From positions 806,001 through 870,000 of the forward strand of contig NZ_CP007201.1 in NCBI RefSeq assembly GCF_000568815.1: a stretch of DNA of 64,000 bases, written 5' to 3'. Source of the DNA: Sulfurospirillum multivorans DSM 12446 (GTDB taxonomy: Bacteria; Campylobacterota; Campylobacteria; Campylobacterales; Sulfurospirillaceae). Under the pieces are notes generated by a model, which worked only from the letters and a program-made list of their open reading frames with translations, was not told where the DNA came from and did not search any database. This document shows, piece by piece, positions 1 through 64,000 of the stretch (positions within the stretch are counted from its first letter, which is position 1; each line of letters starts with the position of its first letter). The position numbers and the translations under genes were made by a program.

Positions 1-1002
1 TATTTGAGTCAAAAACTCATTGGTCGTCGTATGGCGGATTTGAAGCGTTATGTGGAGGATTTTGGGCTTTATGTGACCAATAAAAAGAATGTGATCGATT
101 TCCAGTTGGAAGATGCGTCGACGGATGAGATAGGTTCAACCATTCGCGTGATCGATAAGACGTTTAAAGATTTTGAAAAGCTTCGTTTGGATGATGTGCG
201 TGTCGTGGGCGAAGTGCTCATCATCTGCTCTAAAATGTCCAAAGGCTACATGGAGAACAAAACTTCGTATGTCTCATCAAACTTTTTGACCAATCGCCTC
301 TCGTACGAGATCGATGGGATGATCGCCAAAGTCAATGAAGTGATGGATGCAACACTGGTCTCTTTGAAAAATTTCCAAAACGGGGATTTTAGCCAGCCGA
401 TTTCCATTCAAACCCATGGTGAGCTTCAAGAGTTGGTCGAAGGGGTGAATGCGCTAGGAAGTGCGCTCTCTTCAATGATCAGTGAAAATGCTGAACAGAG
501 TGCAAAGCTGCATGAAAATGCTAAGCACCTCGCCGATTCGGTTGCGACCATCAAAAATGAACCTTTGAGTGATCTCAATCGTATTGTGAAAAAAACGACC
601 ATGTCGATGCAAGAGATGGGCTCGATTCAGCAACATCTTGCCGATACATTAAGCACGCTAACTCACAACGCGAAAGAGGCGAATGATATTTTAAATATGA
701 TTGGCGATATTGCCGATCAGACCAATTTGCTGGCACTCAATGCTGCCATCGAAGCGGCGCGTGCAGGCGATCACGGGCGTGGATTTGCCGTTGTTGCCGA
801 TAATATTCGCGAACTTGCCGATAAAACCAGCCACTCTCTGACGCAAATCCAAGCAACCATTGGGGTTATCGTGGGCGGCATCGTCGATAGCTCGGCTAAA
901 ATGAGTCACAACGCCAAAGAGATGAACAGTCTCACCAAAGATGTTGAAGAGATCGAAGAAAAGACCGGCGACATCTTAAACATCATGAGTAAATTGGGTT
1001 AA
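1..1002 (+). CDS. methyl-accepting chemotaxis protein, C-terminal part (5' end outside window)
   Basis: The reading frame is open from the first base of the window, so the true start and the sensor/membrane part lie upstream. The visible 333 residues are a cytoplasmic coiled-coil signalling domain. The hairpin tip [19 protein letters not shown] is at about residues 236-254, followed by the usual [16 protein letters not shown] segment. Such tips bind CheA and CheW at the inner-membrane chemoreceptor array. About 77 residues follow the tip, and no CheR/CheB-tethering pentapeptide is seen at the C-terminus. The ligand cannot be inferred. A strong inverted repeat follows the stop. Confidence 0.93.
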
Positions 1003-1006
1003 AAAT

Positions 1007-1042
1007 CCTTACATGTAACGTGAAATTTCTTTACATGTAAGG
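1007..1042 (+). terminator. hairpin built from two TTACATGTAA copies
   Basis: CCTTACATGTAA (1007-1018) and TTACATGTAAGG (1031-1042) form a perfect 12-bp inverted repeat with a 12-nt spacer, followed by TCTCTTTT. It begins 4 nt after the chemoreceptor stop and fits a rho-independent terminator. Each arm is also self-complementary, so alternative folds or protein binding are possible. Confidence 0.55.
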
Positions 1043-1063
1043 TCTCTTTTGAACTGTTTTTCC

Positions 1064-1090
1064 TTCATTTTTTTGAAGAATACCCGATAT
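1064..1090 (+). promoter_or_regulatory. possible sigma-28 (FliA) promoter
   Basis: CCCGATAT at 1083-1090 resembles the FliA -10 core (GCCGATAA in enterics, CGATWT in Campylobacter). The -35 region at 1064-1071 is a poor match. It lies about 38 nt before a FlxA-like gene, and flxA of E. coli is FliA-dependent. This is inference from a weak motif plus context. Confidence 0.35.
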
Positions 1091-1127
1091 GGTTAACGGG
1101 GGCAAATGAAAACTAAAGGAGATGGTC

Positions 1128-1631
1128 ATGAGCACCATTAACACATCGTATTCATCCCAAGTTCTGGTCGATCAAAATACCGCCAGTAGTAGTTCAGCAC
1201 TCTTAACTTCAACGAATGAAGAAGAAGACGAGAGTACAACCAGTTCGAGCAGTCTACCTGTAGACACCGTTGAAATTTCCGATGAAGCAAAAGCGTTAGC
1301 CGCATCCAGCAGTAACAGCTCAACGAGCACCAGCGAAGAGAGTTCAACTGAAAGTTCGACAACAAGTGAAAGTAGTAGCCAAAGCGGGGGCGCAAGTGCC
1401 ACTTCTGGAACCAGTAGTGCATCAACAAGTAGCAGTGACAGCATTGATGCACAAATCGAAGCGTTAGAGAAAAAAATTGCTGCACTCGAAAAAGAGATCG
1501 CAGCGGCACAACAAAAATCAAGTGGTGATGAAAAGAGTGCTCAAGATGTTCAGGCGAAACAAGCCATGGTCGCATCGTATCAAGCGCAAATTTCTACCCT
1601 TGAAACGCAGGCTGCTGAAACATCTGCCTAA
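1128..1631 (+). CDS. FlxA-like Ser/Thr-rich coiled-coil protein
   Basis: Protein of 167 aa. Residues ~10-105 are a low-complexity Ser/Thr/Glu stretch with a short ordered patch (VDTVEISDEAKALA). Residues ~107-165 form an alanine-, lysine- and glutamate-rich coiled coil (DAQIEALEKKIAALEKEI) like the FlxA family. No signal peptide or membrane segment is seen. An ATG at 1122 abuts the AAAGGAG ribosome site (1115-1121), so the second ATG at 1128 is preferred. Flagellar co-regulation is suggested by the FliA-like element upstream and by the family; the function is unknown. The skewed composition made a long antisense frame, which I regard as a shadow. Confidence 0.75.
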   Translation: MSTINTSYSSQVLVDQNTASSSSALLTSTNEEEDESTTSSSSLPVDTVEISDEAKALAASSSNSSTSTSEESSTESSTTSESSSQSGGASATSGTSSASTSSSDSIDAQIEALEKKIAALEKEIAAAQQKSSGDEKSAQDVQAKQAMVASYQAQISTLETQAAETSA

Positions 1632-1653
1632 AATCTCCCTGTTTGGCTTGGGC

Positions 1654-1689
1654 AAAAGCTTTACATGTAAGCTTACATGTAAAGCTTTT
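1654..1689 (+). terminator. perfect 36-bp palindrome with two TTACATGTAA copies
   Basis: Positions 1654-1689 are an exact palindrome centred between 1671 and 1672, running from AAAAGCTT to AAGCTTTT and containing TTACATGTAA at 1661 and 1673. As RNA it would make a 16-bp stem with a 4-nt loop and end in UUUU, a plausible terminator for the FlxA-like gene. It could equally be a dimeric protein-binding site. Confidence 0.55.
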
Positions 1690-1770
1690 AAGGCAACTCT
1701 TACACCCTCTTAAGTCCTCATTCGCTACAATAATCTCTTAATGAAAAAACTAAATTATTGATGAGAAACG

Positions 1771-4700
1771 ATGAGCGACACACCTTACACCCATTTACAT
1801 TTACACACCGAATACTCCCTTTTGGATGGCGCCAATAAAATAGGCAAGCTAGCCAAAAAACTCAAATCCCAAGGCGTCACTTCGGTTGCGATTACAGATC
1901 ATGGAAACATGTTTGGCGCGATTGATTTTTACAAAACGATGCGCAAAGAGGGCATTAAGCCTATCATTGGCATGGAAGCGTACATTCACAACCAAGATGA
2001 CATCGGTGATAAAACCACCAAGCAGCGTTTTCACCTCTGCTTGTATGCTAAAAATGAGGTCGGCTATAAAAATTTAATGTACCTCTCTTCGATGAGTTAT
2101 ATCAAAGGCTTTTACTACTATCCGCGCATTAACAAACAGATTTTAAAAGAGCATTCGGAGGGGTTGGTCTGTTCAGGTGCGTGTCTGCAAGGCGAAGTCA
2201 ACTGGCATCTGAATCTCAACAACAAACGCAACGTCCAATTTGGCGCGAAAGGGTATGAACGCGCTAAAGAAATAGCCCTTGAGTACAAAGCAATTTTTGG
2301 CGAGGACTTTTACTTAGAAGTGATGCGTCATGGCATTCCTGATCAGCACTTCATCGATGATGATATTTTGCGTATCTCTCAAGAGACGGGCATCAAACTT
2401 ATCGCCACCAACGACACCCACTACCTAGAGCAAGATAATGCCGAAGCGCACGAGGCGTTTATGTGCATCGCGATGAACAAAGAGTTTGATGATCCTAACC
2501 GTCTGCGCCACTCCGTACATGAGTTTTACGTCAAATCACCCGCACAAATGAGCGACTTGTTTGCCGACATTCCTGAAGCGATCTCCAACACGCAAGAGAT
2601 TGTTGATAAGTGCAATTTAGAGATTAAACTGGGCGATCCAACCCCTCCAAAATTTAAATTTACCAAAGAGTATGCCGCTAGAGAAGGGCTTAATTTTGAA
2701 AGCGATGATGAATTTTTTGCCTATAAAAGTCGCGAGGGACTCGAAAAACGTCTTTTACATGTAGACCAGAGCAAACACGAAGAGTACAAAGCCAGACTTG
2801 AGCGCGAGATCAAAATCATCTGCGATATGAAGTTCCCGGGTTATATGCTCATCGTTTGGGATTTTATCCGTGAAGCCAAAGAGCGTGGCGTGCCAGTAGG
2901 CCCTGGACGAGGTTCAGCCGCGGGAAGCTTGGTTGCCTTTTCGCTTTTTATCACCGACATTGACCCGATGCCCTATAACCTGCTCTTCGAGCGATTTTTG
3001 AATCCTGAACGTATTAGTATGCCCGATATCGATATTGACTTTTGCCAAAGTCGCCGTGGCGAAATTATCGACTATGTCGTCGAAAAATACGGTCGTTTCA
3101 ACGTGGCGCAAGTCATCACCTTTGGTAAACTCTTAGCCAAGGGAGTCATTCGTGACGTGGCGCGAGTTCTTGCCATTCCTTACGCAGAAGCCGATGCGAT
3201 GGCAAAACTGATCCCTGATGAACTGGGCATTACACTTAACGGCATTGGCGTGGAGGGTGAAGAGGGCTACAAAGGTGGCGCGTACCAAAAAGAGCCGAAG
3301 CTTCGTGAACTCATCGAGAGTAGCCCTAAAATGCAACGTGTGTGGAAATTCGCACTTGCCCTTGAAGGATTGAATCGAAACTCTGGTATGCACGCCGCGG
3401 GTGTCGTTATCAGCGATGAAGAGTTGTGGCATAAAACACCGCTTTACCAGCCCTCTGGTGAAGATCATCTCGTCACACAGTATTCACTCAATTACCTTGA
3501 AGATGTCGACTTAATCAAGTTCGACTTCTTGGGTCTGAAGACCCTGACTGTCATTGATAATGCGCTGAAACTCATTAAACTTCGCTACCAAAAAGAGATT
3601 GATTTTACGACGATTGATATGAACGATCCGAAAGTGTATGAACTGATTCAAAGCGGCGATACGGTCGGATTGTTTCAGATCGAATCGAGCGGTATGCAGT
3701 CACTCAATGAACGCCTTAAACCGACCAACTTTGAAGACCTCATTGCGGTATTGGCGCTTTACCGTCCAGGTCCGATGGAATCAGGAATGTTGGATGACTT
3801 TATCGACCGTAAAAATGGCAGAAAAGAGATCAGTTACTTTTTTGATGAATTTACAGAGCCCCTTCGACCGATTTTGGAGCCTACTTACGGCGTTATCGTT
3901 TACCAAGAACAGGTTATGCAGATCGTTCAGTCCATTGGCGGTTTTAGCCTTGGCGAAGCGGACTTGATCCGTCGTGCGATGGGTAAGAAAAAGATCGACT
4001 ATATGAAACAAAAAGCCGAAGAGTTCGCGCAAGGTGCCGTCGATCAAGGCTTAGATCGCGCCCATGCGATTGAGCTTTTTGGATTGATCGAGAAGTTTGC
4101 GGGATACGGTTTTAACAAATCACACTCCGCGGCGTACGCGATGGTTACGTTTGAAACGGCGTATCTGAAATGCTACTATCCGCAAGAGTTTATGGCAGCA
4201 CTTCTTACATCAGAGCAAGACAACACCGATAAAATCGTTAAGTACATTGATGAGGTCAAGCGTCTTGGACTCAAACTTTTACCTCCATCGATTCAGCACA
4301 GTTTGATTGAATTTAGCGCCATTACCGATGCGGATGGGCAAGAGGCGATTCTCTTTGGTATGGGCGCGATCAAAGGGGTTGGTAATGCGGCGATCAGTAA
4401 GATTTTAGAAGCGAGAGCTGACGCTCCGTTTGCCGATATGAGCGATTTTATCTCCCGAATTGACAGCTCCAAGGTCAATAAAAAAGTGTTAGAATCCTTC
4501 ATCAAATCGGGCAGTTTTGATGACTTTGGTTACTCCAGACGCGCTCTTTTAGAGGGGATTGATAGCATCATTGAAGCGAGTGCCGAGTGCAGTCGCGCGA
4601 AAAAGATGGCAGAATACTCCTTATTTGGCGACGCCGAAGAGATGACAACCGTACATGTAAGCATCGAAAACATCCCTGAATTTGATAACAAACGCATGCT

Positions 4701-5319
4701 AGAATTGGAAAAAGAGACCATTGGTTTTTACATTTCAGGACATCCACTTGATGCGTTTAGAGCCGAAATCGATGAGATGAGTTATACGCTTTCCAGTGAA
4801 AAAGATCAGATCGAAGATGGCAGTAAAGCGCTGTTTATCGGCAAAGTGGAAGGTATTACGGAGAAAATCAGCAAAAAAGGGAATAAATTTGGCATTATCT
4901 CGCTGATGGATTTTCACGGCTCGATGGAGCTCACGGTGTTTGAAAAACAACTCGAAGCACTCTCCCGAATGGACATTGAAAAACCGCTCTGCTTTAAAGT
5001 CGATGTGAGTAACGATGGGCAAAATACCAAAATGCGCGTCATGAAAATCATGGAACTCAGTGATGCTAAAAAAGAGAAAATCGAGACCAAAGTCATTGAA
5101 GTACCGCTTGATCCTAAGGTGCTTTTGATTGATCTGAGCGATGATACCAGCAAGCTGGAATTTTTATACCAAATCGTACGCGAGAGTGTAGGGCGCAGGC
5201 CTTTGCATCTGGTCATTACCTCCAAACTGCAAGATGTGCTCATCGAAACAGGTTTTGGTGTGGATGACAGCATCGATGAGAAACTAGCAGGAATGGAGTT
5301 TGTGAAGGTGGTTGCTTAA
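1771..5319 (+). CDS. dnaE: DNA polymerase III subunit alpha
   Basis: Protein of 1182 aa, normal for bacterial DnaE (E. coli 1160). The N-terminal PHP domain opens with YTHLHLHTEYSLLDG. The polymerase palm carries the acidic motif PDIDIDFCQSRRGE near residue 416. The middle region has the conserved LALYRPGPMESGM and GYGFNKSHSAAYA segments. The C-terminal third has helix-hairpin-helix and OB-fold parts. It is the replicative polymerase that extends primers at the fork with the beta clamp. It is transcribed alone and ends in a small hairpin shared with the convergent CBS gene. Two near-matches to the TTACATGTAA motif occur (LHVD at 2754, VHVS at 4651) but no perfect copy. Confidence 0.98.
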   Translation: MSDTPYTHLHLHTEYSLLDGANKIGKLAKKLKSQGVTSVAITDHGNMFGAIDFYKTMRKEGIKPIIGMEAYIHNQDDIGDKTTKQRFHLCLYAKNEVGYKNLMYLSSMSYIKGFYYYPRINKQILKEHSEGLVCSGACLQGEVNWHLNLNNKRNVQFGAKGYERAKEIALEYKAIFGEDFYLEVMRHGIPDQHFIDDDILRISQETGIKLIATNDTHYLEQDNAEAHEAFMCIAMNKEFDDPNRLRHSVHEFYVKSPAQMSDLFADIPEAISNTQEIVDKCNLEIKLGDPTPPKFKFTKEYAAREGLNFESDDEFFAYKSREGLEKRLLHVDQSKHEEYKARLEREIKIICDMKFPGYMLIVWDFIREAKERGVPVGPGRGSAAGSLVAFSLFITDIDPMPYNLLFERFLNPERISMPDIDIDFCQSRRGEIIDYVVEKYGRFNVAQVITFGKLLAKGVIRDVARVLAIPYAEADAMAKLIPDELGITLNGIGVEGEEGYKGGAYQKEPKLRELIESSPKMQRVWKFALALEGLNRNSGMHAAGVVISDEELWHKTPLYQPSGEDHLVTQYSLNYLEDVDLIKFDFLGLKTLTVIDNALKLIKLRYQKEIDFTTIDMNDPKVYELIQSGDTVGLFQIESSGMQSLNERLKPTNFEDLIAVLALYRPGPMESGMLDDFIDRKNGRKEISYFFDEFTEPLRPILEPTYGVIVYQEQVMQIVQSIGGFSLGEADLIRRAMGKKKIDYMKQKAEEFAQGAVDQGLDRAHAIELFGLIEKFAGYGFNKSHSAAYAMVTFETAYLKCYYPQEFMAALLTSEQDNTDKIVKYIDEVKRLGLKLLPPSIQHSLIEFSAITDADGQEAILFGMGAIKGVGNAAISKILEARADAPFADMSDFISRIDSSKVNKKVLESFIKSGSFDDFGYSRRALLEGIDSIIEASAECSRAKKMAEYSLFGDAEEMTTVHVSIENIPEFDNKRMLELEKETIGFYISGHPLDAFRAEIDEMSYTLSSEKDQIEDGSKALFIGKVEGITEKISKKGNKFGIISLMDFHGSMELTVFEKQLEALSRMDIEKPLCFKVDVSNDGQNTKMRVMKIMELSDAKKEKIETKVIEVPLDPKVLLIDLSDDTSKLEFLYQIVRESVGRRPLHLVITSKLQDVLIETGFGVDDSIDEKLAGMEFVKVVA

Positions 5320-5325
5320 ACCACC
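5307..5325. terminator. small hairpin between convergent dnaE and CBS genes
   Basis: GGTGGTT (5307-5313) pairs with AACCACC (5319-5325) across a 5-nt loop that includes the dnaE stop codon. No long T run follows, so bidirectional termination is only plausible. Confidence 0.35.
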
Positions 5326-5329
5326 ACCT

Positions 5330-5728
5330 CTACGCCTCTTCTTCGATCGTTCCCAAAAAGAGAGTTAAGATGTCAGTCATCGTCAAGATCCCCTCTAATT
5401 CGTTGTTATCCACGACTAAAAGCCGTTTAACATTGTTTTTGACCATCAACTGCGATGCGTACTTTAAATCAAGCTGTTTGGAGACCTGAATCGCAGGCTT
5501 GGAGCAGATGTCATAAACCCTTAAAAGATCAATATCCCCATCACTTGAGACAATCGAGTACAAAATATTTTTATAGGTGAGCAACCCATACGCATCGCTT
5601 GGACGAATTTTATCGACGATAAGCGATTTGACTTTGGTGTTGCGCATCATCATAAGGGCATCGCGCACAGGTGCCATGGGTGAGACAATCACCAGATTAT
5701 CTTTGATCATTACTTCTGAAACTAACAT
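5330..5728 (-). CDS. CBS-domain pair protein
   Basis: Protein of 132 aa made of two CBS motifs and little else. The first is residues ~7-60 (VSPMAPVRDALMMM, SLIVD, GLLTYKNIL). The second is ~72-125 (DLKYASQLMVKNNVKRLLVVD, GILTMTDILTLF). CBS pairs usually bind adenine nucleotides and act as energy sensors or regulatory subunits. A clear TAAGGAG site precedes the ATG. It is the last gene of a run flgS / DUF1538 protein / PII-like / CBS, so it may report nucleotide status to the membrane protein. That role is inferred from position only. Confidence 0.85.
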   Translation of the reverse strand: MLVSEVMIKDNLVIVSPMAPVRDALMMMRNTKVKSLIVDKIRPSDAYGLLTYKNILYSIVSSDGDIDLLRVYDICSKPAIQVSKQLDLKYASQLMVKNNVKRLLVVDNNELEGILTMTDILTLFLGTIEEEA

Positions 5729-5737
5729 ATTTTCTCC

Positions 5738-6094
5738 TTAGAGTGCATCTAATATCTCTTTTTCAAAAAGCTCCACCTCTTCTGCTTCCATTCCCGAGAT
5801 ATGGGTGAGGGGAAAGGTAAAGATGAGCCCTTTGGACGCTTCGTTTTGATTGAGCAGATTTAAAGCTTTGCGCAGTGCCTTAAAGACGTTCATGGAGAGA
5901 CGTTGTGGAAGGATGAAGAGCAACACAGAGACATTCTCTTCCAAAGTGAGTCCAAAAAAGATCTTTTTCTCTTTCAATCCTATGGTTTTGCCATTTAAAA
6001 TGGTCACACCTCCTGCACCTGCCTTCTTGGCAGTCTCTATCGCCATCTCCTCTTCGGCATTTGGCACAATAACGGTTAATACGGTAAAGTTCAT
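5738..6094 (-). CDS. PII-like (nitrogen regulator family) protein
   Basis: Protein of 118 aa with a ferredoxin-like PII fold pattern: a beta strand FTVLTVIVP, a helix, GAGGVTILNGK, then a T-loop-length segment. The canonical GlnB T-loop Tyr51 context is not obvious, so it is probably a PII-like protein and not GlnB. It has a good GGAGAG ribosome site. Its start overlaps the end of the DUF1538 membrane gene by 4 nt, which suggests coupled translation and a regulator-transporter pair, as GlnK pairs with AmtB. The ligand is unknown. Confidence 0.75.
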   Translation of the reverse strand: MNFTVLTVIVPNAEEEMAIETAKKAGAGGVTILNGKTIGLKEKKIFFGLTLEENVSVLLFILPQRLSMNVFKALRKALNLLNQNEASKGLIFTFPLTHISGMEAEEVELFEKEILDAL

Positions 6095-7593
6095 TTTTCT
6101 CTCCTTTGAATCATACGCTGTGTGATGATCCCGTATCCCATAACGGTGATCATCGGAAAAAGTGAGGCAAAGGCAATCAGCCCAAAGCCATCAATGAGTG
6201 GGTCTCTTCCTTCGATATTTTGTGCCAAGCCTAAGCCTAATGCCGCCACGAGTGGAACCGTCACGGTGGATGTGGTCACACCTCCGCTATCGTAAGCAAT
6301 GGGGACAATGTATTTGGGGGCAAAATAGGTCATAACGATGACAATACTATAGCCTATAATAATAAAATAGTGCAAGGAGGCACCATTGACAAGGCGAAAA
6401 CAGCCAAGCGCAATTCCAATCGCAACGCCAATGGCTACAAAGATGCGAAGCATCGTTTGGTTGATATTGCCATTGCTCACCTCCGAGGCTTTCATAGCAA
6501 TGGCGATGAGTGCAGGTTCTTCCATCGTCGTTGCAAAGCCGATCATAAAACCAAAAAGATAAATGACCCACGTACTTTTCATGGTCGTCAGTTGATACGC
6601 AATCGTCTCACCAATCGGAAACAGCCCGATCTCAAGCCCCACAATAAATGCATCTAATCCCAAGATAACCAACACTATGCCCGTAAGAATCTTTGGAAGA
6701 TGGGCAATGGGTTTTTTAATGATGACGTATTGAAAAAAAGCAATGACTAGAATAATGGGTAGAACATCTTGCATGACCCCTAAGAGATCGAGCAGGATTT
6801 GGGAGAAAGAGAGTGTATGTTCTGGAAGTGCGAGTGCCTCTTTGCTTGCCGTTGCAATGGCAGTGACCACGTGGGTATCGGTAAAATTATAGACCACCAG
6901 ACCAAAAACTTGCACGAAAATCATCGGCGTTAACGAGGCAAAGGCAATCAAACCAAAGCCATCGATAAGTGGATTGCGTCCTTTGATACACGAAGAGAGC
7001 CCAATGCCCAGCGCGGCTACGAGCGGAACCGTCACCGTAGAGGTTGTAACGCCACCGCTATCATACGCTAAGCCGATGATCTCTTTGGGGGCAAAGAAGG
7101 TGACACCAACCACCAAAATGTAGCCACCGATAATATAATAATGAATCGGATGACCCCACAAAATGCGAAGGGCTCCTAACGCGATTGCGCAACCAACGGA
7201 GAGGGCTACAGTGATGCGCAGGTAAAAAGCGTCAATTTTGCCTTCGCTGATCAGTGCTGCTTTAGTGGCAATGGCAATGAGGGCGGGTTCGGCAATCGTT
7301 GTTGAAAAACCTATCAAAAAGGAGAAGCATAATAGCCAAAAAAGAGAGTCTTTGTGCGCAAAATCGTGCGCTAACGCTTCACCGATGGGGAAGATGCCAA
7401 TTTCAAGCCCGCGAATAAACAGCGCCAATCCCAATGCAACGATGAGAAGTCCAAGCGAAGTAGGCACCAAATTCTCAGGCACGGTTTTAATAAATGCGAT
7501 CTGAAAAAAGATCACCACGGCAATAATGGGCATTAAATCTTTGGAAGAGTTTTTAAAATCCGTTGCAAAAAGGAGCAAACTCTCTTTAAACAT
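6091..7593 (-). CDS. DUF1538 family integral membrane protein, internally duplicated
   Basis: Protein of 500 aa with about 12-14 hydrophobic segments. It consists of two homologous halves of about 245 residues. Each half repeats GLEIGxFPIGE, FxxGFxTTxxEPALIAIAxKA, AYDSGGVTTSTVTVPLVAALG and the ending GRxPLIDGFGLIAFASLxPM. This inverted or tandem duplication is typical of transporters, and the family is annotated as DUF1538, a putative transporter. The EPALIAIA and SGGVTTSTV signatures are the likely substrate or gating elements. The start codon directly follows the flgS stop, and the 3' end overlaps the PII-like gene. The substrate is unknown. Confidence 0.85.
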   Translation of the reverse strand: MFKESLLLFATDFKNSSKDLMPIIAVVIFFQIAFIKTVPENLVPTSLGLLIVALGLALFIRGLEIGIFPIGEALAHDFAHKDSLFWLLCFSFLIGFSTTIAEPALIAIATKAALISEGKIDAFYLRITVALSVGCAIALGALRILWGHPIHYYIIGGYILVVGVTFFAPKEIIGLAYDSGGVTTSTVTVPLVAALGIGLSSCIKGRNPLIDGFGLIAFASLTPMIFVQVFGLVVYNFTDTHVVTAIATASKEALALPEHTLSFSQILLDLLGVMQDVLPIILVIAFFQYVIIKKPIAHLPKILTGIVLVILGLDAFIVGLEIGLFPIGETIAYQLTTMKSTWVIYLFGFMIGFATTMEEPALIAIAMKASEVSNGNINQTMLRIFVAIGVAIGIALGCFRLVNGASLHYFIIIGYSIVIVMTYFAPKYIVPIAYDSGGVTTSTVTVPLVAALGLGLAQNIEGRDPLIDGFGLIAFASLFPMITVMGYGIITQRMIQRREK

Positions 7594-8610
7594 TTAGCGT
7601 CCTATTTTAATTTCAAAACCTTTAGGATCTTCAAGTAAATTGATTTTACCACCATGCGCTTGAATAATCTGCAAAGAAAGAGCCAGTCCAAGCCCATTTC
7701 CCTTCGTTTTGGTCGTTTTGAAGGGTTCGAAAAGAATGTTTTTATTTTCAATAGGCTTGCCATCATCCTTTACATGTAAAAGAATAAACGCCTCATCTTC
7801 CACATACGCGATGCTGACTAAGCCACTCTCTTTTTCACACTCTTCAATCGCATCGATGGCATTAAAAATGAAGTTTTGAATGACCAAATTGAGAAGCTCA
7901 AAATCGGCTTTGATCTCGACGTGGGGTAGGTCAAACTGAAAGGTAACTTCTTTGGTGTACGAGTAGTGCGAGATGGCTTGTTCACACTCTTTAATCAAGC
8001 GATCCAGGTAAAAATAGCTGGGGTTGATCTGAACATTTTTAGTAAAAAGTAGGGTCGCTTTGATAATGCGCTCCACCCGCCAAATCGCTTTTTTGATCTC
8101 GGTCACAAGGGGCTTTACACTCGGATCGACTTTTTTAAGCAGCGTGGAAGCGAGCAGTGAAACCGAACCTATGGGGTTGCGGATTTCATGAGAGAGGTGT
8201 GCGGCGACTTGTCCCATGGAAACCAAGCGCTCTTGGCGTTTTCCCTCGGTGATGTCTGTGGCGGTAATGATCTTTTTATCGCTTTTGGTGACACCTTTAA
8301 TGAGGTAAGAGCGCCCTTCAAAATCGATCTCACTCTCCTCTTCAAGCACCAACCCTTCTAAGATCGCGCCCATTTTTTTCGCTTCGCTGTTTTGCAAAAA
8401 GATAGCACCATCACTGTCAAAAACCCAAAGCGCATTGGGCTGTACTTCGATGATCTGGCGAATAAAATCTTGCAAGGTGGTGTAGGATTCATTAAGCTTT
8501 TTGTACTCATCTTCAATGACATACGTTTGGTTGATCAGATCTTCAAGCCCTTGTTTAAAGAGCTCTTTTTCTTTAGCGCTGAGGCTGTTGAGCAAATTTT
8601 CATCAATCAT
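7594..8610 (-). CDS. flgS: cytoplasmic sensor histidine kinase, probable FlgS
   Basis: Protein of 338 aa without membrane segments. It has an N-terminal helical region (~1-45), a PAS-like domain (~46-125, IIEVQPNALWVFDSDG), a HisKA box with phospho-acceptor His in AAHLSHEIRNPIGS (~145), and a HATPase domain with N-box FIFNAIDAIEE and G2 box TKGNGLGLALSLQIIQAHGG. In Campylobacter and Helicobacter, FlgS phosphorylates FlgR to switch on sigma-54 flagellar genes. The soluble architecture and the divergent PLP-enzyme neighbour match the Campylobacter flgS locus as I remember it. It contains one TTACATGTAA (LHVK at 7770). A generic NtrB-like kinase is the alternative. Confidence 0.8.
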   Translation of the reverse strand: MIDENLLNSLSAKEKELFKQGLEDLINQTYVIEDEYKKLNESYTTLQDFIRQIIEVQPNALWVFDSDGAIFLQNSEAKKMGAILEGLVLEEESEIDFEGRSYLIKGVTKSDKKIITATDITEGKRQERLVSMGQVAAHLSHEIRNPIGSVSLLASTLLKKVDPSVKPLVTEIKKAIWRVERIIKATLLFTKNVQINPSYFYLDRLIKECEQAISHYSYTKEVTFQFDLPHVEIKADFELLNLVIQNFIFNAIDAIEECEKESGLVSIAYVEDEAFILLHVKDDGKPIENKNILFEPFKTTKTKGNGLGLALSLQIIQAHGGKINLLEDPKGFEIKIGR

Positions 8611-8648
8611 TTTTGATTCCCCTCATCGCATAAGCTGTTTATAAAGGG

Positions 8649-8654
8649 TATAAT
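8649..8654 (+). promoter_or_regulatory. -10 box of the PLP-enzyme gene
   Basis: A perfect TATAAT lies at 8649-8654, within the 56 bp between divergent flgS and the PLP-enzyme gene. Transcription would begin near 8661, leaving a leader of only about 6 nt (TTG start 8667) or 18 nt (GTG start 8679). Confidence 0.5.
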
Positions 8655-8666
8655 ACCCAAAAAGTT

Positions 8667-9938
8667 TTGGATAAAGTAGTGCAAGCCATACGCAAAAACA
8701 TCATTAAAGATAAAAATCTTCTCTATTTCGACTACACGGCGTCCGGTCAGGGCTATAAGCCGATTGAAAAACAGATGCAAATCCTTCTTAAAACCTATGC
8801 TAATACCCACTCTGAAGTGGCGTCAAGTGCGATTCAAACGAGTGCGTATTACGCTAAAGCACGTTGTGATTTGAAACATGCTTTAGCGGTGGATGAGCGT
8901 TTTTATCTTTTTCCGTGTGGCTCAGGTGCCACAGGGGCGATTAAAAAATTTCAAGAACTGATGGGGATTTACATTCCGCCTCGCACCTTAAAACGCTTTA
9001 CATGTAAACCCCAAACGCTTCCCGTTGTTTTTGTAGGCCCTTACGAGCACCACTCCAATGAGCTCAGTTTTCGAGAAGGGTTGTGTGAAGTGATTCGTGT
9101 GCCTTTGGATGAAGAGGAAAAGATCGATATGGCGTTTTTACAGACCCAGCTTGAGCTTCATAAAGAGCGTGAGATCATCGCTTCGTTTTCCGTTGCCTCC
9201 AATGTTACAGGCATCGTGAGCGATTACAAAAATATTTATACTCTCATCAAGCGCTACAACGGCATCTTGTGCCTTGACGCGGCGGCGGCTTCACCTTACA
9301 TTAACATTGATTGTAACTACTACGACGCACTTTTTCTCTCACCGCATAAGCTCTTGGGCGGGGTGGGATCGTGCGGGCTTTTAGTGATGAAAAAAGCGTT
9401 ATGCACCGAAGCCACACCCACCTTTGCAGGGGGTGGAACCGTTGGGTATGTGTCACGGGTTTCGCACACGTTTTTAAGTGACATGGAACTGATTGAAGAT
9501 GCTGGAACGCCTGCTATTTTGCAGTTTATCAAAGCCTCATTGGCGTACAACCTTCGCAACGAAATTGGTTTGGAGAAGATCCAAGCTGTGGAAGATGAGT
9601 TGAAATTTTATTTTGGTTCACGTGTTCGTTGTATCGAAGGGGTCAAGCTTTACTGCAAATATTCGCAAGAAAAGCTTCCCATTTTCTCTCTTAATTTTGA
9701 GGGGATCAATCCGTATGATATTTCGCAATACCTTTCGGATCATTTTGGAATTCAAACCAGAGCGGGATGCAGTTGCGCAGGGCCTTACGGACACGATCTT
9801 TTAAAACTAGCCGATGGTCAAGATTTTGATGAAAAGCCAGGTTGGCTGCGTATTTCTATCCATTACACGCATACGAGAAAAGAGATCGACACGCTTTTAA
9901 AAGCGATCAAACACGCCGTAGGTGCACTCAAAAAATAG
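8667..9938 (+). CDS. class V aminotransferase / cysteine desulfurase-like PLP enzyme
   Basis: Protein of up to 423 aa in the aminotransferase class V (NifS/SufS/Csd-like) family. It starts into NLLYFDYTASGQGYKPIEKQ, has a probable PLP-lysine segment FLSPHKLLGGVGSCG (~225-240), and a possible catalytic cysteine loop TRAGCSCAGPYG near residue 365. The first in-frame start is TTG at 8667. GTG at 8679 has slightly better leader spacing, and no early ATG exists. The substrate is uncertain. It is not in an isc/suf operon, so a specialised desulfurase or aminotransferase is likely. It carries one TTACATGTAA copy (FTCK at 8998). Confidence 0.82.
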   Translation: MDKVVQAIRKNIIKDKNLLYFDYTASGQGYKPIEKQMQILLKTYANTHSEVASSAIQTSAYYAKARCDLKHALAVDERFYLFPCGSGATGAIKKFQELMGIYIPPRTLKRFTCKPQTLPVVFVGPYEHHSNELSFREGLCEVIRVPLDEEEKIDMAFLQTQLELHKEREIIASFSVASNVTGIVSDYKNIYTLIKRYNGILCLDAAAASPYINIDCNYYDALFLSPHKLLGGVGSCGLLVMKKALCTEATPTFAGGGTVGYVSRVSHTFLSDMELIEDAGTPAILQFIKASLAYNLRNEIGLEKIQAVEDELKFYFGSRVRCIEGVKLYCKYSQEKLPIFSLNFEGINPYDISQYLSDHFGIQTRAGCSCAGPYGHDLLKLADGQDFDEKPGWLRISIHYTHTRKEIDTLLKAIKHAVGALKK

Positions 9939-9965
9939 CGTAAATCCTTTTACATGTAAAGCGAA

Positions 9966-9987
9966 GGAAGAGGTTAAAACTTCTTCC
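9966..9987. terminator. hairpin between convergent PLP-enzyme and trkH genes
   Basis: GGAAGAGGTT (9966-9975) faces AACTTCTTCC (9978-9987) with one mismatch. The hairpin includes the trkH stop codon and lies just after a TTACATGTAA copy at 9950. A bidirectional terminator role is a guess. Confidence 0.3.
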
Positions 9988-11413
9988 AAAAATTACGACC
10001 GAGCATCATAAAAACGGTATAACACTCTAATCTTCCGATAATCATCGCCGCAGAAAGTACAAGTTTATCGTACCATGTAAAGAAGGCGTAGTTTTGCGAA
10101 GGCCCCGTAAGATTCAGCCCAGGACCGATATTGCCGATCATGGCGATGGACGTACTAAAGGCGGTTAAAAAGTCAAACCCTCTGGCAAAGAGGTACATCG
10201 TTACCATAAAAGCGGTGAGGATGAAGAGTGCAAAAAAGCCAAAAACCGAGTTGATGATGGAGCTTTTAATCTGCTTTCCATCGACAAAAATCGAGGTGAT
10301 GACATCGGGCTGAATGGTTCGTTTGATCTCGAGCGCGATATTTTTAAAAAAGAGCACGTAGCGAATCATTTTAATACCACCTGCCGTTGAGCCCGCATTC
10401 GCACTCATAATCATGGCGATGATGGCGATCATCATCGTACATTGACCCCATTTTTCATAATCCAGCGAAGCAAAACCCGTGGTCGAAGCCAGTGACGTGA
10501 CGGTAAAAAAGGAGTGTATCAATGAGTTATAAAAAGAGTTTTGCGATGTTAGCGTGTGTTCAAGCGCCATCATAAACGATAAAAAGAAAATAAGTCCAAT
10601 ATACCACTGGTTCTCTTCGGTATTAAATGCCCATTTATCGCCATTAAAGAAGCGAATATGGGCTAAAAAGTTGATGCCTGAGACAAGCATGAAAAAAATC
10701 GTTGTCCAGATAACGCCATCGCTAAAACCAGATAATGAGCTGTTTTTGGTGGAAAAACCACCCGTAGAGATCGTTGAGAAAGCGTGGTTAATGGCATCAA
10801 ACCAGTTCATACCAAAGAGCATCAAAAGCGCAAAATCTGCCAGTGTAAAGAGGATATACACCGCCCAAATACGGTTAGCAGTATCTTTGATCTTAGGTGT
10901 GATTTTATCCATCGAAATGCCCGTCGATTCGGCTTTAAAAAGGCTCAGTGACCCGCTAGGATTGATCAGTGGTAAAAGTCCAACCCCTAAAACGATGATA
11001 CCAATACCCCCAATCCAATGCATCAAACTTCGGTGAAATAAAATGGCTTTGGGTAAGATCTCAACATCGGTATAAGCACTTGCCCCTGTTGTTGTAAAAC
11101 CGCTAATCGCTTCAAAAAAAGCACCTGCAGGATCGATATTGGTGTAAAGTACCATAGGGATGGCACCACCAATTCCTAGAAGAATCCAAATGAAATTAAC
11201 TGAGACAATGCTCTCTTTAATGCCAAGCGTCATCTCATCATTTTTAAGAATCAAAAAAGTGGAAAGGTTAATGATAAACAGAGCAAACATCGCTACAGCG
11301 TAGATAAAAACATCTTCGTTGTAAAAAAAACCTACAATGGGGGGAATGAGGAAAAGAAAAAAGACAACCAGTCCAACAGCAGAGACAAATTTTAAAATGC
11401 TTTTAATACTCAT
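9974..11413 (-). CDS. trkH: Trk-type potassium uptake protein, membrane subunit
   Basis: Protein of 479 aa, a typical TrkH/KtrB-family length. It contains four repeated membrane-pore-membrane units. Selectivity-filter-like segments are visible: SGFTTTGAS (~105), STISTGGFST (~215), SLASTTGFAS (~310) and IGNIGPG (~428). It forms the K+-translocating dimer in the inner membrane and is gated by the TrkA ring. trkA lies 14 nt upstream in the same direction, forming a two-gene operon. Confidence 0.95.
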   Translation of the reverse strand: MSIKSILKFVSAVGLVVFFLFLIPPIVGFFYNEDVFIYAVAMFALFIINLSTFLILKNDEMTLGIKESIVSVNFIWILLGIGGAIPMVLYTNIDPAGAFFEAISGFTTTGASAYTDVEILPKAILFHRSLMHWIGGIGIIVLGVGLLPLINPSGSLSLFKAESTGISMDKITPKIKDTANRIWAVYILFTLADFALLMLFGMNWFDAINHAFSTISTGGFSTKNSSLSGFSDGVIWTTIFFMLVSGINFLAHIRFFNGDKWAFNTEENQWYIGLIFFLSFMMALEHTLTSQNSFYNSLIHSFFTVTSLASTTGFASLDYEKWGQCTMMIAIIAMIMSANAGSTAGGIKMIRYVLFFKNIALEIKRTIQPDVITSIFVDGKQIKSSIINSVFGFFALFILTAFMVTMYLFARGFDFLTAFSTSIAMIGNIGPGLNLTGPSQNYAFFTWYDKLVLSAAMIIGRLECYTVFMMLGRNFWKKF

Positions 11414-11427
11414 GGCGCTCTTTTACA

Positions 11428-12768
11428 TTAGACATTTTGCTGAAGCCATTTGGCGACAACTTCAAAATCGGACTCTTTGGTAAACGCGACAATGACATCA
11501 TCGCATTCAAAGGTTGGGATAAGGCGATATTCGTAAATATCATTACCACGCAAAATAATAAAATGCCCTTTGTCATCCACTTTATCAGGCAGGTGCAGCT
11601 TCTCGCCAATCAACGAGGACGTGGCATCAATTTTGCGCATAATCACGGAGCCTTCGCCACCACAAAATTTCTTTTGGGTTAAAATGTTGTTGGAGTGAAT
11701 GCGCTCTAAAATGGAGTAGTAGGCGTTAATCTTCTCACCTCTCACCACTTCGATATTAAGGTTACGCATCAAAGAGGAGTAAGCGATGTCATTATTGATA
11801 CCAATGATCTTTTTGATCCCTTTTTGCTTGGCTTCAATACACTTGGTGATGTTATACTCATCATTTTTTGTTGCGGCAATAAACATGTCGGTATCAAAAC
11901 GGGTTTTATTGACAATGTGATCGGCATCATAGGTTGTTTTAAGCACGGTCGCTTTGTTTTTAAGTTCAATATTGGCTTTACGACACAGCTCAATGTTTTT
12001 ATCCATAATCTGAACATCAATCCCTTTTTTAAGCAGTACCTTGGCAATCTCAATACCGAGCGAATCTGCTCCAAAAATAACACAATTTTTAATGGGAGTG
12101 GAAAGCTCGTTGTTCTCGCACGCGAGTGAACGAAGGGAGAGAATGGCACTGGGGAAGGCAAAGAGATAAACCAGATCATTCGGAAGCATTGTCTCCACAG
12201 GCTTAGGAACAAAAAACTGCTTATGGCGCTCCATACCAGCAACGGCAAGTTCACCATTGAGCTCACCAATAAAGGTCGAGATCATACGCGGCGTAAAGTC
12301 ATCTTTAAGGCGAATGGAAACGAGAAGTGCTTTGGTGAACGCAAGCGCTTTGGCATTGTGCGCATGTGAAAAATCAACAAGGTATTTAAAGGGTTGCGCT
12401 GCTTCAAAGGAGGGAACAATGGTATCGTTAATGTTGAGCTTTGTTTTGACTTGGTCGCTGGCGAAGAAATTGTTTTTAAGACGAATAATCTTGCGTTTCA
12501 CCGTTGCGATGTTATCGATAATTAAAGAGGAGAGAAGATTCACTTCATCCGAATCGGTTACCGCGATAAAAAGATCGATGTGTGGGTTAATACCAAGGTA
12601 GGTATGAGGGTTTTCAATATTGCCGCAAATTCCTAAAACGTCGAGGTTTTCGTGAATGTTTTGGATGGCATATTCATTTTGATCGATGATCGTCACGCTA
12701 TTGTTGTGCATCAGGTGTTTGGCAATATTGTAGCCAACTTTCCCGGCGCCTGCTATAATCACTTGCAT
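11428..12768 (-). CDS. trkA: Trk potassium uptake regulatory protein TrkA
   Basis: Protein of 446 aa with tandem RCK modules. The first Rossmann fold is QVIIAGAGKVGYNIAKHL at the N-terminus, followed by an RCK_C part. The second Rossmann fold is CVIFGADSLGIEIAKVLL at ~230, followed by a second RCK_C. TrkA binds NAD(H)/ATP on the cytoplasmic face and gates TrkH. It is first in the trkA-trkH operon. The 131 bp upstream hold no gene, only AT-rich sequence and a weak CTTGT/ACAAG hairpin. Confidence 0.95.
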   Translation of the reverse strand: MQVIIAGAGKVGYNIAKHLMHNNSVTIIDQNEYAIQNIHENLDVLGICGNIENPHTYLGINPHIDLFIAVTDSDEVNLLSSLIIDNIATVKRKIIRLKNNFFASDQVKTKLNINDTIVPSFEAAQPFKYLVDFSHAHNAKALAFTKALLVSIRLKDDFTPRMISTFIGELNGELAVAGMERHKQFFVPKPVETMLPNDLVYLFAFPSAILSLRSLACENNELSTPIKNCVIFGADSLGIEIAKVLLKKGIDVQIMDKNIELCRKANIELKNKATVLKTTYDADHIVNKTRFDTDMFIAATKNDEYNITKCIEAKQKGIKKIIGINNDIAYSSLMRNLNIEVVRGEKINAYYSILERIHSNNILTQKKFCGGEGSVIMRKIDATSSLIGEKLHLPDKVDDKGHFIILRGNDIYEYRLIPTFECDDVIVAFTKESDFEVVAKWLQQNV

Positions 12769-12899
12769 AGGGTTTTATCTCTCATAAAGTATTTTCAATG
12801 AACGTATAAAGAGGTATTGTATCACATTCTTGTAAAAAACAAGAGGGAGCTAAAAGAGGTAATTTAAGCGTCAAACAAGTCCCAGCAAAGTAGCCAAAA

Positions 12900-13379
12900 T
12901 TACTTTCGGCTATCTGATTCGTTGTATTGTTTCATACTTTCAATGTAGGTATCGCGAAGCGTATTGACATAAGCGTTCGCTTTTTTAGTGTCGGTGATGG
13001 TGATGAGGGCTTCATTGCCAAATTTATCACTGGTCTTGGAAAGATCATACGCAAGTTTTGATTTTTCATTGACTTTTTGAAGGGCTTTAAAAAAAGCTTC
13101 ATCCATCTCTTTGTTTTTGAGTTTATCATTTTGGTAGAGGTAGAATGCAACGCGGTACACTTCATCTTTATCGGTGCTATAGACTTCGACGTATTCAATG
13201 GCATTATCAAGAAGTTTAATATTGAAATAATTCTGATCCTTGGTCACACAGGAGAATTCTGTGCATTTAAAACCATTGGCTTCTAAAAAAGCTCTGTCTT
13301 TACCAATAAGATCATCTAAAAACCCAGCATTAAGCGTGAGATGGGAAACGAGTGCTAGAAAAAGAAGCGCTTTTTTCAT
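12900..13379 (-). CDS. secreted protein of unknown function
   Basis: Protein of 159 aa with a clear signal peptide (MKKALLFLALVSHLTLNA, cleavage before GFLDD). The mature part is hydrophilic, with two cysteines (KCTEFSCVT) that could form a disulfide, and ends in charged helices. I do not recognise a family. It lies alone between trkA and a tRNA gene on the same strand. It is probably periplasmic. Confidence 0.7.
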   Translation of the reverse strand: MKKALLFLALVSHLTLNAGFLDDLIGKDRAFLEANGFKCTEFSCVTKDQNYFNIKLLDNAIEYVEVYSTDKDEVYRVAFYLYQNDKLKNKEMDEAFFKALQKVNEKSKLAYDLSKTSDKFGNEALITITDTKKANAYVNTLRDTYIESMKQYNESDSRK

Positions 13380-13430
13380 AACATTTACCTTTGTGTATCA
13401 AATTAAACAAATTCACACGTAAGAAGCATA

Positions 13431-13507
13431 TGGTGGGTCCTGAGTGGCTCGAACACTCGACCACCCCGTTATGAGCGGGGTGCTCTAACCAACTGAGCTA
13501 AGGACCC
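13431..13507 (-). tRNA. tRNA with CAU anticodon (Ile2 or elongator Met)
   Basis: On the reverse strand the 77-nt sequence folds into a complete cloverleaf. The acceptor GGGTCCT (13501-13507) pairs with AGGACCC, the D-arm is GCTCAGTTGGTTAGAGC, and the anticodon stem CCCCG/CGGGG carries loop CTCATAA (anticodon CAT). The T-arm is GAGTG TTCGAGC CACTC, and the 3' end has an encoded CCA at 13431-13433. A CAT anticodon is read as Met, or as Ile when C34 becomes lysidine. The U7-A66 pair leans towards Ile2, but I cannot decide. A TACAAT -10-like box lies 15 nt upstream (13528-13523). Confidence 0.93.
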
Positions 13508-13599
13508 ATTTTAAAGAGTGAAATTGTATCTTTTTAATTGTTAAAAGAATATAAAAAATAGATGAAAAAAGAACGTTAGGTAAGGCGTTAAATAGGGCG

Positions 13600-14706
13600 T
13601 TAGAGCGAATATTTAATGGAACGATAGGTCGGGTCAAATCGGAAGGCTAAAAGGTTTTCCAAAATGCCAAAAAGAGCGAAAAAAGTGATGAAACTACTGC
13701 CGCCATAACTGTAAAAAGGAAGGGGAACGCCCACAACGGGAGCAAGCCCTATGGTCATAGCAATGTTGATGCTCATGTAAAAGAAAATGAGCAGAGAGAT
13801 GCCACTGGTGATAACTCTGGCAAAGTAATCTTCTTTGAGAATAAAATTGAGGCTGAGAAGATGGGTGACTAAAAAGGCATAGCATAAAATCAGCCCAAGG
13901 GCGCCCCAAAAACCAAGTCGTTCAACGGTATACGCAAAGATAAAATCGCTGGTGGCAATCGGTAAAAATTTGTAGTGGGTTTGGGTTGCTTCACTGCGCT
14001 CTTTTCCTGTCAGTCCGCCAGATCCTATGGCGATGATGGATTGCTTCACGTGGTAACTGGGTTTTTCAGAGACAAAGTCTGCAATACGCTGTTTTTGATA
14101 ATCGTGCAAACCATTGTAGAGCAGTGGACTGCTGATACCTATGAGAATAGCCAAGGTAATCCAGATCTTTTTATGAACGCCGATGACAAAAAGCGTTCCA
14201 TACCCCAGAAGCAGTAAAATCATCGCTGTACCCAAATCAGGCTCTTTCGCCACAAGAATAAACGGTAAAACGATGTAAAAGCTGAGTTTAAAAAACGATT
14301 TCCAGCCATATCCTTTCGCATCGGGAGGATTGTGTTTAATGAGATAAGCAAGCATAAGAATAAAAGCGGGTTTGAAAATTTCTGAGGGTTGAATGGTGAA
14401 ATGGACAAAAGGAATCTCAAGCCATCTCCTTGCCCCCAGTTTTGCAATACCAAAAAAATCAACACTGATCAGTAAAAGGATGGTGACCCAGTAAAAAAAA
14501 GGGATGACCCATTCGATTTTTTTGATGGGAATAATAAAAAATAGGAAAAATGCAAAACAACCAACCGCGTAATAAACGATCTGTTTATTGGCAAGCATAC
14601 TACTGGCTTCAGCGATAAGATAATAAGAGAGAATAATGATAGGAAGGACGAGTATAGGAATTAAAAAATCAAAATGTGTTAAGATGCGCCTATCAATTTG
14701 AAACAC
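13600..14706 (-). CDS. rodA: peptidoglycan glycosyltransferase RodA (SEDS family)
   Basis: Protein of 368 aa with about 10 membrane segments and SEDS-family landmarks: GARRWLEIPFVHFTIQPSEIFKPAFILMLA (~100), KEPDLGTAMILLL (~160), GSGGLTGK (~235), and PFYSYGGSSFI near the C-terminus. It polymerises lipid II during cell elongation with PBP2 (encoded at 44583). I place the start at GTG 14706, preceded by AAAGGGA at 5 nt, because the protein then begins VFQIDRRILTHFD. The longer frame to 14835 would run into the divergent pseudouridine synthase gene. Confidence 0.9.
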   Translation of the reverse strand: MFQIDRRILTHFDFLIPILVLPIIILSYYLIAEASSMLANKQIVYYAVGCFAFFLFFIIPIKKIEWVIPFFYWVTILLLISVDFFGIAKLGARRWLEIPFVHFTIQPSEIFKPAFILMLAYLIKHNPPDAKGYGWKSFFKLSFYIVLPFILVAKEPDLGTAMILLLLGYGTLFVIGVHKKIWITLAILIGISSPLLYNGLHDYQKQRIADFVSEKPSYHVKQSIIAIGSGGLTGKERSEATQTHYKFLPIATSDFIFAYTVERLGFWGALGLILCYAFLVTHLLSLNFILKEDYFARVITSGISLLIFFYMSINIAMTIGLAPVVGVPLPFYSYGGSSFITFFALFGILENLLAFRFDPTYRSIKYSL

Positions 14707-14764
14707 TAGATCCCTTTGGAAAAGTTTTGGAAAGTATATCAAAAAATAGAGGAAAGTAGGCTGG

Positions 14765-15748
14765 ATGGAGTTTACATGTAAAGAGTCAAAAAGGCTCGAT
14801 GCCGCCATGAGCGAAGCGCTGGAATTACCACGCAATCAGGTCGAAAAACTGATTAAAAACGTCGGTGTCACGGTGGATGGAAAGCTGTGTACAAAGTGCA
14901 GTTTGAAGCTGGTAGAAGGCAATGTTGTGCATTACGAATTTGTAGAGGCACCGCAAAGCCCAAGCAGTTATGAGGTTGATTTTGATGTGCCAATCTTGTA
15001 TGAAGATGACGATCTTTTGGTGGTCAATAAACCGCCTTTTTTAACTGTGCATGGTGCACCCAGCGTCAAAGAGGCGACACTGGTCGATTGGCTCCAATGT
15101 AAGGGCATCAATCTCTCAACAATCAGCGGAGAAGAGCGCCATGGCATCGTGCATCGCATCGATAAAGAGACCAGTGGCGCGCTCGTGATTGCAAAAAACA
15201 ATGAAGCCCATTTAAGCCTTTCGTCTCAGCTGGAAGATAAAAGCATGGGTAGGTACTATCTTGCGATCATTGATCTACCCCTTAAAGATGACATCGTGGT
15301 AGAGCTGCCCATTGGACGCAGTGTGAACAATCGTCTTAAAATGGATGTCGCAAAACGGGATGGCCGAATGGCAAAAAGTGCGTTTACAAAACTCTTATTA
15401 TCGCGTGATAGCAAAAAAGAGCTGATTGCAGCAAAGCTGTTTACGGGGCGAACCCATCAGATCAGAGTGCACCTCCAAGCGCTCTGCCGCCACATCTTGG
15501 GCGATAGTTTATACGGCTTTAAGAGCCAAAATGGTACAATACCCAGAGTTATGTTACATGCTTATATTTTGTATCTAAAGCATCCAAAAACAGGGCAATT
15601 GTTGCAAATACATGCTCCCTTATGGGATGATTTTGATGCCTATTTAACACATCATTTCAGTAAGGACGAGGTCAATGAAAAAATTACTTTGGATAGCATC
15701 GTTAATGGTTTTAAGCTTAATGATCACTGGTTGCGAAAAGACGCTTGA
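14765..15748 (+). CDS. RluA-family 23S rRNA pseudouridine synthase (RluD-like)
   Basis: Protein of 327 aa. An S4 RNA-binding domain (~1-60, SKRLDAAMSEALELPRNQVEKLI) precedes the catalytic domain. The catalytic aspartate lies in HGIVHRIDKETSGALVIAK (~130-145), and the RTHQIRVHLQ motif is present. It converts specific uridines of 23S rRNA to pseudouridine; the exact target cannot be told from sequence. TTACATGTAA sits in codons 3-6 (FTCK), directly at the start. The 3' end overlaps the next gene by 74 nt in another frame. Confidence 0.92.
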   Translation: MEFTCKESKRLDAAMSEALELPRNQVEKLIKNVGVTVDGKLCTKCSLKLVEGNVVHYEFVEAPQSPSSYEVDFDVPILYEDDDLLVVNKPPFLTVHGAPSVKEATLVDWLQCKGINLSTISGEERHGIVHRIDKETSGALVIAKNNEAHLSLSSQLEDKSMGRYYLAIIDLPLKDDIVVELPIGRSVNNRLKMDVAKRDGRMAKSAFTKLLLSRDSKKELIAAKLFTGRTHQIRVHLQALCRHILGDSLYGFKSQNGTIPRVMLHAYILYLKHPKTGQLLQIHAPLWDDFDAYLTHHFSKDEVNEKITLDSIVNGFKLNDHWLRKDA

Positions 15749-16931
15749 AACACCAAAAGAGCCAATTGTTGACGCTTCTTTACCTCGTGTAGAGAGTATT
15801 CGAACCCTTCCAGGTTCCACTGACGTTGGTTTTGAGTGGACACCTATTTACAGTGCACAAATCGAAGGATACTACCTGTACCGCCAAAGTGGCAACAGCA
15901 TGAAAAAAATTGCCACGATTAAAGACAGGTATATCTCACACTATGTTGACACCGAGTTAAATCCCAATACCAGTTACACTTATCAGATGAGCACGTATTC
16001 ACCCGATAAACATGAATCAGGTCTTAGTATGATGGCAAATGTGACGACATTGGCGCCTGTTGCAAAAGCTCCAACCCAAGGTTCTGTTGAGCCTGTTTCG
16101 TTTATTACCGCGATTTCAGATCTTCCTGCGCGTATCAAAATTATTTGGCGACCGCATGGAATGGAAAATGTAGAGTACTACATTATCGAGCGTAACGAAT
16201 ACAAATCGACATCATGGGATGAAGTGGGTAAAGTCAAAGGCAGGTTAAATGCCGAATACATCGATCAAGACATTAAAGATAACTATGTTTACCGCTATCG
16301 TGTTAAAGTCAAAACCAATGATGGCGTTCTCTCCAAGCCAAGCGACACCGTTGAAGCGCATTCAAAAGCACTTCCTAAGGCCATTACAGGGGTTCAAGCA
16401 ACGTCTAATTTGCCTAAGAAAATTATGTTGACATGGAGTCCATCAACAACGAGTGATTTTGCCTATTATAAAGTCTATCGTTCACCAACATCGAGCTTGT
16501 TTTACAGTTTTTATGGCAAAACGGTCAATACCGAGTTTGAAGATTTGATCAGCGAAAATGGCAAGACCTATTATTACCGCGTTGTCGCCGTGGATGTTGA
16601 TGGGCTTGAATCCAAGCAAGAAGGCACTGTTACGGGTATGACACTCTCCGCACTCAAATCTCCTGTTGTTCGTTCGGTAAAGCATGATAGCGGCTCCATT
16701 TACATCACATGGGGTGGGGATGATAATGCGATTAAATACACCATCACCAAAGAGTTTGAACTCTCTGGCAAAACACAAAAACAGAGTTTTACCGGTATTT
16801 TTGAAAGCAATTTTATCGACCAAGATACACGACCAGGCGTTGAATACAAATACAAAATTATTGCAATTGATAAATACGGCATCGCTTCGGATCCTTCGGA
16901 TAGCGTCGTTATCAAGATTCCAAAGGAATAA
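15675..16931 (+). CDS. flpA: fibronectin type III lipoprotein, FlpA-like
   Basis: Protein of 418 aa with a lipoprotein signal (lipobox LMITGC, Cys20). Four fibronectin type III modules follow at about residues 38-128, 141-232, 233-325 and 328-418, each with the W..P...Y.VYR and Y.Y.V pattern. Position and layout match C. jejuni FlpA, an outer-membrane fibronectin-binding adhesin. The AAGGACGAGG ribosome site and lipobox support the start, although it lies 74 nt inside the preceding gene. In a non-pathogen the ancestral role may be structural, linked to the neighbouring division genes. Confidence 0.85.
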   Translation: MKKLLWIASLMVLSLMITGCEKTLETPKEPIVDASLPRVESIRTLPGSTDVGFEWTPIYSAQIEGYYLYRQSGNSMKKIATIKDRYISHYVDTELNPNTSYTYQMSTYSPDKHESGLSMMANVTTLAPVAKAPTQGSVEPVSFITAISDLPARIKIIWRPHGMENVEYYIIERNEYKSTSWDEVGKVKGRLNAEYIDQDIKDNYVYRYRVKVKTNDGVLSKPSDTVEAHSKALPKAITGVQATSNLPKKIMLTWSPSTTSDFAYYKVYRSPTSSLFYSFYGKTVNTEFEDLISENGKTYYYRVVAVDVDGLESKQEGTVTGMTLSALKSPVVRSVKHDSGSIYITWGGDDNAIKYTITKEFELSGKTQKQSFTGIFESNFIDQDTRPGVEYKYKIIAIDKYGIASDPSDSVVIKIPKE

Positions 16932-16940
16932 AAGCTTTTT

Positions 16941-18119
16941 ATGCCAAATTTTCATACCAAGACACTAAAACCTTTACAGTATCCTTGCACCTATAAAGAG
17001 ACCACATTTACGTATGAAGCCCGCTCAAAAAGGGGCAATACATTGGTGATGGCCTCGACGCAAGGGGAGCAGGTACTCATTCGAATTCAGCAAAAAGAAG
17101 ATGGAGTTTTGTTGGTCAAGGGCGATAAAGTCACCCGTCCAACTCAAGCCTCTTTTTTACAAAAAGTGTTGATTGATTTTCGTGATGCAAGTGAAGCTGA
17201 GGAGATTTTCTCCAACATTGAGCCTAAAAAGTTCTTACATGTAAAGCATTCGCCTTACCTCAAAGAGATTGAATTTTTTGCAAACCACTTTGATGCGAAG
17301 CGCGAAATTTGGGTCGAAGTTGGCTTTGGAAGCGGACGCCATCTGTTGCATCAAGCGAAGAAAAACCCTCATATCCAATTTATTGGACTGGAGATTCACA
17401 AGCCTTCCATCGAGCAAGTGTTAAAGCAGTGTGAGCTTCAAAATATTGACAATATTCTCGTGATTGATTACGATGCGAGGCTGTTTATGGAGTTTTTACC
17501 TTCCAATGTGGTGGGGCGCATTTTTGTGCATTTCCCCGTACCTTGGGATAAAAAACCACACCGTCGTGTCTTCTCGGCCGCGTTTATTGAAGAGGCGCTG
17601 CGTGTTTTACATGTAAACGCAACGTTGGAGCTTAGAACCGATAGTCCGCTCTATTTTGAGTTTACCTTTTCGCAGATGATGCAACTGAGCAAAGCGGATG
17701 TACATGTAAAGAAAAATGCCGAGTTAGAGATAACCAGTAAGTACGAAGATCGTTGGCGCAAAATGGAAAAAGATATCTACGATGTGATCTTAACCAATGA
17801 AATTGAGGCCGCACCGATCCCAAAACTGGGCAGATTGCACTTTGATGATGGGGTTGATTTTGCTAAAATTAGGGATGCTTTTAAAGACGAACTTCTGCGA
17901 GGTGAGGGCTTTTTTGTCCACTTTGAAGAGCTGTTTGAAATCGATGAAAAAAGTGGACTCATTCGCCTCTCTTTTGGTGCCAATGAACGTAATGAACGCT
18001 GTTTTATACAGATCCAAGAGGGAAAAGTTTCGTATCTTCCTGAGACAATTTTGGCAACGAAAAGTAATTTTTCTGCCCATACCTTAATTAAAGAGTGGTT
18101 TCATGGAATATGTGATTAA
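16941..18119 (+). CDS. trmB: tRNA (guanine-N7-)-methyltransferase
   Basis: Protein of 392 aa, long for TrmB (E. coli 239). The SAM-binding core lies in the middle: VEVGFGSGRHLLHQA (~132-146) and FIGLEIHKPSIEQVL, then IFVHFPVPWDKKPHRRVF (~193). An N-terminal extension of ~110 residues and a C-terminal extension of ~130 residues are as I recall for Campylobacterota orthologs. It methylates G46 of tRNAs. It holds two exact TTACATGTAA copies (LHVK, LHVN) and one near copy (VHVK). The end overlaps ftsE by 17 nt. Confidence 0.92.
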   Translation: MPNFHTKTLKPLQYPCTYKETTFTYEARSKRGNTLVMASTQGEQVLIRIQQKEDGVLLVKGDKVTRPTQASFLQKVLIDFRDASEAEEIFSNIEPKKFLHVKHSPYLKEIEFFANHFDAKREIWVEVGFGSGRHLLHQAKKNPHIQFIGLEIHKPSIEQVLKQCELQNIDNILVIDYDARLFMEFLPSNVVGRIFVHFPVPWDKKPHRRVFSAAFIEEALRVLHVNATLELRTDSPLYFEFTFSQMMQLSKADVHVKKNAELEITSKYEDRWRKMEKDIYDVILTNEIEAAPIPKLGRLHFDDGVDFAKIRDAFKDELLRGEGFFVHFEELFEIDEKSGLIRLSFGANERNERCFIQIQEGKVSYLPETILATKSNFSAHTLIKEWFHGICD

Positions 18120-18774
18120 AGCCAGTGGCTTAAATATTAGCTACGATAGAGATGAACCCATTATTACCGATGCAAGCATGCAGATTAAAGCGCAAGAGTT
18201 TGTTTTTATTACGGGTAAAAGTGGCAGTGGTAAATCGACGATTATCAAGTCTTTGTATGGTGAACTTTCCCCCAATCACGGCAATCTGAATGTCTGTGGT
18301 ATCGATTTTAACAATATTAGCAGTTCCAAACTTAACCTCTTAAGACGCTATTTGGGCGTGGTTTTTCAAGACTATAAACTGATCGATGAGTGGACGGTGG
18401 AGCAAAACGTGATGTTGCCTCTCATCATCGGTGGATTTTCAAAAAACGTCTGTAGCAAACAGGCGCATAAGCTTTTAAAACACGTCAAACTGCTGCATAA
18501 AATCAATAAATATCCGTATGAACTCAGCGGTGGGGAACAACAACGCGTAGCAATGGCACGCGCACTTGCCCACAATCCAGTGCTGATTTTAGCCGATGAG
18601 CCCACAGGCAATCTAGACAGCTATTCCAGCGAAGTGATCTGGAATCTGCTTAAAGGTGCTAAAGAGCATCTGGGCACGACCGTACTGGTGGTAACGCACA
18701 ATATTCCCTCAACACTTGGCATTGATTACAAACACTATTTCTTAGAAGGTGGCGTATTGCATGAGGTCAGTTAG
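18103..18774 (+). CDS. ftsE: cell division ATP-binding protein FtsE
   Basis: Protein of 223 aa, a complete ABC ATPase. It has Walker A GKSGSGKST (~38-46), a Q-loop in VVFQDYKL, signature LSGGEQQRVAMARAL (~145) and Walker B VLILADEP (~165) with an H-loop in VTHN. FtsE drives the FtsX membrane protein, and the pair switches periplasmic amidase activators on during septation. It overlaps trmB upstream and ftsX downstream by 14 nt. Confidence 0.95.
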   Translation: MEYVIKASGLNISYDRDEPIITDASMQIKAQEFVFITGKSGSGKSTIIKSLYGELSPNHGNLNVCGIDFNNISSSKLNLLRRYLGVVFQDYKLIDEWTVEQNVMLPLIIGGFSKNVCSKQAHKLLKHVKLLHKINKYPYELSGGEQQRVAMARALAHNPVLILADEPTGNLDSYSSEVIWNLLKGAKEHLGTTVLVVTHNIPSTLGIDYKHYFLEGGVLHEVS

Positions 18775-19570
18775 CAGCCATTTTTCCATTATGATCTCTG
18801 TTTTTGTCTTGCTCTTTTCGTTTCAATTTACGAATCTGATTAAGAGCATTGTCAATGACTACGCGACCAAAGTTGTCAATGACTACGCTATTGTCGTTGT
18901 CTCCTCAACGGAGCTTAAAGAAGAAGAGCTTAAAAAACAGATTCCTGAGATTGAGAGTTTATCGGAAATCAGCAGTAAGAAGATCTTGGATCGTCTTAAA
19001 AATGATATGTCTTCTAAAAATTTGGCCCTTTTGCAAGTGGCATTGCCTAAGTTTTATTCCCTCAAACTTGAATCCATTCCCAATAAAAAAAGAGTCGAAG
19101 CCATCAAACAAAAACTCTTGAGCATTACCTCCATTTCGCGCATTGAAACCTTTGCAAAGACGCATGAAAAAATGTTTAAAATGTTACAGCTTTTGCAAAC
19201 GATGGTCTATATTTTTGCTTTCTTTGTCGCATTTGTGGCGATTTTACTGATTTTTAAACAGATACGAATTTGGACGTATGAGCATCATCGACGTATGTCC
19301 ATTATGACGCTTTTTGGAGCCTCCTTTTTTATGAAAAGTGCGATGTTGTACCGTATGACACTGGTCGATTCGCTTTTTAGCTCCATTTTGGTATGTGCCC
19401 TTTACACCATCGCTCCTAAGATGGGTGTTGTTCAAACGTTTGCCGCTGAGCTTGATATTGTTATTCCTCCTTTTGATCTCTTGGCGGAAGGGGGCACACT
19501 GATAGGTGCATCTATTCTCTTTTCACTCTTTGCCGTGACGATTGTGGCACGTAAGATTGGTCGTGTATGA
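18761..19570 (+). CDS. ftsX: cell division protein FtsX
   Basis: Protein of 269 aa with FtsX topology: one N-terminal membrane segment (~8-27), a periplasmic domain of ~120 residues, then three membrane segments (~150-170, ~197-220, ~245-265). It is the transmembrane partner of FtsE and recruits EnvC through its periplasmic loop. I use ATG 18761 (AGAAGG at 18744-18749) and not the in-frame GTG 18749. The stop overlaps the next start (ATGA). Confidence 0.9.
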   Translation: MRSVSSHFSIMISVFVLLFSFQFTNLIKSIVNDYATKVVNDYAIVVVSSTELKEEELKKQIPEIESLSEISSKKILDRLKNDMSSKNLALLQVALPKFYSLKLESIPNKKRVEAIKQKLLSITSISRIETFAKTHEKMFKMLQLLQTMVYIFAFFVAFVAILLIFKQIRIWTYEHHRRMSIMTLFGASFFMKSAMLYRMTLVDSLFSSILVCALYTIAPKMGVVQTFAAELDIVIPPFDLLAEGGTLIGASILFSLFAVTIVARKIGRV

Positions 19571-20793
19571 GAGCATGGTGTTTGGGTGTGGCAGTTTTAC
19601 TGCCGTTAATGGTCATTGCCGCTCCCAATACGGCACAAAAAATTAATGAAAAAGCCAAAACACTCCAAGAAAAACTTCAAGCAGAAAAGCAGATTCATGG
19701 AAAACTTCAAGATATAGCAAACGACATTGTTGAGGGTGAAAAAGAGATTGAAAAGATTAAAGACAAAATTGAAACGTTAAGCAACACGATTGATGAATCG
19801 CAAGAGACTGTGGCTCGTAAATCAGAATACCTTGAAAAACTCACCAAAGATACCCAACTGCTCTCTTCACAAAAGAAAGATTTAGAGCAGAAAATCATCA
19901 AAATTATTGCAGAAGATTTCTCCTTTTATCTGGTTTCCGATAGTGATTATTTGGACAATGAAGATGGTATTTTAGTCGATGAAGTGCTTCAAAAGATGGA
20001 TACGATTATGCGTAAAGAGTTTGGTAAACTCTCCTCCGATTATAAGCAAATCAACGATCAAATCTCCTCTCAAAGCCATGAAATTAAGACGATTCATACA
20101 GAAATTCAAAGTGCTAAAAGTAAAAAAGATGAGTTAGTTGCATTAGAAAAAAAGCGTGAAAGCTCCATCTTGACGCTCAATTCTAAAAAAATGAGTTACA
20201 AAAAACAATTGGATGACATTGCCAAAGAGCGCGATGAAATTCGCGCAACGCTGGAGCAACTCAAAATCATTAAAGTGCAAGAAGAGAGCAAACGTTTAGC
20301 TGAAAAAAATGCTGCCAAACGAGACAAATCGCCTACAACCGTGGGTGGAAGTGATAACACTATCCGTCAAATTGGCTCTTCATATCAAAATAGCACGGTT
20401 AAAAAATATGTGGGAGAGCGTACCATCGCACCGTTGGATAGTTACAGTGTTAAGCGCAAATTTGGCGATTATGTTGATCCTGTTTATAAGATCAAAATTT
20501 TCAATGAATCCGTTGTGTTAGCCTCTTCAACACCGGATGCAACCGTCAAAAGTGTCCTCAACGGTAAAGTCATTTATGCTAAAGATACTGCTTCCATGGA
20601 AAAAGTGGTTATTATTGAAAATAGCGATGAGATTCATACGATTTATGCCCATCTTTCTAAAATTGCTCCTACGATTCAAGTAGGGCAAAAGATTAAAAAA
20701 GGGTATGTGATTGGTCGTGTGGATAACGATCTTACCTTTGAAGTGACGCAGAAGAACTTTCATATTGACCCACTTGAGCTGATTGCAAAGTAA
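19567..20793 (+). CDS. EnvC-like murein hydrolase activator, degenerate LytM/M23
   Basis: Protein of 408 aa. A signal peptide (~1-18, ending VIAAP) precedes a long coiled coil (~20-250, ELEEKIxKIK-type heptads) and a LytM/M23 domain (~310-408). The M23 zinc-binding H-x-x-x-D motif is absent from the GKVIYAKDTASMEKV region. HTIYAHLS keeps one histidine, while the other expected ligand positions read NDLTFEV. It should therefore be non-catalytic, like E. coli EnvC. It is coupled to ftsX by a 4-nt overlap, and the probable amidase partner is encoded at 26286. Confidence 0.85.
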   Translation: MRAWCLGVAVLLPLMVIAAPNTAQKINEKAKTLQEKLQAEKQIHGKLQDIANDIVEGEKEIEKIKDKIETLSNTIDESQETVARKSEYLEKLTKDTQLLSSQKKDLEQKIIKIIAEDFSFYLVSDSDYLDNEDGILVDEVLQKMDTIMRKEFGKLSSDYKQINDQISSQSHEIKTIHTEIQSAKSKKDELVALEKKRESSILTLNSKKMSYKKQLDDIAKERDEIRATLEQLKIIKVQEESKRLAEKNAAKRDKSPTTVGGSDNTIRQIGSSYQNSTVKKYVGERTIAPLDSYSVKRKFGDYVDPVYKIKIFNESVVLASSTPDATVKSVLNGKVIYAKDTASMEKVVIIENSDEIHTIYAHLSKIAPTIQVGQKIKKGYVIGRVDNDLTFEVTQKNFHIDPLELIAK

Positions 20794-20839
20794 CTTTTTA
20801 GGTCTTTTAGGATAGAATAAAGAAGTTTTCTATGCCTAG

Positions 20840-21580
<741 letters not shown>

Positions 21581-21590
21581 GGAAAATAAA

Positions 21591-21806
21591 ATGGAAAGAA
21601 CAGAAGAAATTACCGCAAGAGCACTATCTCTTGTAGGACAAGATCGTTATAGATTGGTGATGATGGTTTCTAAAAGAGCTGAGCAGCTTTCAAATGGTGC
21701 AGAACCACTCATTAAAGCAGATAAAAACAAACAAAAGTTTACAGACATTGCCCTTCTTGAAATTGCCGAAGGCAAAATTAGATTAGAATCAATTACGGAC
21801 TTATAG
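21591..21806 (+). CDS. rpoZ: RNA polymerase omega subunit
   Basis: Protein of 71 aa with the omega core [27 protein letters not shown]. Omega helps assemble RNA polymerase around beta-prime and contributes to a ppGpp site in proteobacteria. It lies 10 nt after pyrH with AAGGAAAAT upstream and directly before spoT, the usual rpoZ-spoT pairing. Confidence 0.95.
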
Positions 21807-21815
21807 TAGCCTGTT

Positions 21816-23972
21816 TTGGAAGAGTTAGTCGAAATTGTTAAAGAGTGTAAACGCTCTGATAAAGCGGTTGAACTCTTATACAAATATGTCAAACCAACTG
21901 CTAATGTTGAAAAAGCCGTTGCTTTTACGATAGCCAAACATCAAGGGCAGTATCGTAAAAGCGGTGAAGAGTATGTCATTCACCCTATTTTAGTATGCGT
22001 TTTTGTTGCCTACTTAGGGGGTGATGAATCGATGATCGTTGCTGGCTTATTGCATGATGTCGTCGAAGATACCTCCTGTTCAACTGAAGATATCAAAGCG
22101 ATGTTTGGCGAAGAAGTCGGGCATTTGGTGGATGGTTTGACGAAGATTGTTGAGATTCGCGATATTGAACTCATCCCTTCGTCTTCCAACGACAAATTGG
22201 TCGCTTCAGCCCTGACGTTTCGCAAGATGCTCATTGCATCCATTCGCGATGTACGCGTTTTGGTTGTCAAATTGTGTGATAGATTGCACAATATGCTGAC
22301 TCTCTCAGCACTTGATCCTGTCAAACAGCGTCGTATTGCCGAAGAGACTTTGGTGGTTTATGCCCCTATCGCGCACCGCTTGGGTATCTCTTCGATTAAA
22401 AATCTTTTGGAAGATTTCAGCTTTTACTATGTCATGCCCAATGAATATAACAAGATCGATGGTTATATCAAAGAGCATGGGCAACAACTTCAACTGCGCC
22501 TCAATCATTTTATCTCTAAAATTAAAAACCATATGCTTCAAGAGGGATTTATCGAGAGTGATTTTACGATTCAAAAACGTATTAAGCATTACTACTCCAT
22601 TTACCTTAAAATGCAACGCAAAGGTGTAACGATTGAAGAGGTTTTGGATCTTTTAGCGATTCGGATTATTGTGCGTACACCGATTGATTGTTACCGTGCA
22701 CTTGGCATTGTGCATCAGCATTTTAAACCTCTGATTTCTCGCTTTAAAGATTATATTGCGATTCCAAAAGAGAATGGGTATCAGACGATTCATACAACCG
22801 TCTTTGATGATAAGTCCATTGTTGAGTCGCAAATAAGAACCTATGATATGAATAAAACGGCAGAGTATGGCGTAGCCGCGCACTGGAAGTACAAATCAGG
22901 TGGACTCAATCCAAAACTCGATTGGCTCAATGATCTGAACAACCAAAATGAAGATATTGAAAATATTGAAGATTTTTATGCGATTGCCAAAGACAATCTC
23001 TACAGCGAAGATATTGCCGTCTTCTCGCCTAAAGGTGACATTTTTACATTGCCACGAGGTGCCACCGTTTTAGACTTTGCCTATGAAGTGCATACCGAAG
23101 TAGGGACATACGCAGATGAAGCCTATGTGAATAAACAAAAAGTACCGCTTTTAAGCGAGCTTAAAAATGGCGACATTGTTCGCATCGTCACCTCCAAAGA
23201 GCCCAAATACCGATGCAGTTGGGTCAATAGCGTCAAAACAGGAAAAGCAAAGAGTACGATTCAAGCGAATTGCCGCCAAAAGATTAAAGAGATTAACCAT
23301 AAAGTGGCGATTAAGATTCTCTCTCACGCATTTGGCGTGGCGGAAAATAAAGTAGAAGCGTGGGTTGAACAAGAACACGCCATGAAAAAGATCTTTAAAA
23401 TCGCAACAGATTCGATCTATTTACAAGATGTGTCCAACACTCTAAAACTGTATGCCATGCAAGATACCTTACTGTTTCCACTGCTTAAAAAAGATCGTTA
23501 TCACATTAAAAAGCAGAAGTTTGAAAACATTGTGATTTATTCCAATCATCACATTGCCAATGTCTATTTTGACTACTGTTGTCATCCTAAACGAGGCGAT
23601 GACATCGTTGGATTTAAAAAAGGCAATGATGTTTTTGTGCATCATAAACTGTGTGAACGTGCTGCGAGCTTGATGGAAGAGAGCGAACCAATGGTCTTTG
23701 TAAAATGGACGCGAGAAGCGCCTGAACGTTACAAACTCATTGTAAGTTTAGAGAACAAAAAAGGTTCTTTAGCCTCATTTTTAGCTTATTTGGCTAAAAT
23801 GCAGATCAATTTGGTGACCATAGAGCTTGGAAAAGCCGAAGATGAGGGACATGCAGACTATTTTGAGATGATTTTAGAACTGCCTGATAAAAATGTCAAT
23901 GCAGTGCGTGAAAACCTCAAAGGAAAATATCGCGTGATCGAATTTGTTTCGGTCAATGATGCTTATAAATAA
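21816..23972 (+). CDS. spoT: bifunctional (p)ppGpp synthetase/hydrolase
   Basis: Protein of 718 aa with the full Rel/Spo layout. The HD hydrolase domain has HPILVCVFVAYLGGD and AGLLHDVVEDT (~45-80). The synthetase domain has SRFKDYIAIPKENGYQTIHT (~305), where RFKD is the basic motif of bifunctional enzymes. A TGS domain follows (~400-460, FSPKGDIFTLPRGATVLDFAYEVHT), and a C-terminal ACT domain (~640-718). It makes and degrades (p)ppGpp in response to starvation. The start is TTG 21816, 9 nt after rpoZ; no better start precedes the conserved region. Confidence 0.95.
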   Translation: MEELVEIVKECKRSDKAVELLYKYVKPTANVEKAVAFTIAKHQGQYRKSGEEYVIHPILVCVFVAYLGGDESMIVAGLLHDVVEDTSCSTEDIKAMFGEEVGHLVDGLTKIVEIRDIELIPSSSNDKLVASALTFRKMLIASIRDVRVLVVKLCDRLHNMLTLSALDPVKQRRIAEETLVVYAPIAHRLGISSIKNLLEDFSFYYVMPNEYNKIDGYIKEHGQQLQLRLNHFISKIKNHMLQEGFIESDFTIQKRIKHYYSIYLKMQRKGVTIEEVLDLLAIRIIVRTPIDCYRALGIVHQHFKPLISRFKDYIAIPKENGYQTIHTTVFDDKSIVESQIRTYDMNKTAEYGVAAHWKYKSGGLNPKLDWLNDLNNQNEDIENIEDFYAIAKDNLYSEDIAVFSPKGDIFTLPRGATVLDFAYEVHTEVGTYADEAYVNKQKVPLLSELKNGDIVRIVTSKEPKYRCSWVNSVKTGKAKSTIQANCRQKIKEINHKVAIKILSHAFGVAENKVEAWVEQEHAMKKIFKIATDSIYLQDVSNTLKLYAMQDTLLFPLLKKDRYHIKKQKFENIVIYSNHHIANVYFDYCCHPKRGDDIVGFKKGNDVFVHHKLCERAASLMEESEPMVFVKWTREAPERYKLIVSLENKKGSLASFLAYLAKMQINLVTIELGKAEDEGHADYFEMILELPDKNVNAVRENLKGKYRVIEFVSVNDAYK

Positions 23973-23993
23973 TCGAAGAAGGAAGTAAGAGAT

Positions 23994-25205
23994 ATGGATA
24001 TGCGGATTCAAAATGCGATTCAAGAGATCAAACGAGGCATTAGTGAGATTATTGATGAAGAGCGTATTGGTACATTACTCAAAAATTATTTTGAAAAAGG
24101 GGAGACTTTTTTAGTCAAAGCGGGGTTTGATCCAACCGCACCCGATCTTCACTTAGGCCATACGGTTTTACTTCAAAAAATGGCACTGCTTCAAAAATTT
24201 GGCGCAGTCGTGCAGTTCTTAATTGGTGATTTTACCGGTATGATCGGTGATCCGACGGGTAAAAATGAGACACGTAAAAAACTGACACGCGAAGTGGTTT
24301 TAGCCAACGCGCAAAGCTATAAAGAACAAGTTTTTAAAATTTTAGATCCTGAAAAAACCGTTGTTATGTTTAACTCAGAATGGTTAAGCTCTCTGGGTGC
24401 CAGTGGTTTAATTGAACTGACAACGACCTTTAGTGTCGCGCGAATGCTAGAGCGCGAAGATTTTGAAAAACGCTATAAGTCTCAAATGCCAATTTCCATC
24501 AGTGAGTTTTTATACCCACTGCTTCAAGGCTATGACAGTGTTGCGATGAAAAGTGACATTGAAATGGGTGGAACCGATCAGAAGTTTAACCTTTTGATGG
24601 GACGTCATATGCAACGCACGTATAACATCGGCAAAGAGCAAGCGGTTATTATGATGCCTTTGCTTGAAGGGCTGGATGGCGTTAATAAAATGAGTAAATC
24701 CTTGGGCAATTATATTGGCGTTACCGATCTTCCTTCAGAGATGTTTGGTAAGATGCTGAGCATCAGTGATGAATTGATGTGGCGTTATTATGAACTGTTG
24801 AGTACTCAAAGTTTAGAAGAGATTGCAGTCCTTAAAAAAGAGGTAGAATCTGGCAACGTGCATCCAAAACATGCCAAAGAGATGATCGCTTTAGAAATCA
24901 TTGAGCGTTATCATGGTAAAGCAGAAGCGCTAGAAGCCAAAGCAGAGTTTGACCGTGTGCATTCGCAAAATGAGATTCCAACGGATATTGAAACCTTTAC
25001 ATGTAAAGAATACCCCATCTGGATCGCCAAAGCTTTGGTGGACTGCGGACTTGAAATCTCAACATCCCAAGCCAGACGTGACATCAAGCAAGGTGCCGTC
25101 AAACTGGATCAAGAAAAAGTAGACGATGAACAATTACAACTGGAATGCGGAGAGTATATTCTGCAAGTTGGTAAGCGAAAATTTGCTCGATTAAAGGTGC
25201 AATAA
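23994..25205 (+). CDS. tyrS: tyrosyl-tRNA synthetase
   Basis: Protein of 403 aa, class I synthetase. The HIGH motif is HLGH in [12 protein letters not shown] (~50). The second signature is KMSKS (in NKMSKSLGN, ~235), typical of the TyrZ-type subgroup and not the KFGKT form. A C-terminal S4 domain (~340-403) binds tRNA. It contains one exact TTACATGTAA (FTCK at 24997). It is preceded by AAGGAAG and linked to the next gene by a TAATG overlap. Confidence 0.96.
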
Positions 25206-26302
25206 TGGCATTTAACCCTCTCAAAATTGGCAAATACACACTGGACTATCCAATTATCCAAGGTGGTATGGGTTTAGGAATTAGCTGGGATAAGCTTGCT
25301 GGAACGGTAAGTTTAGAAGGTTGTTTGGGTGTGATTAGCTCTGTGGGAACAGGCTATTATGAAAACACACACTTTAGTAAGAAAAATATCAATACACGCC
25401 CTTTTGATACAGAGAATTTCTACTCAAAAGAGGCTTTAACAGCAATTGTGAACAATGCACGTAAGATTTGTGGATCAAAGCCTTTGGCTATGAATATTCT
25501 CTACGCGATTAATGATTATGAACGTGTCATTAAAGACTCGTGCGAAGCCGGTGTTAATATTATTATTACCGGAGCGGGGCTTCCCACCAATATGCCTGAA
25601 TTTACCGCGGATTATCCTGATGTGGCTTTAGTCCCGATTGTCTCATCGGCTAAAGCGCTTAAAATTATCTGTAAACGCTGGACGCAACGTTATAACCGAC
25701 TTCCTGATGCTATTGTGGTTGAAGGTCCTTTGAGTGGTGGACACCAAGGATTTACCTATGAACAATGTGCCATGGAAGAGTATCAGCTTGAAAATTTGAT
25801 TGCTCCTATTAAAGAAGAGATCAAAGCGTGGGGCGATTTTCCACTCATTGCAGCAGGTGGCGTATGGGATCATAACGATATTTTAAAAATGATGGCATTA
25901 GGTGCGGACGGTGTTCAAATGGGCACCCGTTTTATTGGAACGCATGAGTGTGATGCTGCTCAAAATTTTAAAGAAGTTTTGCTCAAAGCGCATAAGGAAG
26001 ATATTCAACTCTTTAAATCACCCGTTGGCTATCCCGCGCGAGGAGTAAGAACCAATCTTATTCAGATGGTTGAGAAAAGAGAAGGCCCTCCTATTCGCTG
26101 TATTAGTAACTGCGTCAGCCCTTGTCATAGAGGACAAGAGGCTAAAGCAGTAGGTTACTGTATTGCTGATAGTTTGAGTGACGCTTACATGGGAAAATTA
26201 GAGACAGGGCTCTTTTTTACAGGAGCCAATGGCTATAAACTCAATGAAATTATTAGTGTGAAAGAATTGATTGTAAAGCTGGTACATGGGGAAGAGAATT
26301 AG
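25205..26302 (+). CDS. nitronate monooxygenase family flavoprotein
   Basis: Protein of 365 aa, FMN-dependent TIM barrel (2-nitropropane dioxygenase family). Visible features are YPIIQGGMGLGIS at the N-terminus, ITGAGLPTNMPEF, VEGPLSGGHQGF (~180) and the FMN-phosphate region AAGGVWDHNDILKMMALGADGVQMGTRF (~225). The family oxidises nitronates, but many members have other roles, so the substrate is open. A cysteine group (RCISNCVSPCHRG, ~300) is noticeable. It overlaps tyrS by 1 nt and the amidase gene by 17 nt. Confidence 0.85.
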   Translation: MAFNPLKIGKYTLDYPIIQGGMGLGISWDKLAGTVSLEGCLGVISSVGTGYYENTHFSKKNINTRPFDTENFYSKEALTAIVNNARKICGSKPLAMNILYAINDYERVIKDSCEAGVNIIITGAGLPTNMPEFTADYPDVALVPIVSSAKALKIICKRWTQRYNRLPDAIVVEGPLSGGHQGFTYEQCAMEEYQLENLIAPIKEEIKAWGDFPLIAAGGVWDHNDILKMMALGADGVQMGTRFIGTHECDAAQNFKEVLLKAHKEDIQLFKSPVGYPARGVRTNLIQMVEKREGPPIRCISNCVSPCHRGQEAKAVGYCIADSLSDAYMGKLETGLFFTGANGYKLNEIISVKELIVKLVHGEEN

Positions 26303-27932
26303 AGCATTCTTTGTTTTGGTGTTGATGGGGTGTGCTCTTTTTGGCGCACCCAACTATATGCAACAGTTAGAGCAATACGATGCTCAAATGAAAAGTGCCA
26401 ATAACGATGAGACGTTGCGTGTTTTTCATGGACTCAAAGCGATCTATATTCAAGCAATTATTGGAAGCGATAATGCGCTTAAAAAAGAGACCTTAGAACG
26501 CCTCATTAAAACCGCCAAGCTCCTCAAGCTTGATGCTTCAAAGTATGAGGCTGAACTGGCTACTATGAGTAAAGGGAGTCGAAAAACAGCTCCTTCTAAG
26601 CCACTTATTCCTCCACCTGCGGCGGAAGAGAGTTTTGCAGCATCAAACAGTAGCCCTAAAACTACCACTGCTCCTGTATCTTCTGCCTTCCCTGCTGCAA
26701 AAGAGAGCCAGGTGGCTGCACTGCCTGCAACAACACAGCTCACTTCAACGCTTCCTAAAAGCTATAAGGGAAAAAATGTATTGCATCGTGTTACCACTAG
26801 CGAAGAAGAGATTGTGCTTGATTTTGGCTCTGCGGTTGCTGAAAATAGCGTCAAGGTCTTTGTCTTAAAAAGTGCCAATAGTTATAAAAAAATTATCGAT
26901 CTTCCTGCCATTATTATGAATGCACCTTTAACCATTACGACCCCTAAAAAATTACAAAATCTACGCATCAGCCAGTACAATACCAATACAATCCGCATTA
27001 TCTTAGATGCTTCAAGTTCCTTTGAGACGTATGTAAGCGTTTTGGATAATCAAGTGATCTTATCGCTGGACAAAAAGCCAATTTTACGTGAGAAAAGAAT
27101 CATGGCACCAACGGCTGAAGCACCTCAGAACGCACCCATTGTGGCAACTCTCCCTAAGCCTTCCGCCAAAGCGTCTGTAGCCACAACGTCTGTTATTCCT
27201 GTTGAGGCACCTTTTGTACCAAGCAAAGCCTCCAGTAAAACAAGGTTGAAGCGAGATAAAACGATCGTGATTGATGCGGGGCATGGTGGTAAGGATGCGG
27301 GTGCCATTGGATATAAGCAGCGTTTAGAAAAACATCTGGTACTTAATGTGGCATTGCAACTGGGGAAAGAGCTCAAATCTCGTGGCTATAAAGTCTATTA
27401 TACCCGTCAAAAAGATGTTTTTATTAAACTACGAGATCGAACGAAGGTTGCCAATGATAAAAATGCCGATCTATTTGTTTCTCTGCACGCCAATGCAGCA
27501 CCAACGGAAGCAAAAAAACTCTCTATGAAAGGCTTAGAGACCTTCTTTCTCTCTCCCGATCGCTCAGAGCGTTCTAAAAACGTCGCAGCTTTAGAGAACC
27601 AATCGGATATGGAAGAGATGGATTTTTACTCCAAAGAGACCTTTCTCAATGTCTTTAATCGTGAGAAGATTGTACTCTCCAACAAAATCGCGATTGATGT
27701 GCAATCGAGTATGCTCAAAAGTGTGCGCAAAAAGTACAGCGTGGAAGATGGTGGTGTCAGAGAAGCGCCATTTTGGGTCTTAGTAGGAGCTACGATGCCT
27801 TCTGTTTTGGTGGAATTAGGCTATATCAGCAACCCTGAAGAGTCCGATAATATGTTCAATCCTCAGTACCAAAGGCATTTGGTTGATGGTATTAGCGATG
27901 GTATTGATCAGTATTACGCTAACAATCCTTGA
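26286..27932 (+). CDS. amiC: N-acetylmuramoyl-L-alanine amidase, AmiC-type
   Basis: Protein of 548 aa. A signal sequence (~5-20) is followed by a Pro/Ala/Ser-rich stretch, an AMIN-like beta domain (~165-265), a second linker, and an Amidase_3 domain (~330-545). Zinc ligands and catalytic residues are present: IDAGHGGKDAGA, the Glu in RLEKHLVLN, SLHAN, and the C-terminal VELGYISNPEE. It cleaves the MurNAc-L-Ala bond to split septal peptidoglycan. The amidase partner of the EnvC-like protein encoded 6 kb upstream is a natural candidate. The 3' end overlaps a convergent gene by 19 nt. Confidence 0.93.
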   Translation: MGKRIRAFFVLVLMGCALFGAPNYMQQLEQYDAQMKSANNDETLRVFHGLKAIYIQAIIGSDNALKKETLERLIKTAKLLKLDASKYEAELATMSKGSRKTAPSKPLIPPPAAEESFAASNSSPKTTTAPVSSAFPAAKESQVAALPATTQLTSTLPKSYKGKNVLHRVTTSEEEIVLDFGSAVAENSVKVFVLKSANSYKKIIDLPAIIMNAPLTITTPKKLQNLRISQYNTNTIRIILDASSSFETYVSVLDNQVILSLDKKPILREKRIMAPTAEAPQNAPIVATLPKPSAKASVATTSVIPVEAPFVPSKASSKTRLKRDKTIVIDAGHGGKDAGAIGYKQRLEKHLVLNVALQLGKELKSRGYKVYYTRQKDVFIKLRDRTKVANDKNADLFVSLHANAAPTEAKKLSMKGLETFFLSPDRSERSKNVAALENQSDMEEMDFYSKETFLNVFNREKIVLSNKIAIDVQSSMLKSVRKKYSVEDGGVREAPFWVLVGATMPSVLVELGYISNPEESDNMFNPQYQRHLVDGISDGIDQYYANNP

Positions 27933-28627
27933 TCGTTAAAATAGCGTGACCACTGCTCGACTTTCTCTTTATCGGCATGGGCAATGTAAATTTCTGCGAT
28001 ACGTTTATCGCCCACAAAACGAGGCAGAGAAGAGAAACTGAGCTCTTTAGGAAGCGCTTCCATAATCTCGATAAGATCATTTTCGGTTGTTTCCACAATG
28101 AAGGACTCACTGTAAAGTTTAGGCTGAATAGGGAAGTATTGATCGAGGGCTTCTTTGACCATCGGCCATGCCATTGAAGGAAAACCGGGTGTAAAAAAGA
28201 AGCGTTGAAAGAGGGAAAATCCAGGGACGTGATTGACCACATTGTGTAGAAGTTCGGCCTCTGGAGGAAGCATCGCCATTGTGACACGATGAGGATAGGC
28301 CTCTTTGCCATACTGCGCTTCAATGAGCTCTTTTGCTTTTACATGTAAGCGTAGAGGTTGGGCTGTAAACACCTCACTAGCGATAGCACGGGTCAGATCA
28401 TCGGGTGTGGCACCAATACCACCAAAACAGAACATAACGCTTTGGGGATCATCTAAAATCATCTTAAAACAGTTTTGAATCAAAAGAGGTTTGTCTTCGA
28501 TCACAAAACTCCCTACATGTAAAAGTCCGCGATCTTGGAGTTCTTGGTTGATAAAGGCAAAGTGTTTGTCTACTCTGCGACCATTGAGCAGCTCAGTGCC
28601 GATGATCACAGAGTAGAATTGGTGCAT
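27914..28627 (-). CDS. CinA-like molybdopterin-binding (MoCF) domain protein
   Basis: Protein of 237 aa with the MoCF/CinA N-terminal fold: SVIIGTELLNGRRVDKH, FVIEDKP and CFGGIGATPDDLTR (~85-100). It lacks the C-terminal CinA (NMN deamidase) domain, so it is a short stand-alone form. Possible activities are nucleotide pyrophosphatase or pterin binding; none is certain. It shares a 1-nt overlap with adk and ends inside the convergent amidase gene. It carries one exact TTACATGTAA (LHVK at 28339) and a near copy. Confidence 0.85.
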   Translation of the reverse strand: MHQFYSVIIGTELLNGRRVDKHFAFINQELQDRGLLHVGSFVIEDKPLLIQNCFKMILDDPQSVMFCFGGIGATPDDLTRAIASEVFTAQPLRLHVKAKELIEAQYGKEAYPHRVTMAMLPPEAELLHNVVNHVPGFSLFQRFFFTPGFPSMAWPMVKEALDQYFPIQPKLYSESFIVETTENDLIEIMEALPKELSFSSLPRFVGDKRIAEIYIAHADKEKVEQWSRYFNDQGLLA

Positions 28628-29199
28628 CAGATGTTGCTTTTGACGAAATCTTCCATTTCGTTGACGATTTCTTCAATGCTTCTCTCTCCATTGATTTTAT
28701 GAAGAAGGCTTTTCGCACCGTAAAATGCTTGGATACCTGCTAAGGGCTCTGTATAAACCTTCATACGGTTTTTGAAGACTTGAACGTTATCATCCGCTCC
28801 ACGTGCACGTCCTAAAACACGGTCACATGCGACTTGCTCACTGACTTCAACTTCAATAACTGAAACCAGTTTAACGGTTGTCTCTGTATCAAGGATCGCA
28901 TCGAGCGCTTTCATCTGCTCATCGGAGCGTGGGAAGCCGTCTATGAGGACAACATTTTTAGGGCTATTTTTGATAGCACTGACGATGGTATTGATAACAA
29001 TGTCAAGAGGGACGAGATTGCCTGCACTGACAAACGAATCAATCGTTTTACCCAGTTCACTACCACTTGCCACTTCATCACGAAGCAATTCGCCGGTTGA
29101 ATAGTGCGCGATCACATCGCAATTTTTCTCAGCAATTAAACTCGCATCCGTTGTTTTACCACTGCCTGGGGCACCAATAATCAAAAATAGTCTCTTCAC
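28627..29199 (-). CDS. adk: adenylate kinase
   Basis: Protein of 190 aa, the short Adk form without the LID zinc insert. The P-loop is GAPGSGKTT (~9-17), the AMP-binding part includes [15 protein letters not shown], and [12 protein letters not shown] (~85) and the short LID ([14 protein letters not shown]) follow. It converts ATP and AMP to 2 ADP in the cytosol. It lies between aspS and the CinA-like gene in a reverse-strand operon; the adk-aspS pairing is as in Campylobacter. Confidence 0.97.
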
Positions 29200-29213
29200 T
29201 AATAAACTCCTCT

Positions 29214-30962
29214 TTATTTGGTTTTTTCTCTAAGTCTAATGCCAAGGTCACGCAACTGATCACCCTCAACCGCACTTGGAGCACGTGTTAATAAGCATTG
29301 TGCTTTTTGGGTTTTAGGGAAGGCAATCACATCACGAATACTCTCACTTTTGGTAATCAGCATCATCAAACGATCAAGTCCAATAGCTAAACCACCATGT
29401 GGAGGTGCACCAAATTTAAGCGCATCGAGTAAGAATTCAAACTTCTCATCTGCCTCTTCATCGCTAATGCCAAGAAGCTTAAAGACTTTTTGTTGAATCT
29501 CTTTCTTATGAATTCTGATACTACCGCCACCCAGTTCAACACCGTTGAGAACGACATCGTAGGCGATAGACTCCATCTCATCAATCGGTGTGTTGTCAAT
29601 GTCTTTTGGCATGGTGAAGGGATGGTGAAGTGCTTTGACTCTACCATTTTCGACTTCAAACATCTCAAAATCCACTACCCACACAAACTCAAATCGATCT
29701 TTGGGGATAATGTTCATCGCTTCGGCTAAGAAGATACGAAAACGGCCCATGTAATCCAGAACGAGCTTCTTCTCACCCGCACCAAAGAAGATCGCGTCGC
29801 CTACATGTAAATCTGCCGCGTTCACAATGGCTTGCAAATCTTCTTCATCAAAGAATTTTGCCAAAGGACCTTTAAGCCCTTCTTCTTTCATTTGAAAATA
29901 GCCGAGTCCCGAGGCGCCAAATTTGCGAACATACTCTTCAAACCCTTGCATTTGACGTTTGGAGAAGATAGTGTCGCCATTGGGTACTTTAAGCGCTTTG
30001 ATACGATTTTTCTTGGTGTCTTTGGCAATGTTACTAAAAATTTCATTTTTACATTTCGCAAAGATGTCAATTACATCAATCATCGAAAGATCATAACGAA
30101 GATCAGGTTTGTCGGAGCCGTATTTTTCCATAGCCTCTTTAAAACGAATACGATTAAACGGAGTGGTGATCTCATGACCGCACGCTTTGAAAACATCTTT
30201 TAAAAGATTTTCAGTTACTTTCATCACGTCTTCTTGGTCACAAAAACTCATCTCGATGTCAATTTGGGTAAATTCAGGCTGACGATCCGCGCGTAAATCT
30301 TCGTCACGGAAACATTTCGCCACTTGGAAATAACGATCAAATCCTGCACACATTAAAAGTTGTTTGAAAAGTTGAGGCGATTGTGGAAGGGCATAAAATT
30401 CACCATTGTGAACACGACTTGGAACGAGATAATCGCGTGCTCCCTCAGGCGTTGATTTGGTTAAAATGGGCGTTTCAACTTCCAAAAAGCCTTGCGCATC
30501 GAGTGAATTACGAACGGCAATCGTGGCTTTACTTCTCAGTTTAAAAATTTCGTAGGCTTTGGGATTACGAAGATCAAGGTAACGGTACTTCAGACGGACA
30601 TCTTCACCCACATTGTTATCGCCGATGACAAACGGAACAGTTTCACTGGCATTTTCAATGATCAATTCATCGACAACAATTTCGATTTTACCTGTTTTAA
30701 GACGAGGATTTTCCAATCCTTCCCCTCTGGCTCTTACTTTGCCTTTGGCTTTTAAGACAAATTCATCTCTAACGTGGGCGGCAAGGTCATGCGCGCTGAT
30801 GCTATCTGCTGGGTCGCACACCAGTTGTACCAACCCCGATTTATCACGAAGGTCAATGAAGATAACCCCACCGTGATCTCTGTTGCTATTTGCCCAGCCA
30901 CACACTTCTACAATCTCGCCAATGTTAGCGATATCTAAATCTGTACAATAATGACTTCTCAA
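29214..30962 (-). CDS. aspS: aspartyl-tRNA synthetase
   Basis: Protein of 582 aa, bacterial-type class II AspRS. An N-terminal OB-fold anticodon domain ([26 protein letters not shown]) is followed by the catalytic core with motif 2 [23 protein letters not shown] (~215), a GAD insert, and motif 3 GLAIGLDRL (~525). It charges tRNA-Asp. In this phylum AspRS is commonly non-discriminating and also makes Asp-tRNA-Asn for GatCAB. I could not judge discrimination from the sequence. Confidence 0.96.
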
Positions 30963-31056
30963 TGGTTCTTCCTAAAACGCTTTTTTAAAGTTAAGAGTAT
31001 AGCTAAAAGTAGCTTTTCTTTAGTTTATTTTTAGAAGGGATTGTCATCTTTTGTGG

Positions 31057-31062
31057 TACAAT
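31057..31062 (+). promoter_or_regulatory. possible -10 box upstream of diguanylate cyclase gene
   Basis: TACAAT at 31057-31062 lies 44 nt before the ATG, in the 143-bp divergent region between aspS and the cyclase gene. No convincing -35 is seen, which is common in this phylum. Confidence 0.3.
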
Positions 31063-31105
31063 CAACTCAAGGCTGTTATAAAAAATCTCTCAATTTTGGG
31101 GTAGC

Positions 31106-31945
31106 ATGCATCTCATGATTATGATCGGTGAATTGGTTTTTTTAATTATCGGGGCTCTTTTCTTAGTGCGCGCACTCTCCCCCATTAAGCGGTTGATTTC
31201 TGAGCTGCCTGATGGAACGCTAAAGCGGCGTTGGAGACTCTTAAGCAATCTTACACTCTTTTTTCTCCTCTTTTACTTTGTTTTTGGCTATAACTTATGG
31301 TTATTGCGTGAAAGCATCACCGTGCTCTCAATGCTTGGCTCTTTAATGCTCCTTTTAGGCGGTATTGCTTCATATGTGATGGGACAACTTGCACTTCAAA
31401 CCGCCAATGATGTCAAAGATATGGCAATTTTACAGCATGAAAGCATTACAGACGCGCTTACGGGGCTTAAAAACAGGCGCTATTTTGACCAACGCATGAG
31501 TGAAGAGGTTGCTCTCTCCTTGCGCCATAAACTTCCTTTGAGTTTAATGCTTTTAGATGTGGATCATTTCAAAAAAATCAACGATACGTATGGGCACCAA
31601 ATTGGGGATGAAGTCCTCTCCTCGCTTGCTAAACTCATTTCAGGAATGGTGCGCGATAGCGACATTGTTGCCCGATATGGGGGCGAAGAGATTGCCATTA
31701 TTACTCCTCGAACCAGCAAAGAAGAGGCGGCACTTTTAGCGGAGCGATTACGCGATTTGATTGAAAAAACGACGGTTGCAATGGTTGGAACCACGCAAGA
31801 GGTTGTGCAAGTGACGGTGAGTTTGGGGATTTGCTCACTCAGCCCTGTCATTACGGATAAAGATGCCCTCATAGAAGAGAGTGATCAAGCCCTTTACTTG
31901 GCAAAAAAATACGGACGAAACAGGGTTGTGGTGAGTAATTGGTAA
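31106..31945 (+). CDS. membrane diguanylate cyclase (GGEEI, with I-site)
   Basis: Protein of 279 aa. Three hydrophobic segments (~3-25, ~50-68, ~76-98) precede a GGDEF domain (~115-279) starting DALTGLKNRRYFD. The active site is ARYGGEEIAII (~190), a permitted variant of GGDEF. RDSD five residues before it is a complete allosteric I-site, so product inhibition by c-di-GMP is expected. It synthesises c-di-GMP at the membrane; no recognisable sensor domain is present. In C. jejuni, as I recall, aspS is followed directly by nadK, so this gene and the next look inserted. Confidence 0.92.
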   Translation: MHLMIMIGELVFLIIGALFLVRALSPIKRLISELPDGTLKRRWRLLSNLTLFFLLFYFVFGYNLWLLRESITVLSMLGSLMLLLGGIASYVMGQLALQTANDVKDMAILQHESITDALTGLKNRRYFDQRMSEEVALSLRHKLPLSLMLLDVDHFKKINDTYGHQIGDEVLSSLAKLISGMVRDSDIVARYGGEEIAIITPRTSKEEAALLAERLRDLIEKTTVAMVGTTQEVVQVTVSLGICSLSPVITDKDALIEESDQALYLAKKYGRNRVVVSNW

Positions 31946-31946
31946 G

Positions 31947-31968
31947 CGGGAAGAGAGCTCTCTTCCCG
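31947..31968. terminator. 22-bp perfect palindrome between convergent genes
   Basis: Positions 31947-31968 (arm CGGGAAGAGAG) form a perfect 22-bp palindrome starting just after the cyclase stop and ending before the convergent lipoprotein gene. A bidirectional terminator fits, although no T run follows. Confidence 0.55.
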
Positions 31969-31973
31969 AGGGG

Positions 31974-32540
31974 TTACATACGTGTTAAGCGTGTTACGAT
32001 TTGATCGATACTGTCTGTAAATAACGAGTACAAGAACGGCTCTAAATCTTTTGAGTTATATGAAGGTGCGATCCATTTGCTCCCTTTTTGGCGGAAGTTT
32101 TGGGTGATCACATCGTCCCCTTTACGCACAACCACTTCAATTTCGATCTCGCCGTTAAGGTTTGCATCAAAATTTTTGTCATTGTAAATAAGCTCAATAT
32201 CTTTAATAGAGACTTCGACAATCAGGTTCGCTTCATTGCTTGAAGCGTCGGTGTTAAAGCCTGCAAGATTGAGTGCATATCCCAACCCTTCTGTGTATTT
32301 CTCAGCAAAATTTTCGTTACTGTAGAAGTTGATGGTGGTGGAACTTTTTTGATCCACATAACCGATAATATTTTTCTTCGCACGTAGATCTTTTACGGGT
32401 TTTAGATAAACGACTTTCTTATCGCGTGTGATGGGGCCTTTGTATTCGGCTTTGTACGATTCTAAACTCAATGCTTCATTTTTGTAGGTACAACCGCTAA
32501 AAATAAGCAGTGCAACCGCTGCAAAAAAGAGATGTTTCAT
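31974..32540 (-). CDS. lipoprotein of unknown function (YajG-like)
   Basis: Protein of 188 aa with a lipoprotein signal (lipobox FSGC, Cys16). The mature part alternates beta strands and helices: VYLKPVKDLRAKKNIIGYV, a central LIVEVSIKDIEL strand, and a C-terminal segment ending in a helix, SLFTDSIDQIVTRL. This resembles YajG-type lipoproteins, but the match is by general pattern only. It is probably anchored in the outer membrane. It is transcribed alone, convergent with the cyclase gene and divergent from nadK. Confidence 0.7.
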   Translation of the reverse strand: MKHLFFAAVALLIFSGCTYKNEALSLESYKAEYKGPITRDKKVVYLKPVKDLRAKKNIIGYVDQKSSTTINFYSNENFAEKYTEGLGYALNLAGFNTDASSNEANLIVEVSIKDIELIYNDKNFDANLNGEIEIEVVVRKGDDVITQNFRQKGSKWIAPSYNSKDLEPFLYSLFTDSIDQIVTRLTRM

Positions 32541-32638
32541 GGTAGTGCTCCTCGTGTTTGACCTTCTGTGTGGTCTGTCATATCGGCGAATTATAGCATA
32601 ATCGCTGATTAATAAAAGAGACGCTAAAATGAGGTATC

Positions 32639-33517
32639 ATGAAAATAACCAATCATACAAAAAAATTAACCACGATTACAACCGTAGGGCTTGTCAGCAA
32701 ACCCAATGATGGCACGCTATGCGGGTATGTGCATGAGATTGAAACGGCGCTGAATAAACACGGTGTTACCTTGCTCATTGAAAAGAAAAGTGCCCAACTT
32801 TTAGGGTGTGGCGAAGGGATAAGTTTTGAGCACATGTGCAAAGCGAGTGATTTTCTGATCTCCCTAGGAGGTGATGGCACACTGATCTCGTTGTGTCGCA
32901 AAAGCTTCAAGTATCATAAACCCGTTCTTGGGATTCATGCGGGGCAATTAGGGTTTTTAACCGACATTCAGACCGATGAAATCAGCGATTTTATTGAAGA
33001 ACTTTTTGTGGGAAATTACCGTATTGACACGCGAATGATGCTGGAAGTCTCTTTACATGTAAACGGTAAAGTGGAAAAAGTGGTCGCGTTTAACGACATT
33101 GTGTTATCGCGTTCTAAAATATCGCACATGAGCACCATCAAAGCCTATGTGGATGGGCAACTTTTTAATTCGTATTATGGCGATGGTTTGATCGTCTCAA
33201 CCCCTACAGGCTCAACCGCCTACAACCTCTCAGCAGGAGGTCCTGTGGTCTATCCACTCACCGAAGCGCTGATTATCACGCCGATTTGCCCGCATTCGCT
33301 CTCTCAACGGCCGCTTGTGTTGCCTGTCGATTTTGAGATTGCTTTTGAGAGTGATGGCGATACCGTGATTGTCGTGGATGGGCAAGATACCTATACGATG
33401 AATGAGATTGAGCGTGTGAGTGTGCGCATCGCGAAGCAAGGGGCGGAGCTGATTCACAGTTTGGATCGAGACTATTTTGAGATATTGAAAAAGAAACTGC
33501 ATTGGGGGCATTTGTGA
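32639..33517 (+). CDS. nadK: NAD kinase
   Basis: Protein of 292 aa. The diagnostic GGDGTLISLCR motif is at ~80, then GIHAGQLGFLTD (~100) and GDGLIVSTPTGSTAYNLSAGGP (~180). It phosphorylates NAD to NADP. It carries one exact TTACATGTAA (LHVN at 33053). The 3' end overlaps recN by 16 nt, and the nadK-recN pair is conserved in Campylobacter as I recall. Confidence 0.95.
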   Translation: MKITNHTKKLTTITTVGLVSKPNDGTLCGYVHEIETALNKHGVTLLIEKKSAQLLGCGEGISFEHMCKASDFLISLGGDGTLISLCRKSFKYHKPVLGIHAGQLGFLTDIQTDEISDFIEELFVGNYRIDTRMMLEVSLHVNGKVEKVVAFNDIVLSRSKISHMSTIKAYVDGQLFNSYYGDGLIVSTPTGSTAYNLSAGGPVVYPLTEALIITPICPHSLSQRPLVLPVDFEIAFESDGDTVIVVDGQDTYTMNEIERVSVRIAKQGAELIHSLDRDYFEILKKKLHWGHL

Positions 33518-35055
33518 TAGAGCGCTTGTTGATTAAAAACCATCTCTCCTTTGCGGAGTGTGATATAGCGTTTGAAAAAGGGTTAGTGGTTTTTAGCGGT
33601 CCGAGCGGGGCAGGTAAATCGGTGTTGATGCAAGGACTTCTCTCCTTATTTGGTTATGGTGATGTCCATGCCGATGTGATTGAAGCTGTTGTTGGGGAAA
33701 AATTAGGACTCGAAGCCTTTGGTTTTGAAGAGGAAGAGCCGAATATTTTTAAATTTCTTAAAGCCAAAAATGCACGCTATTTTATCAACACCCAAGCGGT
33801 CTCTAAAAAAGGGATGGTGGAGCTTTCACGCACCTTCGTAAACTACCTCTCAGTCAAAGATAACAGTGAATTTGAAAATAGCCGTCTTTTGAGTTTGCTA
33901 GATGGCGTATGTGCGCGTCAGGAGCCCGATCATTACGAAAGAGTGAGTAAATTTGAAACACTTTTCGACGAATATAAAACCTTCAAAGAAGAGCTCAAAC
34001 AGATCGAAGCAGAAGAGCAAAAAGTCGAAGATCTCAAAGAGTTTGCACGTTTTGAAATTGCCAAAATCAATGAAGTCTCTCCTAAGATCGGTGAAGATGA
34101 AGAGCTGCTCAGTTTTAAAAAATCGCTCTCTAAAAAAGAGAAGATTGAAGCGGCGATGCAAAAAGCAGGCACTATTTTTGACCTTGAAAGCAGTGTGATT
34201 GAAGTACTCACTCTTATTGAAACCGATAGCAGCTTTTTTGATGCGTGCATGAATGAACTGCGTTTGGTCTTTGAAAAGCAAAATGAAACCCTTGAAGCCC
34301 TTGAAGAGATCGATGTGGAATCGCTTCTAGATCGTATCGAAAAGATTGCACAGCTTAAAAAACGGTATGGTTCGATTGAAGAGGCATTGGTGCATAAACA
34401 CAAGCGTGAAGAGGAACTTGCACGGTATGAAAACATCGCTTTTGAGAAAAGCCAGTTGGAAAAAACCGTTGCGACCTATGAGCGCGAAGTAACGCAAAAG
34501 AGCCTACACATCAGTCAAACGCGTCAAACCTATTTACCGCTGTTAGAAGCGCGCCTTAATGACTACCTTTCACAGCTGTATATGCCTTCATTAAACGTGC
34601 GTTTGGAAGAGGGCGTCATGAGTGAACTGGGATGTGATGCTTTACATGTAAACCTTGGCAAAGTCGATCTTAAAAAGATCAGTTCTGGCGAATACAACCG
34701 TGTGCGTTTGGCATTTTTAGCCACACAGAATGAATTTTTACTCTCACGTGGTGGTGTGCTCATCCTCGATGAGATCGATGCAAATCTCAGTGGTAAGGAG
34801 TCCATGAGTGTCGCAAATGTGCTCAAAACGTTGTCTTCAAAATATCAAATCTTTGCGATTTCGCATCAACCACAGCTCTCGTCCGTTGCCAATCAGCATT
34901 TTTTGGTCACCAAAGATGCTTTACATGTAAGCCATGTGGTACCACTTGGAGACGCGGAGCGCATTGTGGAATTGGCGCGCATGGTGAGTGGTGAAAATGT
35001 GAGCGATGAAGCGATCGTTTTTGCCAAGTCTCTTTTAGAGAGTGCAAATTTGTAA
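33502..35055 (+). CDS. recN: DNA repair protein RecN
   Basis: Protein of 517 aa, SMC-like ATPase. Walker A is SGPSGAGKSVLMQ (~33-45), two long coiled-coil segments lie at ~150-215 and ~260-345, and the signature region ISSGEYNRVRLAFL (~393) is followed by Walker B GGVLILDEIDANLSGKES (~415). RecN binds DNA ends or single strands and supports recombinational repair. It is slightly shorter than E. coli RecN (553). Two exact TTACATGTAA copies (LHVN, LHVS) lie in its last third. Confidence 0.93.
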   Translation: MGAFVIERLLIKNHLSFAECDIAFEKGLVVFSGPSGAGKSVLMQGLLSLFGYGDVHADVIEAVVGEKLGLEAFGFEEEEPNIFKFLKAKNARYFINTQAVSKKGMVELSRTFVNYLSVKDNSEFENSRLLSLLDGVCARQEPDHYERVSKFETLFDEYKTFKEELKQIEAEEQKVEDLKEFARFEIAKINEVSPKIGEDEELLSFKKSLSKKEKIEAAMQKAGTIFDLESSVIEVLTLIETDSSFFDACMNELRLVFEKQNETLEALEEIDVESLLDRIEKIAQLKKRYGSIEEALVHKHKREEELARYENIAFEKSQLEKTVATYEREVTQKSLHISQTRQTYLPLLEARLNDYLSQLYMPSLNVRLEEGVMSELGCDALHVNLGKVDLKKISSGEYNRVRLAFLATQNEFLLSRGGVLILDEIDANLSGKESMSVANVLKTLSSKYQIFAISHQPQLSSVANQHFLVTKDALHVSHVVPLGDAERIVELARMVSGENVSDEAIVFAKSLLESANL

Positions 35056-35156
35056 CAGTTTTTTTCCACCTCATTTCTACTCGTTGCAAAAATCATACGA
35101 ATATCATATCTTTTCTTTACTCTGCGTGTAGAGTTTACATTTAAGAGGAGGTTTGT

Positions 35157-36806
35157 ATGCAAACTTGGCAACAAGTTTATTCCCCCATTGCGGGCAGTTT
35201 AGGGCTATCTGCACTCGTGGCGTTAATCCCTATTATCTTTTTCTTTCTAGCACTTGCCGTGTTTAGAATGAAAGGTCATTACGCCGCAACGATTACATTA
35301 GCGCTTTCTATGATAGTGGCTGTTGTTGGTTTTAGTATGCCTACGAATATGGCATTTGCTTCAGCAGGGTACGGCTTTTTATACGGCCTTTGGCCTATTG
35401 CTTGGATTATCGTCGCGTCGGTTTTCCTTTACAAGCTAACGGTCAAAAGTGGGCAATTTGGAATTATTCGTAACTCCATTCTTACGATTACCGATGATCA
35501 ACGTATCCAAGTCATTCTCATTGGTTTTGCCTTTGGTGCATTTTTAGAAGGTGCTGCTGGTTTTGGTGCTCCTGTTGCGATTACAGCGGCTATTCTTGTT
35601 GGACTTGGTTTTCAACCGATTTATGCGGCTGGACTTTGTTTGATTGCAAATACCGCGCCCGTCGCTTTTGGCGCGTTGGGTATTCCTATCTTGGTCGCAG
35701 GTAAAGTCACCGGCATCGATCCATTTTTAGTCGGTGCAATGGCAGGACGCCAGCTTCCATTCCTTTCTATCCTTATTCCTCTTTGGATTGTTGCAATGAT
35801 GGATGGTTGGAGAGGTGTGAAAGAAGTATGGCCGGCGGCTCTTGTGGCTGGTGGTAGTTTTGCATTGTCTCAATACGCAACATCTAACTTCATCGGACCA
35901 GAGTTACCCGACGTAACCTCTGCAATCCTCTCTATCGTCTCTTTAACCATTTTCTTAAAATTCTGGAAACCAAAGAATGTTATGAAAGGTCATGTTTCTG
36001 CTGAACTTGAGAAAGAGACCCAAAAAGCGCACACAGGTGGCGAAGTGCTTAAAGCATGGTCACCGTTTATTATTCTTTCCATCATGGTAACCATTTGGAC
36101 GACCAATGCCTTTAAAGCGTATTTTGCTAAAGGTGCCATTATGGCAGGTACCATATTCAACTTTGAGTTTACAAGTATCAGCAACACCATTTTCAAAATG
36201 ATGCCAATTGTCGCTAAACCTACTGCATTCTCCGTGGTTTATACTTTCAACCCGATTTCGGCTACAGGAACAGCGATCTTCTTTGCGGCGATTATCTCTA
36301 TGTTTGTGTTACGCGTCAATGTTTCAACAGCGATTAAAACAATGGGTGAAACACTCTTTGAGCTTAAATGGGCGATTTTATCGATCGGTATGGTTTTGGG
36401 CTTTGCCTTTGTGATGAACTATTCAGGCATGTCAACAACGATGGCACTTGTGCTTGCAAACACAGGCTTCTTGTTCCCATTCTTCTCTCCAATCCTTGGT
36501 TGGTTAGGCGTATTCTTGACAGGTTCAGATACATCATCCAACGCACTTTTCTGCGGATTGCAACAAAATACAGCGCAACAGCTTGGATTGAATGAGACCT
36601 TGATGGTTACAGCCAATACAACCGGTGGTGTTTGTGGTAAGATGATTTCTCCTCAATCTATCTCCATTGCATGTGCATCTGCTGGTATTGTTGGAAAAGA
36701 GTCAGACCTCTTTAGATTTACCGTAAAACACAGCTTGATTCTTGTCACCATTATGGGCTTAATGACAATGGCACAAGCGTATATCTTTACGTGGATGATT
36801 CCTTAA
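35157..36806 (+). CDS. lldP: L-lactate permease
   Basis: Protein of 549 aa with about 13 membrane segments. Family landmarks are [26 protein letters not shown] (~122-147), [18 protein letters not shown] (~163) and the C-terminal [17 protein letters not shown] (~455) and [15 protein letters not shown]. It is a lactate:proton symporter in the inner membrane. It has a strong AAGAGGAGG ribosome site and is monocistronic, with a hairpin after it. It sits between recN and the response-regulator gene, which I remember as adjacent in C. jejuni, so it looks like an insertion that supports lactate use. Confidence 0.95.
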
Positions 36807-36832
36807 TCTTTCGTAATATTCTCACGTTTTGA

Positions 36833-36857
36833 GGCGGTGGTTTGATCCTCCACCGCC
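36833..36857 (+). terminator. GC-rich hairpin after lldP
   Basis: GGCGGTGG (36833-36840) pairs with CCACCGCC (36850-36857) across a 9-nt loop, 27 nt after the lldP stop, followed by CTCTTTA. It is a likely intrinsic terminator with a short U tract. Confidence 0.6.
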
Positions 36858-36927
36858 CTCTTTAGGAAATTTCCAAAATTTTATGTTAGAATTGACTTAA
36901 TCTTACATGTAATGATTAGGAACATTG

Positions 36928-38181
36928 ATGGCACGCGAAAAGATTTTAATTGTTGAAGATAACAAAGCACTTTCCAAATTGATCGTCAAAAAGATGGAGG
37001 CCAGTCTGAATTTTGATGTGGATGCCGCCTACAGTTTTGAAGAGGCTCAAACGATTGTTGAAAAGAACAATGATTATTTTGTCGCACTTCTCGATCTTAA
37101 CCTTCCCGATGCTCCCGATGGTGAAGTGGTGGATATGATCTTATCCTATAAAATTCCCTCCATAATTCTCACAGGTTCGATGGATCAAGAGATACGTGAA
37201 AAGATTTTGAAAAAAGATGTGATTGATTATGTCTATAAAGGTAATATCGATGATGTCAATTATATTTTCACGCTGATTGAGAGATTGCATAAAAACCGTG
37301 ATATTAAAGTCATGATCGTGGATGATTCTATGGCGACACGTTCCCAAATCAAATCCCTGTTACATCACCAAATGTTTAAAGTATTGGTTGCCGCACACGG
37401 TGAAGAGGCATTAGCGTTTTTAAAAGACAACCCTGACATCAAGCTTATCTTAACTGATTATTTAATGCCGGTTATTGATGGTGTGGAGCTGACCAAAGAG
37501 GTTCGCAAACTCTACAATAAAAATGAACTCTCCATCATTGCGATGACAGCAAGCAATCAAGAACTGATCTCTGCTAAATTTCTTAAAATCGGTGTAAATG
37601 ATTTTATCAACAAACCTTTTTTGCGAGAAGAGATAGCATGTCGCATTAACAATTCATTGGATGCTTTAGAGTACATTGCTAAAATCAAAGAGATGGCACA
37701 AAATGATTTTTTAAGTGGGCTTTCAAACAGGCGCCATTTCTTTGAAGTGATGCGTGAGTATTTTCACGAGGCGAAAAAGCGCGATGAGTCGTTTGCCATA
37801 GCCTTAATTGATGTGGATAATTTTAAACAGATCAATGATACCTTAGGTCACCACGTGGGCGATACGGTCATTGTTGAGCTGGCAAAAGCTTTGAGTAAAC
37901 ACCTCACGCATGATCATTTTATTGCACGTTGGGGTGGTGATGAGTTTTGTGTCGTGCTTAAAAATATTGAGCAAAAAAAGGCATTGGAATTTTTTATAAA
38001 ACTCAAAAGCGCCATTTCAGGGCTTCACATTAAAACCAAAGAGAAAAAAGAGGTGAGTGTGAATATCTCCATTGGGGTGACGTTTGGTGATTTAGAAAGC
38101 GTGGAAGAGATGATCAATCAAGCCGATAAGGCACTGTATATTTCGAAAAAGAACGGACGAAACAGGGTAGAGGTCGCCTAA
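36928..38181 (+). CDS. cbrR: double-receiver response regulator with GGDEF domain (CbrR-like)
   Basis: Protein of 417 aa. The first receiver (~1-120) has phospho-acceptor Asp in VALLDLNLPD (~55). The second (~128-245) has Asp in LILTDYLMPV (~180) and the KPF lysine. The GGDEF domain (~255-417) has an intact active site ARWGGDEFCVVL. No RxxD I-site stands at the usual five residues upstream (the sequence reads THDH), so product inhibition is not expected, unlike the cyclase at 31106. The layout matches C. jejuni CbrR (bile resistance regulator) in the same neighbourhood. ATG 36928 is preferred over TTG 36925. Confidence 0.88.
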   Translation: MAREKILIVEDNKALSKLIVKKMEASLNFDVDAAYSFEEAQTIVEKNNDYFVALLDLNLPDAPDGEVVDMILSYKIPSIILTGSMDQEIREKILKKDVIDYVYKGNIDDVNYIFTLIERLHKNRDIKVMIVDDSMATRSQIKSLLHHQMFKVLVAAHGEEALAFLKDNPDIKLILTDYLMPVIDGVELTKEVRKLYNKNELSIIAMTASNQELISAKFLKIGVNDFINKPFLREEIACRINNSLDALEYIAKIKEMAQNDFLSGLSNRRHFFEVMREYFHEAKKRDESFAIALIDVDNFKQINDTLGHHVGDTVIVELAKALSKHLTHDHFIARWGGDEFCVVLKNIEQKKALEFFIKLKSAISGLHIKTKEKKEVSVNISIGVTFGDLESVEEMINQADKALYISKKNGRNRVEVA

Positions 38182-38982
38182 ATGATTATTGATACCCATT
38201 GCCATTTAGATGATATTCAGTTTAGAAACGATGTCGATAGTGTGATCCAAAATGCGTATAAGAAAGGGGTGCAGGGGATTATTATTCCAGGTGCTGATCG
38301 TGAAGATTTAAGCTTCGCTCAAGAGCTTTCCCATCGCTATGAACATATCTTTTTTGCGGCAGGTATTCATCCGTATCATCATGAGCAGTATGACGAAAAA
38401 ATACTCCGATCTTTTTTGAAAGATGAAAAGTGTATCGCCGTGGGTGAATGTGGATTAGACTATTTTAGATTGCCTGAAGATGCCCATGAAAAAGAGTTTG
38501 AAAAAGAGCAACAGCACCATATTTTTGCAAAACAGATTGCTTTAGCACGGGAGCTTAAGAAGCCATTGATCGTCCATATTCGCGATGCAAATGAAGATAG
38601 TAAGCGTCTTTTACAAGAAGGCAATGCAGGCGAAGTTGGAGGTGTCCTACACTGTTATAACGCGTCAAAACATCTTTTAGAGTTAGCACAGCATGGCTTT
38701 TATTTTGGTATTGGTGGCGTATTAACGTTTAAAAATGCCAAAAATTTAGTCGAAGTTTTACCACTGATTCCCCGCGAAAAACTCCTTATTGAAACGGACG
38801 CTCCCTACCTAACACCGATGCCTCACCGAGGTGAACGCAACGAGCCAGCCTATACACTTTTGGTTGCGCAGAAGATGGCAGAGCTTCTAACTATGAGTGT
38901 CACCGAACTTCACAATTTAACCTCAAAAAATGCTTTTACACTCTTTAAAGCTTTGGAAAAGATAAAGTTAGCTACAATCTAA
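38182..38982 (+). CDS. tatD: TatD family metal-dependent hydrolase/DNase
   Basis: Protein of 266 aa. It begins MIIDTHCHLDD (metal-binding HxH), has GECGLDYFR (~90), HIRDANED (~132), HCYNAS (~155) and the final ETDAPYLTP motif (~205). TatD enzymes are magnesium-dependent 3'-5' exonucleases or DNases. The ATG directly follows the stop of the preceding gene, so the two are co-translated. Confidence 0.95.
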   Translation: MIIDTHCHLDDIQFRNDVDSVIQNAYKKGVQGIIIPGADREDLSFAQELSHRYEHIFFAAGIHPYHHEQYDEKILRSFLKDEKCIAVGECGLDYFRLPEDAHEKEFEKEQQHHIFAKQIALARELKKPLIVHIRDANEDSKRLLQEGNAGEVGGVLHCYNASKHLLELAQHGFYFGIGGVLTFKNAKNLVEVLPLIPREKLLIETDAPYLTPMPHRGERNEPAYTLLVAQKMAELLTMSVTELHNLTSKNAFTLFKALEKIKLATI

Positions 38983-39019
38983 TAAATCATAAGCAACATT
39001 AACACGATAAAGGAGAGGC

Positions 39020-40261
39020 ATGTATAAGGTTATTTTAACCCTTTTTTTTCTGTTTCAGAGTCTCCATGCTTTTTTAAATACCGATAATAACTACGAAAAA
39101 CAACTCATCGCCCTCAAAAATTTTGACCTTCCAAATACTTTCTTAAAAGATTCTATTTTTATCTCAATGCATGAAGATGTGGAGATTTATAAGACCAAAC
39201 ACTTTTTACGCACACTTGAGAGTGGCGACCGATTTGTGCCTATTTTGCAAAAAATGATGCAAGAAGCGGGCGTTCCTACCGAGTTCTTATACCTTGCCAT
39301 GACCGAATCGAGTTTTGATCCTTACTCTTCTTCTCCAGCACGAGCTTCAGGCATTTGGCAATTTATCCCTGCAACGGCACGTCATTACGGATTAGCGAAT
39401 AATGCCTTTGTGGACGAAAGGCGTGATCCTATCAAATCCACCGAAGCAGCGATTGCCTATCTTAAACGGTTGCACGATATGTTTGGAAAATGGTACTTAG
39501 CTGCTCTTGCATATAACTGTGGTGAAGGGTATGTTACCAAAGCGATTGCAAAAGCAGGAAGCGATGACATTAGTGTGTTATTGGATGAAAATAAAAAATA
39601 TCTCCCCAAAGAGAGCAGACTCTATATTCGTAAAATTCTGATGATGAGTTTTATCTCAGGGAGTACGGATTTTATGCTCGATAATGGCTCTGAGTATCTG
39701 CTAAATCGCGCCAATAATGCAACGTTTGTCAAAGTTTCTGTTCAAAGCGGCACATCTTTGAGCGATGTTGCTGAGAGTATCGGTATTTCATCAAAGGAAC
39801 TTAAGTCGTATAACCCCCATCTGAAGCACGCTTTCGTCTCTCCTCTTGGTGCCAAAGGGTATCTTTACATCCCGCAAGATCGTCAAGTTGCCTTTTCTCA
39901 AAATTTTGATCAAACGAAAGAGCCTCAAAAATATGCTGTTTATACCACCAAAAAAGGGGACTCACTGCAAAGTATTGCGAAAAGATACGGCGTGAGTTAT
40001 CAGTCCTTGATGGAGCTTAATAACCTAAAAACGGCTGCATTAAAAACAAAAACAGAATTGGTGGTACCTTCGGGTGTTCCAATGCCTGTCACAACACCTT
40101 CTTCTAATAATGCTGAAAAAATCTACGTGATTAAAGCAGGCGACACCATTGAAACCGTAGCGAAAAAGCATGATATTCCTGTTGCACAATTGATCAAAGC
40201 CAATAAGAAAAAAAATGCACTTGTAAAAGTGGGAGAGAGTATTGTCATTCCAAAAAATTAG
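39020..40261 (+). CDS. mltD: membrane-bound lytic murein transglycosylase D with LysM domains
   Basis: Protein of 413 aa. A signal sequence (~1-17) precedes the SLT domain (~75-200), with catalytic Glu in LYLAMTESSFDP and the motif ASGIWQFIPATARHYGL. LysM-like wall-binding repeats follow at ~240-285, ~305-350 and ~365-412, the last two being clear (YTTKKGDSLQSIAKRYGV; YVIKAGDTIETVAKKHDI). It cleaves the MurNAc-GlcNAc bond in the periplasm. It overlaps rlpA by 20 nt, another septal wall enzyme. Confidence 0.94.
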   Translation: MYKVILTLFFLFQSLHAFLNTDNNYEKQLIALKNFDLPNTFLKDSIFISMHEDVEIYKTKHFLRTLESGDRFVPILQKMMQEAGVPTEFLYLAMTESSFDPYSSSPARASGIWQFIPATARHYGLANNAFVDERRDPIKSTEAAIAYLKRLHDMFGKWYLAALAYNCGEGYVTKAIAKAGSDDISVLLDENKKYLPKESRLYIRKILMMSFISGSTDFMLDNGSEYLLNRANNATFVKVSVQSGTSLSDVAESIGISSKELKSYNPHLKHAFVSPLGAKGYLYIPQDRQVAFSQNFDQTKEPQKYAVYTTKKGDSLQSIAKRYGVSYQSLMELNNLKTAALKTKTELVVPSGVPMPVTTPSSNNAEKIYVIKAGDTIETVAKKHDIPVAQLIKANKKKNALVKVGESIVIPKN

Positions 40262-41033
40262 TGGATTAAGCCTTTGTGTTGTCATGATTTTGACTTTTTA
40301 CGGATGCTCTTCTAAAAACGATAGTTATGCGTATCGTGGTCCAAAACCTACACCGACAATGGTGCCTAATGGCCCGATCAACGATTCTCCTGCCATGCAT
40401 CGCGCTACGATGCGTCCTTACAGCATTGATGGAAAGATGTATACGCCCACTATGGTTAGCGTTGGGGATTATTTCAGCGGTGTTTCGAGTTGGTATGGCA
40501 AAGATTTTCATGGTAAAAAGACCTCGAATGGTGAAGTCTATAATATGTATGAGATGACAGCAGCCCACAAAACCCTTCCAATGAATACCATGCTTAAAGT
40601 CACCAATCTTAAAAACAATAAAAGCATTGTGGTTCGCGTGAACGATCGTGGCCCTTTTGTGGGAACACGGATTATCGATCTCTCCTATACGGCGGCAACG
40701 CGGATTGAGCTGGTTGCCAATGGCACAGGTCCTGTGGGTATTGAAGTGATTGGTTTTGCCGGTGTTGTCGCACCTGCTGGTTCACCAAAACAGAGTGTCG
40801 TGGAGACCGATTATCTGATCCAAATTGGAGCGTTTAGAAGCAAAGAGGGTGCAACGCGCTTTGCTCAAAGCAATATGAATGTCAATAATCGCTACAATGC
40901 GATTATTAAAGAGGGAACCTTTGACAATGAGCCAATATACCGTGTATGGCTCAAAGGGTTTGGCAGCGAAGCTGAAGCCTCTGATTTCATTGCAAAAGGG
41001 CCACATAAAGGCTCATTTATCGTAAGGGAATAG
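40242..41033 (+). CDS. rlpA: RlpA-type lytic transglycosylase lipoprotein
   Basis: Protein of 263 aa with a lipobox (LTFYGC, ~Cys22). The double-psi beta-barrel domain (~78-165) has GVSSWYGKDFHGKKTSNGEVYNM with the catalytic His/Asp set (VRVNDRGPF). A SPOR domain lies at ~185-263 (YLIQIGAFRSKEGATRFAQ), which targets denuded septal glycans. It is an outer-membrane lipoprotein acting on septal peptidoglycan, coupled to mltD. Confidence 0.94.
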   Translation: MSFQKISGLSLCVVMILTFYGCSSKNDSYAYRGPKPTPTMVPNGPINDSPAMHRATMRPYSIDGKMYTPTMVSVGDYFSGVSSWYGKDFHGKKTSNGEVYNMYEMTAAHKTLPMNTMLKVTNLKNNKSIVVRVNDRGPFVGTRIIDLSYTAATRIELVANGTGPVGIEVIGFAGVVAPAGSPKQSVVETDYLIQIGAFRSKEGATRFAQSNMNVNNRYNAIIKEGTFDNEPIYRVWLKGFGSEAEASDFIAKGPHKGSFIVRE

Positions 41034-41034
41034 T

Positions 41035-41607
41035 ATGCAAACACTCCAACGCATTACCAAAGAGACACAAATCAGTGTTGAATTAGAGATTAATGGTACA
41101 GGGAAAGCCGTTATTGAGACAGGGATTGGTTTTTTTGACCATATGCTTGAAGCGTTTACGAAACACTCCTTGATCGATTTGACGCTTACATGTAAAGGCG
41201 ATACGCACATCGATTTTCACCACAGTGTCGAAGATGTCGGCATTGTTTTAGGGCAAGCCTTGCGTGCTTCGATTTATCCAATTGAGTGTGTTGAGCGTTA
41301 TGGCAATGCGGTTGTGGTGATGGACGAAGCGGCTGTTGAATGCGCTTTGGATCTGAGCAATCGTGCGTACCTCGTGTATGAAGTTGAGATGGAAGGCAAA
41401 GTCGGCGCTTTTGATGTTGAACTCGCTGAAGAGTTTTTCAGAGCCCTCATTGTCAATGCAGGCATCAGTGCGCATATCGTTGCGCGTCGTGGTAAAAACA
41501 GACACCACCTTTTAGAAGCGGCATTTAAAGCATTTGCCGTAGCCCTTCGTCGGAGTTTAGTGAAAAATGAGCGTGCGGGAATTCCAAGTACTAAAGGTGT
41601 GTTGTAA
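41035..41607 (+). CDS. hisB: imidazoleglycerol-phosphate dehydratase
   Basis: Protein of 190 aa, monofunctional IGPD. Metal-binding histidine motifs are GIGFFDHMLEAF (~30), DFHHSVEDVGI (~62) and the C-terminal GKNRHHLLEAAFKAFA. It performs the sixth step of histidine synthesis. It is isolated from other his genes, 1 nt after rlpA and overlapping the phosphatase gene by 1 nt. It carries one exact TTACATGTAA (LTCK at 41186). Confidence 0.96.
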   Translation: MQTLQRITKETQISVELEINGTGKAVIETGIGFFDHMLEAFTKHSLIDLTLTCKGDTHIDFHHSVEDVGIVLGQALRASIYPIECVERYGNAVVVMDEAAVECALDLSNRAYLVYEVEMEGKVGAFDVELAEEFFRALIVNAGISAHIVARRGKNRHHLLEAAFKAFAVALRRSLVKNERAGIPSTKGVL

Positions 41608-42104
41608 TGATTGAATTATTGGTGTTTGATGTGGATGGCTGTTTGACCGATGGCGGTATAATGTATGGCAATAGTGAAACAGAAGAGTTTAAAACGTTTC
41701 ATGTTAAAGATGGTTTTGGCATTGTCTCATGGATGAAGCTTGGCCGCAAAAGTGCGATTATTACAGGACGAAGTTCGGATGTCGTAACCAAGAGAGCGAA
41801 AGAGTTGGGAATTACCCATTTGTATCAAGATGTTAAAGATAAAAAAGCCGTTTTGCAAGCCATACTGAACAAAGAGGGTCTGGGGTTTGAAAATGTGGCT
41901 GCCATTGGGGATGATCTCAATGATCTAAGCCTTTTACGCTCCGTGGGTCTCTCTTTTTGCCCCAAAGATGCTATGCCTTTGATTCAAAAAGAGGTTGATG
42001 TGGTCTTGTCCAAAGAGGGTGGACGTGCAGCCGTTCGTGAAATGATCGACATAGTGGTCGAAAAAGAAAACTTAAGTGAGGCATTCGTAAACCTTTGGCT
42101 CTAA
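41607..42104 (+). CDS. kdsC: 3-deoxy-D-manno-octulosonate 8-phosphate phosphatase
   Basis: Protein of 165 aa, capless HAD phosphatase. Motif I is VFDVDGCLTDG (~8), motif II IITGRSS (~50), then KDKKAVL, and motif III AIGDDLNDLSLL (~100). It dephosphorylates KDO-8-P for LPS core synthesis. It precedes lptC and lptA, as in many proteobacteria, which supports the KdsC call. The reading frame overlaps lptC by 10 nt. Confidence 0.93.
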   Translation: MIELLVFDVDGCLTDGGIMYGNSETEEFKTFHVKDGFGIVSWMKLGRKSAIITGRSSDVVTKRAKELGITHLYQDVKDKKAVLQAILNKEGLGFENVAAIGDDLNDLSLLRSVGLSFCPKDAMPLIQKEVDVVLSKEGGRAAVREMIDIVVEKENLSEAFVNLWL

Positions 42105-42631
42105 AAATCCTTTCGTATGCAACCGTGCTCTTTTTTGGCATGATGGTTTTTCTAATGATCAAAGAACCTTACACGATTGATATGCTAGATGCCAATGGAA
42201 ATCTTGTCCCTGAAGTGGAACTCTTTAATGCCCAAAATTATCAACTGAAAGAAAACAGTATAGAGAGCATTGTCCATTCGGAGTACGTTGCTCGGTACAA
42301 AGATTTTGATAAACTCTATGTCATTCATGCTGGGCATAAAACCAAAGAGGGATTGCGTGGCATACTCACCTCTGATGAAGGAACCCTGCAAGATAACGTG
42401 ATGCATTTTATGACTAATTCGCATTATTATAGAGATGATGGTGTCTCTTTAGAGGGTGAAGATATTTATTATGATCTCAAAAAAGAAATTTTAAGCAGTG
42501 AAAAACCCTTTATTTTTACCCAGAAGCAGAGCCGTAGCCATGGGCTTTCATTTGTTTATCAGATGAAAGAGGGCACAATAAGCGCCACGAATATACACTC
42601 CTTTATTCAACAACTAGGAAAAACGAAATGA
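42095..42631 (+). CDS. lptC: LPS export protein LptC
   Basis: Protein of 178 aa with one N-terminal membrane anchor (~5-22) and a periplasmic beta-jellyroll-type region. The start is TTG 42095, inside kdsC. Sequence similarity is weak, as usual for LptC, and the call leans on size, topology and the kdsC-lptC-lptA order. It hands LPS from LptBFG to LptA. Confidence 0.85.
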   Translation: MALKILSYATVLFFGMMVFLMIKEPYTIDMLDANGNLVPEVELFNAQNYQLKENSIESIVHSEYVARYKDFDKLYVIHAGHKTKEGLRGILTSDEGTLQDNVMHFMTNSHYYRDDGVSLEGEDIYYDLKKEILSSEKPFIFTQKQSRSHGLSFVYQMKEGTISATNIHSFIQQLGKTK

Positions 42632-43092
42632 AAAAATTGGGTTTACTCTGCCTTTGCCTTTCACAACTGCTCATCAGCGCAGAAGTGGAAGTGACTGCCG
42701 ATAAATTTTTTGCCGATGAAAAAAAACAGATCAGTATTTTTGAAGGGCATGTTGTGGTTATCAAAGAGGGCGATAAACTGACTGCTAAGAAAGTTGTGAT
42801 TGAATTTGATGAGAAAAAACAACCCCTTCGCTATATCGCAACAGGCGATGCAAAAGGGAATTTAACGATGAACCAAAAGAAGTACTATGGCGAAGCGGAA
42901 AAGATGACCTATGAGCCAACCAAAAGCCTTTACACCCTTGAAAAGAAAGCTTTTTTGCATGAGATAGAGACCGATAAAAAAGTCTACGGTGATTTTATTC
43001 GTGCCAATCAAAACACAGGACAGTACGAAGTCGATGGCAAGGGTGCGGGGCCTGTGAAATTTATCTTCAAAGTTGAGGATAAAAAACAGTGA
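42628..43092 (+). CDS. lptA: LPS transport periplasmic protein LptA
   Basis: Protein of 154 aa with a signal peptide (MKKLGLLCLCLSQLLISA). The OstA-like repeat region has VTADKFFADEKKQISIFEGHVVVIKEGDKLTAKKVVIEF. It bridges LPS across the periplasm to LptDE. It overlaps lptC and engB by 4 nt each. Confidence 0.93.
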   Translation: MKKLGLLCLCLSQLLISAEVEVTADKFFADEKKQISIFEGHVVVIKEGDKLTAKKVVIEFDEKKQPLRYIATGDAKGNLTMNQKKYYGEAEKMTYEPTKSLYTLEKKAFLHEIETDKKVYGDFIRANQNTGQYEVDGKGAGPVKFIFKVEDKKQ

Positions 43093-43691
43093 TCAAAGTC
43101 AAAGACGCCTTCTTTGTGAAATCTGCTTCTAAAATGGAGGAGACGACACCTGAGGGAATGAGTGAAGTCGCTTTTATTGGTCGCAGTAATGTGGGCAAAA
43201 GCTCGATTATCAATGCACTCACGAATAAAAAAGGGCTTGCTAAGAGCTCTTCAACGCCGGGAAAAACACGTCTGATTAACTTTTTTCAGATTGTTTTGGC
43301 GAAGGATGAGAAGACTTACCACATGCAACTGGTGGATCTTCCGGGTTTTGGGTATGCTAGAGTATCGCACAGCCTCAAAGAAGAGTGGCAAAAAAATTTA
43401 ACGACGTACATTCAAAAGCGTGTCTCCATTCGCACCTTCGTGCATCTTATCGACTCACGTCACCCTTTTTTAGAGATTGATCAAGCGGTGCACACCTATC
43501 TTCAAGAGATTGTAAGAGCTGATCAGCACATTTTACGTATTTTTACCAAGCTCGATAAATTAAAACAGAGCGAAATCAGCGTGATTAAAAAAAATTATCC
43601 AGGCGCTCTTTTGGTCTCAAGCAGCAGTAAAAAAGGGATTGATAAAGCCTTAGAAGCCATTTTTGCAACGCTTTTTGGAGATCAAGAATGA
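43089..43691 (+). CDS. engB: ribosome biogenesis GTPase EngB (YsxC/YihA)
   Basis: Protein of 200 aa with a GTG start. G1 is GRSNVGKSSIINAL (~31), G2 lies at STPGKTRLINFF, G3 is DLPGFGYARV (~80), G4 is TKLDK (~155), and G5 is SSSSKKG. It acts in 50S subunit assembly. It is embedded in the LPS/elongation operon as in Campylobacter. Confidence 0.96.
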   Translation: MIKVKDAFFVKSASKMEETTPEGMSEVAFIGRSNVGKSSIINALTNKKGLAKSSSTPGKTRLINFFQIVLAKDEKTYHMQLVDLPGFGYARVSHSLKEEWQKNLTTYIQKRVSIRTFVHLIDSRHPFLEIDQAVHTYLQEIVRADQHILRIFTKLDKLKQSEISVIKKNYPGALLVSSSSKKGIDKALEAIFATLFGDQE

Positions 43692-44146
43692 TTCATTACA
43701 CCAAAGCAAAACTCAGCGATATTGTCCTGATGCAAGACGTCGTGCAACCTGAAGTGGAGAAGGGCATCATTTTATTTCGCAGTTCCGATGAGATGGCGAC
43801 GAACATTCGCTCGTACATTCTTGCCAAAGAGGATGAGCAGATTATTGGCTTTGGAGCGCTTCATTTTCATGCCGATGATCTCGCAGAAATTCGCAGTCTC
43901 GTGGTCAAAGATGGTTTTCGTGGGCGTGGTGTTGGCAAAGGTATTGTTCAAACACTTATGGTTGAAGGTGAGGGTTTGGGTGTGAAAAAAGTCTTTACCT
44001 TAACCTATCAAAAAGCCTTTTTTGAATCGGTTGGTTTTAGTGAAATCCCCAAAGAAGCACTGCCTACGCATAAAATCTGGGCAGATTGTATCAAATGCAA
44101 ACATTTTCCAATATGCGACGAAATAGCGCTCATCAAAACTATCTAA
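43688..44146 (+). CDS. GNAT N-acetyltransferase, ArgA-like
   Basis: Protein of 152 aa. The acetyl-CoA site is RSLVVKDGFRGRGVGKGIV (~76), and the C-terminus KIWADCIKCKHFPICDEIAL resembles short N-acetylglutamate synthases. That suggests the first step of arginine synthesis, acetylating glutamate. The three cysteines at the end may bind metal. It overlaps engB by 4 nt and the following membrane gene by about 50 nt. Confidence 0.85.
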   Translation: MIHYTKAKLSDIVLMQDVVQPEVEKGIILFRSSDEMATNIRSYILAKEDEQIIGFGALHFHADDLAEIRSLVVKDGFRGRGVGKGIVQTLMVEGEGLGVKKVFTLTYQKAFFESVGFSEIPKEALPTHKIWADCIKCKHFPICDEIALIKTI

Positions 44147-44586
44147 CCCTCTTTTGGATCAGTGGATGGCTTCTGAGTGGGCTGGTGATGTCCTCGCTCT
44201 ATCCGCTTATTCCCTCGTTTGTAGGGGTGGTTTTTTGCTATCTTATTTTAAATTTCAACCGTCATGAAGAAAATGCCATGCCTCTGTTTTTAGCGTTTTT
44301 CTATCTGTGTTTGTACGACCTTATCAACGGCTTTTACCTCTTTTCGTATGTGATCTTATTTACTATCATTTACAAATTTGCTATTTATAAAATTCAAAAT
44401 ATTATTACATGTAACAACTGCATTTTAGCCGCGTACGTTACGATGGCGTATTTAGGTCATTACTTGCTCAATGCTTTTTTTGCCTATTTGGACAACGAAT
44501 CTTTTCCCTATTTTTCCAGTGTTTATTTTTACTATATCGCAATTGATTCCATACTCTCCTTTATGCTTTTTAAGGTAACACGGTGA
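44095..44586 (+). CDS. MreD-like membrane protein
   Basis: Protein of 163 aa from ATG 44095 (TTG 44086 and ATG 44113 are alternatives). It has about five membrane segments. No enzyme motif is seen. Position directly before the PBP2 gene and size fit MreD, the elongasome membrane protein, but the sequence alone is weak. An exact TTACATGTAA encodes ITCN at 44405. The start region overlaps the acetyltransferase gene and the end overlaps mrdA by 4 nt. Confidence 0.65.
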   Translation: MQTFSNMRRNSAHQNYLTLFWISGWLLSGLVMSSLYPLIPSFVGVVFCYLILNFNRHEENAMPLFLAFFYLCLYDLINGFYLFSYVILFTIIYKFAIYKIQNIITCNNCILAAYVTMAYLGHYLLNAFFAYLDNESFPYFSSVYFYYIAIDSILSFMLFKVTR

Positions 44587-46382
44587 GAATTAAGATCGTT
44601 CTTGCCATCTTCATTTCGGTGTGGATCGCCCTTTTGGTGAGGGTTTATTATATCAGCATCAAATCCAATGCCTATTATGAAGAGATTGCCAAGCAAAATG
44701 CAGTCAAGGTTGAAGAACTTGCACCCTTACGAGGCGTCATCTTAGATCGAAATTTAAACCCTCTGTCTGTCAATCGTCTGGGGTTTTCCATTGGCATTAA
44801 ACCAAGGCTCAGCCTGAAAGCCAGCCGTGATATGTTGGATGAAGAGATCGCTTTTTTATCCTCTGTTTTACCCGATTTTAGTGTTAAAGAGCTCAGCAAA
44901 GAGTATCTCAAAGCAGACTCGGCGTACAATCATGATTTTGTAGAGGTCATCCCTTTTATCCCTTATGATAAGCTCATTCCCCAATTTGCTAAAATCGCGC
45001 AACATGATAATCTAAGAATTAAAATTACCTCTAAACGACACTATCCGTATGGTACGCTCGCATCGCATGTGATTGGTTATGTAGGCAAGTCCAATGCCCA
45101 AGATGTCGCCGAAGATGAGACCGCAAAGTTGGTAGGTTTTTCAGGAAAAACGGGCATAGAGAAGTTTTATAACACCGTTTTGCAAGGCGTTAAAGGTGAA
45201 AAAAAGACCAAAGTAACGGCCTTTAACCAAGTGATTGAGCAGGTGAGTAAAACACTTCCTCAAAGTAATGACCTTATCTTAAGCCTTGATCTTGACTTGC
45301 AACGCTACATTGCAGAGCTTTTTGGTGATGACAGTGGCGCGGTGGTCGTCATGAACGCTAAAAATGGCGAAATATTAGCTGCGGCAAGTTTTCCTGAGTA
45401 TGATCTGAACAAATTTGTTAATGGTATTTCAAGGGAAGAGTGGGCTGTATTGGTCAATGATTTGAGCCATCCGTTTACCAATAAATTGGTGAATGGACTC
45501 TATCCTCCAGGATCGGTTGTAAAGATGGGCGTTGGTATGGCGATGATGAACTCAGGCATCGTCACGCCCACCATGACCTTTGAATCAACAGGAACAATGG
45601 AGTTAGGCGGTCGGGTTTTTCGTGACTGGAAAAAAGAGGGGCATGGCATTATCTCGTATGCACGGGCGATTAAAGAGAGTTGCGATGACTACTTTTATAA
45701 AGCCAGTTTGAAAACAGGCATTGATAACATTGCACCATTTCTTTCCAAAATTGGTTTTGCCCAAAAAACGGGTATTGATCTGCCACGTGAATTTATTGGA
45801 ACGGTTCCGAGTCGCGAGTGGAAAAAAGCACGTTTTGGCAGGGGGTGGTCACAAGGTGAGACGCTCATTAGCTCCATCGGGCAAGGTTATTTTCTAGTGA
45901 CACCTTTACAAGTGGCAAAATACACTGCGTTTCTTGCCACAGGCAATGGCGTAACGCCGCATTTTGTGAGTAAAATTAACGATGAAGCGCTTGATTTCCC
46001 CGTAGATCCAAACATTGTCAGTGAAAATGAAAAACGCTATTTGAAGATAACGAGGGATGCAATGTATGAAGTGGCGAATGTCCAAGGGGGTACGGCGCTG
46101 CGGCACATCAACCTCACGGCTCCTTTTAAGATCGCTGCAAAGACGGGAACGGCTCAAGTGGTAGGCATTTCGCAAACCGATAAAAAACGTATCCGCGAAG
46201 AGGATATGGACTACTATCAGCGTTCTCACGCGTGGCTTACAACGTATGGACCCCACGATAACCCACAATACGTGGTGACAGTTTTGGTCGAACATGGAGG
46301 GCATGGTGGAAGTGAAGGCGGTCCTATTGTCTCTAAAATTTACGATAAGCTCTATGAAAAGGGTTATATCACGCTCAAATAA
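44583..46382 (+). CDS. mrdA: penicillin-binding protein 2
   Basis: Protein of 599 aa with a GTG start. An N-terminal membrane anchor (~3-22) is followed by the dimerisation domain (APLRGVILDRNLNPLSVN) and the transpeptidase domain. The active-site triad is PGSVVKMG (Ser of SxxK, ~310), KESCDDYFYK (SxD form, ~362) and AAKTGTAQV (KTG, ~520). It cross-links peptidoglycan in elongation and partners with RodA, encoded at 13600. One TTACATGTAA follows the stop at 46386. Confidence 0.95.
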   Translation: MRIKIVLAIFISVWIALLVRVYYISIKSNAYYEEIAKQNAVKVEELAPLRGVILDRNLNPLSVNRLGFSIGIKPRLSLKASRDMLDEEIAFLSSVLPDFSVKELSKEYLKADSAYNHDFVEVIPFIPYDKLIPQFAKIAQHDNLRIKITSKRHYPYGTLASHVIGYVGKSNAQDVAEDETAKLVGFSGKTGIEKFYNTVLQGVKGEKKTKVTAFNQVIEQVSKTLPQSNDLILSLDLDLQRYIAELFGDDSGAVVVMNAKNGEILAAASFPEYDLNKFVNGISREEWAVLVNDLSHPFTNKLVNGLYPPGSVVKMGVGMAMMNSGIVTPTMTFESTGTMELGGRVFRDWKKEGHGIISYARAIKESCDDYFYKASLKTGIDNIAPFLSKIGFAQKTGIDLPREFIGTVPSREWKKARFGRGWSQGETLISSIGQGYFLVTPLQVAKYTAFLATGNGVTPHFVSKINDEALDFPVDPNIVSENEKRYLKITRDAMYEVANVQGGTALRHINLTAPFKIAAKTGTAQVVGISQTDKKRIREEDMDYYQRSHAWLTTYGPHDNPQYVVTVLVEHGGHGGSEGGPIVSKIYDKLYEKGYITLK

Positions 46383-46398
46383 TTCTTACATGTAACGT

Positions 46399-46977
46399 TT
46401 AAAGCTTGCTCACATCGATCTCATACTCTATTTTCTCTGCCACTTCTTGCGCGAGCTTCACGCTAAAAAGTTCACGCAAAAGGTAAAATCCAAGCTCTAA
46501 GCCTGAACTCACACCTGCTGCTGTAATGATTTTTCCATCGTGAACTACTTTGGAAGAGACGACATTAACGCCATATGCGGCTAATTCATCAAATGCACTG
46601 TGATAGGTCGTTGCTTCTTTACCTAAAAGCAGACCCGCTTCCGCCAGAAAAAAAGCGCCTGTACAGACAGAGGTCAGGTAGGTCGCTTCGCTCTGATGCG
46701 CTTGTATAAAATCTTTCATGGAAGGCTTTTTCATCCACTCAATGCGACCTTTCCCTCCAGGGAAAAGCAAAATATCTAAAGCAGGCGCACTCTCAAAACT
46801 CGCATCGGGCAAGATTTTAAGACCATTAAACGCTTGCACTGGCTCTAAACTGGGGGCGATGAGTATGACTTTCGTGCTGTTAAGTGCTATTTTATTGATG
46901 TAGCTGAGCACCTCAAAAGGGGCGACAAAATCAAGCTCTTCGACATTGGGAAAAATAACAATACCAATGGTAACCAT
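46399..46977 (-). CDS. DJ-1/PfpI family protein
   Basis: Protein of 192 aa, class I glutamine amidotransferase-like fold. The nucleophile elbow is LTSVCTGAFFLAEAGLL (~Cys104), with a following histidine in TYHSAFDEL. It begins TIGIVIFPNVEELDFVAPFEVL, close to the isonitrile hydratase/transcription-regulator N-domain subgroup. Its function could be protein repair, glyoxalase or hydratase; it is not resolvable here. It is convergent with mrdA and 3 nt from ybeY. Confidence 0.88.
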   Translation of the reverse strand: MVTIGIVIFPNVEELDFVAPFEVLSYINKIALNSTKVILIAPSLEPVQAFNGLKILPDASFESAPALDILLFPGGKGRIEWMKKPSMKDFIQAHQSEATYLTSVCTGAFFLAEAGLLLGKEATTYHSAFDELAAYGVNVVSSKVVHDGKIITAAGVSSGLELGFYLLRELFSVKLAQEVAEKIEYEIDVSKL

Positions 46978-46980
46978 GAC

Positions 46981-47400
46981 CTAATCCTCCGTGCGAACAA
47001 TTAAACTCTTTGGTAAATGATACTGCATTATCCATGATGTTTCCATCTCACGCATCTGCCCGTTGTCCACTTCGTGATCAAAGCCTAAAAGATGCAACAT
47101 GCCGTGGATGAACAAAAGCGTGATCTCCTCTTCCACGCTGTGTCCCAACTCTTTGGCTTTTTGTGCTGCGAGCTCATGGTTAATAACGATGGAACCAAGA
47201 GGGGCGTGGGGAAAATCATCAATGGGGAAGCTTAGCACATCGGTGGTTTTATCCATCCCTCGATGCTCTAAATTGAGCTCTTGCATACTCTTTCCATCAA
47301 TGATCAAAAGCTCCACCTCTTTGGGCGTATGCTCCGTGCAAATCTGCTCTAAAATCTTTACATGTAAAGGAATGTTGAATTCGTTTTCAATAAGTAGCAT
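46981..47400 (-). CDS. ybeY: endoribonuclease YbeY
   Basis: Protein of 139 aa. The zinc-binding signature [14 protein letters not shown] is at ~95-108, and [11 protein letters not shown] is at ~55. YbeY takes part in 16S rRNA 3' processing and ribosome quality control. It carries one exact TTACATGTAA (LHVK near the N-terminus, 47358). AAAGGAG precedes the ATG. Confidence 0.95.
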
Positions 47401-47411
47401 ACCATCTCCTT

Positions 47412-48416
47412 TTAAAATAGGCTGGGTTGGGTGGTAAATGTTTTGATAAACAGTGGCTCGAACATCTCTTTATCGCCTAAAATCAGAGCGTATTGAAACG
47501 ATGTGTCGCCTAAGATGGCAAGCTCTTCGATAGATTCAAATAAGATCGTTCTCCCATTAAAGTCCAACGTTTCGTGAAAGGTTTTTGGCAAGCAGAGGAT
47601 CAAATGCGCAGAGTCAACTTGGCTTTGCAGATACGCTATCAAAGAGGGAACTAACGAAGGCGAAGGCTCAAAAATCAGCGCTTTATCACTGCTTCCAAAC
47701 TCTTTTTTGCACAGCGCATGGGTGATAAATTGAGGGTAAAAATGCTCACAAAAGCCAAGATGCTCCAAACTGTAGGTGATCTCATGGGTATCGCAAAAGC
47801 CAAGTAAACAGAGCAGCTCTTCGACAAAAAGAGAGGGAATTTTCTGTTCTGTGTAGTAGCGCTCGTTGTGTCCAAAAGAGCTGAGAAACAGCCCTTTTGC
47901 CATCACGTTAGGCTTTACATGTAAAGTGGTTTCAACGCTTTTGGAGGCGGGTGCAATGTGGTGTGCAAGGGTGGGATTGCTCAAGCAAAAACGCTCTTCT
48001 TCTTTCGCACCCAGAATGGTTTTAACGATGCCAAAAAGATCATTTCGCAGACGTTTGATACTGCGTGGCGTTTGAATCATCTCCAACAGTGATTCTTGCA
48101 CGGGAGAGAGCAGAAGGATGTCGAGTGATTTTTGGGTGATCGTGTAGCGTAAGAGTTTGATGAGAATCTGCTCAATGGAAGCGACTTCGATCCACGCGCA
48201 CTCTTCGTCTTCATTGGCAAACGGTAACGTCGTGACGATGGCGTAAGCGCCTTTTTCAAGCGCTTGGTGGATCAATTCACGTGACGCCGTGGTGTCGATG
48301 AAAAGATCGCCATGCGAGACGCGTGAAGATTCTAGCGTAATAGAAGCAAACGCATCAATGGGAGGCGTTGTTCGAAGCCTTCCATCAATGATGCGTACAA
48401 AGTTCTCTATCTTCAT
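47412..48416 (-). CDS. unknown protein with MurE/MurF-N-like domain
   Basis: Protein of 334 aa from ATG 48416 ([14 protein letters not shown]). An earlier in-frame start at 48551 lies inside metG and is disfavoured, since the metG stop and this start overlap as ATGA. Residues ~25-65 ([27 protein letters not shown]) resemble the N-terminal uridine-diphosphate-binding domain of Mur ligases. No P-loop ATPase motif (GTNGKT) follows, so it is not a working ligase. The rest is not recognised. I recall an equivalent gene next to metG in Campylobacter. One exact TTACATGTAA is present at 47915. Confidence 0.65.
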
Positions 48417-50350
48417 CCAATCGAAGCGCCACTTTGACGAGGACGTTCTGGGCGAACCAAACAGAGTCCCTCTTTGTCTTTTGCCGCAAGCAACATACCT
48501 TGGCTGAGCAATCCTTTGATCGTGGCAGGTTTGAGGTTGGCAACGACACACACTTGGGTGTTGATAAGCTCTTCAGGCGTGTAATACTCACGAATCCCTG
48601 CGACAATTTGTCGTGGTTCTGCTTCGCCAAGATCGACTTTAAGTTTCAAAAGACGATCACTTCCTTCTAAAATGCTCGCCTCCAAAATCGTTCCCACTTT
48701 CAAAGCGGTTTCAAAAAATTGGTCAATCGTAATGATCGACTCTATCTTCGTCTCTTTCTTCTCTTTCTTGGCAGGTTGTGGTGCGACCACGGCTTCAGGA
48801 GCCACAGGTTGTGCCATCAACTCCTCTTCAATACGAGGGAAGAGCGGTGGTACTTTTTCAATCGTAAATTCATCTAAAAAGGTTTTACGCACAACGATTG
48901 TGTCATAGGTTGCCGTGTTGATCTCAAAGCCCATCGCTTTGGCGATCGTGACAGTCGTTTTGGGCATAACAGGGTGCAAAAGTATGGAAACACGCGCTAA
49001 GATGTTGGAAACAAGTGCTACGAGTGCGAGTGCTTGCTCTGTTTTTCCCTCTTTGATTTTCACCCACGGCTCATGCACGGTAATCGCTTGGTTAGCAATA
49101 CTAAGCACTTTCCAAAGCTCTTCGAGGTAACGGTTCGTTTGAAGCTCTAAGAGGTTGTTTTCGACAGTTTTTAAGATTTCATCTACAGCACTTAGTTCGC
49201 TCTCATGAAAGGTCGTGACGTCTTTGGAGTTAATGACGCCATTGCTGTATTTGCCACTCATTCCGATGATGCGGTTGAGTAGGTTTCCAAGCTCATTGCC
49301 CAGATCGGAGTTGATGCGATCCATCAAGGCTTTTTGGCTAAAGTCACCGTCTTGACCGAAGGGCACTTCGCGAAGCATAAAGTATCTAAAATTTTCCAAC
49401 CCATACGCATCGGCAACCTCTTTAGGGTTAACGACATTGCCTTTACTTTTACTCATCTTCTCACCATTTCTCGTCCACCAACCGTGTGCGGCAACGTGTT
49501 TTGGAAGAGCCAAACCAAGGCTCATCAAAAATGCTGGCCAGTAGATGGCATGAAAGCGAAGAATGTCTTTGCCTACTAAATGAATCGTTGCTGGCCAAAA
49601 GTCCATATTTTTTTCATCGGTGCCATAACCAAGTGCGGTGGTGTAGTTTAAAAGAGCGTCCAACCATACGTACATGACGTGCTTGTCATCGTTCATGGAA
49701 GCTGGGAGTTTCACACCCCAATCAAAGCTGGTACGTGTGATGGAGAGATCACGAAGCCCTTGTTTAACAAAGCTAATGACTTCGTTTTTTTTGCCTTTTG
49801 GCAGGACACATTTTTCATCGTTGTTGTACCATTTGATGAGGTCTTCTTGGTATTTGGAGAGCTTAAAGAAGTAGCTCTCTTCTTTGACGAGACGTGTTAA
49901 TTTTCCACAATCAGGGCATTTGTCTTCATCCACCAGTTGGGTGTCGGTAAAGAAAGTCTCACAGCTGACACAGTAGTGTCCTTCGTATTCACCTTTATAG
50001 ATGTCACCTTTGTCAAACATCACTTGAAACGCTTTTTGAACACCTGTTTTATGTTCCGCGTCCGTTGTTCGGATAAATTTGTCGTAACTGATCTCAAACT
50101 CATCCCAAAGAGCACGAAATTTGCCACTGATTTCATCGGCATAGGCTTGCGGTGTTTTGTTGCGCAATTTCGCCGCTTCTTCGATCTTTTGACCGTGTTC
50201 ATCGGTTCCCGTTAAGAAAAACGTCTCATAGCCTTTTAAGCGGTAGTATCGAGCCATCGTATCGGCGATGATCGTTGTGTAAGCATGTCCGATATGCGGA
50301 ACATCGTTGACATAGTAAATTGGAGTGGTAATGTAGGCTTTTTGGGACAT
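48413..50350 (-). CDS. metG: methionyl-tRNA synthetase
   Basis: Protein of 645 aa. The class I signature is PHIGHAYTT (~20). The zinc knuckle is CVSCETFFTDTQ and CPDCGK (~125-145), and KMSKSKGNVV is at ~297. A C-terminal dimerisation/tRNA-binding domain (EMAP/Trbp111 type, ~545-645, FETALKVGTILEASILEGSDRLLKLKVDLG) is attached by a Pro/Ala/Lys linker. It charges both initiator and elongator tRNA-Met. Confidence 0.97.
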   Translation of the reverse strand: MSQKAYITTPIYYVNDVPHIGHAYTTIIADTMARYYRLKGYETFFLTGTDEHGQKIEEAAKLRNKTPQAYADEISGKFRALWDEFEISYDKFIRTTDAEHKTGVQKAFQVMFDKGDIYKGEYEGHYCVSCETFFTDTQLVDEDKCPDCGKLTRLVKEESYFFKLSKYQEDLIKWYNNDEKCVLPKGKKNEVISFVKQGLRDLSITRTSFDWGVKLPASMNDDKHVMYVWLDALLNYTTALGYGTDEKNMDFWPATIHLVGKDILRFHAIYWPAFLMSLGLALPKHVAAHGWWTRNGEKMSKSKGNVVNPKEVADAYGLENFRYFMLREVPFGQDGDFSQKALMDRINSDLGNELGNLLNRIIGMSGKYSNGVINSKDVTTFHESELSAVDEILKTVENNLLELQTNRYLEELWKVLSIANQAITVHEPWVKIKEGKTEQALALVALVSNILARVSILLHPVMPKTTVTIAKAMGFEINTATYDTIVVRKTFLDEFTIEKVPPLFPRIEEELMAQPVAPEAVVAPQPAKKEKKETKIESIITIDQFFETALKVGTILEASILEGSDRLLKLKVDLGEAEPRQIVAGIREYYTPEELINTQVCVVANLKPATIKGLLSQGMLLAAKDKEGLCLVRPERPRQSGASIG

Positions 50351-50383
50351 CGTTTTTCCTAGTTAAATTGATTCATTGTATTG

Positions 50384-50581
50384 TCAAAACTCAAATCCGC
50401 CACCGTGTCCTTTTGCCATACTTTCGTAAACGGCTTTGACATAGGTTTTGCGGGTTTCACACTCAAACATTTTTTCGCAGTCACTGCAGGTCACAAGATT
50501 TTTGCTCTGTTGACATGCTTGCAGTACGGCTTTTTTCTCTTGTAACTCTTGCTCGTAAATATCGCTTACTTCACTACTCAT
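50384..50581 (-). CDS. small cysteine-containing protein of unknown function
   Basis: Protein of 65 aa from ATG 50581 ([13 protein letters not shown]), overlapping the fbp stop by 8 nt; a longer start at 50596 is less likely. It is mostly helical with a cysteine cluster [15 protein letters not shown] (CxxC plus one more) and a Gly-rich end. This suggests metal binding or a redox role, unproven. The position between fbp and metG is conserved in Campylobacter as I recall. Confidence 0.75.
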
Positions 50582-51410
50582 AACACTTCCGAACACGTTC
50601 TATCTCTGTTGTCGAGCCAAAGAAACACGGTGTCGTGTCGTGTGGATGCGAAGGGGTGAGATCAAGCACTCTTCCTTTGCCATCGATCGCTTCGCCACCT
50701 GCTTTTTCGTACACAAACGCAAAAGGGAAGACTTCAAAAATCATGCGGAGTTTGCCTTTGGGCACATCGCTTGTTGCAGGGTAAGAGAAAAGTCCGCCAC
50801 CTTTGAGAAGAATTTGATGCAAGTCTGGCACCATTCCACCCGAATAGCGTAAACGATACCCATCGGCAAAGATCGCATCAATCAAGGCTTTATGTTTAGG
50901 TTCCCAACACATTTGGGTTGAACCTGGCGCATTGAGTTTGCCTTTTTCTTTCAGCTTGATTGTTTGAATGAAGACAAATTCACCGTTTTTATTGAGGCGG
51001 TACATCTTAACATCTTCTTCTGCGATCACAAGTTCAACGCGAGGTCCATAGACGACATAGACAGCTGCTTTGAGATTAGCGCCTGCATAGCCACCCTCGT
51101 AGATGCCGAAGATAGAACCCACACTCAGATTTACATCGATGAGGCTTGAACCATCCAGCGGATCGTACCCCACACCGTAAATGCCGTTTACATGTAAAGG
51201 TGTTTTGTCTGCTTTTTCTTCGCTGACGATCTCTTTGATCGAAGCAACTTTGGCAAACTCCTCTTCGATGATGAGATCACTTTTGATGTCCAGTTTGAGT
51301 TGTGTGTCGCCTGTAGAGTTGATGTTTTCAGAATAGCCCGTATCATCAAACTCAATGGCTTCTCGAATGCGTATGGCGGAACGTTTTATAGCTTCGTAAA
51401 TTTCTTGCAT
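50574..51410 (-). CDS. fbp: class I fructose-1,6-bisphosphatase
   Basis: Protein of 278 aa, shorter than E. coli Fbp (332). The metal/catalytic motif is [22 protein letters not shown] (~85-106), and the sugar-phosphate region includes [14 protein letters not shown] (~185) and [17 protein letters not shown] (~240). It performs the irreversible gluconeogenic step, as needed for growth on organic acids such as lactate. It carries one exact TTACATGTAA (LHVN at 51188). mobB lies 1 nt upstream. Confidence 0.95.
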
Positions 51411-51411
51411 G

Positions 51412-51909
51412 TTATTTCACTTTCTTAGCATTTTTGAGTATCCAAGCAACAACTTGCTCGGGGTTATTCAGATCTAAAATCGCAATATGGGAAGGGAGGT
51501 CATAATCACTTACATTGACACTCTCATCAATCGCAATGGCGTCAGAGCAGTCAAAATAGTCCACATCCAGTTTGTTACGAAAAATCGCAATGCGCGGAAG
51601 CGGTAGATTTTTAAGCCCTTCCACCAACAAGAAATCAAACGAACCAACCATATCAATGATCTCATCCAAACTTTTTTGATGTTTTGAAAAAAGTGTCGTG
51701 CGCGTTGGAGAGGTTATCACGACTTCAGCGCCCGTTTGCGAAAACTTCCAGCTATCTTTGCCTTCCACATCGAAGATCGCTTTATCACTTGGGTCATTTT
51801 TAATGATCGCAAGTGCATGTCCGTTTTTAAGAATGTTTGCCACCTTAAGGATCAGCGTTGTTTTGCCGCTATCCGAAGGTCCCGTAAATGCAACAGCCAA
51901 GGATTTCAT
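51412..51909 (-). CDS. mobB: molybdopterin-guanine dinucleotide biosynthesis protein MobB
   Basis: Protein of 165 aa. The P-loop is [13 protein letters not shown] (~8-20), with the GTPase-like segments [14 protein letters not shown] (~95) and [12 protein letters not shown] at the end. It assists attachment of GMP to the molybdenum cofactor for DMSO-reductase-type enzymes. A TATAAT -10 box on the reverse strand (51956-51951) lies 41 nt upstream. Confidence 0.92.
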
Positions 51910-51950
51910 TTTTTCCTGCTTTTTATGTTATTATCGTGCTAATATAAAAA

Positions 51951-51956
51951 ATTATA
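51951..51956 (-). promoter_or_regulatory. -10 box for mobB operon
   Basis: Reverse-strand TATAAT at 51956-51951 sits in the 109-bp divergent region between mobB and a lipoprotein gene, inside AT-rich DNA. It would drive mobB, fbp and the genes beyond. Confidence 0.4.
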
Positions 51957-52018
51957 GCAAAAAAAGATTTAGCTTTTGATGAGTTGATCTGCGTGTGTGC
52001 TAAGTATGAGGAATGATA

Positions 52019-52495
52019 ATGCGATATATTTCAATGGTTTTAGTAGTGTTTTTACTCTCGGGGTGTGCTTCAAAATTGAGCGAAAATGAAAGCGAAAAGA
52101 CCTTGGATTATGGAATGGCAAACTCGAAAAAGATTGAAATTCAAAACTCTGAAACCTCTAAAACGTTCGTGCTTATCACCTATCTTAACCCCATTCAGCA
52201 CGAGCTTGTAACGCAAGAGAGCGAAAAATTTGTCGTAGGAACCTACAAAGCTACAGGCGATGGCGCCTTTGATAGAGTCACTCTTTCAAAGTTTAAAGTC
52301 AATGGAAGCGATGAAAATCTAAGTATCACACCTCTTTCTCAAGATGCTCCAATCCTCAAACTGATCTCCACGTCAAATGCTTGGACCAACTATGTGTTAA
52401 TCCAAGCGCCAAAGACAGAGGAGATCAAGATGGAGATTAGTTTCGAAAACGATCAGTCACAGAGGGTATCAACAACATTTCAAAAAGATTTTTAA
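52019..52495 (+). CDS. lipoprotein of unknown function
   Basis: Protein of 158 aa with a lipoprotein signal (lipobox LLSGC, ~Cys16). The mature part is beta-rich without recognised motifs. ATG 52019 is chosen because GAGGA (52008-52012) directly abuts the other ATG at 52013. The gene runs 59 nt into the 3' end of the convergent slt gene. The order mobB / lipoprotein / slt matches C. jejuni as I recall, so the small gene is real. Confidence 0.8.
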   Translation: MRYISMVLVVFLLSGCASKLSENESEKTLDYGMANSKKIEIQNSETSKTFVLITYLNPIQHELVTQESEKFVVGTYKATGDGAFDRVTLSKFKVNGSDENLSITPLSQDAPILKLISTSNAWTNYVLIQAPKTEEIKMEISFENDQSQRVSTTFQKDF

Positions 52496-54074
52496 TCGAA
52501 ACATCTTCGCCTAAAAGATGGCGGTACACGACATAATTTGCCAGTACTTTTTTGCCGTACTCTCGACTCTCTTCGTTGATCATGCTCTCCATACTTAAAA
52601 ACGGCTCATACTCACCGTGTGAAAATGCCCCTGCTTGTAGATGTTTTTTGGTAAATCCCATACCGCCATTGTAAGCGTAAGCGATAAAAAGCGGGTGCAT
52701 GAGATTTCTCTCTAGAAAATTGAGATGAAGATTGGCAAAGAGATAGGCAACGCGGTGATCAAACATGGACGAAATATCAAAATCTTCTAGTTTCTCTTTT
52801 TTAGCAATGTCACGCGCTACAAAAGGCATAAACTGCATCATTCCAAGCGCATACGACGTCGAGACAACCGAGGGAATAAAACGGCTCTCTTGACGCGCGA
52901 TGGAGAGCATCAACGCTTGGCGATGGATGGAATAACTTGCAATCTCGTCAGGGTAGGGAATCGGGAAGTAGTTTTTGGTATAACGTGTGGCTCTCTCCAT
53001 CAAGTAGCTATAATGCGGCAACGTATTGGCGTATTTGAAGCTTTGCGCCAAGGTTTCAACCTCTTGGGAGCTCATAGAATAGACTTTATTCATCACCTTA
53101 ATCCATGCGAATGGATCGCTGACATTGAACGTGGGATGTGTGCCTTCTAAAACAGGCGAGACGATGTTTTGTAAAGGGCGATCCAGTTGTTCATAGGCAT
53201 ACAGTGAGTAGAGGTTGATGTCGCCATCTTGCACAATGCGCTCTAACAAACGAGCATCTTTGGTGACTAAATATTGCCAAAAGAGAGCTTTGTCTTTCTC
53301 TTCACTCCTCGTAGAGCGCTCAGCCGAAAGTTCAAAAAATGCCAGTGCTTGCGCTTTTTCATCGTATTTAAGGGCATTGAGTCCCATATAAAAGAGTGCT
53401 TTGGCGTTTACATGTAAAGAAGGGCTTACATGTAAAAGGGATCGTTGCACATTGTCTAGTTTATCGTTTTGCACGACATTGTAAGCAAGATAATTAAACC
53501 TTGAAGAGGTTGCGAGCCGATCCATCTGCTCTTTGGGGATGATCTGTTGGTTAAAGATAGCCGCTTTATACGCGGTGATACTACCGTTAAAAAGGGTTAA
53601 AAAAGTGTTGATATCGCTGTTGAGGGTGGCTTCATAGACGTTGTCACTCTCCATCAACGTGATAAGATTGACCAGCTCTTTGTTATGGGTAATGCGAGGT
53701 TTGATGAACGGGAGTTGCCCTTTTGAAAGCGAGGTCACTTTAGCGATATTGATGCCAATGTTGAGGCATTCATCATCTTCTTTCATCAAAGCAGTGACAT
53801 CAAGATTAATACACTTAGAAATTTTTTTATACTCAAGATTATCCATTTTTTTAGCAAAAAGGTGAAAAAATCGAATGTTCATCGTATGCACCATCCCAAA
53901 GAGCGCTTTGGCTTCTTTGGGAGTGGTCTCATCGCGTTGTAAATATTCGTAGATGTAAAAATCTTTTGCAAGACTTTGTGGTTTGTCTTCAAAAAAGGCA
54001 AAATTCACAGGCTCAGTCGCCAACAAATCTATGCAAAGGCAAAAGAAAAGGGCTAAAAAAAGTCTATAAAGCAT
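52437..54074 (-). CDS. slt: soluble lytic murein transglycosylase
   Basis: Protein of 545 aa. A signal peptide (MLYRLFLALFFCLCIDLLA) is followed by a long alpha-helical superhelix domain (~30-370) and a C-terminal SLT domain (~385-530) with catalytic Glu in LSIARQESRFIPSVVS and ALGMMQFMPFVA. It is a periplasmic exolytic muramidase. The start is ATG 54074, overlapping the yggT stop. Two exact TTACATGTAA copies lie 18 nt apart (53408, 53426), encoding LHVSPSLHVN. Confidence 0.92.
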   Translation of the reverse strand: MLYRLFLALFFCLCIDLLATEPVNFAFFEDKPQSLAKDFYIYEYLQRDETTPKEAKALFGMVHTMNIRFFHLFAKKMDNLEYKKISKCINLDVTALMKEDDECLNIGINIAKVTSLSKGQLPFIKPRITHNKELVNLITLMESDNVYEATLNSDINTFLTLFNGSITAYKAAIFNQQIIPKEQMDRLATSSRFNYLAYNVVQNDKLDNVQRSLLHVSPSLHVNAKALFYMGLNALKYDEKAQALAFFELSAERSTRSEEKDKALFWQYLVTKDARLLERIVQDGDINLYSLYAYEQLDRPLQNIVSPVLEGTHPTFNVSDPFAWIKVMNKVYSMSSQEVETLAQSFKYANTLPHYSYLMERATRYTKNYFPIPYPDEIASYSIHRQALMLSIARQESRFIPSVVSTSYALGMMQFMPFVARDIAKKEKLEDFDISSMFDHRVAYLFANLHLNFLERNLMHPLFIAYAYNGGMGFTKKHLQAGAFSHGEYEPFLSMESMINEESREYGKKVLANYVVYRHLLGEDVSIKNLFEMLLIPSVTDRFRN

Positions 54075-54360
54075 TGGCAAGGGCAAACAGAAGTTTAACC
54101 GCAAAAAGATCGACAAATTGAAGTGTCAAGATCACGATCAATGGTGCAAGGTCGATGCCGCCAATAAGGGTTGGAACGAATTTACGAATAAACGCATAAA
54201 CAGGGTTGGTAAGCCGAAACAGAATCTGTACAATCGGATTGTACGGATCAGGACGCACAAAGGTAATAAGCGCTGCAATGATAACAACCCAAATATAAAT
54301 GTTAATGAGGGTGTGTAAAATATTGGCAAATGCTTCAATAAATGTTGATAAAACGATCAT
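54064..54360 (-). CDS. YggT family membrane protein
   Basis: Protein of 98 aa with two membrane segments (~12-35 and ~68-95) joined by the conserved RPDPYNPIVQILFRLTNPVYAFIRKFVP loop. The family is linked to turgor or membrane organisation, but the molecular role is unsettled. The start overlaps the gltX-like gene by 4 nt and the end overlaps slt by 11 nt. Confidence 0.9.
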   Translation of the reverse strand: MIVLSTFIEAFANILHTLINIYIWVVIIAALITFVRPDPYNPIVQILFRLTNPVYAFIRKFVPTLIGGIDLAPLIVILTLQFVDLFAVKLLFALANAL

Positions 54361-55532
54361 CTAACAATCTCCTTAAGGTAGTTTTTAATCAATGGATAGA
54401 TAAGGGCAAGATCAAGCCCCGTGTCAGCCCCTGTGAGCCAAAAACGAAGGGGTTTCAAAAACGGTTCGTCTTTGAGTCCACTTTTTTCTGCCAGATAGGC
54501 TTTAAATGCATCAAACGTCTCACAATAGGGCGCATGTAAAATGAGCTCTTGAAGTAGTTTACTCTCATTTTCAAACGTTGCATCAAACGCTTTTTGGGCA
54601 AAAAGGGCGTCTACTTTTTGTTTGATCTCATACGTGGTACTTGCTTCTTTGGTATACAGTTTAGCAAGTTTTCCAATATTTTCACAGGCGTACCCGATGC
54701 GTTTTGAAAGCTCCATATCGGGGATGCGTTTGATATGCTCACGATTGATAAAGCGGAGTTTTTCGATCTCAAAAGGCGCAGGTGATTGTGAAATTGTTTT
54801 GATGTCAAACCACGTAGTTGCCTCTTTAAGCGTGAAGATTTCCGTTGGTGTAGCGCTGCTTAAAAGGAGAAGATAATTCACAATCGCTTCAGGCATAAAC
54901 CCTTGGTCTAAAAGTCTCTTAACAGCGCTTTCATCCTCTTTGCATAGAAGGGAAGGCACATGCGTGTAGTGTATCGCTTGGTCATACCCTATCGATTTGC
55001 GGATATGTTCCTCTTTAAGCGCATTGTGTTCTTGTTCAACTTCCCGAATGATGGTGGTAACGCCTTGAAGCATATCGTCGCAGGCACAGGCGAACGTATA
55101 AGTCGGGTATTTGTCCGTGCGCATAATGACGAAGCTGTCACAGGTTTTCATACGAATAACAAAGGGTTTTGGAGTATTTAAAACCTCTTCAGGACTTAAA
55201 TGCTCGCAGGTACCATCACAAGGTGACTCCTCATCTTCATGCGGACAAAAGCAGATAAAGGCTTTTTTCGTATCCAAAAGCGTGGAGGCAAATTGGAGAT
55301 GGTATTTGAAGTTGCTACTTTGATAGTAAAGCTGTGCATATGAAATGCCAAAGAGTTCCAACATCTCTAAAATCTCTTGGTCTTTTCCTTCAATAGTGCG
55401 TGCTCTATCGCCATCTTCGATGCGCACAATGAGTGGCTCGCTCGCTTGTTGTGCGCAGATAGAATTCAGCAAGGCAATTCTGAGGTCATTGACGCTCATA
55501 TCGCCCGTGGGAGAAGGCGCAAATCTATACAT
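54357..55532 (-). CDS. glutamyl-tRNA synthetase paralog lacking ATP-binding signatures
   Basis: Protein of 391 aa, shorter than typical GluRS (440-490). It is clearly of the GltX family: it begins YRFAPSPTG, keeps RIEDGDRARTIEGK, FVIMRTDKYPTYTFACACDDMLQGVT, and ends with an anticodon-type helical domain. The HIGH motif, expected as HIGN/HIGG right after APSPTGxx, reads MSVND (55485-55499). The KMSKR/KLSKR loop is shortened to LLCKEDESAVKRLL (~54911-54950). Short deletions are also apparent around HEDEESPCDGTC and RMKTCDSFV. The frame is intact, with no stop or frameshift, and it is translated from an ATG overlapping the GlnRS stop. It probably cannot activate glutamate. It may be decaying or repurposed. 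Confidence 0.88.
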   Translation of the reverse strand: MYRFAPSPTGDMSVNDLRIALLNSICAQQASEPLIVRIEDGDRARTIEGKDQEILEMLELFGISYAQLYYQSSNFKYHLQFASTLLDTKKAFICFCPHEDEESPCDGTCEHLSPEEVLNTPKPFVIRMKTCDSFVIMRTDKYPTYTFACACDDMLQGVTTIIREVEQEHNALKEEHIRKSIGYDQAIHYTHVPSLLCKEDESAVKRLLDQGFMPEAIVNYLLLLSSATPTEIFTLKEATTWFDIKTISQSPAPFEIEKLRFINREHIKRIPDMELSKRIGYACENIGKLAKLYTKEASTTYEIKQKVDALFAQKAFDATFENESKLLQELILHAPYCETFDAFKAYLAEKSGLKDEPFLKPLRFWLTGADTGLDLALIYPLIKNYLKEIVR

Positions 55533-57777
55533 GCTTCAACTTCTCGCTCACAAGCTCATTGACCACCGTTGGGTTCGCTTTGCCACCACTGTTTTTAAGT
55601 ACTTGTCCCACAAAGAAGCCAAACAGATTCGTATTGCCTGCTTTAAACTTCGCCACATTGTCGGGGTTCTTTGCAATCACGTCATCAATAAAAGGCTGTA
55701 ATTTTTCAGGATCACTGATTTGGGTTAGTCCTTTGGCTTCAACGATTGCCGTTGGATTTTCACCTGTTTTTGCCATCTCTTCAAAGACTTGTTTCGCAAT
55801 TTTAGTGGAAATTGTTCCTTCATCAACCATCTTAACAAGTTCCGCTATTTGCTTTGCACAAAATTTTAATTCAGGTGTTTGTTTGAGCTCTCGTGCGACT
55901 TCGTTGGCGACGATGTTGGCGATGCTTACAGGGCTGTTTACATGTAAAAGTGTTTCCTCGTAAAAATGGGCTAGCCCAGCATCACGCGCCAAAATATTGG
56001 CTATTTCATGGTTAAGCCCAAGCTCTTTCGTGTAGGTATCAAAATGTGCCTGCTCCGATTCACTCATAGGGGCGACAACACCCTCAACGATAGAGGGCTT
56101 TTTAGCTTCAGGTCTTGGTGTAGATTGCGTTACTTCTGCCTTTTTAGCCCACGAGTCTTTGAGACCTACGATTTTATTAAAGACAGGCAAATCATCGGTG
56201 TAGTCAATCGGGTCAGCATAAAAATAGCCTTGTCTCTCAAATTGGAACCGAACATCGGGTTTTTCAGTGATGACAGCAGGTTCAACAAACGCATTTTTGA
56301 TGACATGTAAAGAATCAGGATTCAAATCTTCTAAGCCATCTGGTGCTTCGTTAGAATACAACCGCTCATACAGTCTGACTTCGACTTTTTTAGCATGTTT
56401 TGCACTGACCCAGTGAATGGCGCTTTTCGTTTTAATATTACTCGTGTCTTCGCCACTTTTTGAGTGAGGATGATACTCTGCTTTGAGTTCTATGATGGTA
56501 CCACTAGCATCTTTCACGACCTCTTTACATGTAAGAATATACGCATGTTTCAGACGCACGGATTGATCGGGTGTCAGACGGTAGTAATCTTGCGGAGGAT
56601 TTTCACTAAAGTCATCTCTCTCGATGTAAATTTCACGAGAGAAAGGAAGCTTACGTGAGCCCTCTTTGGGCACATCGTGTGGATAGTAAGAAGCGTCTAT
56701 CTCTTCTTCGCCCTCGTAGTTTTCGATGGTGACTTTAAGAGGGTCTAGGACACACATGACGCGTGGTACTTTGGTATTTAAATCATCTCGGATGCAAAAT
56801 TCAAGCTGTGCCACATCGACCATCGAGTTTGCTTTGGCGATGCCGATTTGATCGCAGAAGTTCAAGATGGATTCGGCTGTATAGCCTCTTCGTTTGTAGC
56901 CTGCGATGGTTGGAAGGCGCGGGTCATCCCAGCCATTGACATAATTGCCATTGACGAGTTCTAACAGTTTTCGTTTGCTCATCACCGTGTAGTTGATGCC
57001 CAGACGTGCAAACTCATGTTGGTAAGGACGAGGAGGGGTTAATTCTAGTGCGTCCAATACCCAGTCGTAAATATCACGGTTGTTTTCAAACTCAAGGGTA
57101 CAGATGGAGTGCGTTACGCCTTCGATGTAGTCGGACAAGCAGTGCGCAAAGTCATACATCGGGTAGATGCACCACTCATCTCCAGATCTGAAGTGATGGG
57201 CATGACGGATGCGATACAGTAGCGGATCGCGCATTTTCATATTCGCAGCACTCATATCGATTTTAGCGCGTAAAACGTGTTCACCATCTTTAAACTCACC
57301 CTTTTTCATACGCTCTAAAAGGTCTAAATTTTCTTCAATGCTACGTTCTGCAAATTGACTGCGGCGACCTGCTTCTTTGATCGTTCCACGGTATTCACGT
57401 ATCTCTTCTTCGTTCAAGCTATCCACATAGGCTTTGCCCATTGTGACAAGCGTCACAGCATACTCGTAAATTTTTGGGAAATAATCAGAAGCAAAGCGCA
57501 CGTGATCTGCCCAGTTAAACCCAAGCCATGTGACAGCATCTTTAAGCGCTTCAACGTATTTCATGTCTTCAGTCGTAGGATTAGTGTCATCCATTCGGAG
57601 GTTACAGTGCCCAGCATAATCGCGTGCAATGCCAAAATTGATACAGATAGATTTAGCATGTCCAATGTGCGGAAATCCATTAGGCTCTGGAGGAAATCTC
57701 GTAATGACTTCTTTATACTTTCCAGACTTTAAATCCTCTTCCACAATGGTGCGTAAAAAATCTTTGCTCTCACTCAT
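55525..57777 (-). CDS. glnS: glutaminyl-tRNA synthetase with C-terminal YqeY/GatB-type domain
   Basis: Protein of 750 aa versus ~550 for E. coli GlnRS. The catalytic part has FPPEPNGFPHIGHAKS (~27-42), LRMDDTNP, EFARLGINYTVMSKRKL (~270) and a beta-barrel anticodon region to ~555. A linker rich in Pro/Lys is followed at ~585-750 by a helical domain ending GGKANPTVVNELVSEKL, the tail found in YqeY and GatB. It directly makes Gln-tRNA-Gln. Most Campylobacterota, as I recall, lack GlnRS and use misacylation plus GatCAB. ATG 57777 is preferred over TTG 57786 because of AAAAGG at 57789-57794. Two exact TTACATGTAA copies are present. Confidence 0.93.
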   Translation of the reverse strand: MSESKDFLRTIVEEDLKSGKYKEVITRFPPEPNGFPHIGHAKSICINFGIARDYAGHCNLRMDDTNPTTEDMKYVEALKDAVTWLGFNWADHVRFASDYFPKIYEYAVTLVTMGKAYVDSLNEEEIREYRGTIKEAGRRSQFAERSIEENLDLLERMKKGEFKDGEHVLRAKIDMSAANMKMRDPLLYRIRHAHHFRSGDEWCIYPMYDFAHCLSDYIEGVTHSICTLEFENNRDIYDWVLDALELTPPRPYQHEFARLGINYTVMSKRKLLELVNGNYVNGWDDPRLPTIAGYKRRGYTAESILNFCDQIGIAKANSMVDVAQLEFCIRDDLNTKVPRVMCVLDPLKVTIENYEGEEEIDASYYPHDVPKEGSRKLPFSREIYIERDDFSENPPQDYYRLTPDQSVRLKHAYILTCKEVVKDASGTIIELKAEYHPHSKSGEDTSNIKTKSAIHWVSAKHAKKVEVRLYERLYSNEAPDGLEDLNPDSLHVIKNAFVEPAVITEKPDVRFQFERQGYFYADPIDYTDDLPVFNKIVGLKDSWAKKAEVTQSTPRPEAKKPSIVEGVVAPMSESEQAHFDTYTKELGLNHEIANILARDAGLAHFYEETLLHVNSPVSIANIVANEVARELKQTPELKFCAKQIAELVKMVDEGTISTKIAKQVFEEMAKTGENPTAIVEAKGLTQISDPEKLQPFIDDVIAKNPDNVAKFKAGNTNLFGFFVGQVLKNSGGKANPTVVNELVSEKLKHV

Positions 57778-57942
57778 CTTATTCAAACCTTTTTGATGTA
57801 AAACTCTTATATGATCTGTATTTTATCATGCTCTGCATTAATTAACCCAAAAGTGCATCCTAAAATGCTTTCTCACGCTCCTAAAGAATCTCTAATTCTT
57901 ATTTGGTTACGATAGGCTCAACCATAACATAAGGATGAGTCG

Positions 57943-58581
57943 ATGGATCGTATTCGTACTGTTTCTTGTTTTTCAAAACTGAACGATGAGCAAATTGAAA
58001 AGCTTAAAAAAATTTCCGTCATTAAAAAGTTTAGCGCCAAAGAGATTTTGTTTTACGAAGGCGATGCGCCCATCTATCTTTATGTTTTGCTTCAAGGAAC
58101 GCTTAAAGTGTATAAGACCAATCACAAAGGGCAACAGATTTTTTTGCATCAGTTTTATCCCGGTGGTTTGGTGGCGGAGTTGGCGAATTTTGAGAACATT
58201 CCTTACCCAGCAACAGCGGAATTTATGAGTGAGAGTGAAGTGCTTCGCATTGACTACAAGGCGTTGGAGCATGATTTTTTCAAGAACCCAGACATCTCGT
58301 TTGAGATTATCAAATCCCTCATTGCAAAACATAAAATCCTCATTGATGTCATTCAAAAAGAGGTGATTTTAACCGCTGATGCCAAAGTGGCGAAGTTTAT
58401 CCTGGAAAATGGCGAACTGTTTAAAACACTCAAAAACACCCAAGTGGCTTCCATTCTCAACCTGACTCCCGAAACACTCTCCCGTACGCTTTCTAAGTTT
58501 AAATCCTCAGGATTTATCGAGCTTGATGACAAGCATCATATTCGTGTATTGGACGCTCAAAAATTAGAAGAAGTCCTCTAG
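57943..58581 (+). CDS. Crp/Fnr family transcriptional regulator
   Basis: Protein of 212 aa. A cyclic-nucleotide-type sensor barrel (~10-115: ILFYEGDAPIYLYVLLQGTLKVYK, GGLVAELANF) and a dimer helix precede the winged HTH (~145-212, VASILNLTPETLSRTLSKFKSSGFIEL). There is only one cysteine (Cys6), so it cannot hold the FNR [4Fe-4S] cluster. It more likely senses through the barrel, as DNR or NssR types do for NO or nitrosative signals. The recognition helix ETLSRTLSKF is FNR/DNR-like (E-SR). It lies directly upstream of nrfHA with a matching palindrome, so nrf control is inferred. Confidence 0.9.
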   Translation: MDRIRTVSCFSKLNDEQIEKLKKISVIKKFSAKEILFYEGDAPIYLYVLLQGTLKVYKTNHKGQQIFLHQFYPGGLVAELANFENIPYPATAEFMSESEVLRIDYKALEHDFFKNPDISFEIIKSLIAKHKILIDVIQKEVILTADAKVAKFILENGELFKTLKNTQVASILNLTPETLSRTLSKFKSSGFIELDDKHHIRVLDAQKLEEVL

Positions 58582-58597
58582 CCTTATTTACATTTCA

Positions 58598-58611
58598 TTG
58601 ACATAGGTCAA
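58598..58611 (+). promoter_or_regulatory. Crp/Fnr-type operator upstream of nrfH
   Basis: TTGAC-ATAG-GTCAA is a perfect 5-4-5 inverted repeat close to FNR/DNR boxes (TTGAT-N4-ATCAA). Its centre (58604.5) lies 31 nt before the centre of a TACAAT -10 box, exactly class II activator spacing (-41.5). The Crp/Fnr regulator encoded just upstream is the natural ligand. Confidence 0.7.
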
Positions 58612-58632
58612 GGTTTTTTTCGCCTTTCTTTA

Positions 58633-58638
58633 TACAAT
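58633..58638 (+). promoter_or_regulatory. -10 box of nrfHA
   Basis: TACAAT at 58633-58638, downstream of the regulator box and with no -35 needed if activated. The predicted transcription start is near 58646, giving a ~150-nt leader that contains one TTACATGTAA (58757-58766). Confidence 0.5.
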
Positions 58639-58794
58639 ACCCTAGAGCTTTCACTAGATTATTACATTCAATTAAAATTAATAATTAGGAGGTTGTGAGT
58701 CTTTGGGTACAAGGTGCGGTTTTGCCTTGTATTGGGTCGAATAAGGCGTTGTTGTTTTACATGTAAAGCAACACAGAACATCAAAGGAGGAAAT

Positions 58795-59328
58795 GTGAAA
58801 AAGAGTAATTTCCTAAAGTACGCGGCACTCTTTGTTTTTGTCGTAGCCATCGGCTTTTTTGCCTACGTGGTTCACGCATCCAAAGCGCTGTCGTATCTCT
58901 CCAGTGATCCAAAAGCCTGTATCAACTGTCACGTCATGAATACGCAATATGCGACATGGCAACACAGTTCACACGCACAGAGGGCTGGGTGTATCGATTG
59001 TCACTTACCACGCGATAACATGGTTAACAAATACATTGCCAAAGCGCGCGATGGGTATAACCATAGCGTAGCATTTACGTTCAATACGTACAAAAATGCG
59101 ATTAAAATTAGTGATGATGGGGCGAAGAGAGTTCAGGAGAATTGTATTGCGTGTCACGCGAGTTTAACCTCTCAAATGGTTAAAAATGCCGATGCAAATC
59201 ACAATTATGACGACCCAAGCGTCGCTACGGGAAGACGATGTTGGGAGTGTCATAAGGGCGTGCCACACGGCAAAGTAAGAGGTCTTACGACAACACCGAA
59301 TAATTTGGGTGTTAAAGAAGTACAGTAA
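58795..59328 (+). CDS. nrfH: NrfH membrane-anchored tetraheme quinol dehydrogenase
   Basis: Protein of 177 aa, NapC/NirT family. One N-terminal membrane helix (~6-27) is followed by four heme c motifs: CINCH (~42), CIDCH (~66), CIACH (~117) and CWECH (~149). NrfH takes electrons from menaquinol and passes them to NrfA. The start is GTG 58795 with a strong AAAGGAGG at 58784-58790; upstream in-frame codons to 58714 lie in the leader and add two unlikely cysteine-containing segments. nrfA follows 11 nt after the stop. Confidence 0.96.
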   Translation: MKKSNFLKYAALFVFVVAIGFFAYVVHASKALSYLSSDPKACINCHVMNTQYATWQHSSHAQRAGCIDCHLPRDNMVNKYIAKARDGYNHSVAFTFNTYKNAIKISDDGAKRVQENCIACHASLTSQMVKNADANHNYDDPSVATGRRCWECHKGVPHGKVRGLTTTPNNLGVKEVQ

Positions 59329-59339
59329 AAGGAGAAATG

Positions 59340-60872
59340 ATGAATAAGTTCAAAGTATTACTGGTTGGCTCATTGGTTGCTATCGGCGCAATGGCATTAT
59401 TGGCTGGCAATATCACCGAAAGAGAAAAACAAAGAGTCGAACTTGCCAAAGCACCAAGCGAGGCAGGCATCGAGGGCAAAGAAAAAAGCGAAGAGTGGGC
59501 AAAATACTATCCTCGTCAATTTGATTCTTGGAAAAAAACCAAAGAGAGCGATGATCTAGATGATATGCTGGCGAAAAAACCTTACCTTGCGGTTGCGTGG
59601 GCTGGGTATGCTTTTGCAAAAGATTACAATGCGCCACGTGGGCATTACTACGCGGTACAAGATAACATCAATTCGCTTAGAACGGGTGCTCCAACGGACG
59701 CTAAAACAGGTCCTCTTCCAACGGCATGTTGGACATGTAAATCACCCGATGTTCCTCGTTTGATCGAAGAAGATGGTGAGTTAGAGTTCTTTACGGGCAA
59801 ATGGGCAAAATACGGCTCACAAGTCGTTAATTCTATTGGCTGTGCCACGTGTCATGATGACAAAACAGCGCAACTTCAAGTGCGTGTTCCTCACCTCAAT
59901 CGCGGTCTAGCAGCAGCAGGTCTTAAAAGCTTTGAAGAGTCTACGCACCAAGAGAAACGCTCTTTGGTCTGTGCACAATGTCACGTAGAGTACTACTTTA
60001 AAAAGACAGAGTGGAAAGATGCGAAAGATGTGAACAAAACAGCGATGGTTGTTACCCTTCCATGGGCAAAAGGCTTGAGCATTGAAGGTATGGAGAAATA
60101 TTATGATGAAATTAATTTCTCTGACTGGACACACAGCATCTCTAAAACACCAATGCTTAAAGCACAACATCCTGGTTATGAGCTTTGGACAACAGGTATT
60201 CACGGACAAAAAGGTGTTTCATGTGCGGATTGTCACATGCCTTACACCCAAGAGGGTTCTGTGAAGTATTCTGATCACCAAATTGGAAATCCACTTAAAA
60301 ATATGGATAAAAGTTGTATGAACTGCCACAGAGAGAGCGAAGATAAACTCAGAGGCATCGTTCAACAAAAAGTGGAGCGCAAAGATTTCATGATGGACAT
60401 CGCGTTTGACAACATCGCCAAAGCACACATTGAGACGGGCAAAGCGATGGAAGTGGGTGCAAGTGATGCTGAGCTTAAAGAGATTCGTACCCTCATCCGT
60501 CATGGACAATGGAGAGGCGATATGGCGATTGCAGGTCATGGTGCGTTCTTCCATGCTCCTGAAGAGGTCTTACGCCTTTTAGGATCCGCCAACGAGCAAG
60601 CGCAACAAGCACGTCTAAAACTGGTCAGCGTTCTTGCCAAACACGGTGTCATGGACTACGTTGCACCTGATTTTGACACGAAAGACAAAGCGCAGAAAAT
60701 CGCTAAAGTCGATATGCCAGCCTTGATTGCTGAGAAGTTAAAATTTAAAGAGACACTAGAAAAAGAGTGGAAAAAAGAGGCATCTGCTAAAGGCAGACTC
60801 GCTCCAAATTCCGTTGCTCTTGATCCAGCGGTGGACAGCAAATCTTCTTACTTCGATAAAAACAAGAAGTAA
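59340..60872 (+). CDS. nrfA: cytochrome c nitrite reductase NrfA (pentaheme, ammonia-forming)
   Basis: Protein of 510 aa with an N-terminal export signal (~1-22). Five heme motifs are present: the catalytic CWTCK (~130, lysine-ligated) and then CATCH (~168), CAQCH (~211), CADCH (~295) and CMNCH (~326). It reduces nitrite by six electrons to ammonium in the periplasm, as the NrfHA complex. ATG 59340 has better spacing from AAAAGGAG than ATG 59337. The CXXCK site normally needs a dedicated heme lyase, and nrfI follows downstream. Confidence 0.97.
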   Translation: MNKFKVLLVGSLVAIGAMALLAGNITEREKQRVELAKAPSEAGIEGKEKSEEWAKYYPRQFDSWKKTKESDDLDDMLAKKPYLAVAWAGYAFAKDYNAPRGHYYAVQDNINSLRTGAPTDAKTGPLPTACWTCKSPDVPRLIEEDGELEFFTGKWAKYGSQVVNSIGCATCHDDKTAQLQVRVPHLNRGLAAAGLKSFEESTHQEKRSLVCAQCHVEYYFKKTEWKDAKDVNKTAMVVTLPWAKGLSIEGMEKYYDEINFSDWTHSISKTPMLKAQHPGYELWTTGIHGQKGVSCADCHMPYTQEGSVKYSDHQIGNPLKNMDKSCMNCHRESEDKLRGIVQQKVERKDFMMDIAFDNIAKAHIETGKAMEVGASDAELKEIRTLIRHGQWRGDMAIAGHGAFFHAPEEVLRLLGSANEQAQQARLKLVSVLAKHGVMDYVAPDFDTKDKAQKIAKVDMPALIAEKLKFKETLEKEWKKEASAKGRLAPNSVALDPAVDSKSSYFDKNKK

Positions 60873-60879
60873 AGTTTTA

Positions 60880-60908
60880 ACACCAAGAGAGTTTTCCTCT
60901 CTTGGTGT
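60880..60908 (+). terminator. strong hairpin after nrfA
   Basis: ACACCAAGAGAG (60880-60891) pairs perfectly with CTCTCTTGGTGT (60897-60908) around a 5-nt loop, 8 nt after the nrfA stop. A TTTTT run occurs only ten bases later, inside the adjoining MITE-like element. It is a probable terminator or mRNA-stabilising stem separating nrfHA from nrfI. Confidence 0.65.
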
Positions 60909-60909
60909 A

Positions 60910-61081
60910 TAATAGACTTTTTGCATAACCCATTGAAAGAAGAGTATCGCTTATAGCACATCACCTTTCAAAACTAAAAACATCGCCATAGCTTTGGCTA
61001 TGACTCAATTTTAAGTTTCAAAAATTAACGCACTCTAAGCAAACTCTTTATTTTTTCAAGAGTTATGCAAAAAGTCTAATA
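60910..61081. mobile_element. MITE-like element with terminal inverted repeats and TAATA duplication
   Basis: The ends GACTTTTTGCATAAC (60915-60929) and its exact inverse (61062-61076) are 15-bp perfect terminal repeats; similarity continues imperfectly inward (TTGAAA...AGAGT). The 162-bp element is flanked by a direct TAATA on each side (60910-60914, 61077-61081), consistent with a target duplication, although a TA duplication with 17-bp repeats is also possible. The interior has a CATAGC/GCTATG hairpin and no coding frame. A non-autonomous insertion sequence derivative is the best reading; the parent family is unknown. Confidence 0.6.
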
Positions 61082-61083
61082 TC

Positions 61084-61112
61084 CTTAAACTGCCATATTT
61101 TGGCATTTTAAG
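61084..61112 (+). other. hairpin in the nrfI leader
   Basis: CTTAAACTGCCA (61084-61095) faces TGGCATTTTAAG (61101-61112), 11 of 12 pairs, 23 nt before the nrfI GTG. It could be an attenuator, an RNA-processing site or a leftover of an older intergenic structure. Confidence 0.4.
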
Positions 61113-61134
61113 TGTGTTACTACAAAGGACAAAC

Positions 61135-63510
61135 GTGTTGCTCAAAGTTTTTGGCTCCTACAAAACAACGCTGATACTGCTCTTCTTTTTAGCCGTAGGT
61201 GCTGCGATTGCAACCTTTGTGGAAAATGACTTTGGCACAGCCGTTGCGCGTTATTATGTCTACAATGCCATCTGGTACGAAGCACTTTTGGTTCTTGCCG
61301 CAATTAACCTTGCTATCGCACTTTACCGCTCCAAAATGATTTTACATGTAAGCCGTTTTACTTTCCATGCGGCGTTTATTCTCATTCTTATAGGATCAGG
61401 TCTCACACGTTACTTTGGTGTGGATGGTGTGATGAAAATACGTGAAGGCTCAAGCTCCAATGTCATCTTTTCCAGTGAAAAAAACGCAGAGATCACGTTA
61501 CCGTTTGCGGTGCATCTGAATGACTTTGAATTAGAGCGCTATTACGGCAGTCGTTCACCTTCGGCGTATACCAGCGATGTTGAGGTGCGAGATGGCAACA
61601 CAACGCTGGGTGCGCAGATCTACATGAATCACACGCTCATCTACAAAGGGTATAAATTTTTTCAAACCTTTTACGACCCCGATGAAAAAGGCACGATTCT
61701 CTCCGTCACTAAAGACCCTGGTGTTGAAGTGACCTATGTGGGCTACGCGCTGCTTTTTTTAGGGCTTTTTTTAAATCTGTTTGATCCCAAATCGCGCTTT
61801 CGTAAACTCATCTCGGAGGTAAAAAGCAGTTCACTTCTCGTTGTTTTGGTGCTGTTGGTTCAAACGCCGTTATGGTGCGAGAGCGAATATGTGCAAACGT
61901 ATTTGCAAGAACACCAAAGTAAGAGCAAAGAGGTCAGTGACGCGTTTGGAAAACTGGTCGTGCAGTCGCGCATGGGGCGCATGAAGCCTTTTGATACGTT
62001 AAGCCAAGAGGTGCTTTATAAACTGAGCGGTAAAAATAGTCTGTACGAAATGGACGCGATGCAAGTGGCGCTTGGTATGCTCTCGCACCCCAGTGTGTGG
62101 AAGAATCTGCCGATGATTCAGACCAAAACGCCTAAGCTTCGAGAGTTCATCGGCATTGCGAAAGATCAAAAATTGGCAAGCTTTGAGGACTTTTTTGACG
62201 GGCATCGCTACAAACTAGACGCTGAGCTTCAAAAAGCGCTCGCGATGAAACCAAGTCAGCGCGGTACCTTTGAGAACGATCTGATCAAAGTCGATGAGCG
62301 CCTGAGCATCGCGTTTATGCTCTACCAAGGCGTACTCTTTAAAATCTTCCCACTGCCCCATGATGCTAACCACACATGGCTTGCCTTCGAGCAGATGTTT
62401 GCGCAATTAGAGGGCGTGGAAGCCGACAAAGTGCAAGAGAGCTCCACCGCATTTATCGAAGCACTGTTTGAGCGAAATTATGCCAAAGCACTTTTACATG
62501 TAAAGACCTTTTCGCAGTTTCAAAGCAACTATGGTGCTGAAATTATGCCCTCATCCACGCACATTCAGATCGAAATTCTCTACAACAAACTGATGCTTTT
62601 TGAGCGTTTAACGTTGGCGTACATATTTTTAGGTTTGGTACTTTTAGTCGTCGCGTTTGGACGCGTTTTTGCGCCTCAAACCTTTACATGTAAACTCGAC
62701 CGACCGCTGTTTTTCCTCGTGGCGACATTGTTTGTCGTGCATACCTGTGGACTCGCTTTAAGGTGGTACATCAGCGGACATGCGCCACTCAGCGATACGT
62801 ACGAATCCATCGTCTACATCGCGTGGTCGTGTCTGCTTTTTTGCATGCTCTTTTTGCGCCGTTCGCTCTTTGCGCTCTCGGGCTCGGTGATGATGGCAGG
62901 CATCTTTATGTTTGTCGCACATCTCGGGCACATTGACCCAGAGATCACCAACCTTGTGCCCGTTTTAAAATCCTTTTGGCTTAGTGTTCATGTCTCCATC
63001 ATCACGGCGAGTTATGGCTTTTTAGCGCTTGGCTGTGCGTTGGGACTGTTCACGCTCATCCTCTTTACATGTAAACGCTCAATCAAGATCGTTGCGACCA
63101 TCAAACACCTGAGCGCCATCAATGAAATCACCTTGATTTTAGGCTTGAGTCTTTTGGTCATCGGTAACTTTTTAGGCGGTATTTGGGCGAATGAATCGTG
63201 GGGGCGTTACTGGGGGTGGGATCCAAAAGAGACGTGGGCGTATATCTCCATTTTGGTCTACGCGATCATTTTACATGTAAGACTGGTGCCACGGTTTTAC
63301 TCACACTATCTCTTTGCGGTGTTCTCGCTTTTAGGCTTTGCGTCCATCTTGATGACCTACTTTGGTGTGAACTTTTACTTAGCGGGCATGCACTCTTACG
63401 CCACGGGCGATCCTGTGCCAATTCCCCTTTGGGTGTATGTGTGCAGTGGTGTGGTCGCATGTTTGATTATAATGTCGTATAAAAATAAAAATCTTAAGGA
63501 AGAAAAATGA
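61135..63510 (+). CDS. nrfI: CcsBA-type cytochrome c synthase, NrfI-like
   Basis: Protein of 791 aa, a natural fusion of ResB/CcsB (~1-270, four membrane segments around a periplasmic region) and CcsA (~495-791). The heme-handling tryptophan motif is WGRYWGWDPKETWAYIS (~690). It exports heme and ligates it to apocytochromes in the periplasm. Wolinella NrfI is the CcsBA form needed for the CXXCK heme of NrfA, and position after nrfHA supports that name. GTG 61135 has AAAGGA 5 nt upstream; the GTG at 61114 overlaps the hairpin. Five exact TTACATGTAA copies lie inside it, more than in any other gene here. The stop overlaps the next ATG. Confidence 0.92.
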   Translation: MLLKVFGSYKTTLILLFFLAVGAAIATFVENDFGTAVARYYVYNAIWYEALLVLAAINLAIALYRSKMILHVSRFTFHAAFILILIGSGLTRYFGVDGVMKIREGSSSNVIFSSEKNAEITLPFAVHLNDFELERYYGSRSPSAYTSDVEVRDGNTTLGAQIYMNHTLIYKGYKFFQTFYDPDEKGTILSVTKDPGVEVTYVGYALLFLGLFLNLFDPKSRFRKLISEVKSSSLLVVLVLLVQTPLWCESEYVQTYLQEHQSKSKEVSDAFGKLVVQSRMGRMKPFDTLSQEVLYKLSGKNSLYEMDAMQVALGMLSHPSVWKNLPMIQTKTPKLREFIGIAKDQKLASFEDFFDGHRYKLDAELQKALAMKPSQRGTFENDLIKVDERLSIAFMLYQGVLFKIFPLPHDANHTWLAFEQMFAQLEGVEADKVQESSTAFIEALFERNYAKALLHVKTFSQFQSNYGAEIMPSSTHIQIEILYNKLMLFERLTLAYIFLGLVLLVVAFGRVFAPQTFTCKLDRPLFFLVATLFVVHTCGLALRWYISGHAPLSDTYESIVYIAWSCLLFCMLFLRRSLFALSGSVMMAGIFMFVAHLGHIDPEITNLVPVLKSFWLSVHVSIITASYGFLALGCALGLFTLILFTCKRSIKIVATIKHLSAINEITLILGLSLLVIGNFLGGIWANESWGRYWGWDPKETWAYISILVYAIILHVRLVPRFYSHYLFAVFSLLGFASILMTYFGVNFYLAGMHSYATGDPVPIPLWVYVCSGVVACLIIMSYKNKNLKEEK

Positions 63511-64000
63511 AAAAATTCTCTATGGCTCTTGTGACGCTCGCCTGTAGTTTAGCCCTTCACGCAGGAGATGTCTTTGAAGGAACGGTGGTCGATACGCTCA
63601 ATGGTGGCGGTTACACCTATCTGCAGATTGATGATACCAAGAAAAAATACTGGGTTGCGGTTGAGGGAACGAAGGTTGAAAAAGGGACGGAAGTGCGTTT
63701 CACTGAAGAGTTACGTGCTAAAAATTTTGAGAGCAAATCGCTTAACCGCACGTTTGACGAGATCGTTTTTGCTTCCAACCTTCAGTACCGCACACAAGTT
63801 CCTGAAAAGGGCAATTTAGCGCTTATTAATGAGCAAGTTAAAGAGTCTCCTTACAAACAAAACGGTACCATGAGTGTTAAAGAAGCGTGGGAAAAACGTG
63901 CCAGTTTGAAAGACAAAACGATCGCGATTCGAGGCCGTGTTGTGAAAGCATCACCCAATATTATCGGAGTTAACTGGATTCATATTCAAGATGGTACGGG
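63507..64000 (+). CDS. nrfJ: NrfJ-like secreted OB-fold protein (3' end outside window)
   Basis: At least 164 codons are open from ATG 63507 to the window edge. A signal peptide (MKKFSMALVTLACSLALHA) precedes two apparent OB-type beta segments: GDVFEGTVVDTLNGGGYTYL (~20-65) and TIAIRGRVVKASPNIIGVNW (~130 onward). Coupled to nrfI by a 4-nt overlap with AAGGAAG upstream. Wolinella has nrfJ after nrfI, which suggests the name. The biochemical role is unknown; an accessory function in nitrite reductase maturation is inferred. Confidence 0.75.
   Translation, partial: MKKFSMALVTLACSLALHAGDVFEGTVVDTLNGGGYTYLQIDDTKKKYWVAVEGTKVEKGTEVRFTEELRAKNFESKSLNRTFDEIVFASNLQYRTQVPEKGNLALINEQVKESPYKQNGTMSVKEAWEKRASLKDKTIAIRGRVVKASPNIIGVNWIHIQDGT

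Follow-up and report, generated by a model that had tools for sequence, protein, structure and literature searches.

A highly iterated palindrome of Sulfurospirillum genomes and its correlation with an orphan D12 adenine methyltransferase

The decamer TTACATGTAA was found to be a highly iterated palindrome (HIP) that is correlated with an orphan D12 adenine methyltransferase, a correlation that is new. Over evolution, TTACATGTAA is held mainly in species that keep this solitary methyltransferase. The chances are about even that persistence of the palindrome depends on this enzyme, which appears to be of the M.NlaIII/HpyI kind, in the manner proposed below, with the methylation and uptake steps included.

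Abundance and placement of the palindrome

The window, i.e., the whole 64-kb stretch of DNA that was analyzed, had a GC content of 42.4% (about 42% in the original prediction) and contained exactly 32 copies of TTACATGTAA at positions 1009 to 63280, where at least 32 had been claimed. The mean number of copies in 100 dinucleotide shuffles was 0.08 and the maximum was 2; a third-order Markov model gave 0.07 per strand. Because 32 copies were found versus 0.08 expected, the enrichment was approximately 400-fold. Strong enrichment had thus been recognized correctly, but its size, estimated at about 200-fold from 0.1-0.2 expected copies, was too low. The whole chromosome (3.18 Mb) carried 1484 copies of TTACATGTAA versus 2 of the reversed control, so the enrichment was not confined to the window. 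Among 20 further 20-kb stretches of the chromosome, 17 had 4-18 copies, one had 3 and two had none, both of the latter having been picked for lying in long gaps between copies. As for other HIPs, the palindrome was over-represented genome-wide beyond composition, as judged by shuffles, the Markov model and the reversed control.

These counts refuted ordinary compositional bias, a transcription factor regulon and a mobile repeat, and the probability left to them is practically negligible, even though some intergenic copies formed terminator-like hairpins. The runner-up palindromic 10-mer in the window, TTTTGCAAAA, had 4 copies, and no other came near TTACATGTAA. According to crude ORF calls in a 424-kb sample, 133 of 202 copies were intragenic. 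The sequence common to the copies was only 10-14 bp long, and the two sampled stretches with transposases contained no copies, in agreement with the earlier view that the palindrome is not a mobile repeat. The core ACATGT had also been noted as a type II restriction site. However, avoidance of ACATGT, sought in the window's own genome (G000), was absent: ACATGT occurred 2177 times versus 506 for TGTACA. Because the hexamer was enriched rather than avoided, its status as a restriction site fails to explain the pattern. Literature searches found no report of the motif in Campylobacterota, consistent with the earlier statement that no role had been described.

The copies had been placed in genes on both strands. 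Strand is meaningless here, the site and its reverse complement being identical, and crude ORF calls put 7 of the 32 copies in the window and 69 of the 202 in the 424-kb sample in intergenic DNA. Hereafter, fractions in brackets give the aligned species with a methyltransferase ortholog in which the site was intact. The intergenic copies in the window were a hairpin pair at 1009..1018 (7/7) and 1031..1040 (6/7), 22 bp apart; a long hairpin (z -4.35) formed by 1661..1670 (7/7) and 1673..1682 (6/7), 12 bp apart; and copies at 9950..9959 (5/5), 36903..36912 (0/1) and 46386..46395, the last with convergent ORFs on either side. Copies within ORFs were located at 7770..7779 (ORF 7594-8610; 9/10), 8998..9007 (ORF 8667-9938; 9/10), 14772..14781 (ORF 13600-14835, a crude call; 8/8), 17235..17244 and 17607..17616 (ORF 16941-18119; 5/8 and 7/8, respectively), 24997..25006 (ORF 23994-25205; 0/1), 28339..28348 (ORF 27914-28627; 1/1), 33053..33062 (ORF 32639-33517; 1/1), 34642..34651 and 34921..34930 (ORF 33502-35055; 1/1 each) and 41186..41195 (ORF 41035-41607; 1/1). 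They were also located at 44405..44414 (ORF 44086-44586, a crude call), 47358..47367 (ORF 46981-47400), 47915..47924 (ORF 47412-48551, a crude call), 51188..51197 (ORF 50574-51410), 53408..53417 and 53426..53435 (a close pair 18 bp apart in ORF 52437-54116), and 55938..55947 and 56525..56534 (ORF 55525-57786). The copy at 58757..58766 was close to the start of ORF 58714-59328, whose start codon is unsure, and ORF 61114-63510 contained copies at 61342..61351, 62494..62503, 62684..62693, 63065..63074 and 63271..63280. Intergenic copies were concentrated at the 3' ends of genes, often as hairpin pairs. Uptake sequences likewise accumulate between genes close to gene ends, where many form paired hairpins.

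The orphan methyltransferase and its distribution

The methyltransferase gene lies outside the window, with a response regulator gene and a transglutaminase-like gene as neighbors, and its product matched PF02086 with an E value of 2.3e-41. At this locus, eight restriction-modification queries gave no match, and no ICEA endonuclease gene was found within the 12 kb examined (L073). Relatives of the methyltransferase, e.g., in G049 and Helicobacter, adjoin ICEA (PF05315) endonucleases of the IceA/NlaIII type, and for this reason its expected target is CATG, the center of the motif. The gene hpyIM, which adjoins iceA, is given as a CATG methyltransferase in the relevant passages of two papers (PMC13340068, PMC4450513), and CATG was depleted beside a gene of the methyltransferase family in Bacteroidota. 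The ICEA partners, hpyIM and this depletion together point to CATG as the probable specificity of the family. The enzyme resembles those of the NlaIII and IceA1-HpyI (CATG) systems through the gene neighborhoods of its relatives. Unlike in those systems, its own gene had no ICEA endonuclease within the 12 kb, and the CATG-centered decamer was enriched rather than avoided.

All 24 Sulfurospirillum genomes searched were enriched in TTACATGTAA, with 49-1496 copies each. An ortholog of the orphan gene was present in 15 of them (as two fragments in G378); these genomes had 869-1496 copies versus 49-934 in the nine without it. Eight ortholog-less genomes were checked, and six (G116, G149, G276, G078, G330 and G231) had the neighboring gene. 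In these six, the flanking genes were kept and the enzyme alone was missing, and 49-605 copies were found together with many one-base relics. In G171, neither a D12 match nor the neighboring transglutaminase-like gene was detected. Within Sulfurospirillum, the motif thus tracked the orphan methyltransferase, as HIPs do, with exceptions in G171 and in other families. The exceptions went both ways: G171 had sites without a detected gene, and G034 and G049 had the enzyme without enrichment. A dnaE tree provided only four supported independent pairs, of which three differed in the expected direction, none in the opposite direction and one not at all (p 0.25).

Outside Sulfurospirillum, enrichment was patchy in one other family, some Sulfurimonas-type genomes being rich, and the flanks around ACATGT formed "dialects" in relatives. 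The ACATGT/TGTACA ratio was compared with the presence of the enzyme family in 80 genomes at a threshold of 1.3. Of the 41 genomes without the family, 16 reached a ratio of at least 1.3 (including G125, G299, G091, G257 and G300); of the 39 with it, 5 stayed below that value (including G034 and G049). Among 36 Sulfurimonas-type genomes, ACATGT was enriched in 5 of 8 with the family and in 4 of 28 without it. This imperfect association across families, as well as the sites kept in G171 without a detected enzyme, is what would be expected if motif and enzyme were lost jointly with an uptake or binding factor, the enzyme itself being inactive on the motif. Such a passenger role is nevertheless very improbable, considering that CATG, the core target expected for the enzyme family, coincides with the motif center and that the gene was lost cleanly while its neighbors remained. 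Moreover, the highest ACATGT/TGTACA ratios were those of G149 and G276 (6.2 and 6.5), both of which carry another member of the enzyme family; the motif flanks were looser in G149, the one of the two that was sampled.

Retention and decay of sites

At approximately 80% identity, 258 of 301 site comparisons were intact in species with the enzyme versus 67.6 expected, and 39 of 141 in species without it versus 29.0 expected. Between G203 and G000, 15 of 15 sites were kept, as compared with 2 of 15 between G203 and G116 (Fisher p 1.8e-6). Decay was near neutral in four ortholog-less species (G116, G078, G149 and G276) and partial or little in two others: G231, which lost the gene and kept 15 of 25 sites, and G171, which had 934 copies, no detected enzyme and 18 of 22 site comparisons kept. 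The site at 14772..14781 was altered in G116, G078, G149, G276 and G171 and intact in G231. One-base relics of TTACATGTAA rise after enzyme loss: one-offs versus exact copies numbered 275 versus 49 in G078, 396 versus 238 in G116 and 354 versus 1484 in G000, the one-off background from the reversed control being 119, 89 and 115, respectively.

The protected footprint was 10 bp long, with divergence approximately 7-fold below that of the flanks. Such a footprint would suit a nucleoid, segregation or regulatory protein that binds the decamer, perhaps only when methylated, with selection keeping each site. Close pairs clustered at 20-23 bp, a distance of two helical turns that was seen in 9 of 190 spacings, and this would suit it as well. 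However, the overall spacing was no more even than random (CV 1.15 versus 1.01), no ori-ter trend in density was evident by inspection of 21 sampled places, and selection at each of about 1500 mostly intragenic sites would be hard to explain by structure alone. A role in chromosome structure or epigenetic control is therefore considered quite unlikely.

It is also unlikely that the sites are maintained by DNA repair along the lines proposed for cyanobacterial HIP1, in which the methyltransferase would mark the site and methyl-directed mismatch repair would create and protect it. This explanation draws on the shared anatomy, a long palindrome whose interior holds the site expected for an orphan methyltransferase; on one-base variants being enriched mainly at the outermost position, as described for HIP1 in the part of PMC4390886 concerned; and on MutS1, found in 29 of 32 genomes. 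On the other hand, MutL (PF01119) was found in 0 of 31 genomes, whereas 11 of 14 control genomes gave a match. MutL is taken here as required by the Elhai model, which makes it a feature of that proposed model lying outside the definition of HIPs. In addition, the window's own genome, second among the 24 Sulfurospirillum genomes in TTACATGTAA copy number, had a split mutS.

Likeness to known systems and proposed role

Like HIP1 (GCGATCGC) and the alternate HIPs of cyanobacteria, TTACATGTAA is iterated across genes and intergenic DNA and extends beyond the site expected for the orphan methyltransferase with which it is correlated. It differs from HIP1 in its CATG core, AT-rich decamer and phylum, in the lack of MutL for the proposed repair model, in the hairpin pairs at gene ends and in the near-neutral decay seen after gene loss. 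The Neisseria DUS and Pasteurellaceae USS occur about once per 2 kb, with a 3'-end bias, inverted pairs folding as hairpins and dialects between relatives. TTACATGTAA shares all of these features, being a hugely over-represented motif of the 10-12 bp class with hairpin pairs at 3' ends. Unlike DUS and USS, it is a perfect palindrome tied to a methyltransferase, and its preference in uptake is presumed. Uptake signals are not known to be palindromic, which counts against such a role for TTACATGTAA.

The association of motif and enzyme suggests that the motif serves as a methylated "self" tag, by which a species might recognize its own DNA during uptake. According to the proposed mechanism, the orphan enzyme would methylate TTACATGTAA at CATG (C-m6A-TG), and another factor, most likely the DNA uptake machinery of natural transformation, would read the methylated decamer; the sites would therefore be kept in place because uptake and recombination would favor self DNA. 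Should methylation target only CATG, a second reader would be required for the remaining six positions of the motif, and none was found. ComEC (PF03772), the sole uptake component searched, was present in 32 of 32 genomes and does not discriminate because it occurs also where the enzyme was lost. In Campylobacter jejuni, DNA uptake is described as methylation-dependent in the relevant part of PMC8468864, and the RAATTY enzyme appears in the corresponding part of PMC4294202 as a D12 methyltransferase. There, CtsM is catalogued as a methyltransferase only, and RAATTY is frequent by itself (approximately 27,500 sites). CtsM/RAATTY belongs to the same phylum and combines a short palindromic target with a D12-class adenine methyltransferase, the likeness to the orphan enzyme with its PF02086 match being one at class level; RAATTY, which is naturally frequent, and the motif enriched here differ in sequence.

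The proposed system would parallel Neisseria DUS, Haemophilus USS and CtsM-RAATTY, as a palindromic signal gated by methylation. Somewhat more tentatively, TTACATGTAA could be an uptake or self-recognition signal active only once a domesticated CATG methyltransferase has methylated it. This would add a third design to uptake signals that act by sequence alone (DUS/USS) and to the methylation of a short site that is common anyway (CtsM). The likeness to HIP1 and the idea of a methylation or uptake signal in the original prediction proved useful as leads, since the motif tracks a methyltransferase, its sites are protected mainly in the presence of the enzyme and hairpins often stand at 3' ends; methylation and uptake themselves are reached by inference.

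What highly iterated palindromes do has been an open question since HIP1. Several natural gene losses are available here in one genus: most sites decay at a near-neutral rate without the orphan methyltransferase and are held at each place when it is present. Decay after loss, together with retention in the presence of the enzyme, therefore makes the question of HIP function testable. If the proposed role is true, a changed or lost enzyme would lead to a changed dialect or to the decay of hundreds of sites. TTACATGTAA may thus link HIPs with uptake sequences and methylation-gated transformation in Campylobacterota.

Abundance and placement of the palindrome

The original prediction had claimed at least 32 exact copies of TTACATGTAA in the window; exactly 32 were counted, versus 0.08 expected from shuffled sequence. 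It would have been refuted if other AT-rich palindromic 10-mers had been equally common or if the enrichment had been limited to the window. Neither was the case: no other palindromic 10-mer in the window exceeded 4 copies, and the whole genome (one contig of 3,175,729 bp) contained 1484 copies of the motif and 2 of the reversed string. In a 464-kb sample comprising the window and 20 stretches of 20 kb, 209 copies were found, where a third-order Markov model predicted 0.62. The outermost base was the main place of one-base variants in this sample (T to C, 42-fold; T to G, 16-fold; T to A, 2.7-fold). Variants of the second base were weakly enriched (0- to 4.5-fold), and those of the inner six bases were near chance (0- to 2.7-fold, with small counts). 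The symmetrised flank consensus was CTTTACATGTAAAG, followed by a weak A/T-rich stretch. Two 20-kb stretches of 32-35% GC (L031 and L032), picked from long gaps between copies, contained no copies; one harbored TraG-like, DUF5906/VapE-like and transposase genes, and the other harbored transposases around a molybdopterin oxidoreductase gene.

Crude ORF calls on 424 kb placed 133 copies in genes and 69 in the 9.6% of the DNA that was non-coding. The genic copies were found in frame 0 (88), frame 1 (41) and frame 2 (4); in frame 2 the motif holds a stop codon, and the four copies were the gene's own stop or calling errors. The favoured genic frame, TTA CAT GTA, encodes Leu-His-Val, a tripeptide that recurs in unrelated proteins. 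Intergenic copies were distributed at 5.0 per kb between convergent, 1.9 between tandem and 0.9 between divergent genes, and 31 of the 40 tandem copies were nearer the upstream stop. Spacings below 25 bp numbered 11 of 190 versus 2.7 expected, and 9 of them were 20-23 bp. Spacing more even than random, which would be expected for a repair or uptake ruler, was not seen. In DUS and USS, too, paired copies at the ends of genes fold into hairpins. Here, all six hand-picked close pairs folded into hairpins (z -3.0 to -8.3), and the pair 1661/1673 persisted in three genomes without the methyltransferase described below (G149, G276 and G078), which would fit an additional role as a terminator.

The wider survey sampled 398 of a larger group of genomes of the order. 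Every one of the 24 Sulfurospirillum genomes contained the motif (49-1496 copies), and the other 20 genomes of its family contained 6-733 copies. A rich minority was found in a Sulfurimonas-type family (G102, 367; G377, 354; G125, 340; G299, 194; G180, 96; G335, 77; G158, 48; G201, 31), and all remaining families among the 398 genomes had at most 11 copies per genome. Samples of 12-62 kb were taken for 21 genomes; TACATGTA was the top palindromic 8-mer in 17 (G000, which is S. multivorans, G180, G335, G127, G222, G102, G125, G149, G171, G377, G240, G384, G201, G091, G282, G300 and, weakly, G078) and was not the top one in G034, G037, G049 and G158. The flanks varied between genomes (CTTTACATGTAAAG; CTTACATGTAAGC; CTACATGTAGAG; TACATGTAAAT) and were looser in G149 and G180. 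We call these flank variants dialects, a naming that rests on small samples.

An orphan D12-class methyltransferase

Beta-class methyltransferases (PF01555), which matched in 29 of 63 genomes, were rejected as the cause because they were absent from S. multivorans and from many motif-rich genomes. A D12-class methyltransferase (PF02086) of about 330 aa was present in most motif-rich genomes; in the grouping of D12 proteins, 8 of 40 that fell outside the main group were left out. The S. multivorans enzyme (327 aa) is encoded on the minus strand at G000:C1:2827669-2828649 (L073:5669-6649). Two other D12 genes of this genome, near 1.73 and 3.01 Mb, were set aside as candidates. One was 22.9% identical to the orphan enzyme, the other had no BLAST match to it at 1e-3, and among the 56 genomes searched, no other Sulfurospirillum genome had a match as strong as these genes (over 200 bits). 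The ortholog was found in 11 Sulfurospirillum genomes including S. multivorans, the others being 61-94% identical to its enzyme. Each of these 11 loci had at least one neighbouring gene in common with the S. multivorans locus, and eight restriction-modification protein queries gave no match there.

In the S. multivorans enzyme, FAGSG and DPPY were intact; their columns were invariant in a 22-sequence alignment, except for the A (nearly invariant) and the S of FAGSG. Against NCBIfam, the methyltransferases had only sub-threshold matches, and a sequence search of the PDB found no relative. An AlphaFold model (pLDDT 86) predicted a SAM-dependent methyltransferase fold. Its best Foldseek match was the RNA-cap methyltransferase domain of human TGS1, and E. 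coli Dam and DpnM followed closely in the ranking, all of them at TM 0.35-0.43 by query length; the comparison of this predicted structure adds little. A small ORF (L073:5309-5638), lysine-rich and beginning with a signal-like stretch, directly follows the methyltransferase gene in several genomes, stays where the enzyme was lost and has no Pfam match. Only 4 motif copies were counted over 39.9 kb of the S. diekertiae plasmid pSDCE1, on which a second D12 methyltransferase gene of the same group (L283:1692-2732) adjoins IS21 genes.

The target of the enzyme was approached through its relatives. Methyltransferases of the same group adjoined ICEA proteins (PF05315) on a Helicobacter contig (E 1.9e-121) and in G049 (E 2.9e-79), and 17 of the 160 loci searched matched the ICEA protein of locus L157. 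PMC13340068 and PMC4450513 describe an NlaIII-like system made up of iceA1 and its neighbour hpyIM, the latter encoding a CATG methyltransferase; the link to hpyIM is drawn here from the ICEA neighbourhood. In loci L105, L098 and L100, the same group adjoined AccI-type, EcoRII-C-type (at the cut-off) and BpuJI-type endonuclease genes, with further methyltransferase genes nearby. Near the Bacteroidota enzyme genes, CATG was counted 218 times versus 400 for GTAC in 34 flavobacterial loci and 85 versus 219 in 16 others, a depletion expected where CATG is cut. Extension of the motif to Bacteroidota was rejected, as ACATGT was not enriched near the enzyme and CATG was depleted there.

CATG forms the centre of TTACATGTAA. 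Outside the motif, it occurred at 0.64 of the Markov expectation in S. multivorans and at 0.68 and 0.76 in G078 and G116, which lack the enzyme. Because CATG was also below expectation without the enzyme, this says only that the decamer, not CATG, is favoured. We infer that the S. multivorans enzyme methylates CATG, or the decamer.

Natural losses of the enzyme and the fate of sites

The ortholog was searched for in 80 genomes, namely all 44 of the Sulfurospirillum family and 36 of the 45 of the Sulfurimonas-type family. Among the Sulfurospirillum genomes, 15 of 24 had it (57-100% identity; fragments in G378). These 15 contained 869-1496 motif copies versus 49-934 in the nine without it (Mann-Whitney p 9e-5, uncorrected for kinship). 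Two of the nine were incomplete MAGs (G318, 840 copies; G360, 608), and the clearest overlap between the groups was G171, with 934 copies. A neighbouring transglutaminase-like gene was sought in 13 genomes, eight of them without the ortholog, and was found in six of these eight (G116, G078, G149, G276, G330 and G231). All six kept the response-regulator gene, the lysine-rich, exported-looking ORF and the transglutaminase-like gene; the methyltransferase gene between them was absent. The transglutaminase-like gene was not found in G171 or in G257, which belongs to another genus; the G171 locus is therefore absent, rearranged or not in the assembly. A dnaE tree of 30 genomes gave five changes of state for the ortholog. 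With "rich" set at 800 copies, three of four well-supported independent pairs agreed with the motif and one showed no difference (p 0.25), so phylogeny alone is suggestive, not decisive.

One-offs were counted as matches with up to one mismatch minus exact copies; the reversed control gave 58-137 in these genomes. Without the enzyme, the counts of one-offs to exact copies were 275/49 in G078, 370/168 in G330, 396/238 in G116, 596/412 in G231, 673/411 in G149 and 483/605 in G276. With the enzyme, they were 354/1484 in S. multivorans, 268/1220 in G020 and 361/1056 in G160. G171, with 358 one-offs to 934 exact copies, was nearer the enzyme-bearing group. Exact copies become one-offs after loss of the enzyme.

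Sites of five enzyme-bearing species were also followed into other species in orthologous stretches around dnaE, and expected retention was taken from control 10-mers of the same GC. Alignments of fewer than 300 bases and comparisons with fewer than three sites (all those with G330 and G127 and a few others) were left out. In these non-independent comparisons, with sites and species in common, 258 of 301 sites were intact versus 67.6 expected in enzyme-bearing species at about 80% identity, 28 of 30 versus 19.0 at about 90% and 9 of 10 versus 7.5 at about 95%. Without the enzyme, 39 of 141 were intact versus 29.0 expected in the 80% bin (G171, 4/4; G231, 12/19; G116, G078, G149 and G276 together, 23/118) and 25 of 62 versus 6.2 in the 70% bin (G171, 14/18; G231, 3/6; G149 and G276 together, 8/38). 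Of the G203 sites, 15/15 were kept in S. multivorans (82.6% identity) versus 2/15 in the enzyme-less G116 (84.6%; Fisher p 1.8e-6); of the S. multivorans sites, 15/17 were kept in G203 and 2/15 in G116.

Per-position identity was compared between nine enzyme-bearing species (excluding G052, G264 and three very close pairs) and four enzyme-less species (G116, G078, G149 and G276, excluding G171, G231 and G330). G171 and G231, both counted in the dnaE tracking, keep more sites than these four. In enzyme-bearing pairs, identity was 0.94-0.97 within the motif and 0.62-0.87 outside it (average about 0.75); in the four enzyme-less species, it was 0.70-0.79 within the motif. The divergence ratio was 0.14, with flanks taken as 0.73, which under a simple model would correspond to scaled selection of about 3 per site. 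It is quite probable that the motif depends on the enzyme itself.

Repair, uptake and exceptions

Methyl-directed repair of the MutL type is, according to PMC4390886, the kind of model proposed for HIP1. In its MutL-dependent form, it was rejected because a search of 31 genomes found no MutL. The argument that MutS1 is missing too was dropped, since MutS1 was present in 29 of 32 genomes. Also against repair, mutS of S. multivorans (G000:C1:783274-786238; L305:1274-4238), about 20 kb before the window, was broken into two ORFs (877 and 117 aa). The mutS ORF was shortened in G138 (912 aa), and other Sulfurospirillum genomes with a match had one open frame of 979-989 aa.

All 32 genomes searched had ComEC, whether or not they had the enzyme; uptake is therefore allowed, but ComEC does not discriminate. 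In C. jejuni, methylation of a motif by CtsM is described as needed for DNA uptake (PMC8468864), and the RAATTY enzyme is described as D12 class (PMC4294202). Each site would be held by drive if self DNA were preferentially taken up and recombined, and this drive would stop once the methyl mark was lost. Such maintenance through uptake of self DNA appears to be the best of the readings, with a chance that we put slightly short of even.

A clean association of enzyme and motif across all genomes was rejected because of exceptions both ways. Among the 80 genomes, the ACATGT/TGTACA ratio reached at least 1.3 in 34 of the 39 that had the enzyme family and in 16 of the 41 that did not. The Sulfurimonas-type family alone gave 5 of 8 versus 4 of 28 (Fisher p 0.013). 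By the same ratio, no association was found in the Sulfurospirillum family (29 of 31 versus 12 of 13), in which copy numbers differed only weakly by enzyme family (p 0.046). ACATGT was abundant in G125, G299, G091, G257 and G300, which have no close relative of the enzyme, and the enzyme family was present without ACATGT enrichment in G034 and G049. These exceptions could reflect losses long ago, the action of other methyltransferases or a separate reader. G149 and G276 had the top ratios of the 80 genomes (6.2 and 6.5), comparatively few full decamers and another member of the enzyme family (about 50% identity), which looks like a dialect change after enzyme replacement. These ratios and the looser flanks of G149 suggest that the dialect depends on the type of enzyme or on a partner.

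In the open-licence literature, no report of the motif, or of any highly iterated palindrome, was found for Campylobacterota, and nothing on the motif was found under Sulfurospirillum palindromes or methylomes, or under HIP or uptake sequences in the phylum. Judged by their titles, 18 papers that contain the string of motif letters were unrelated. The motif belongs to a known kind, that of HIPs or uptake signals, with a proposed genetic cause that can be tested.
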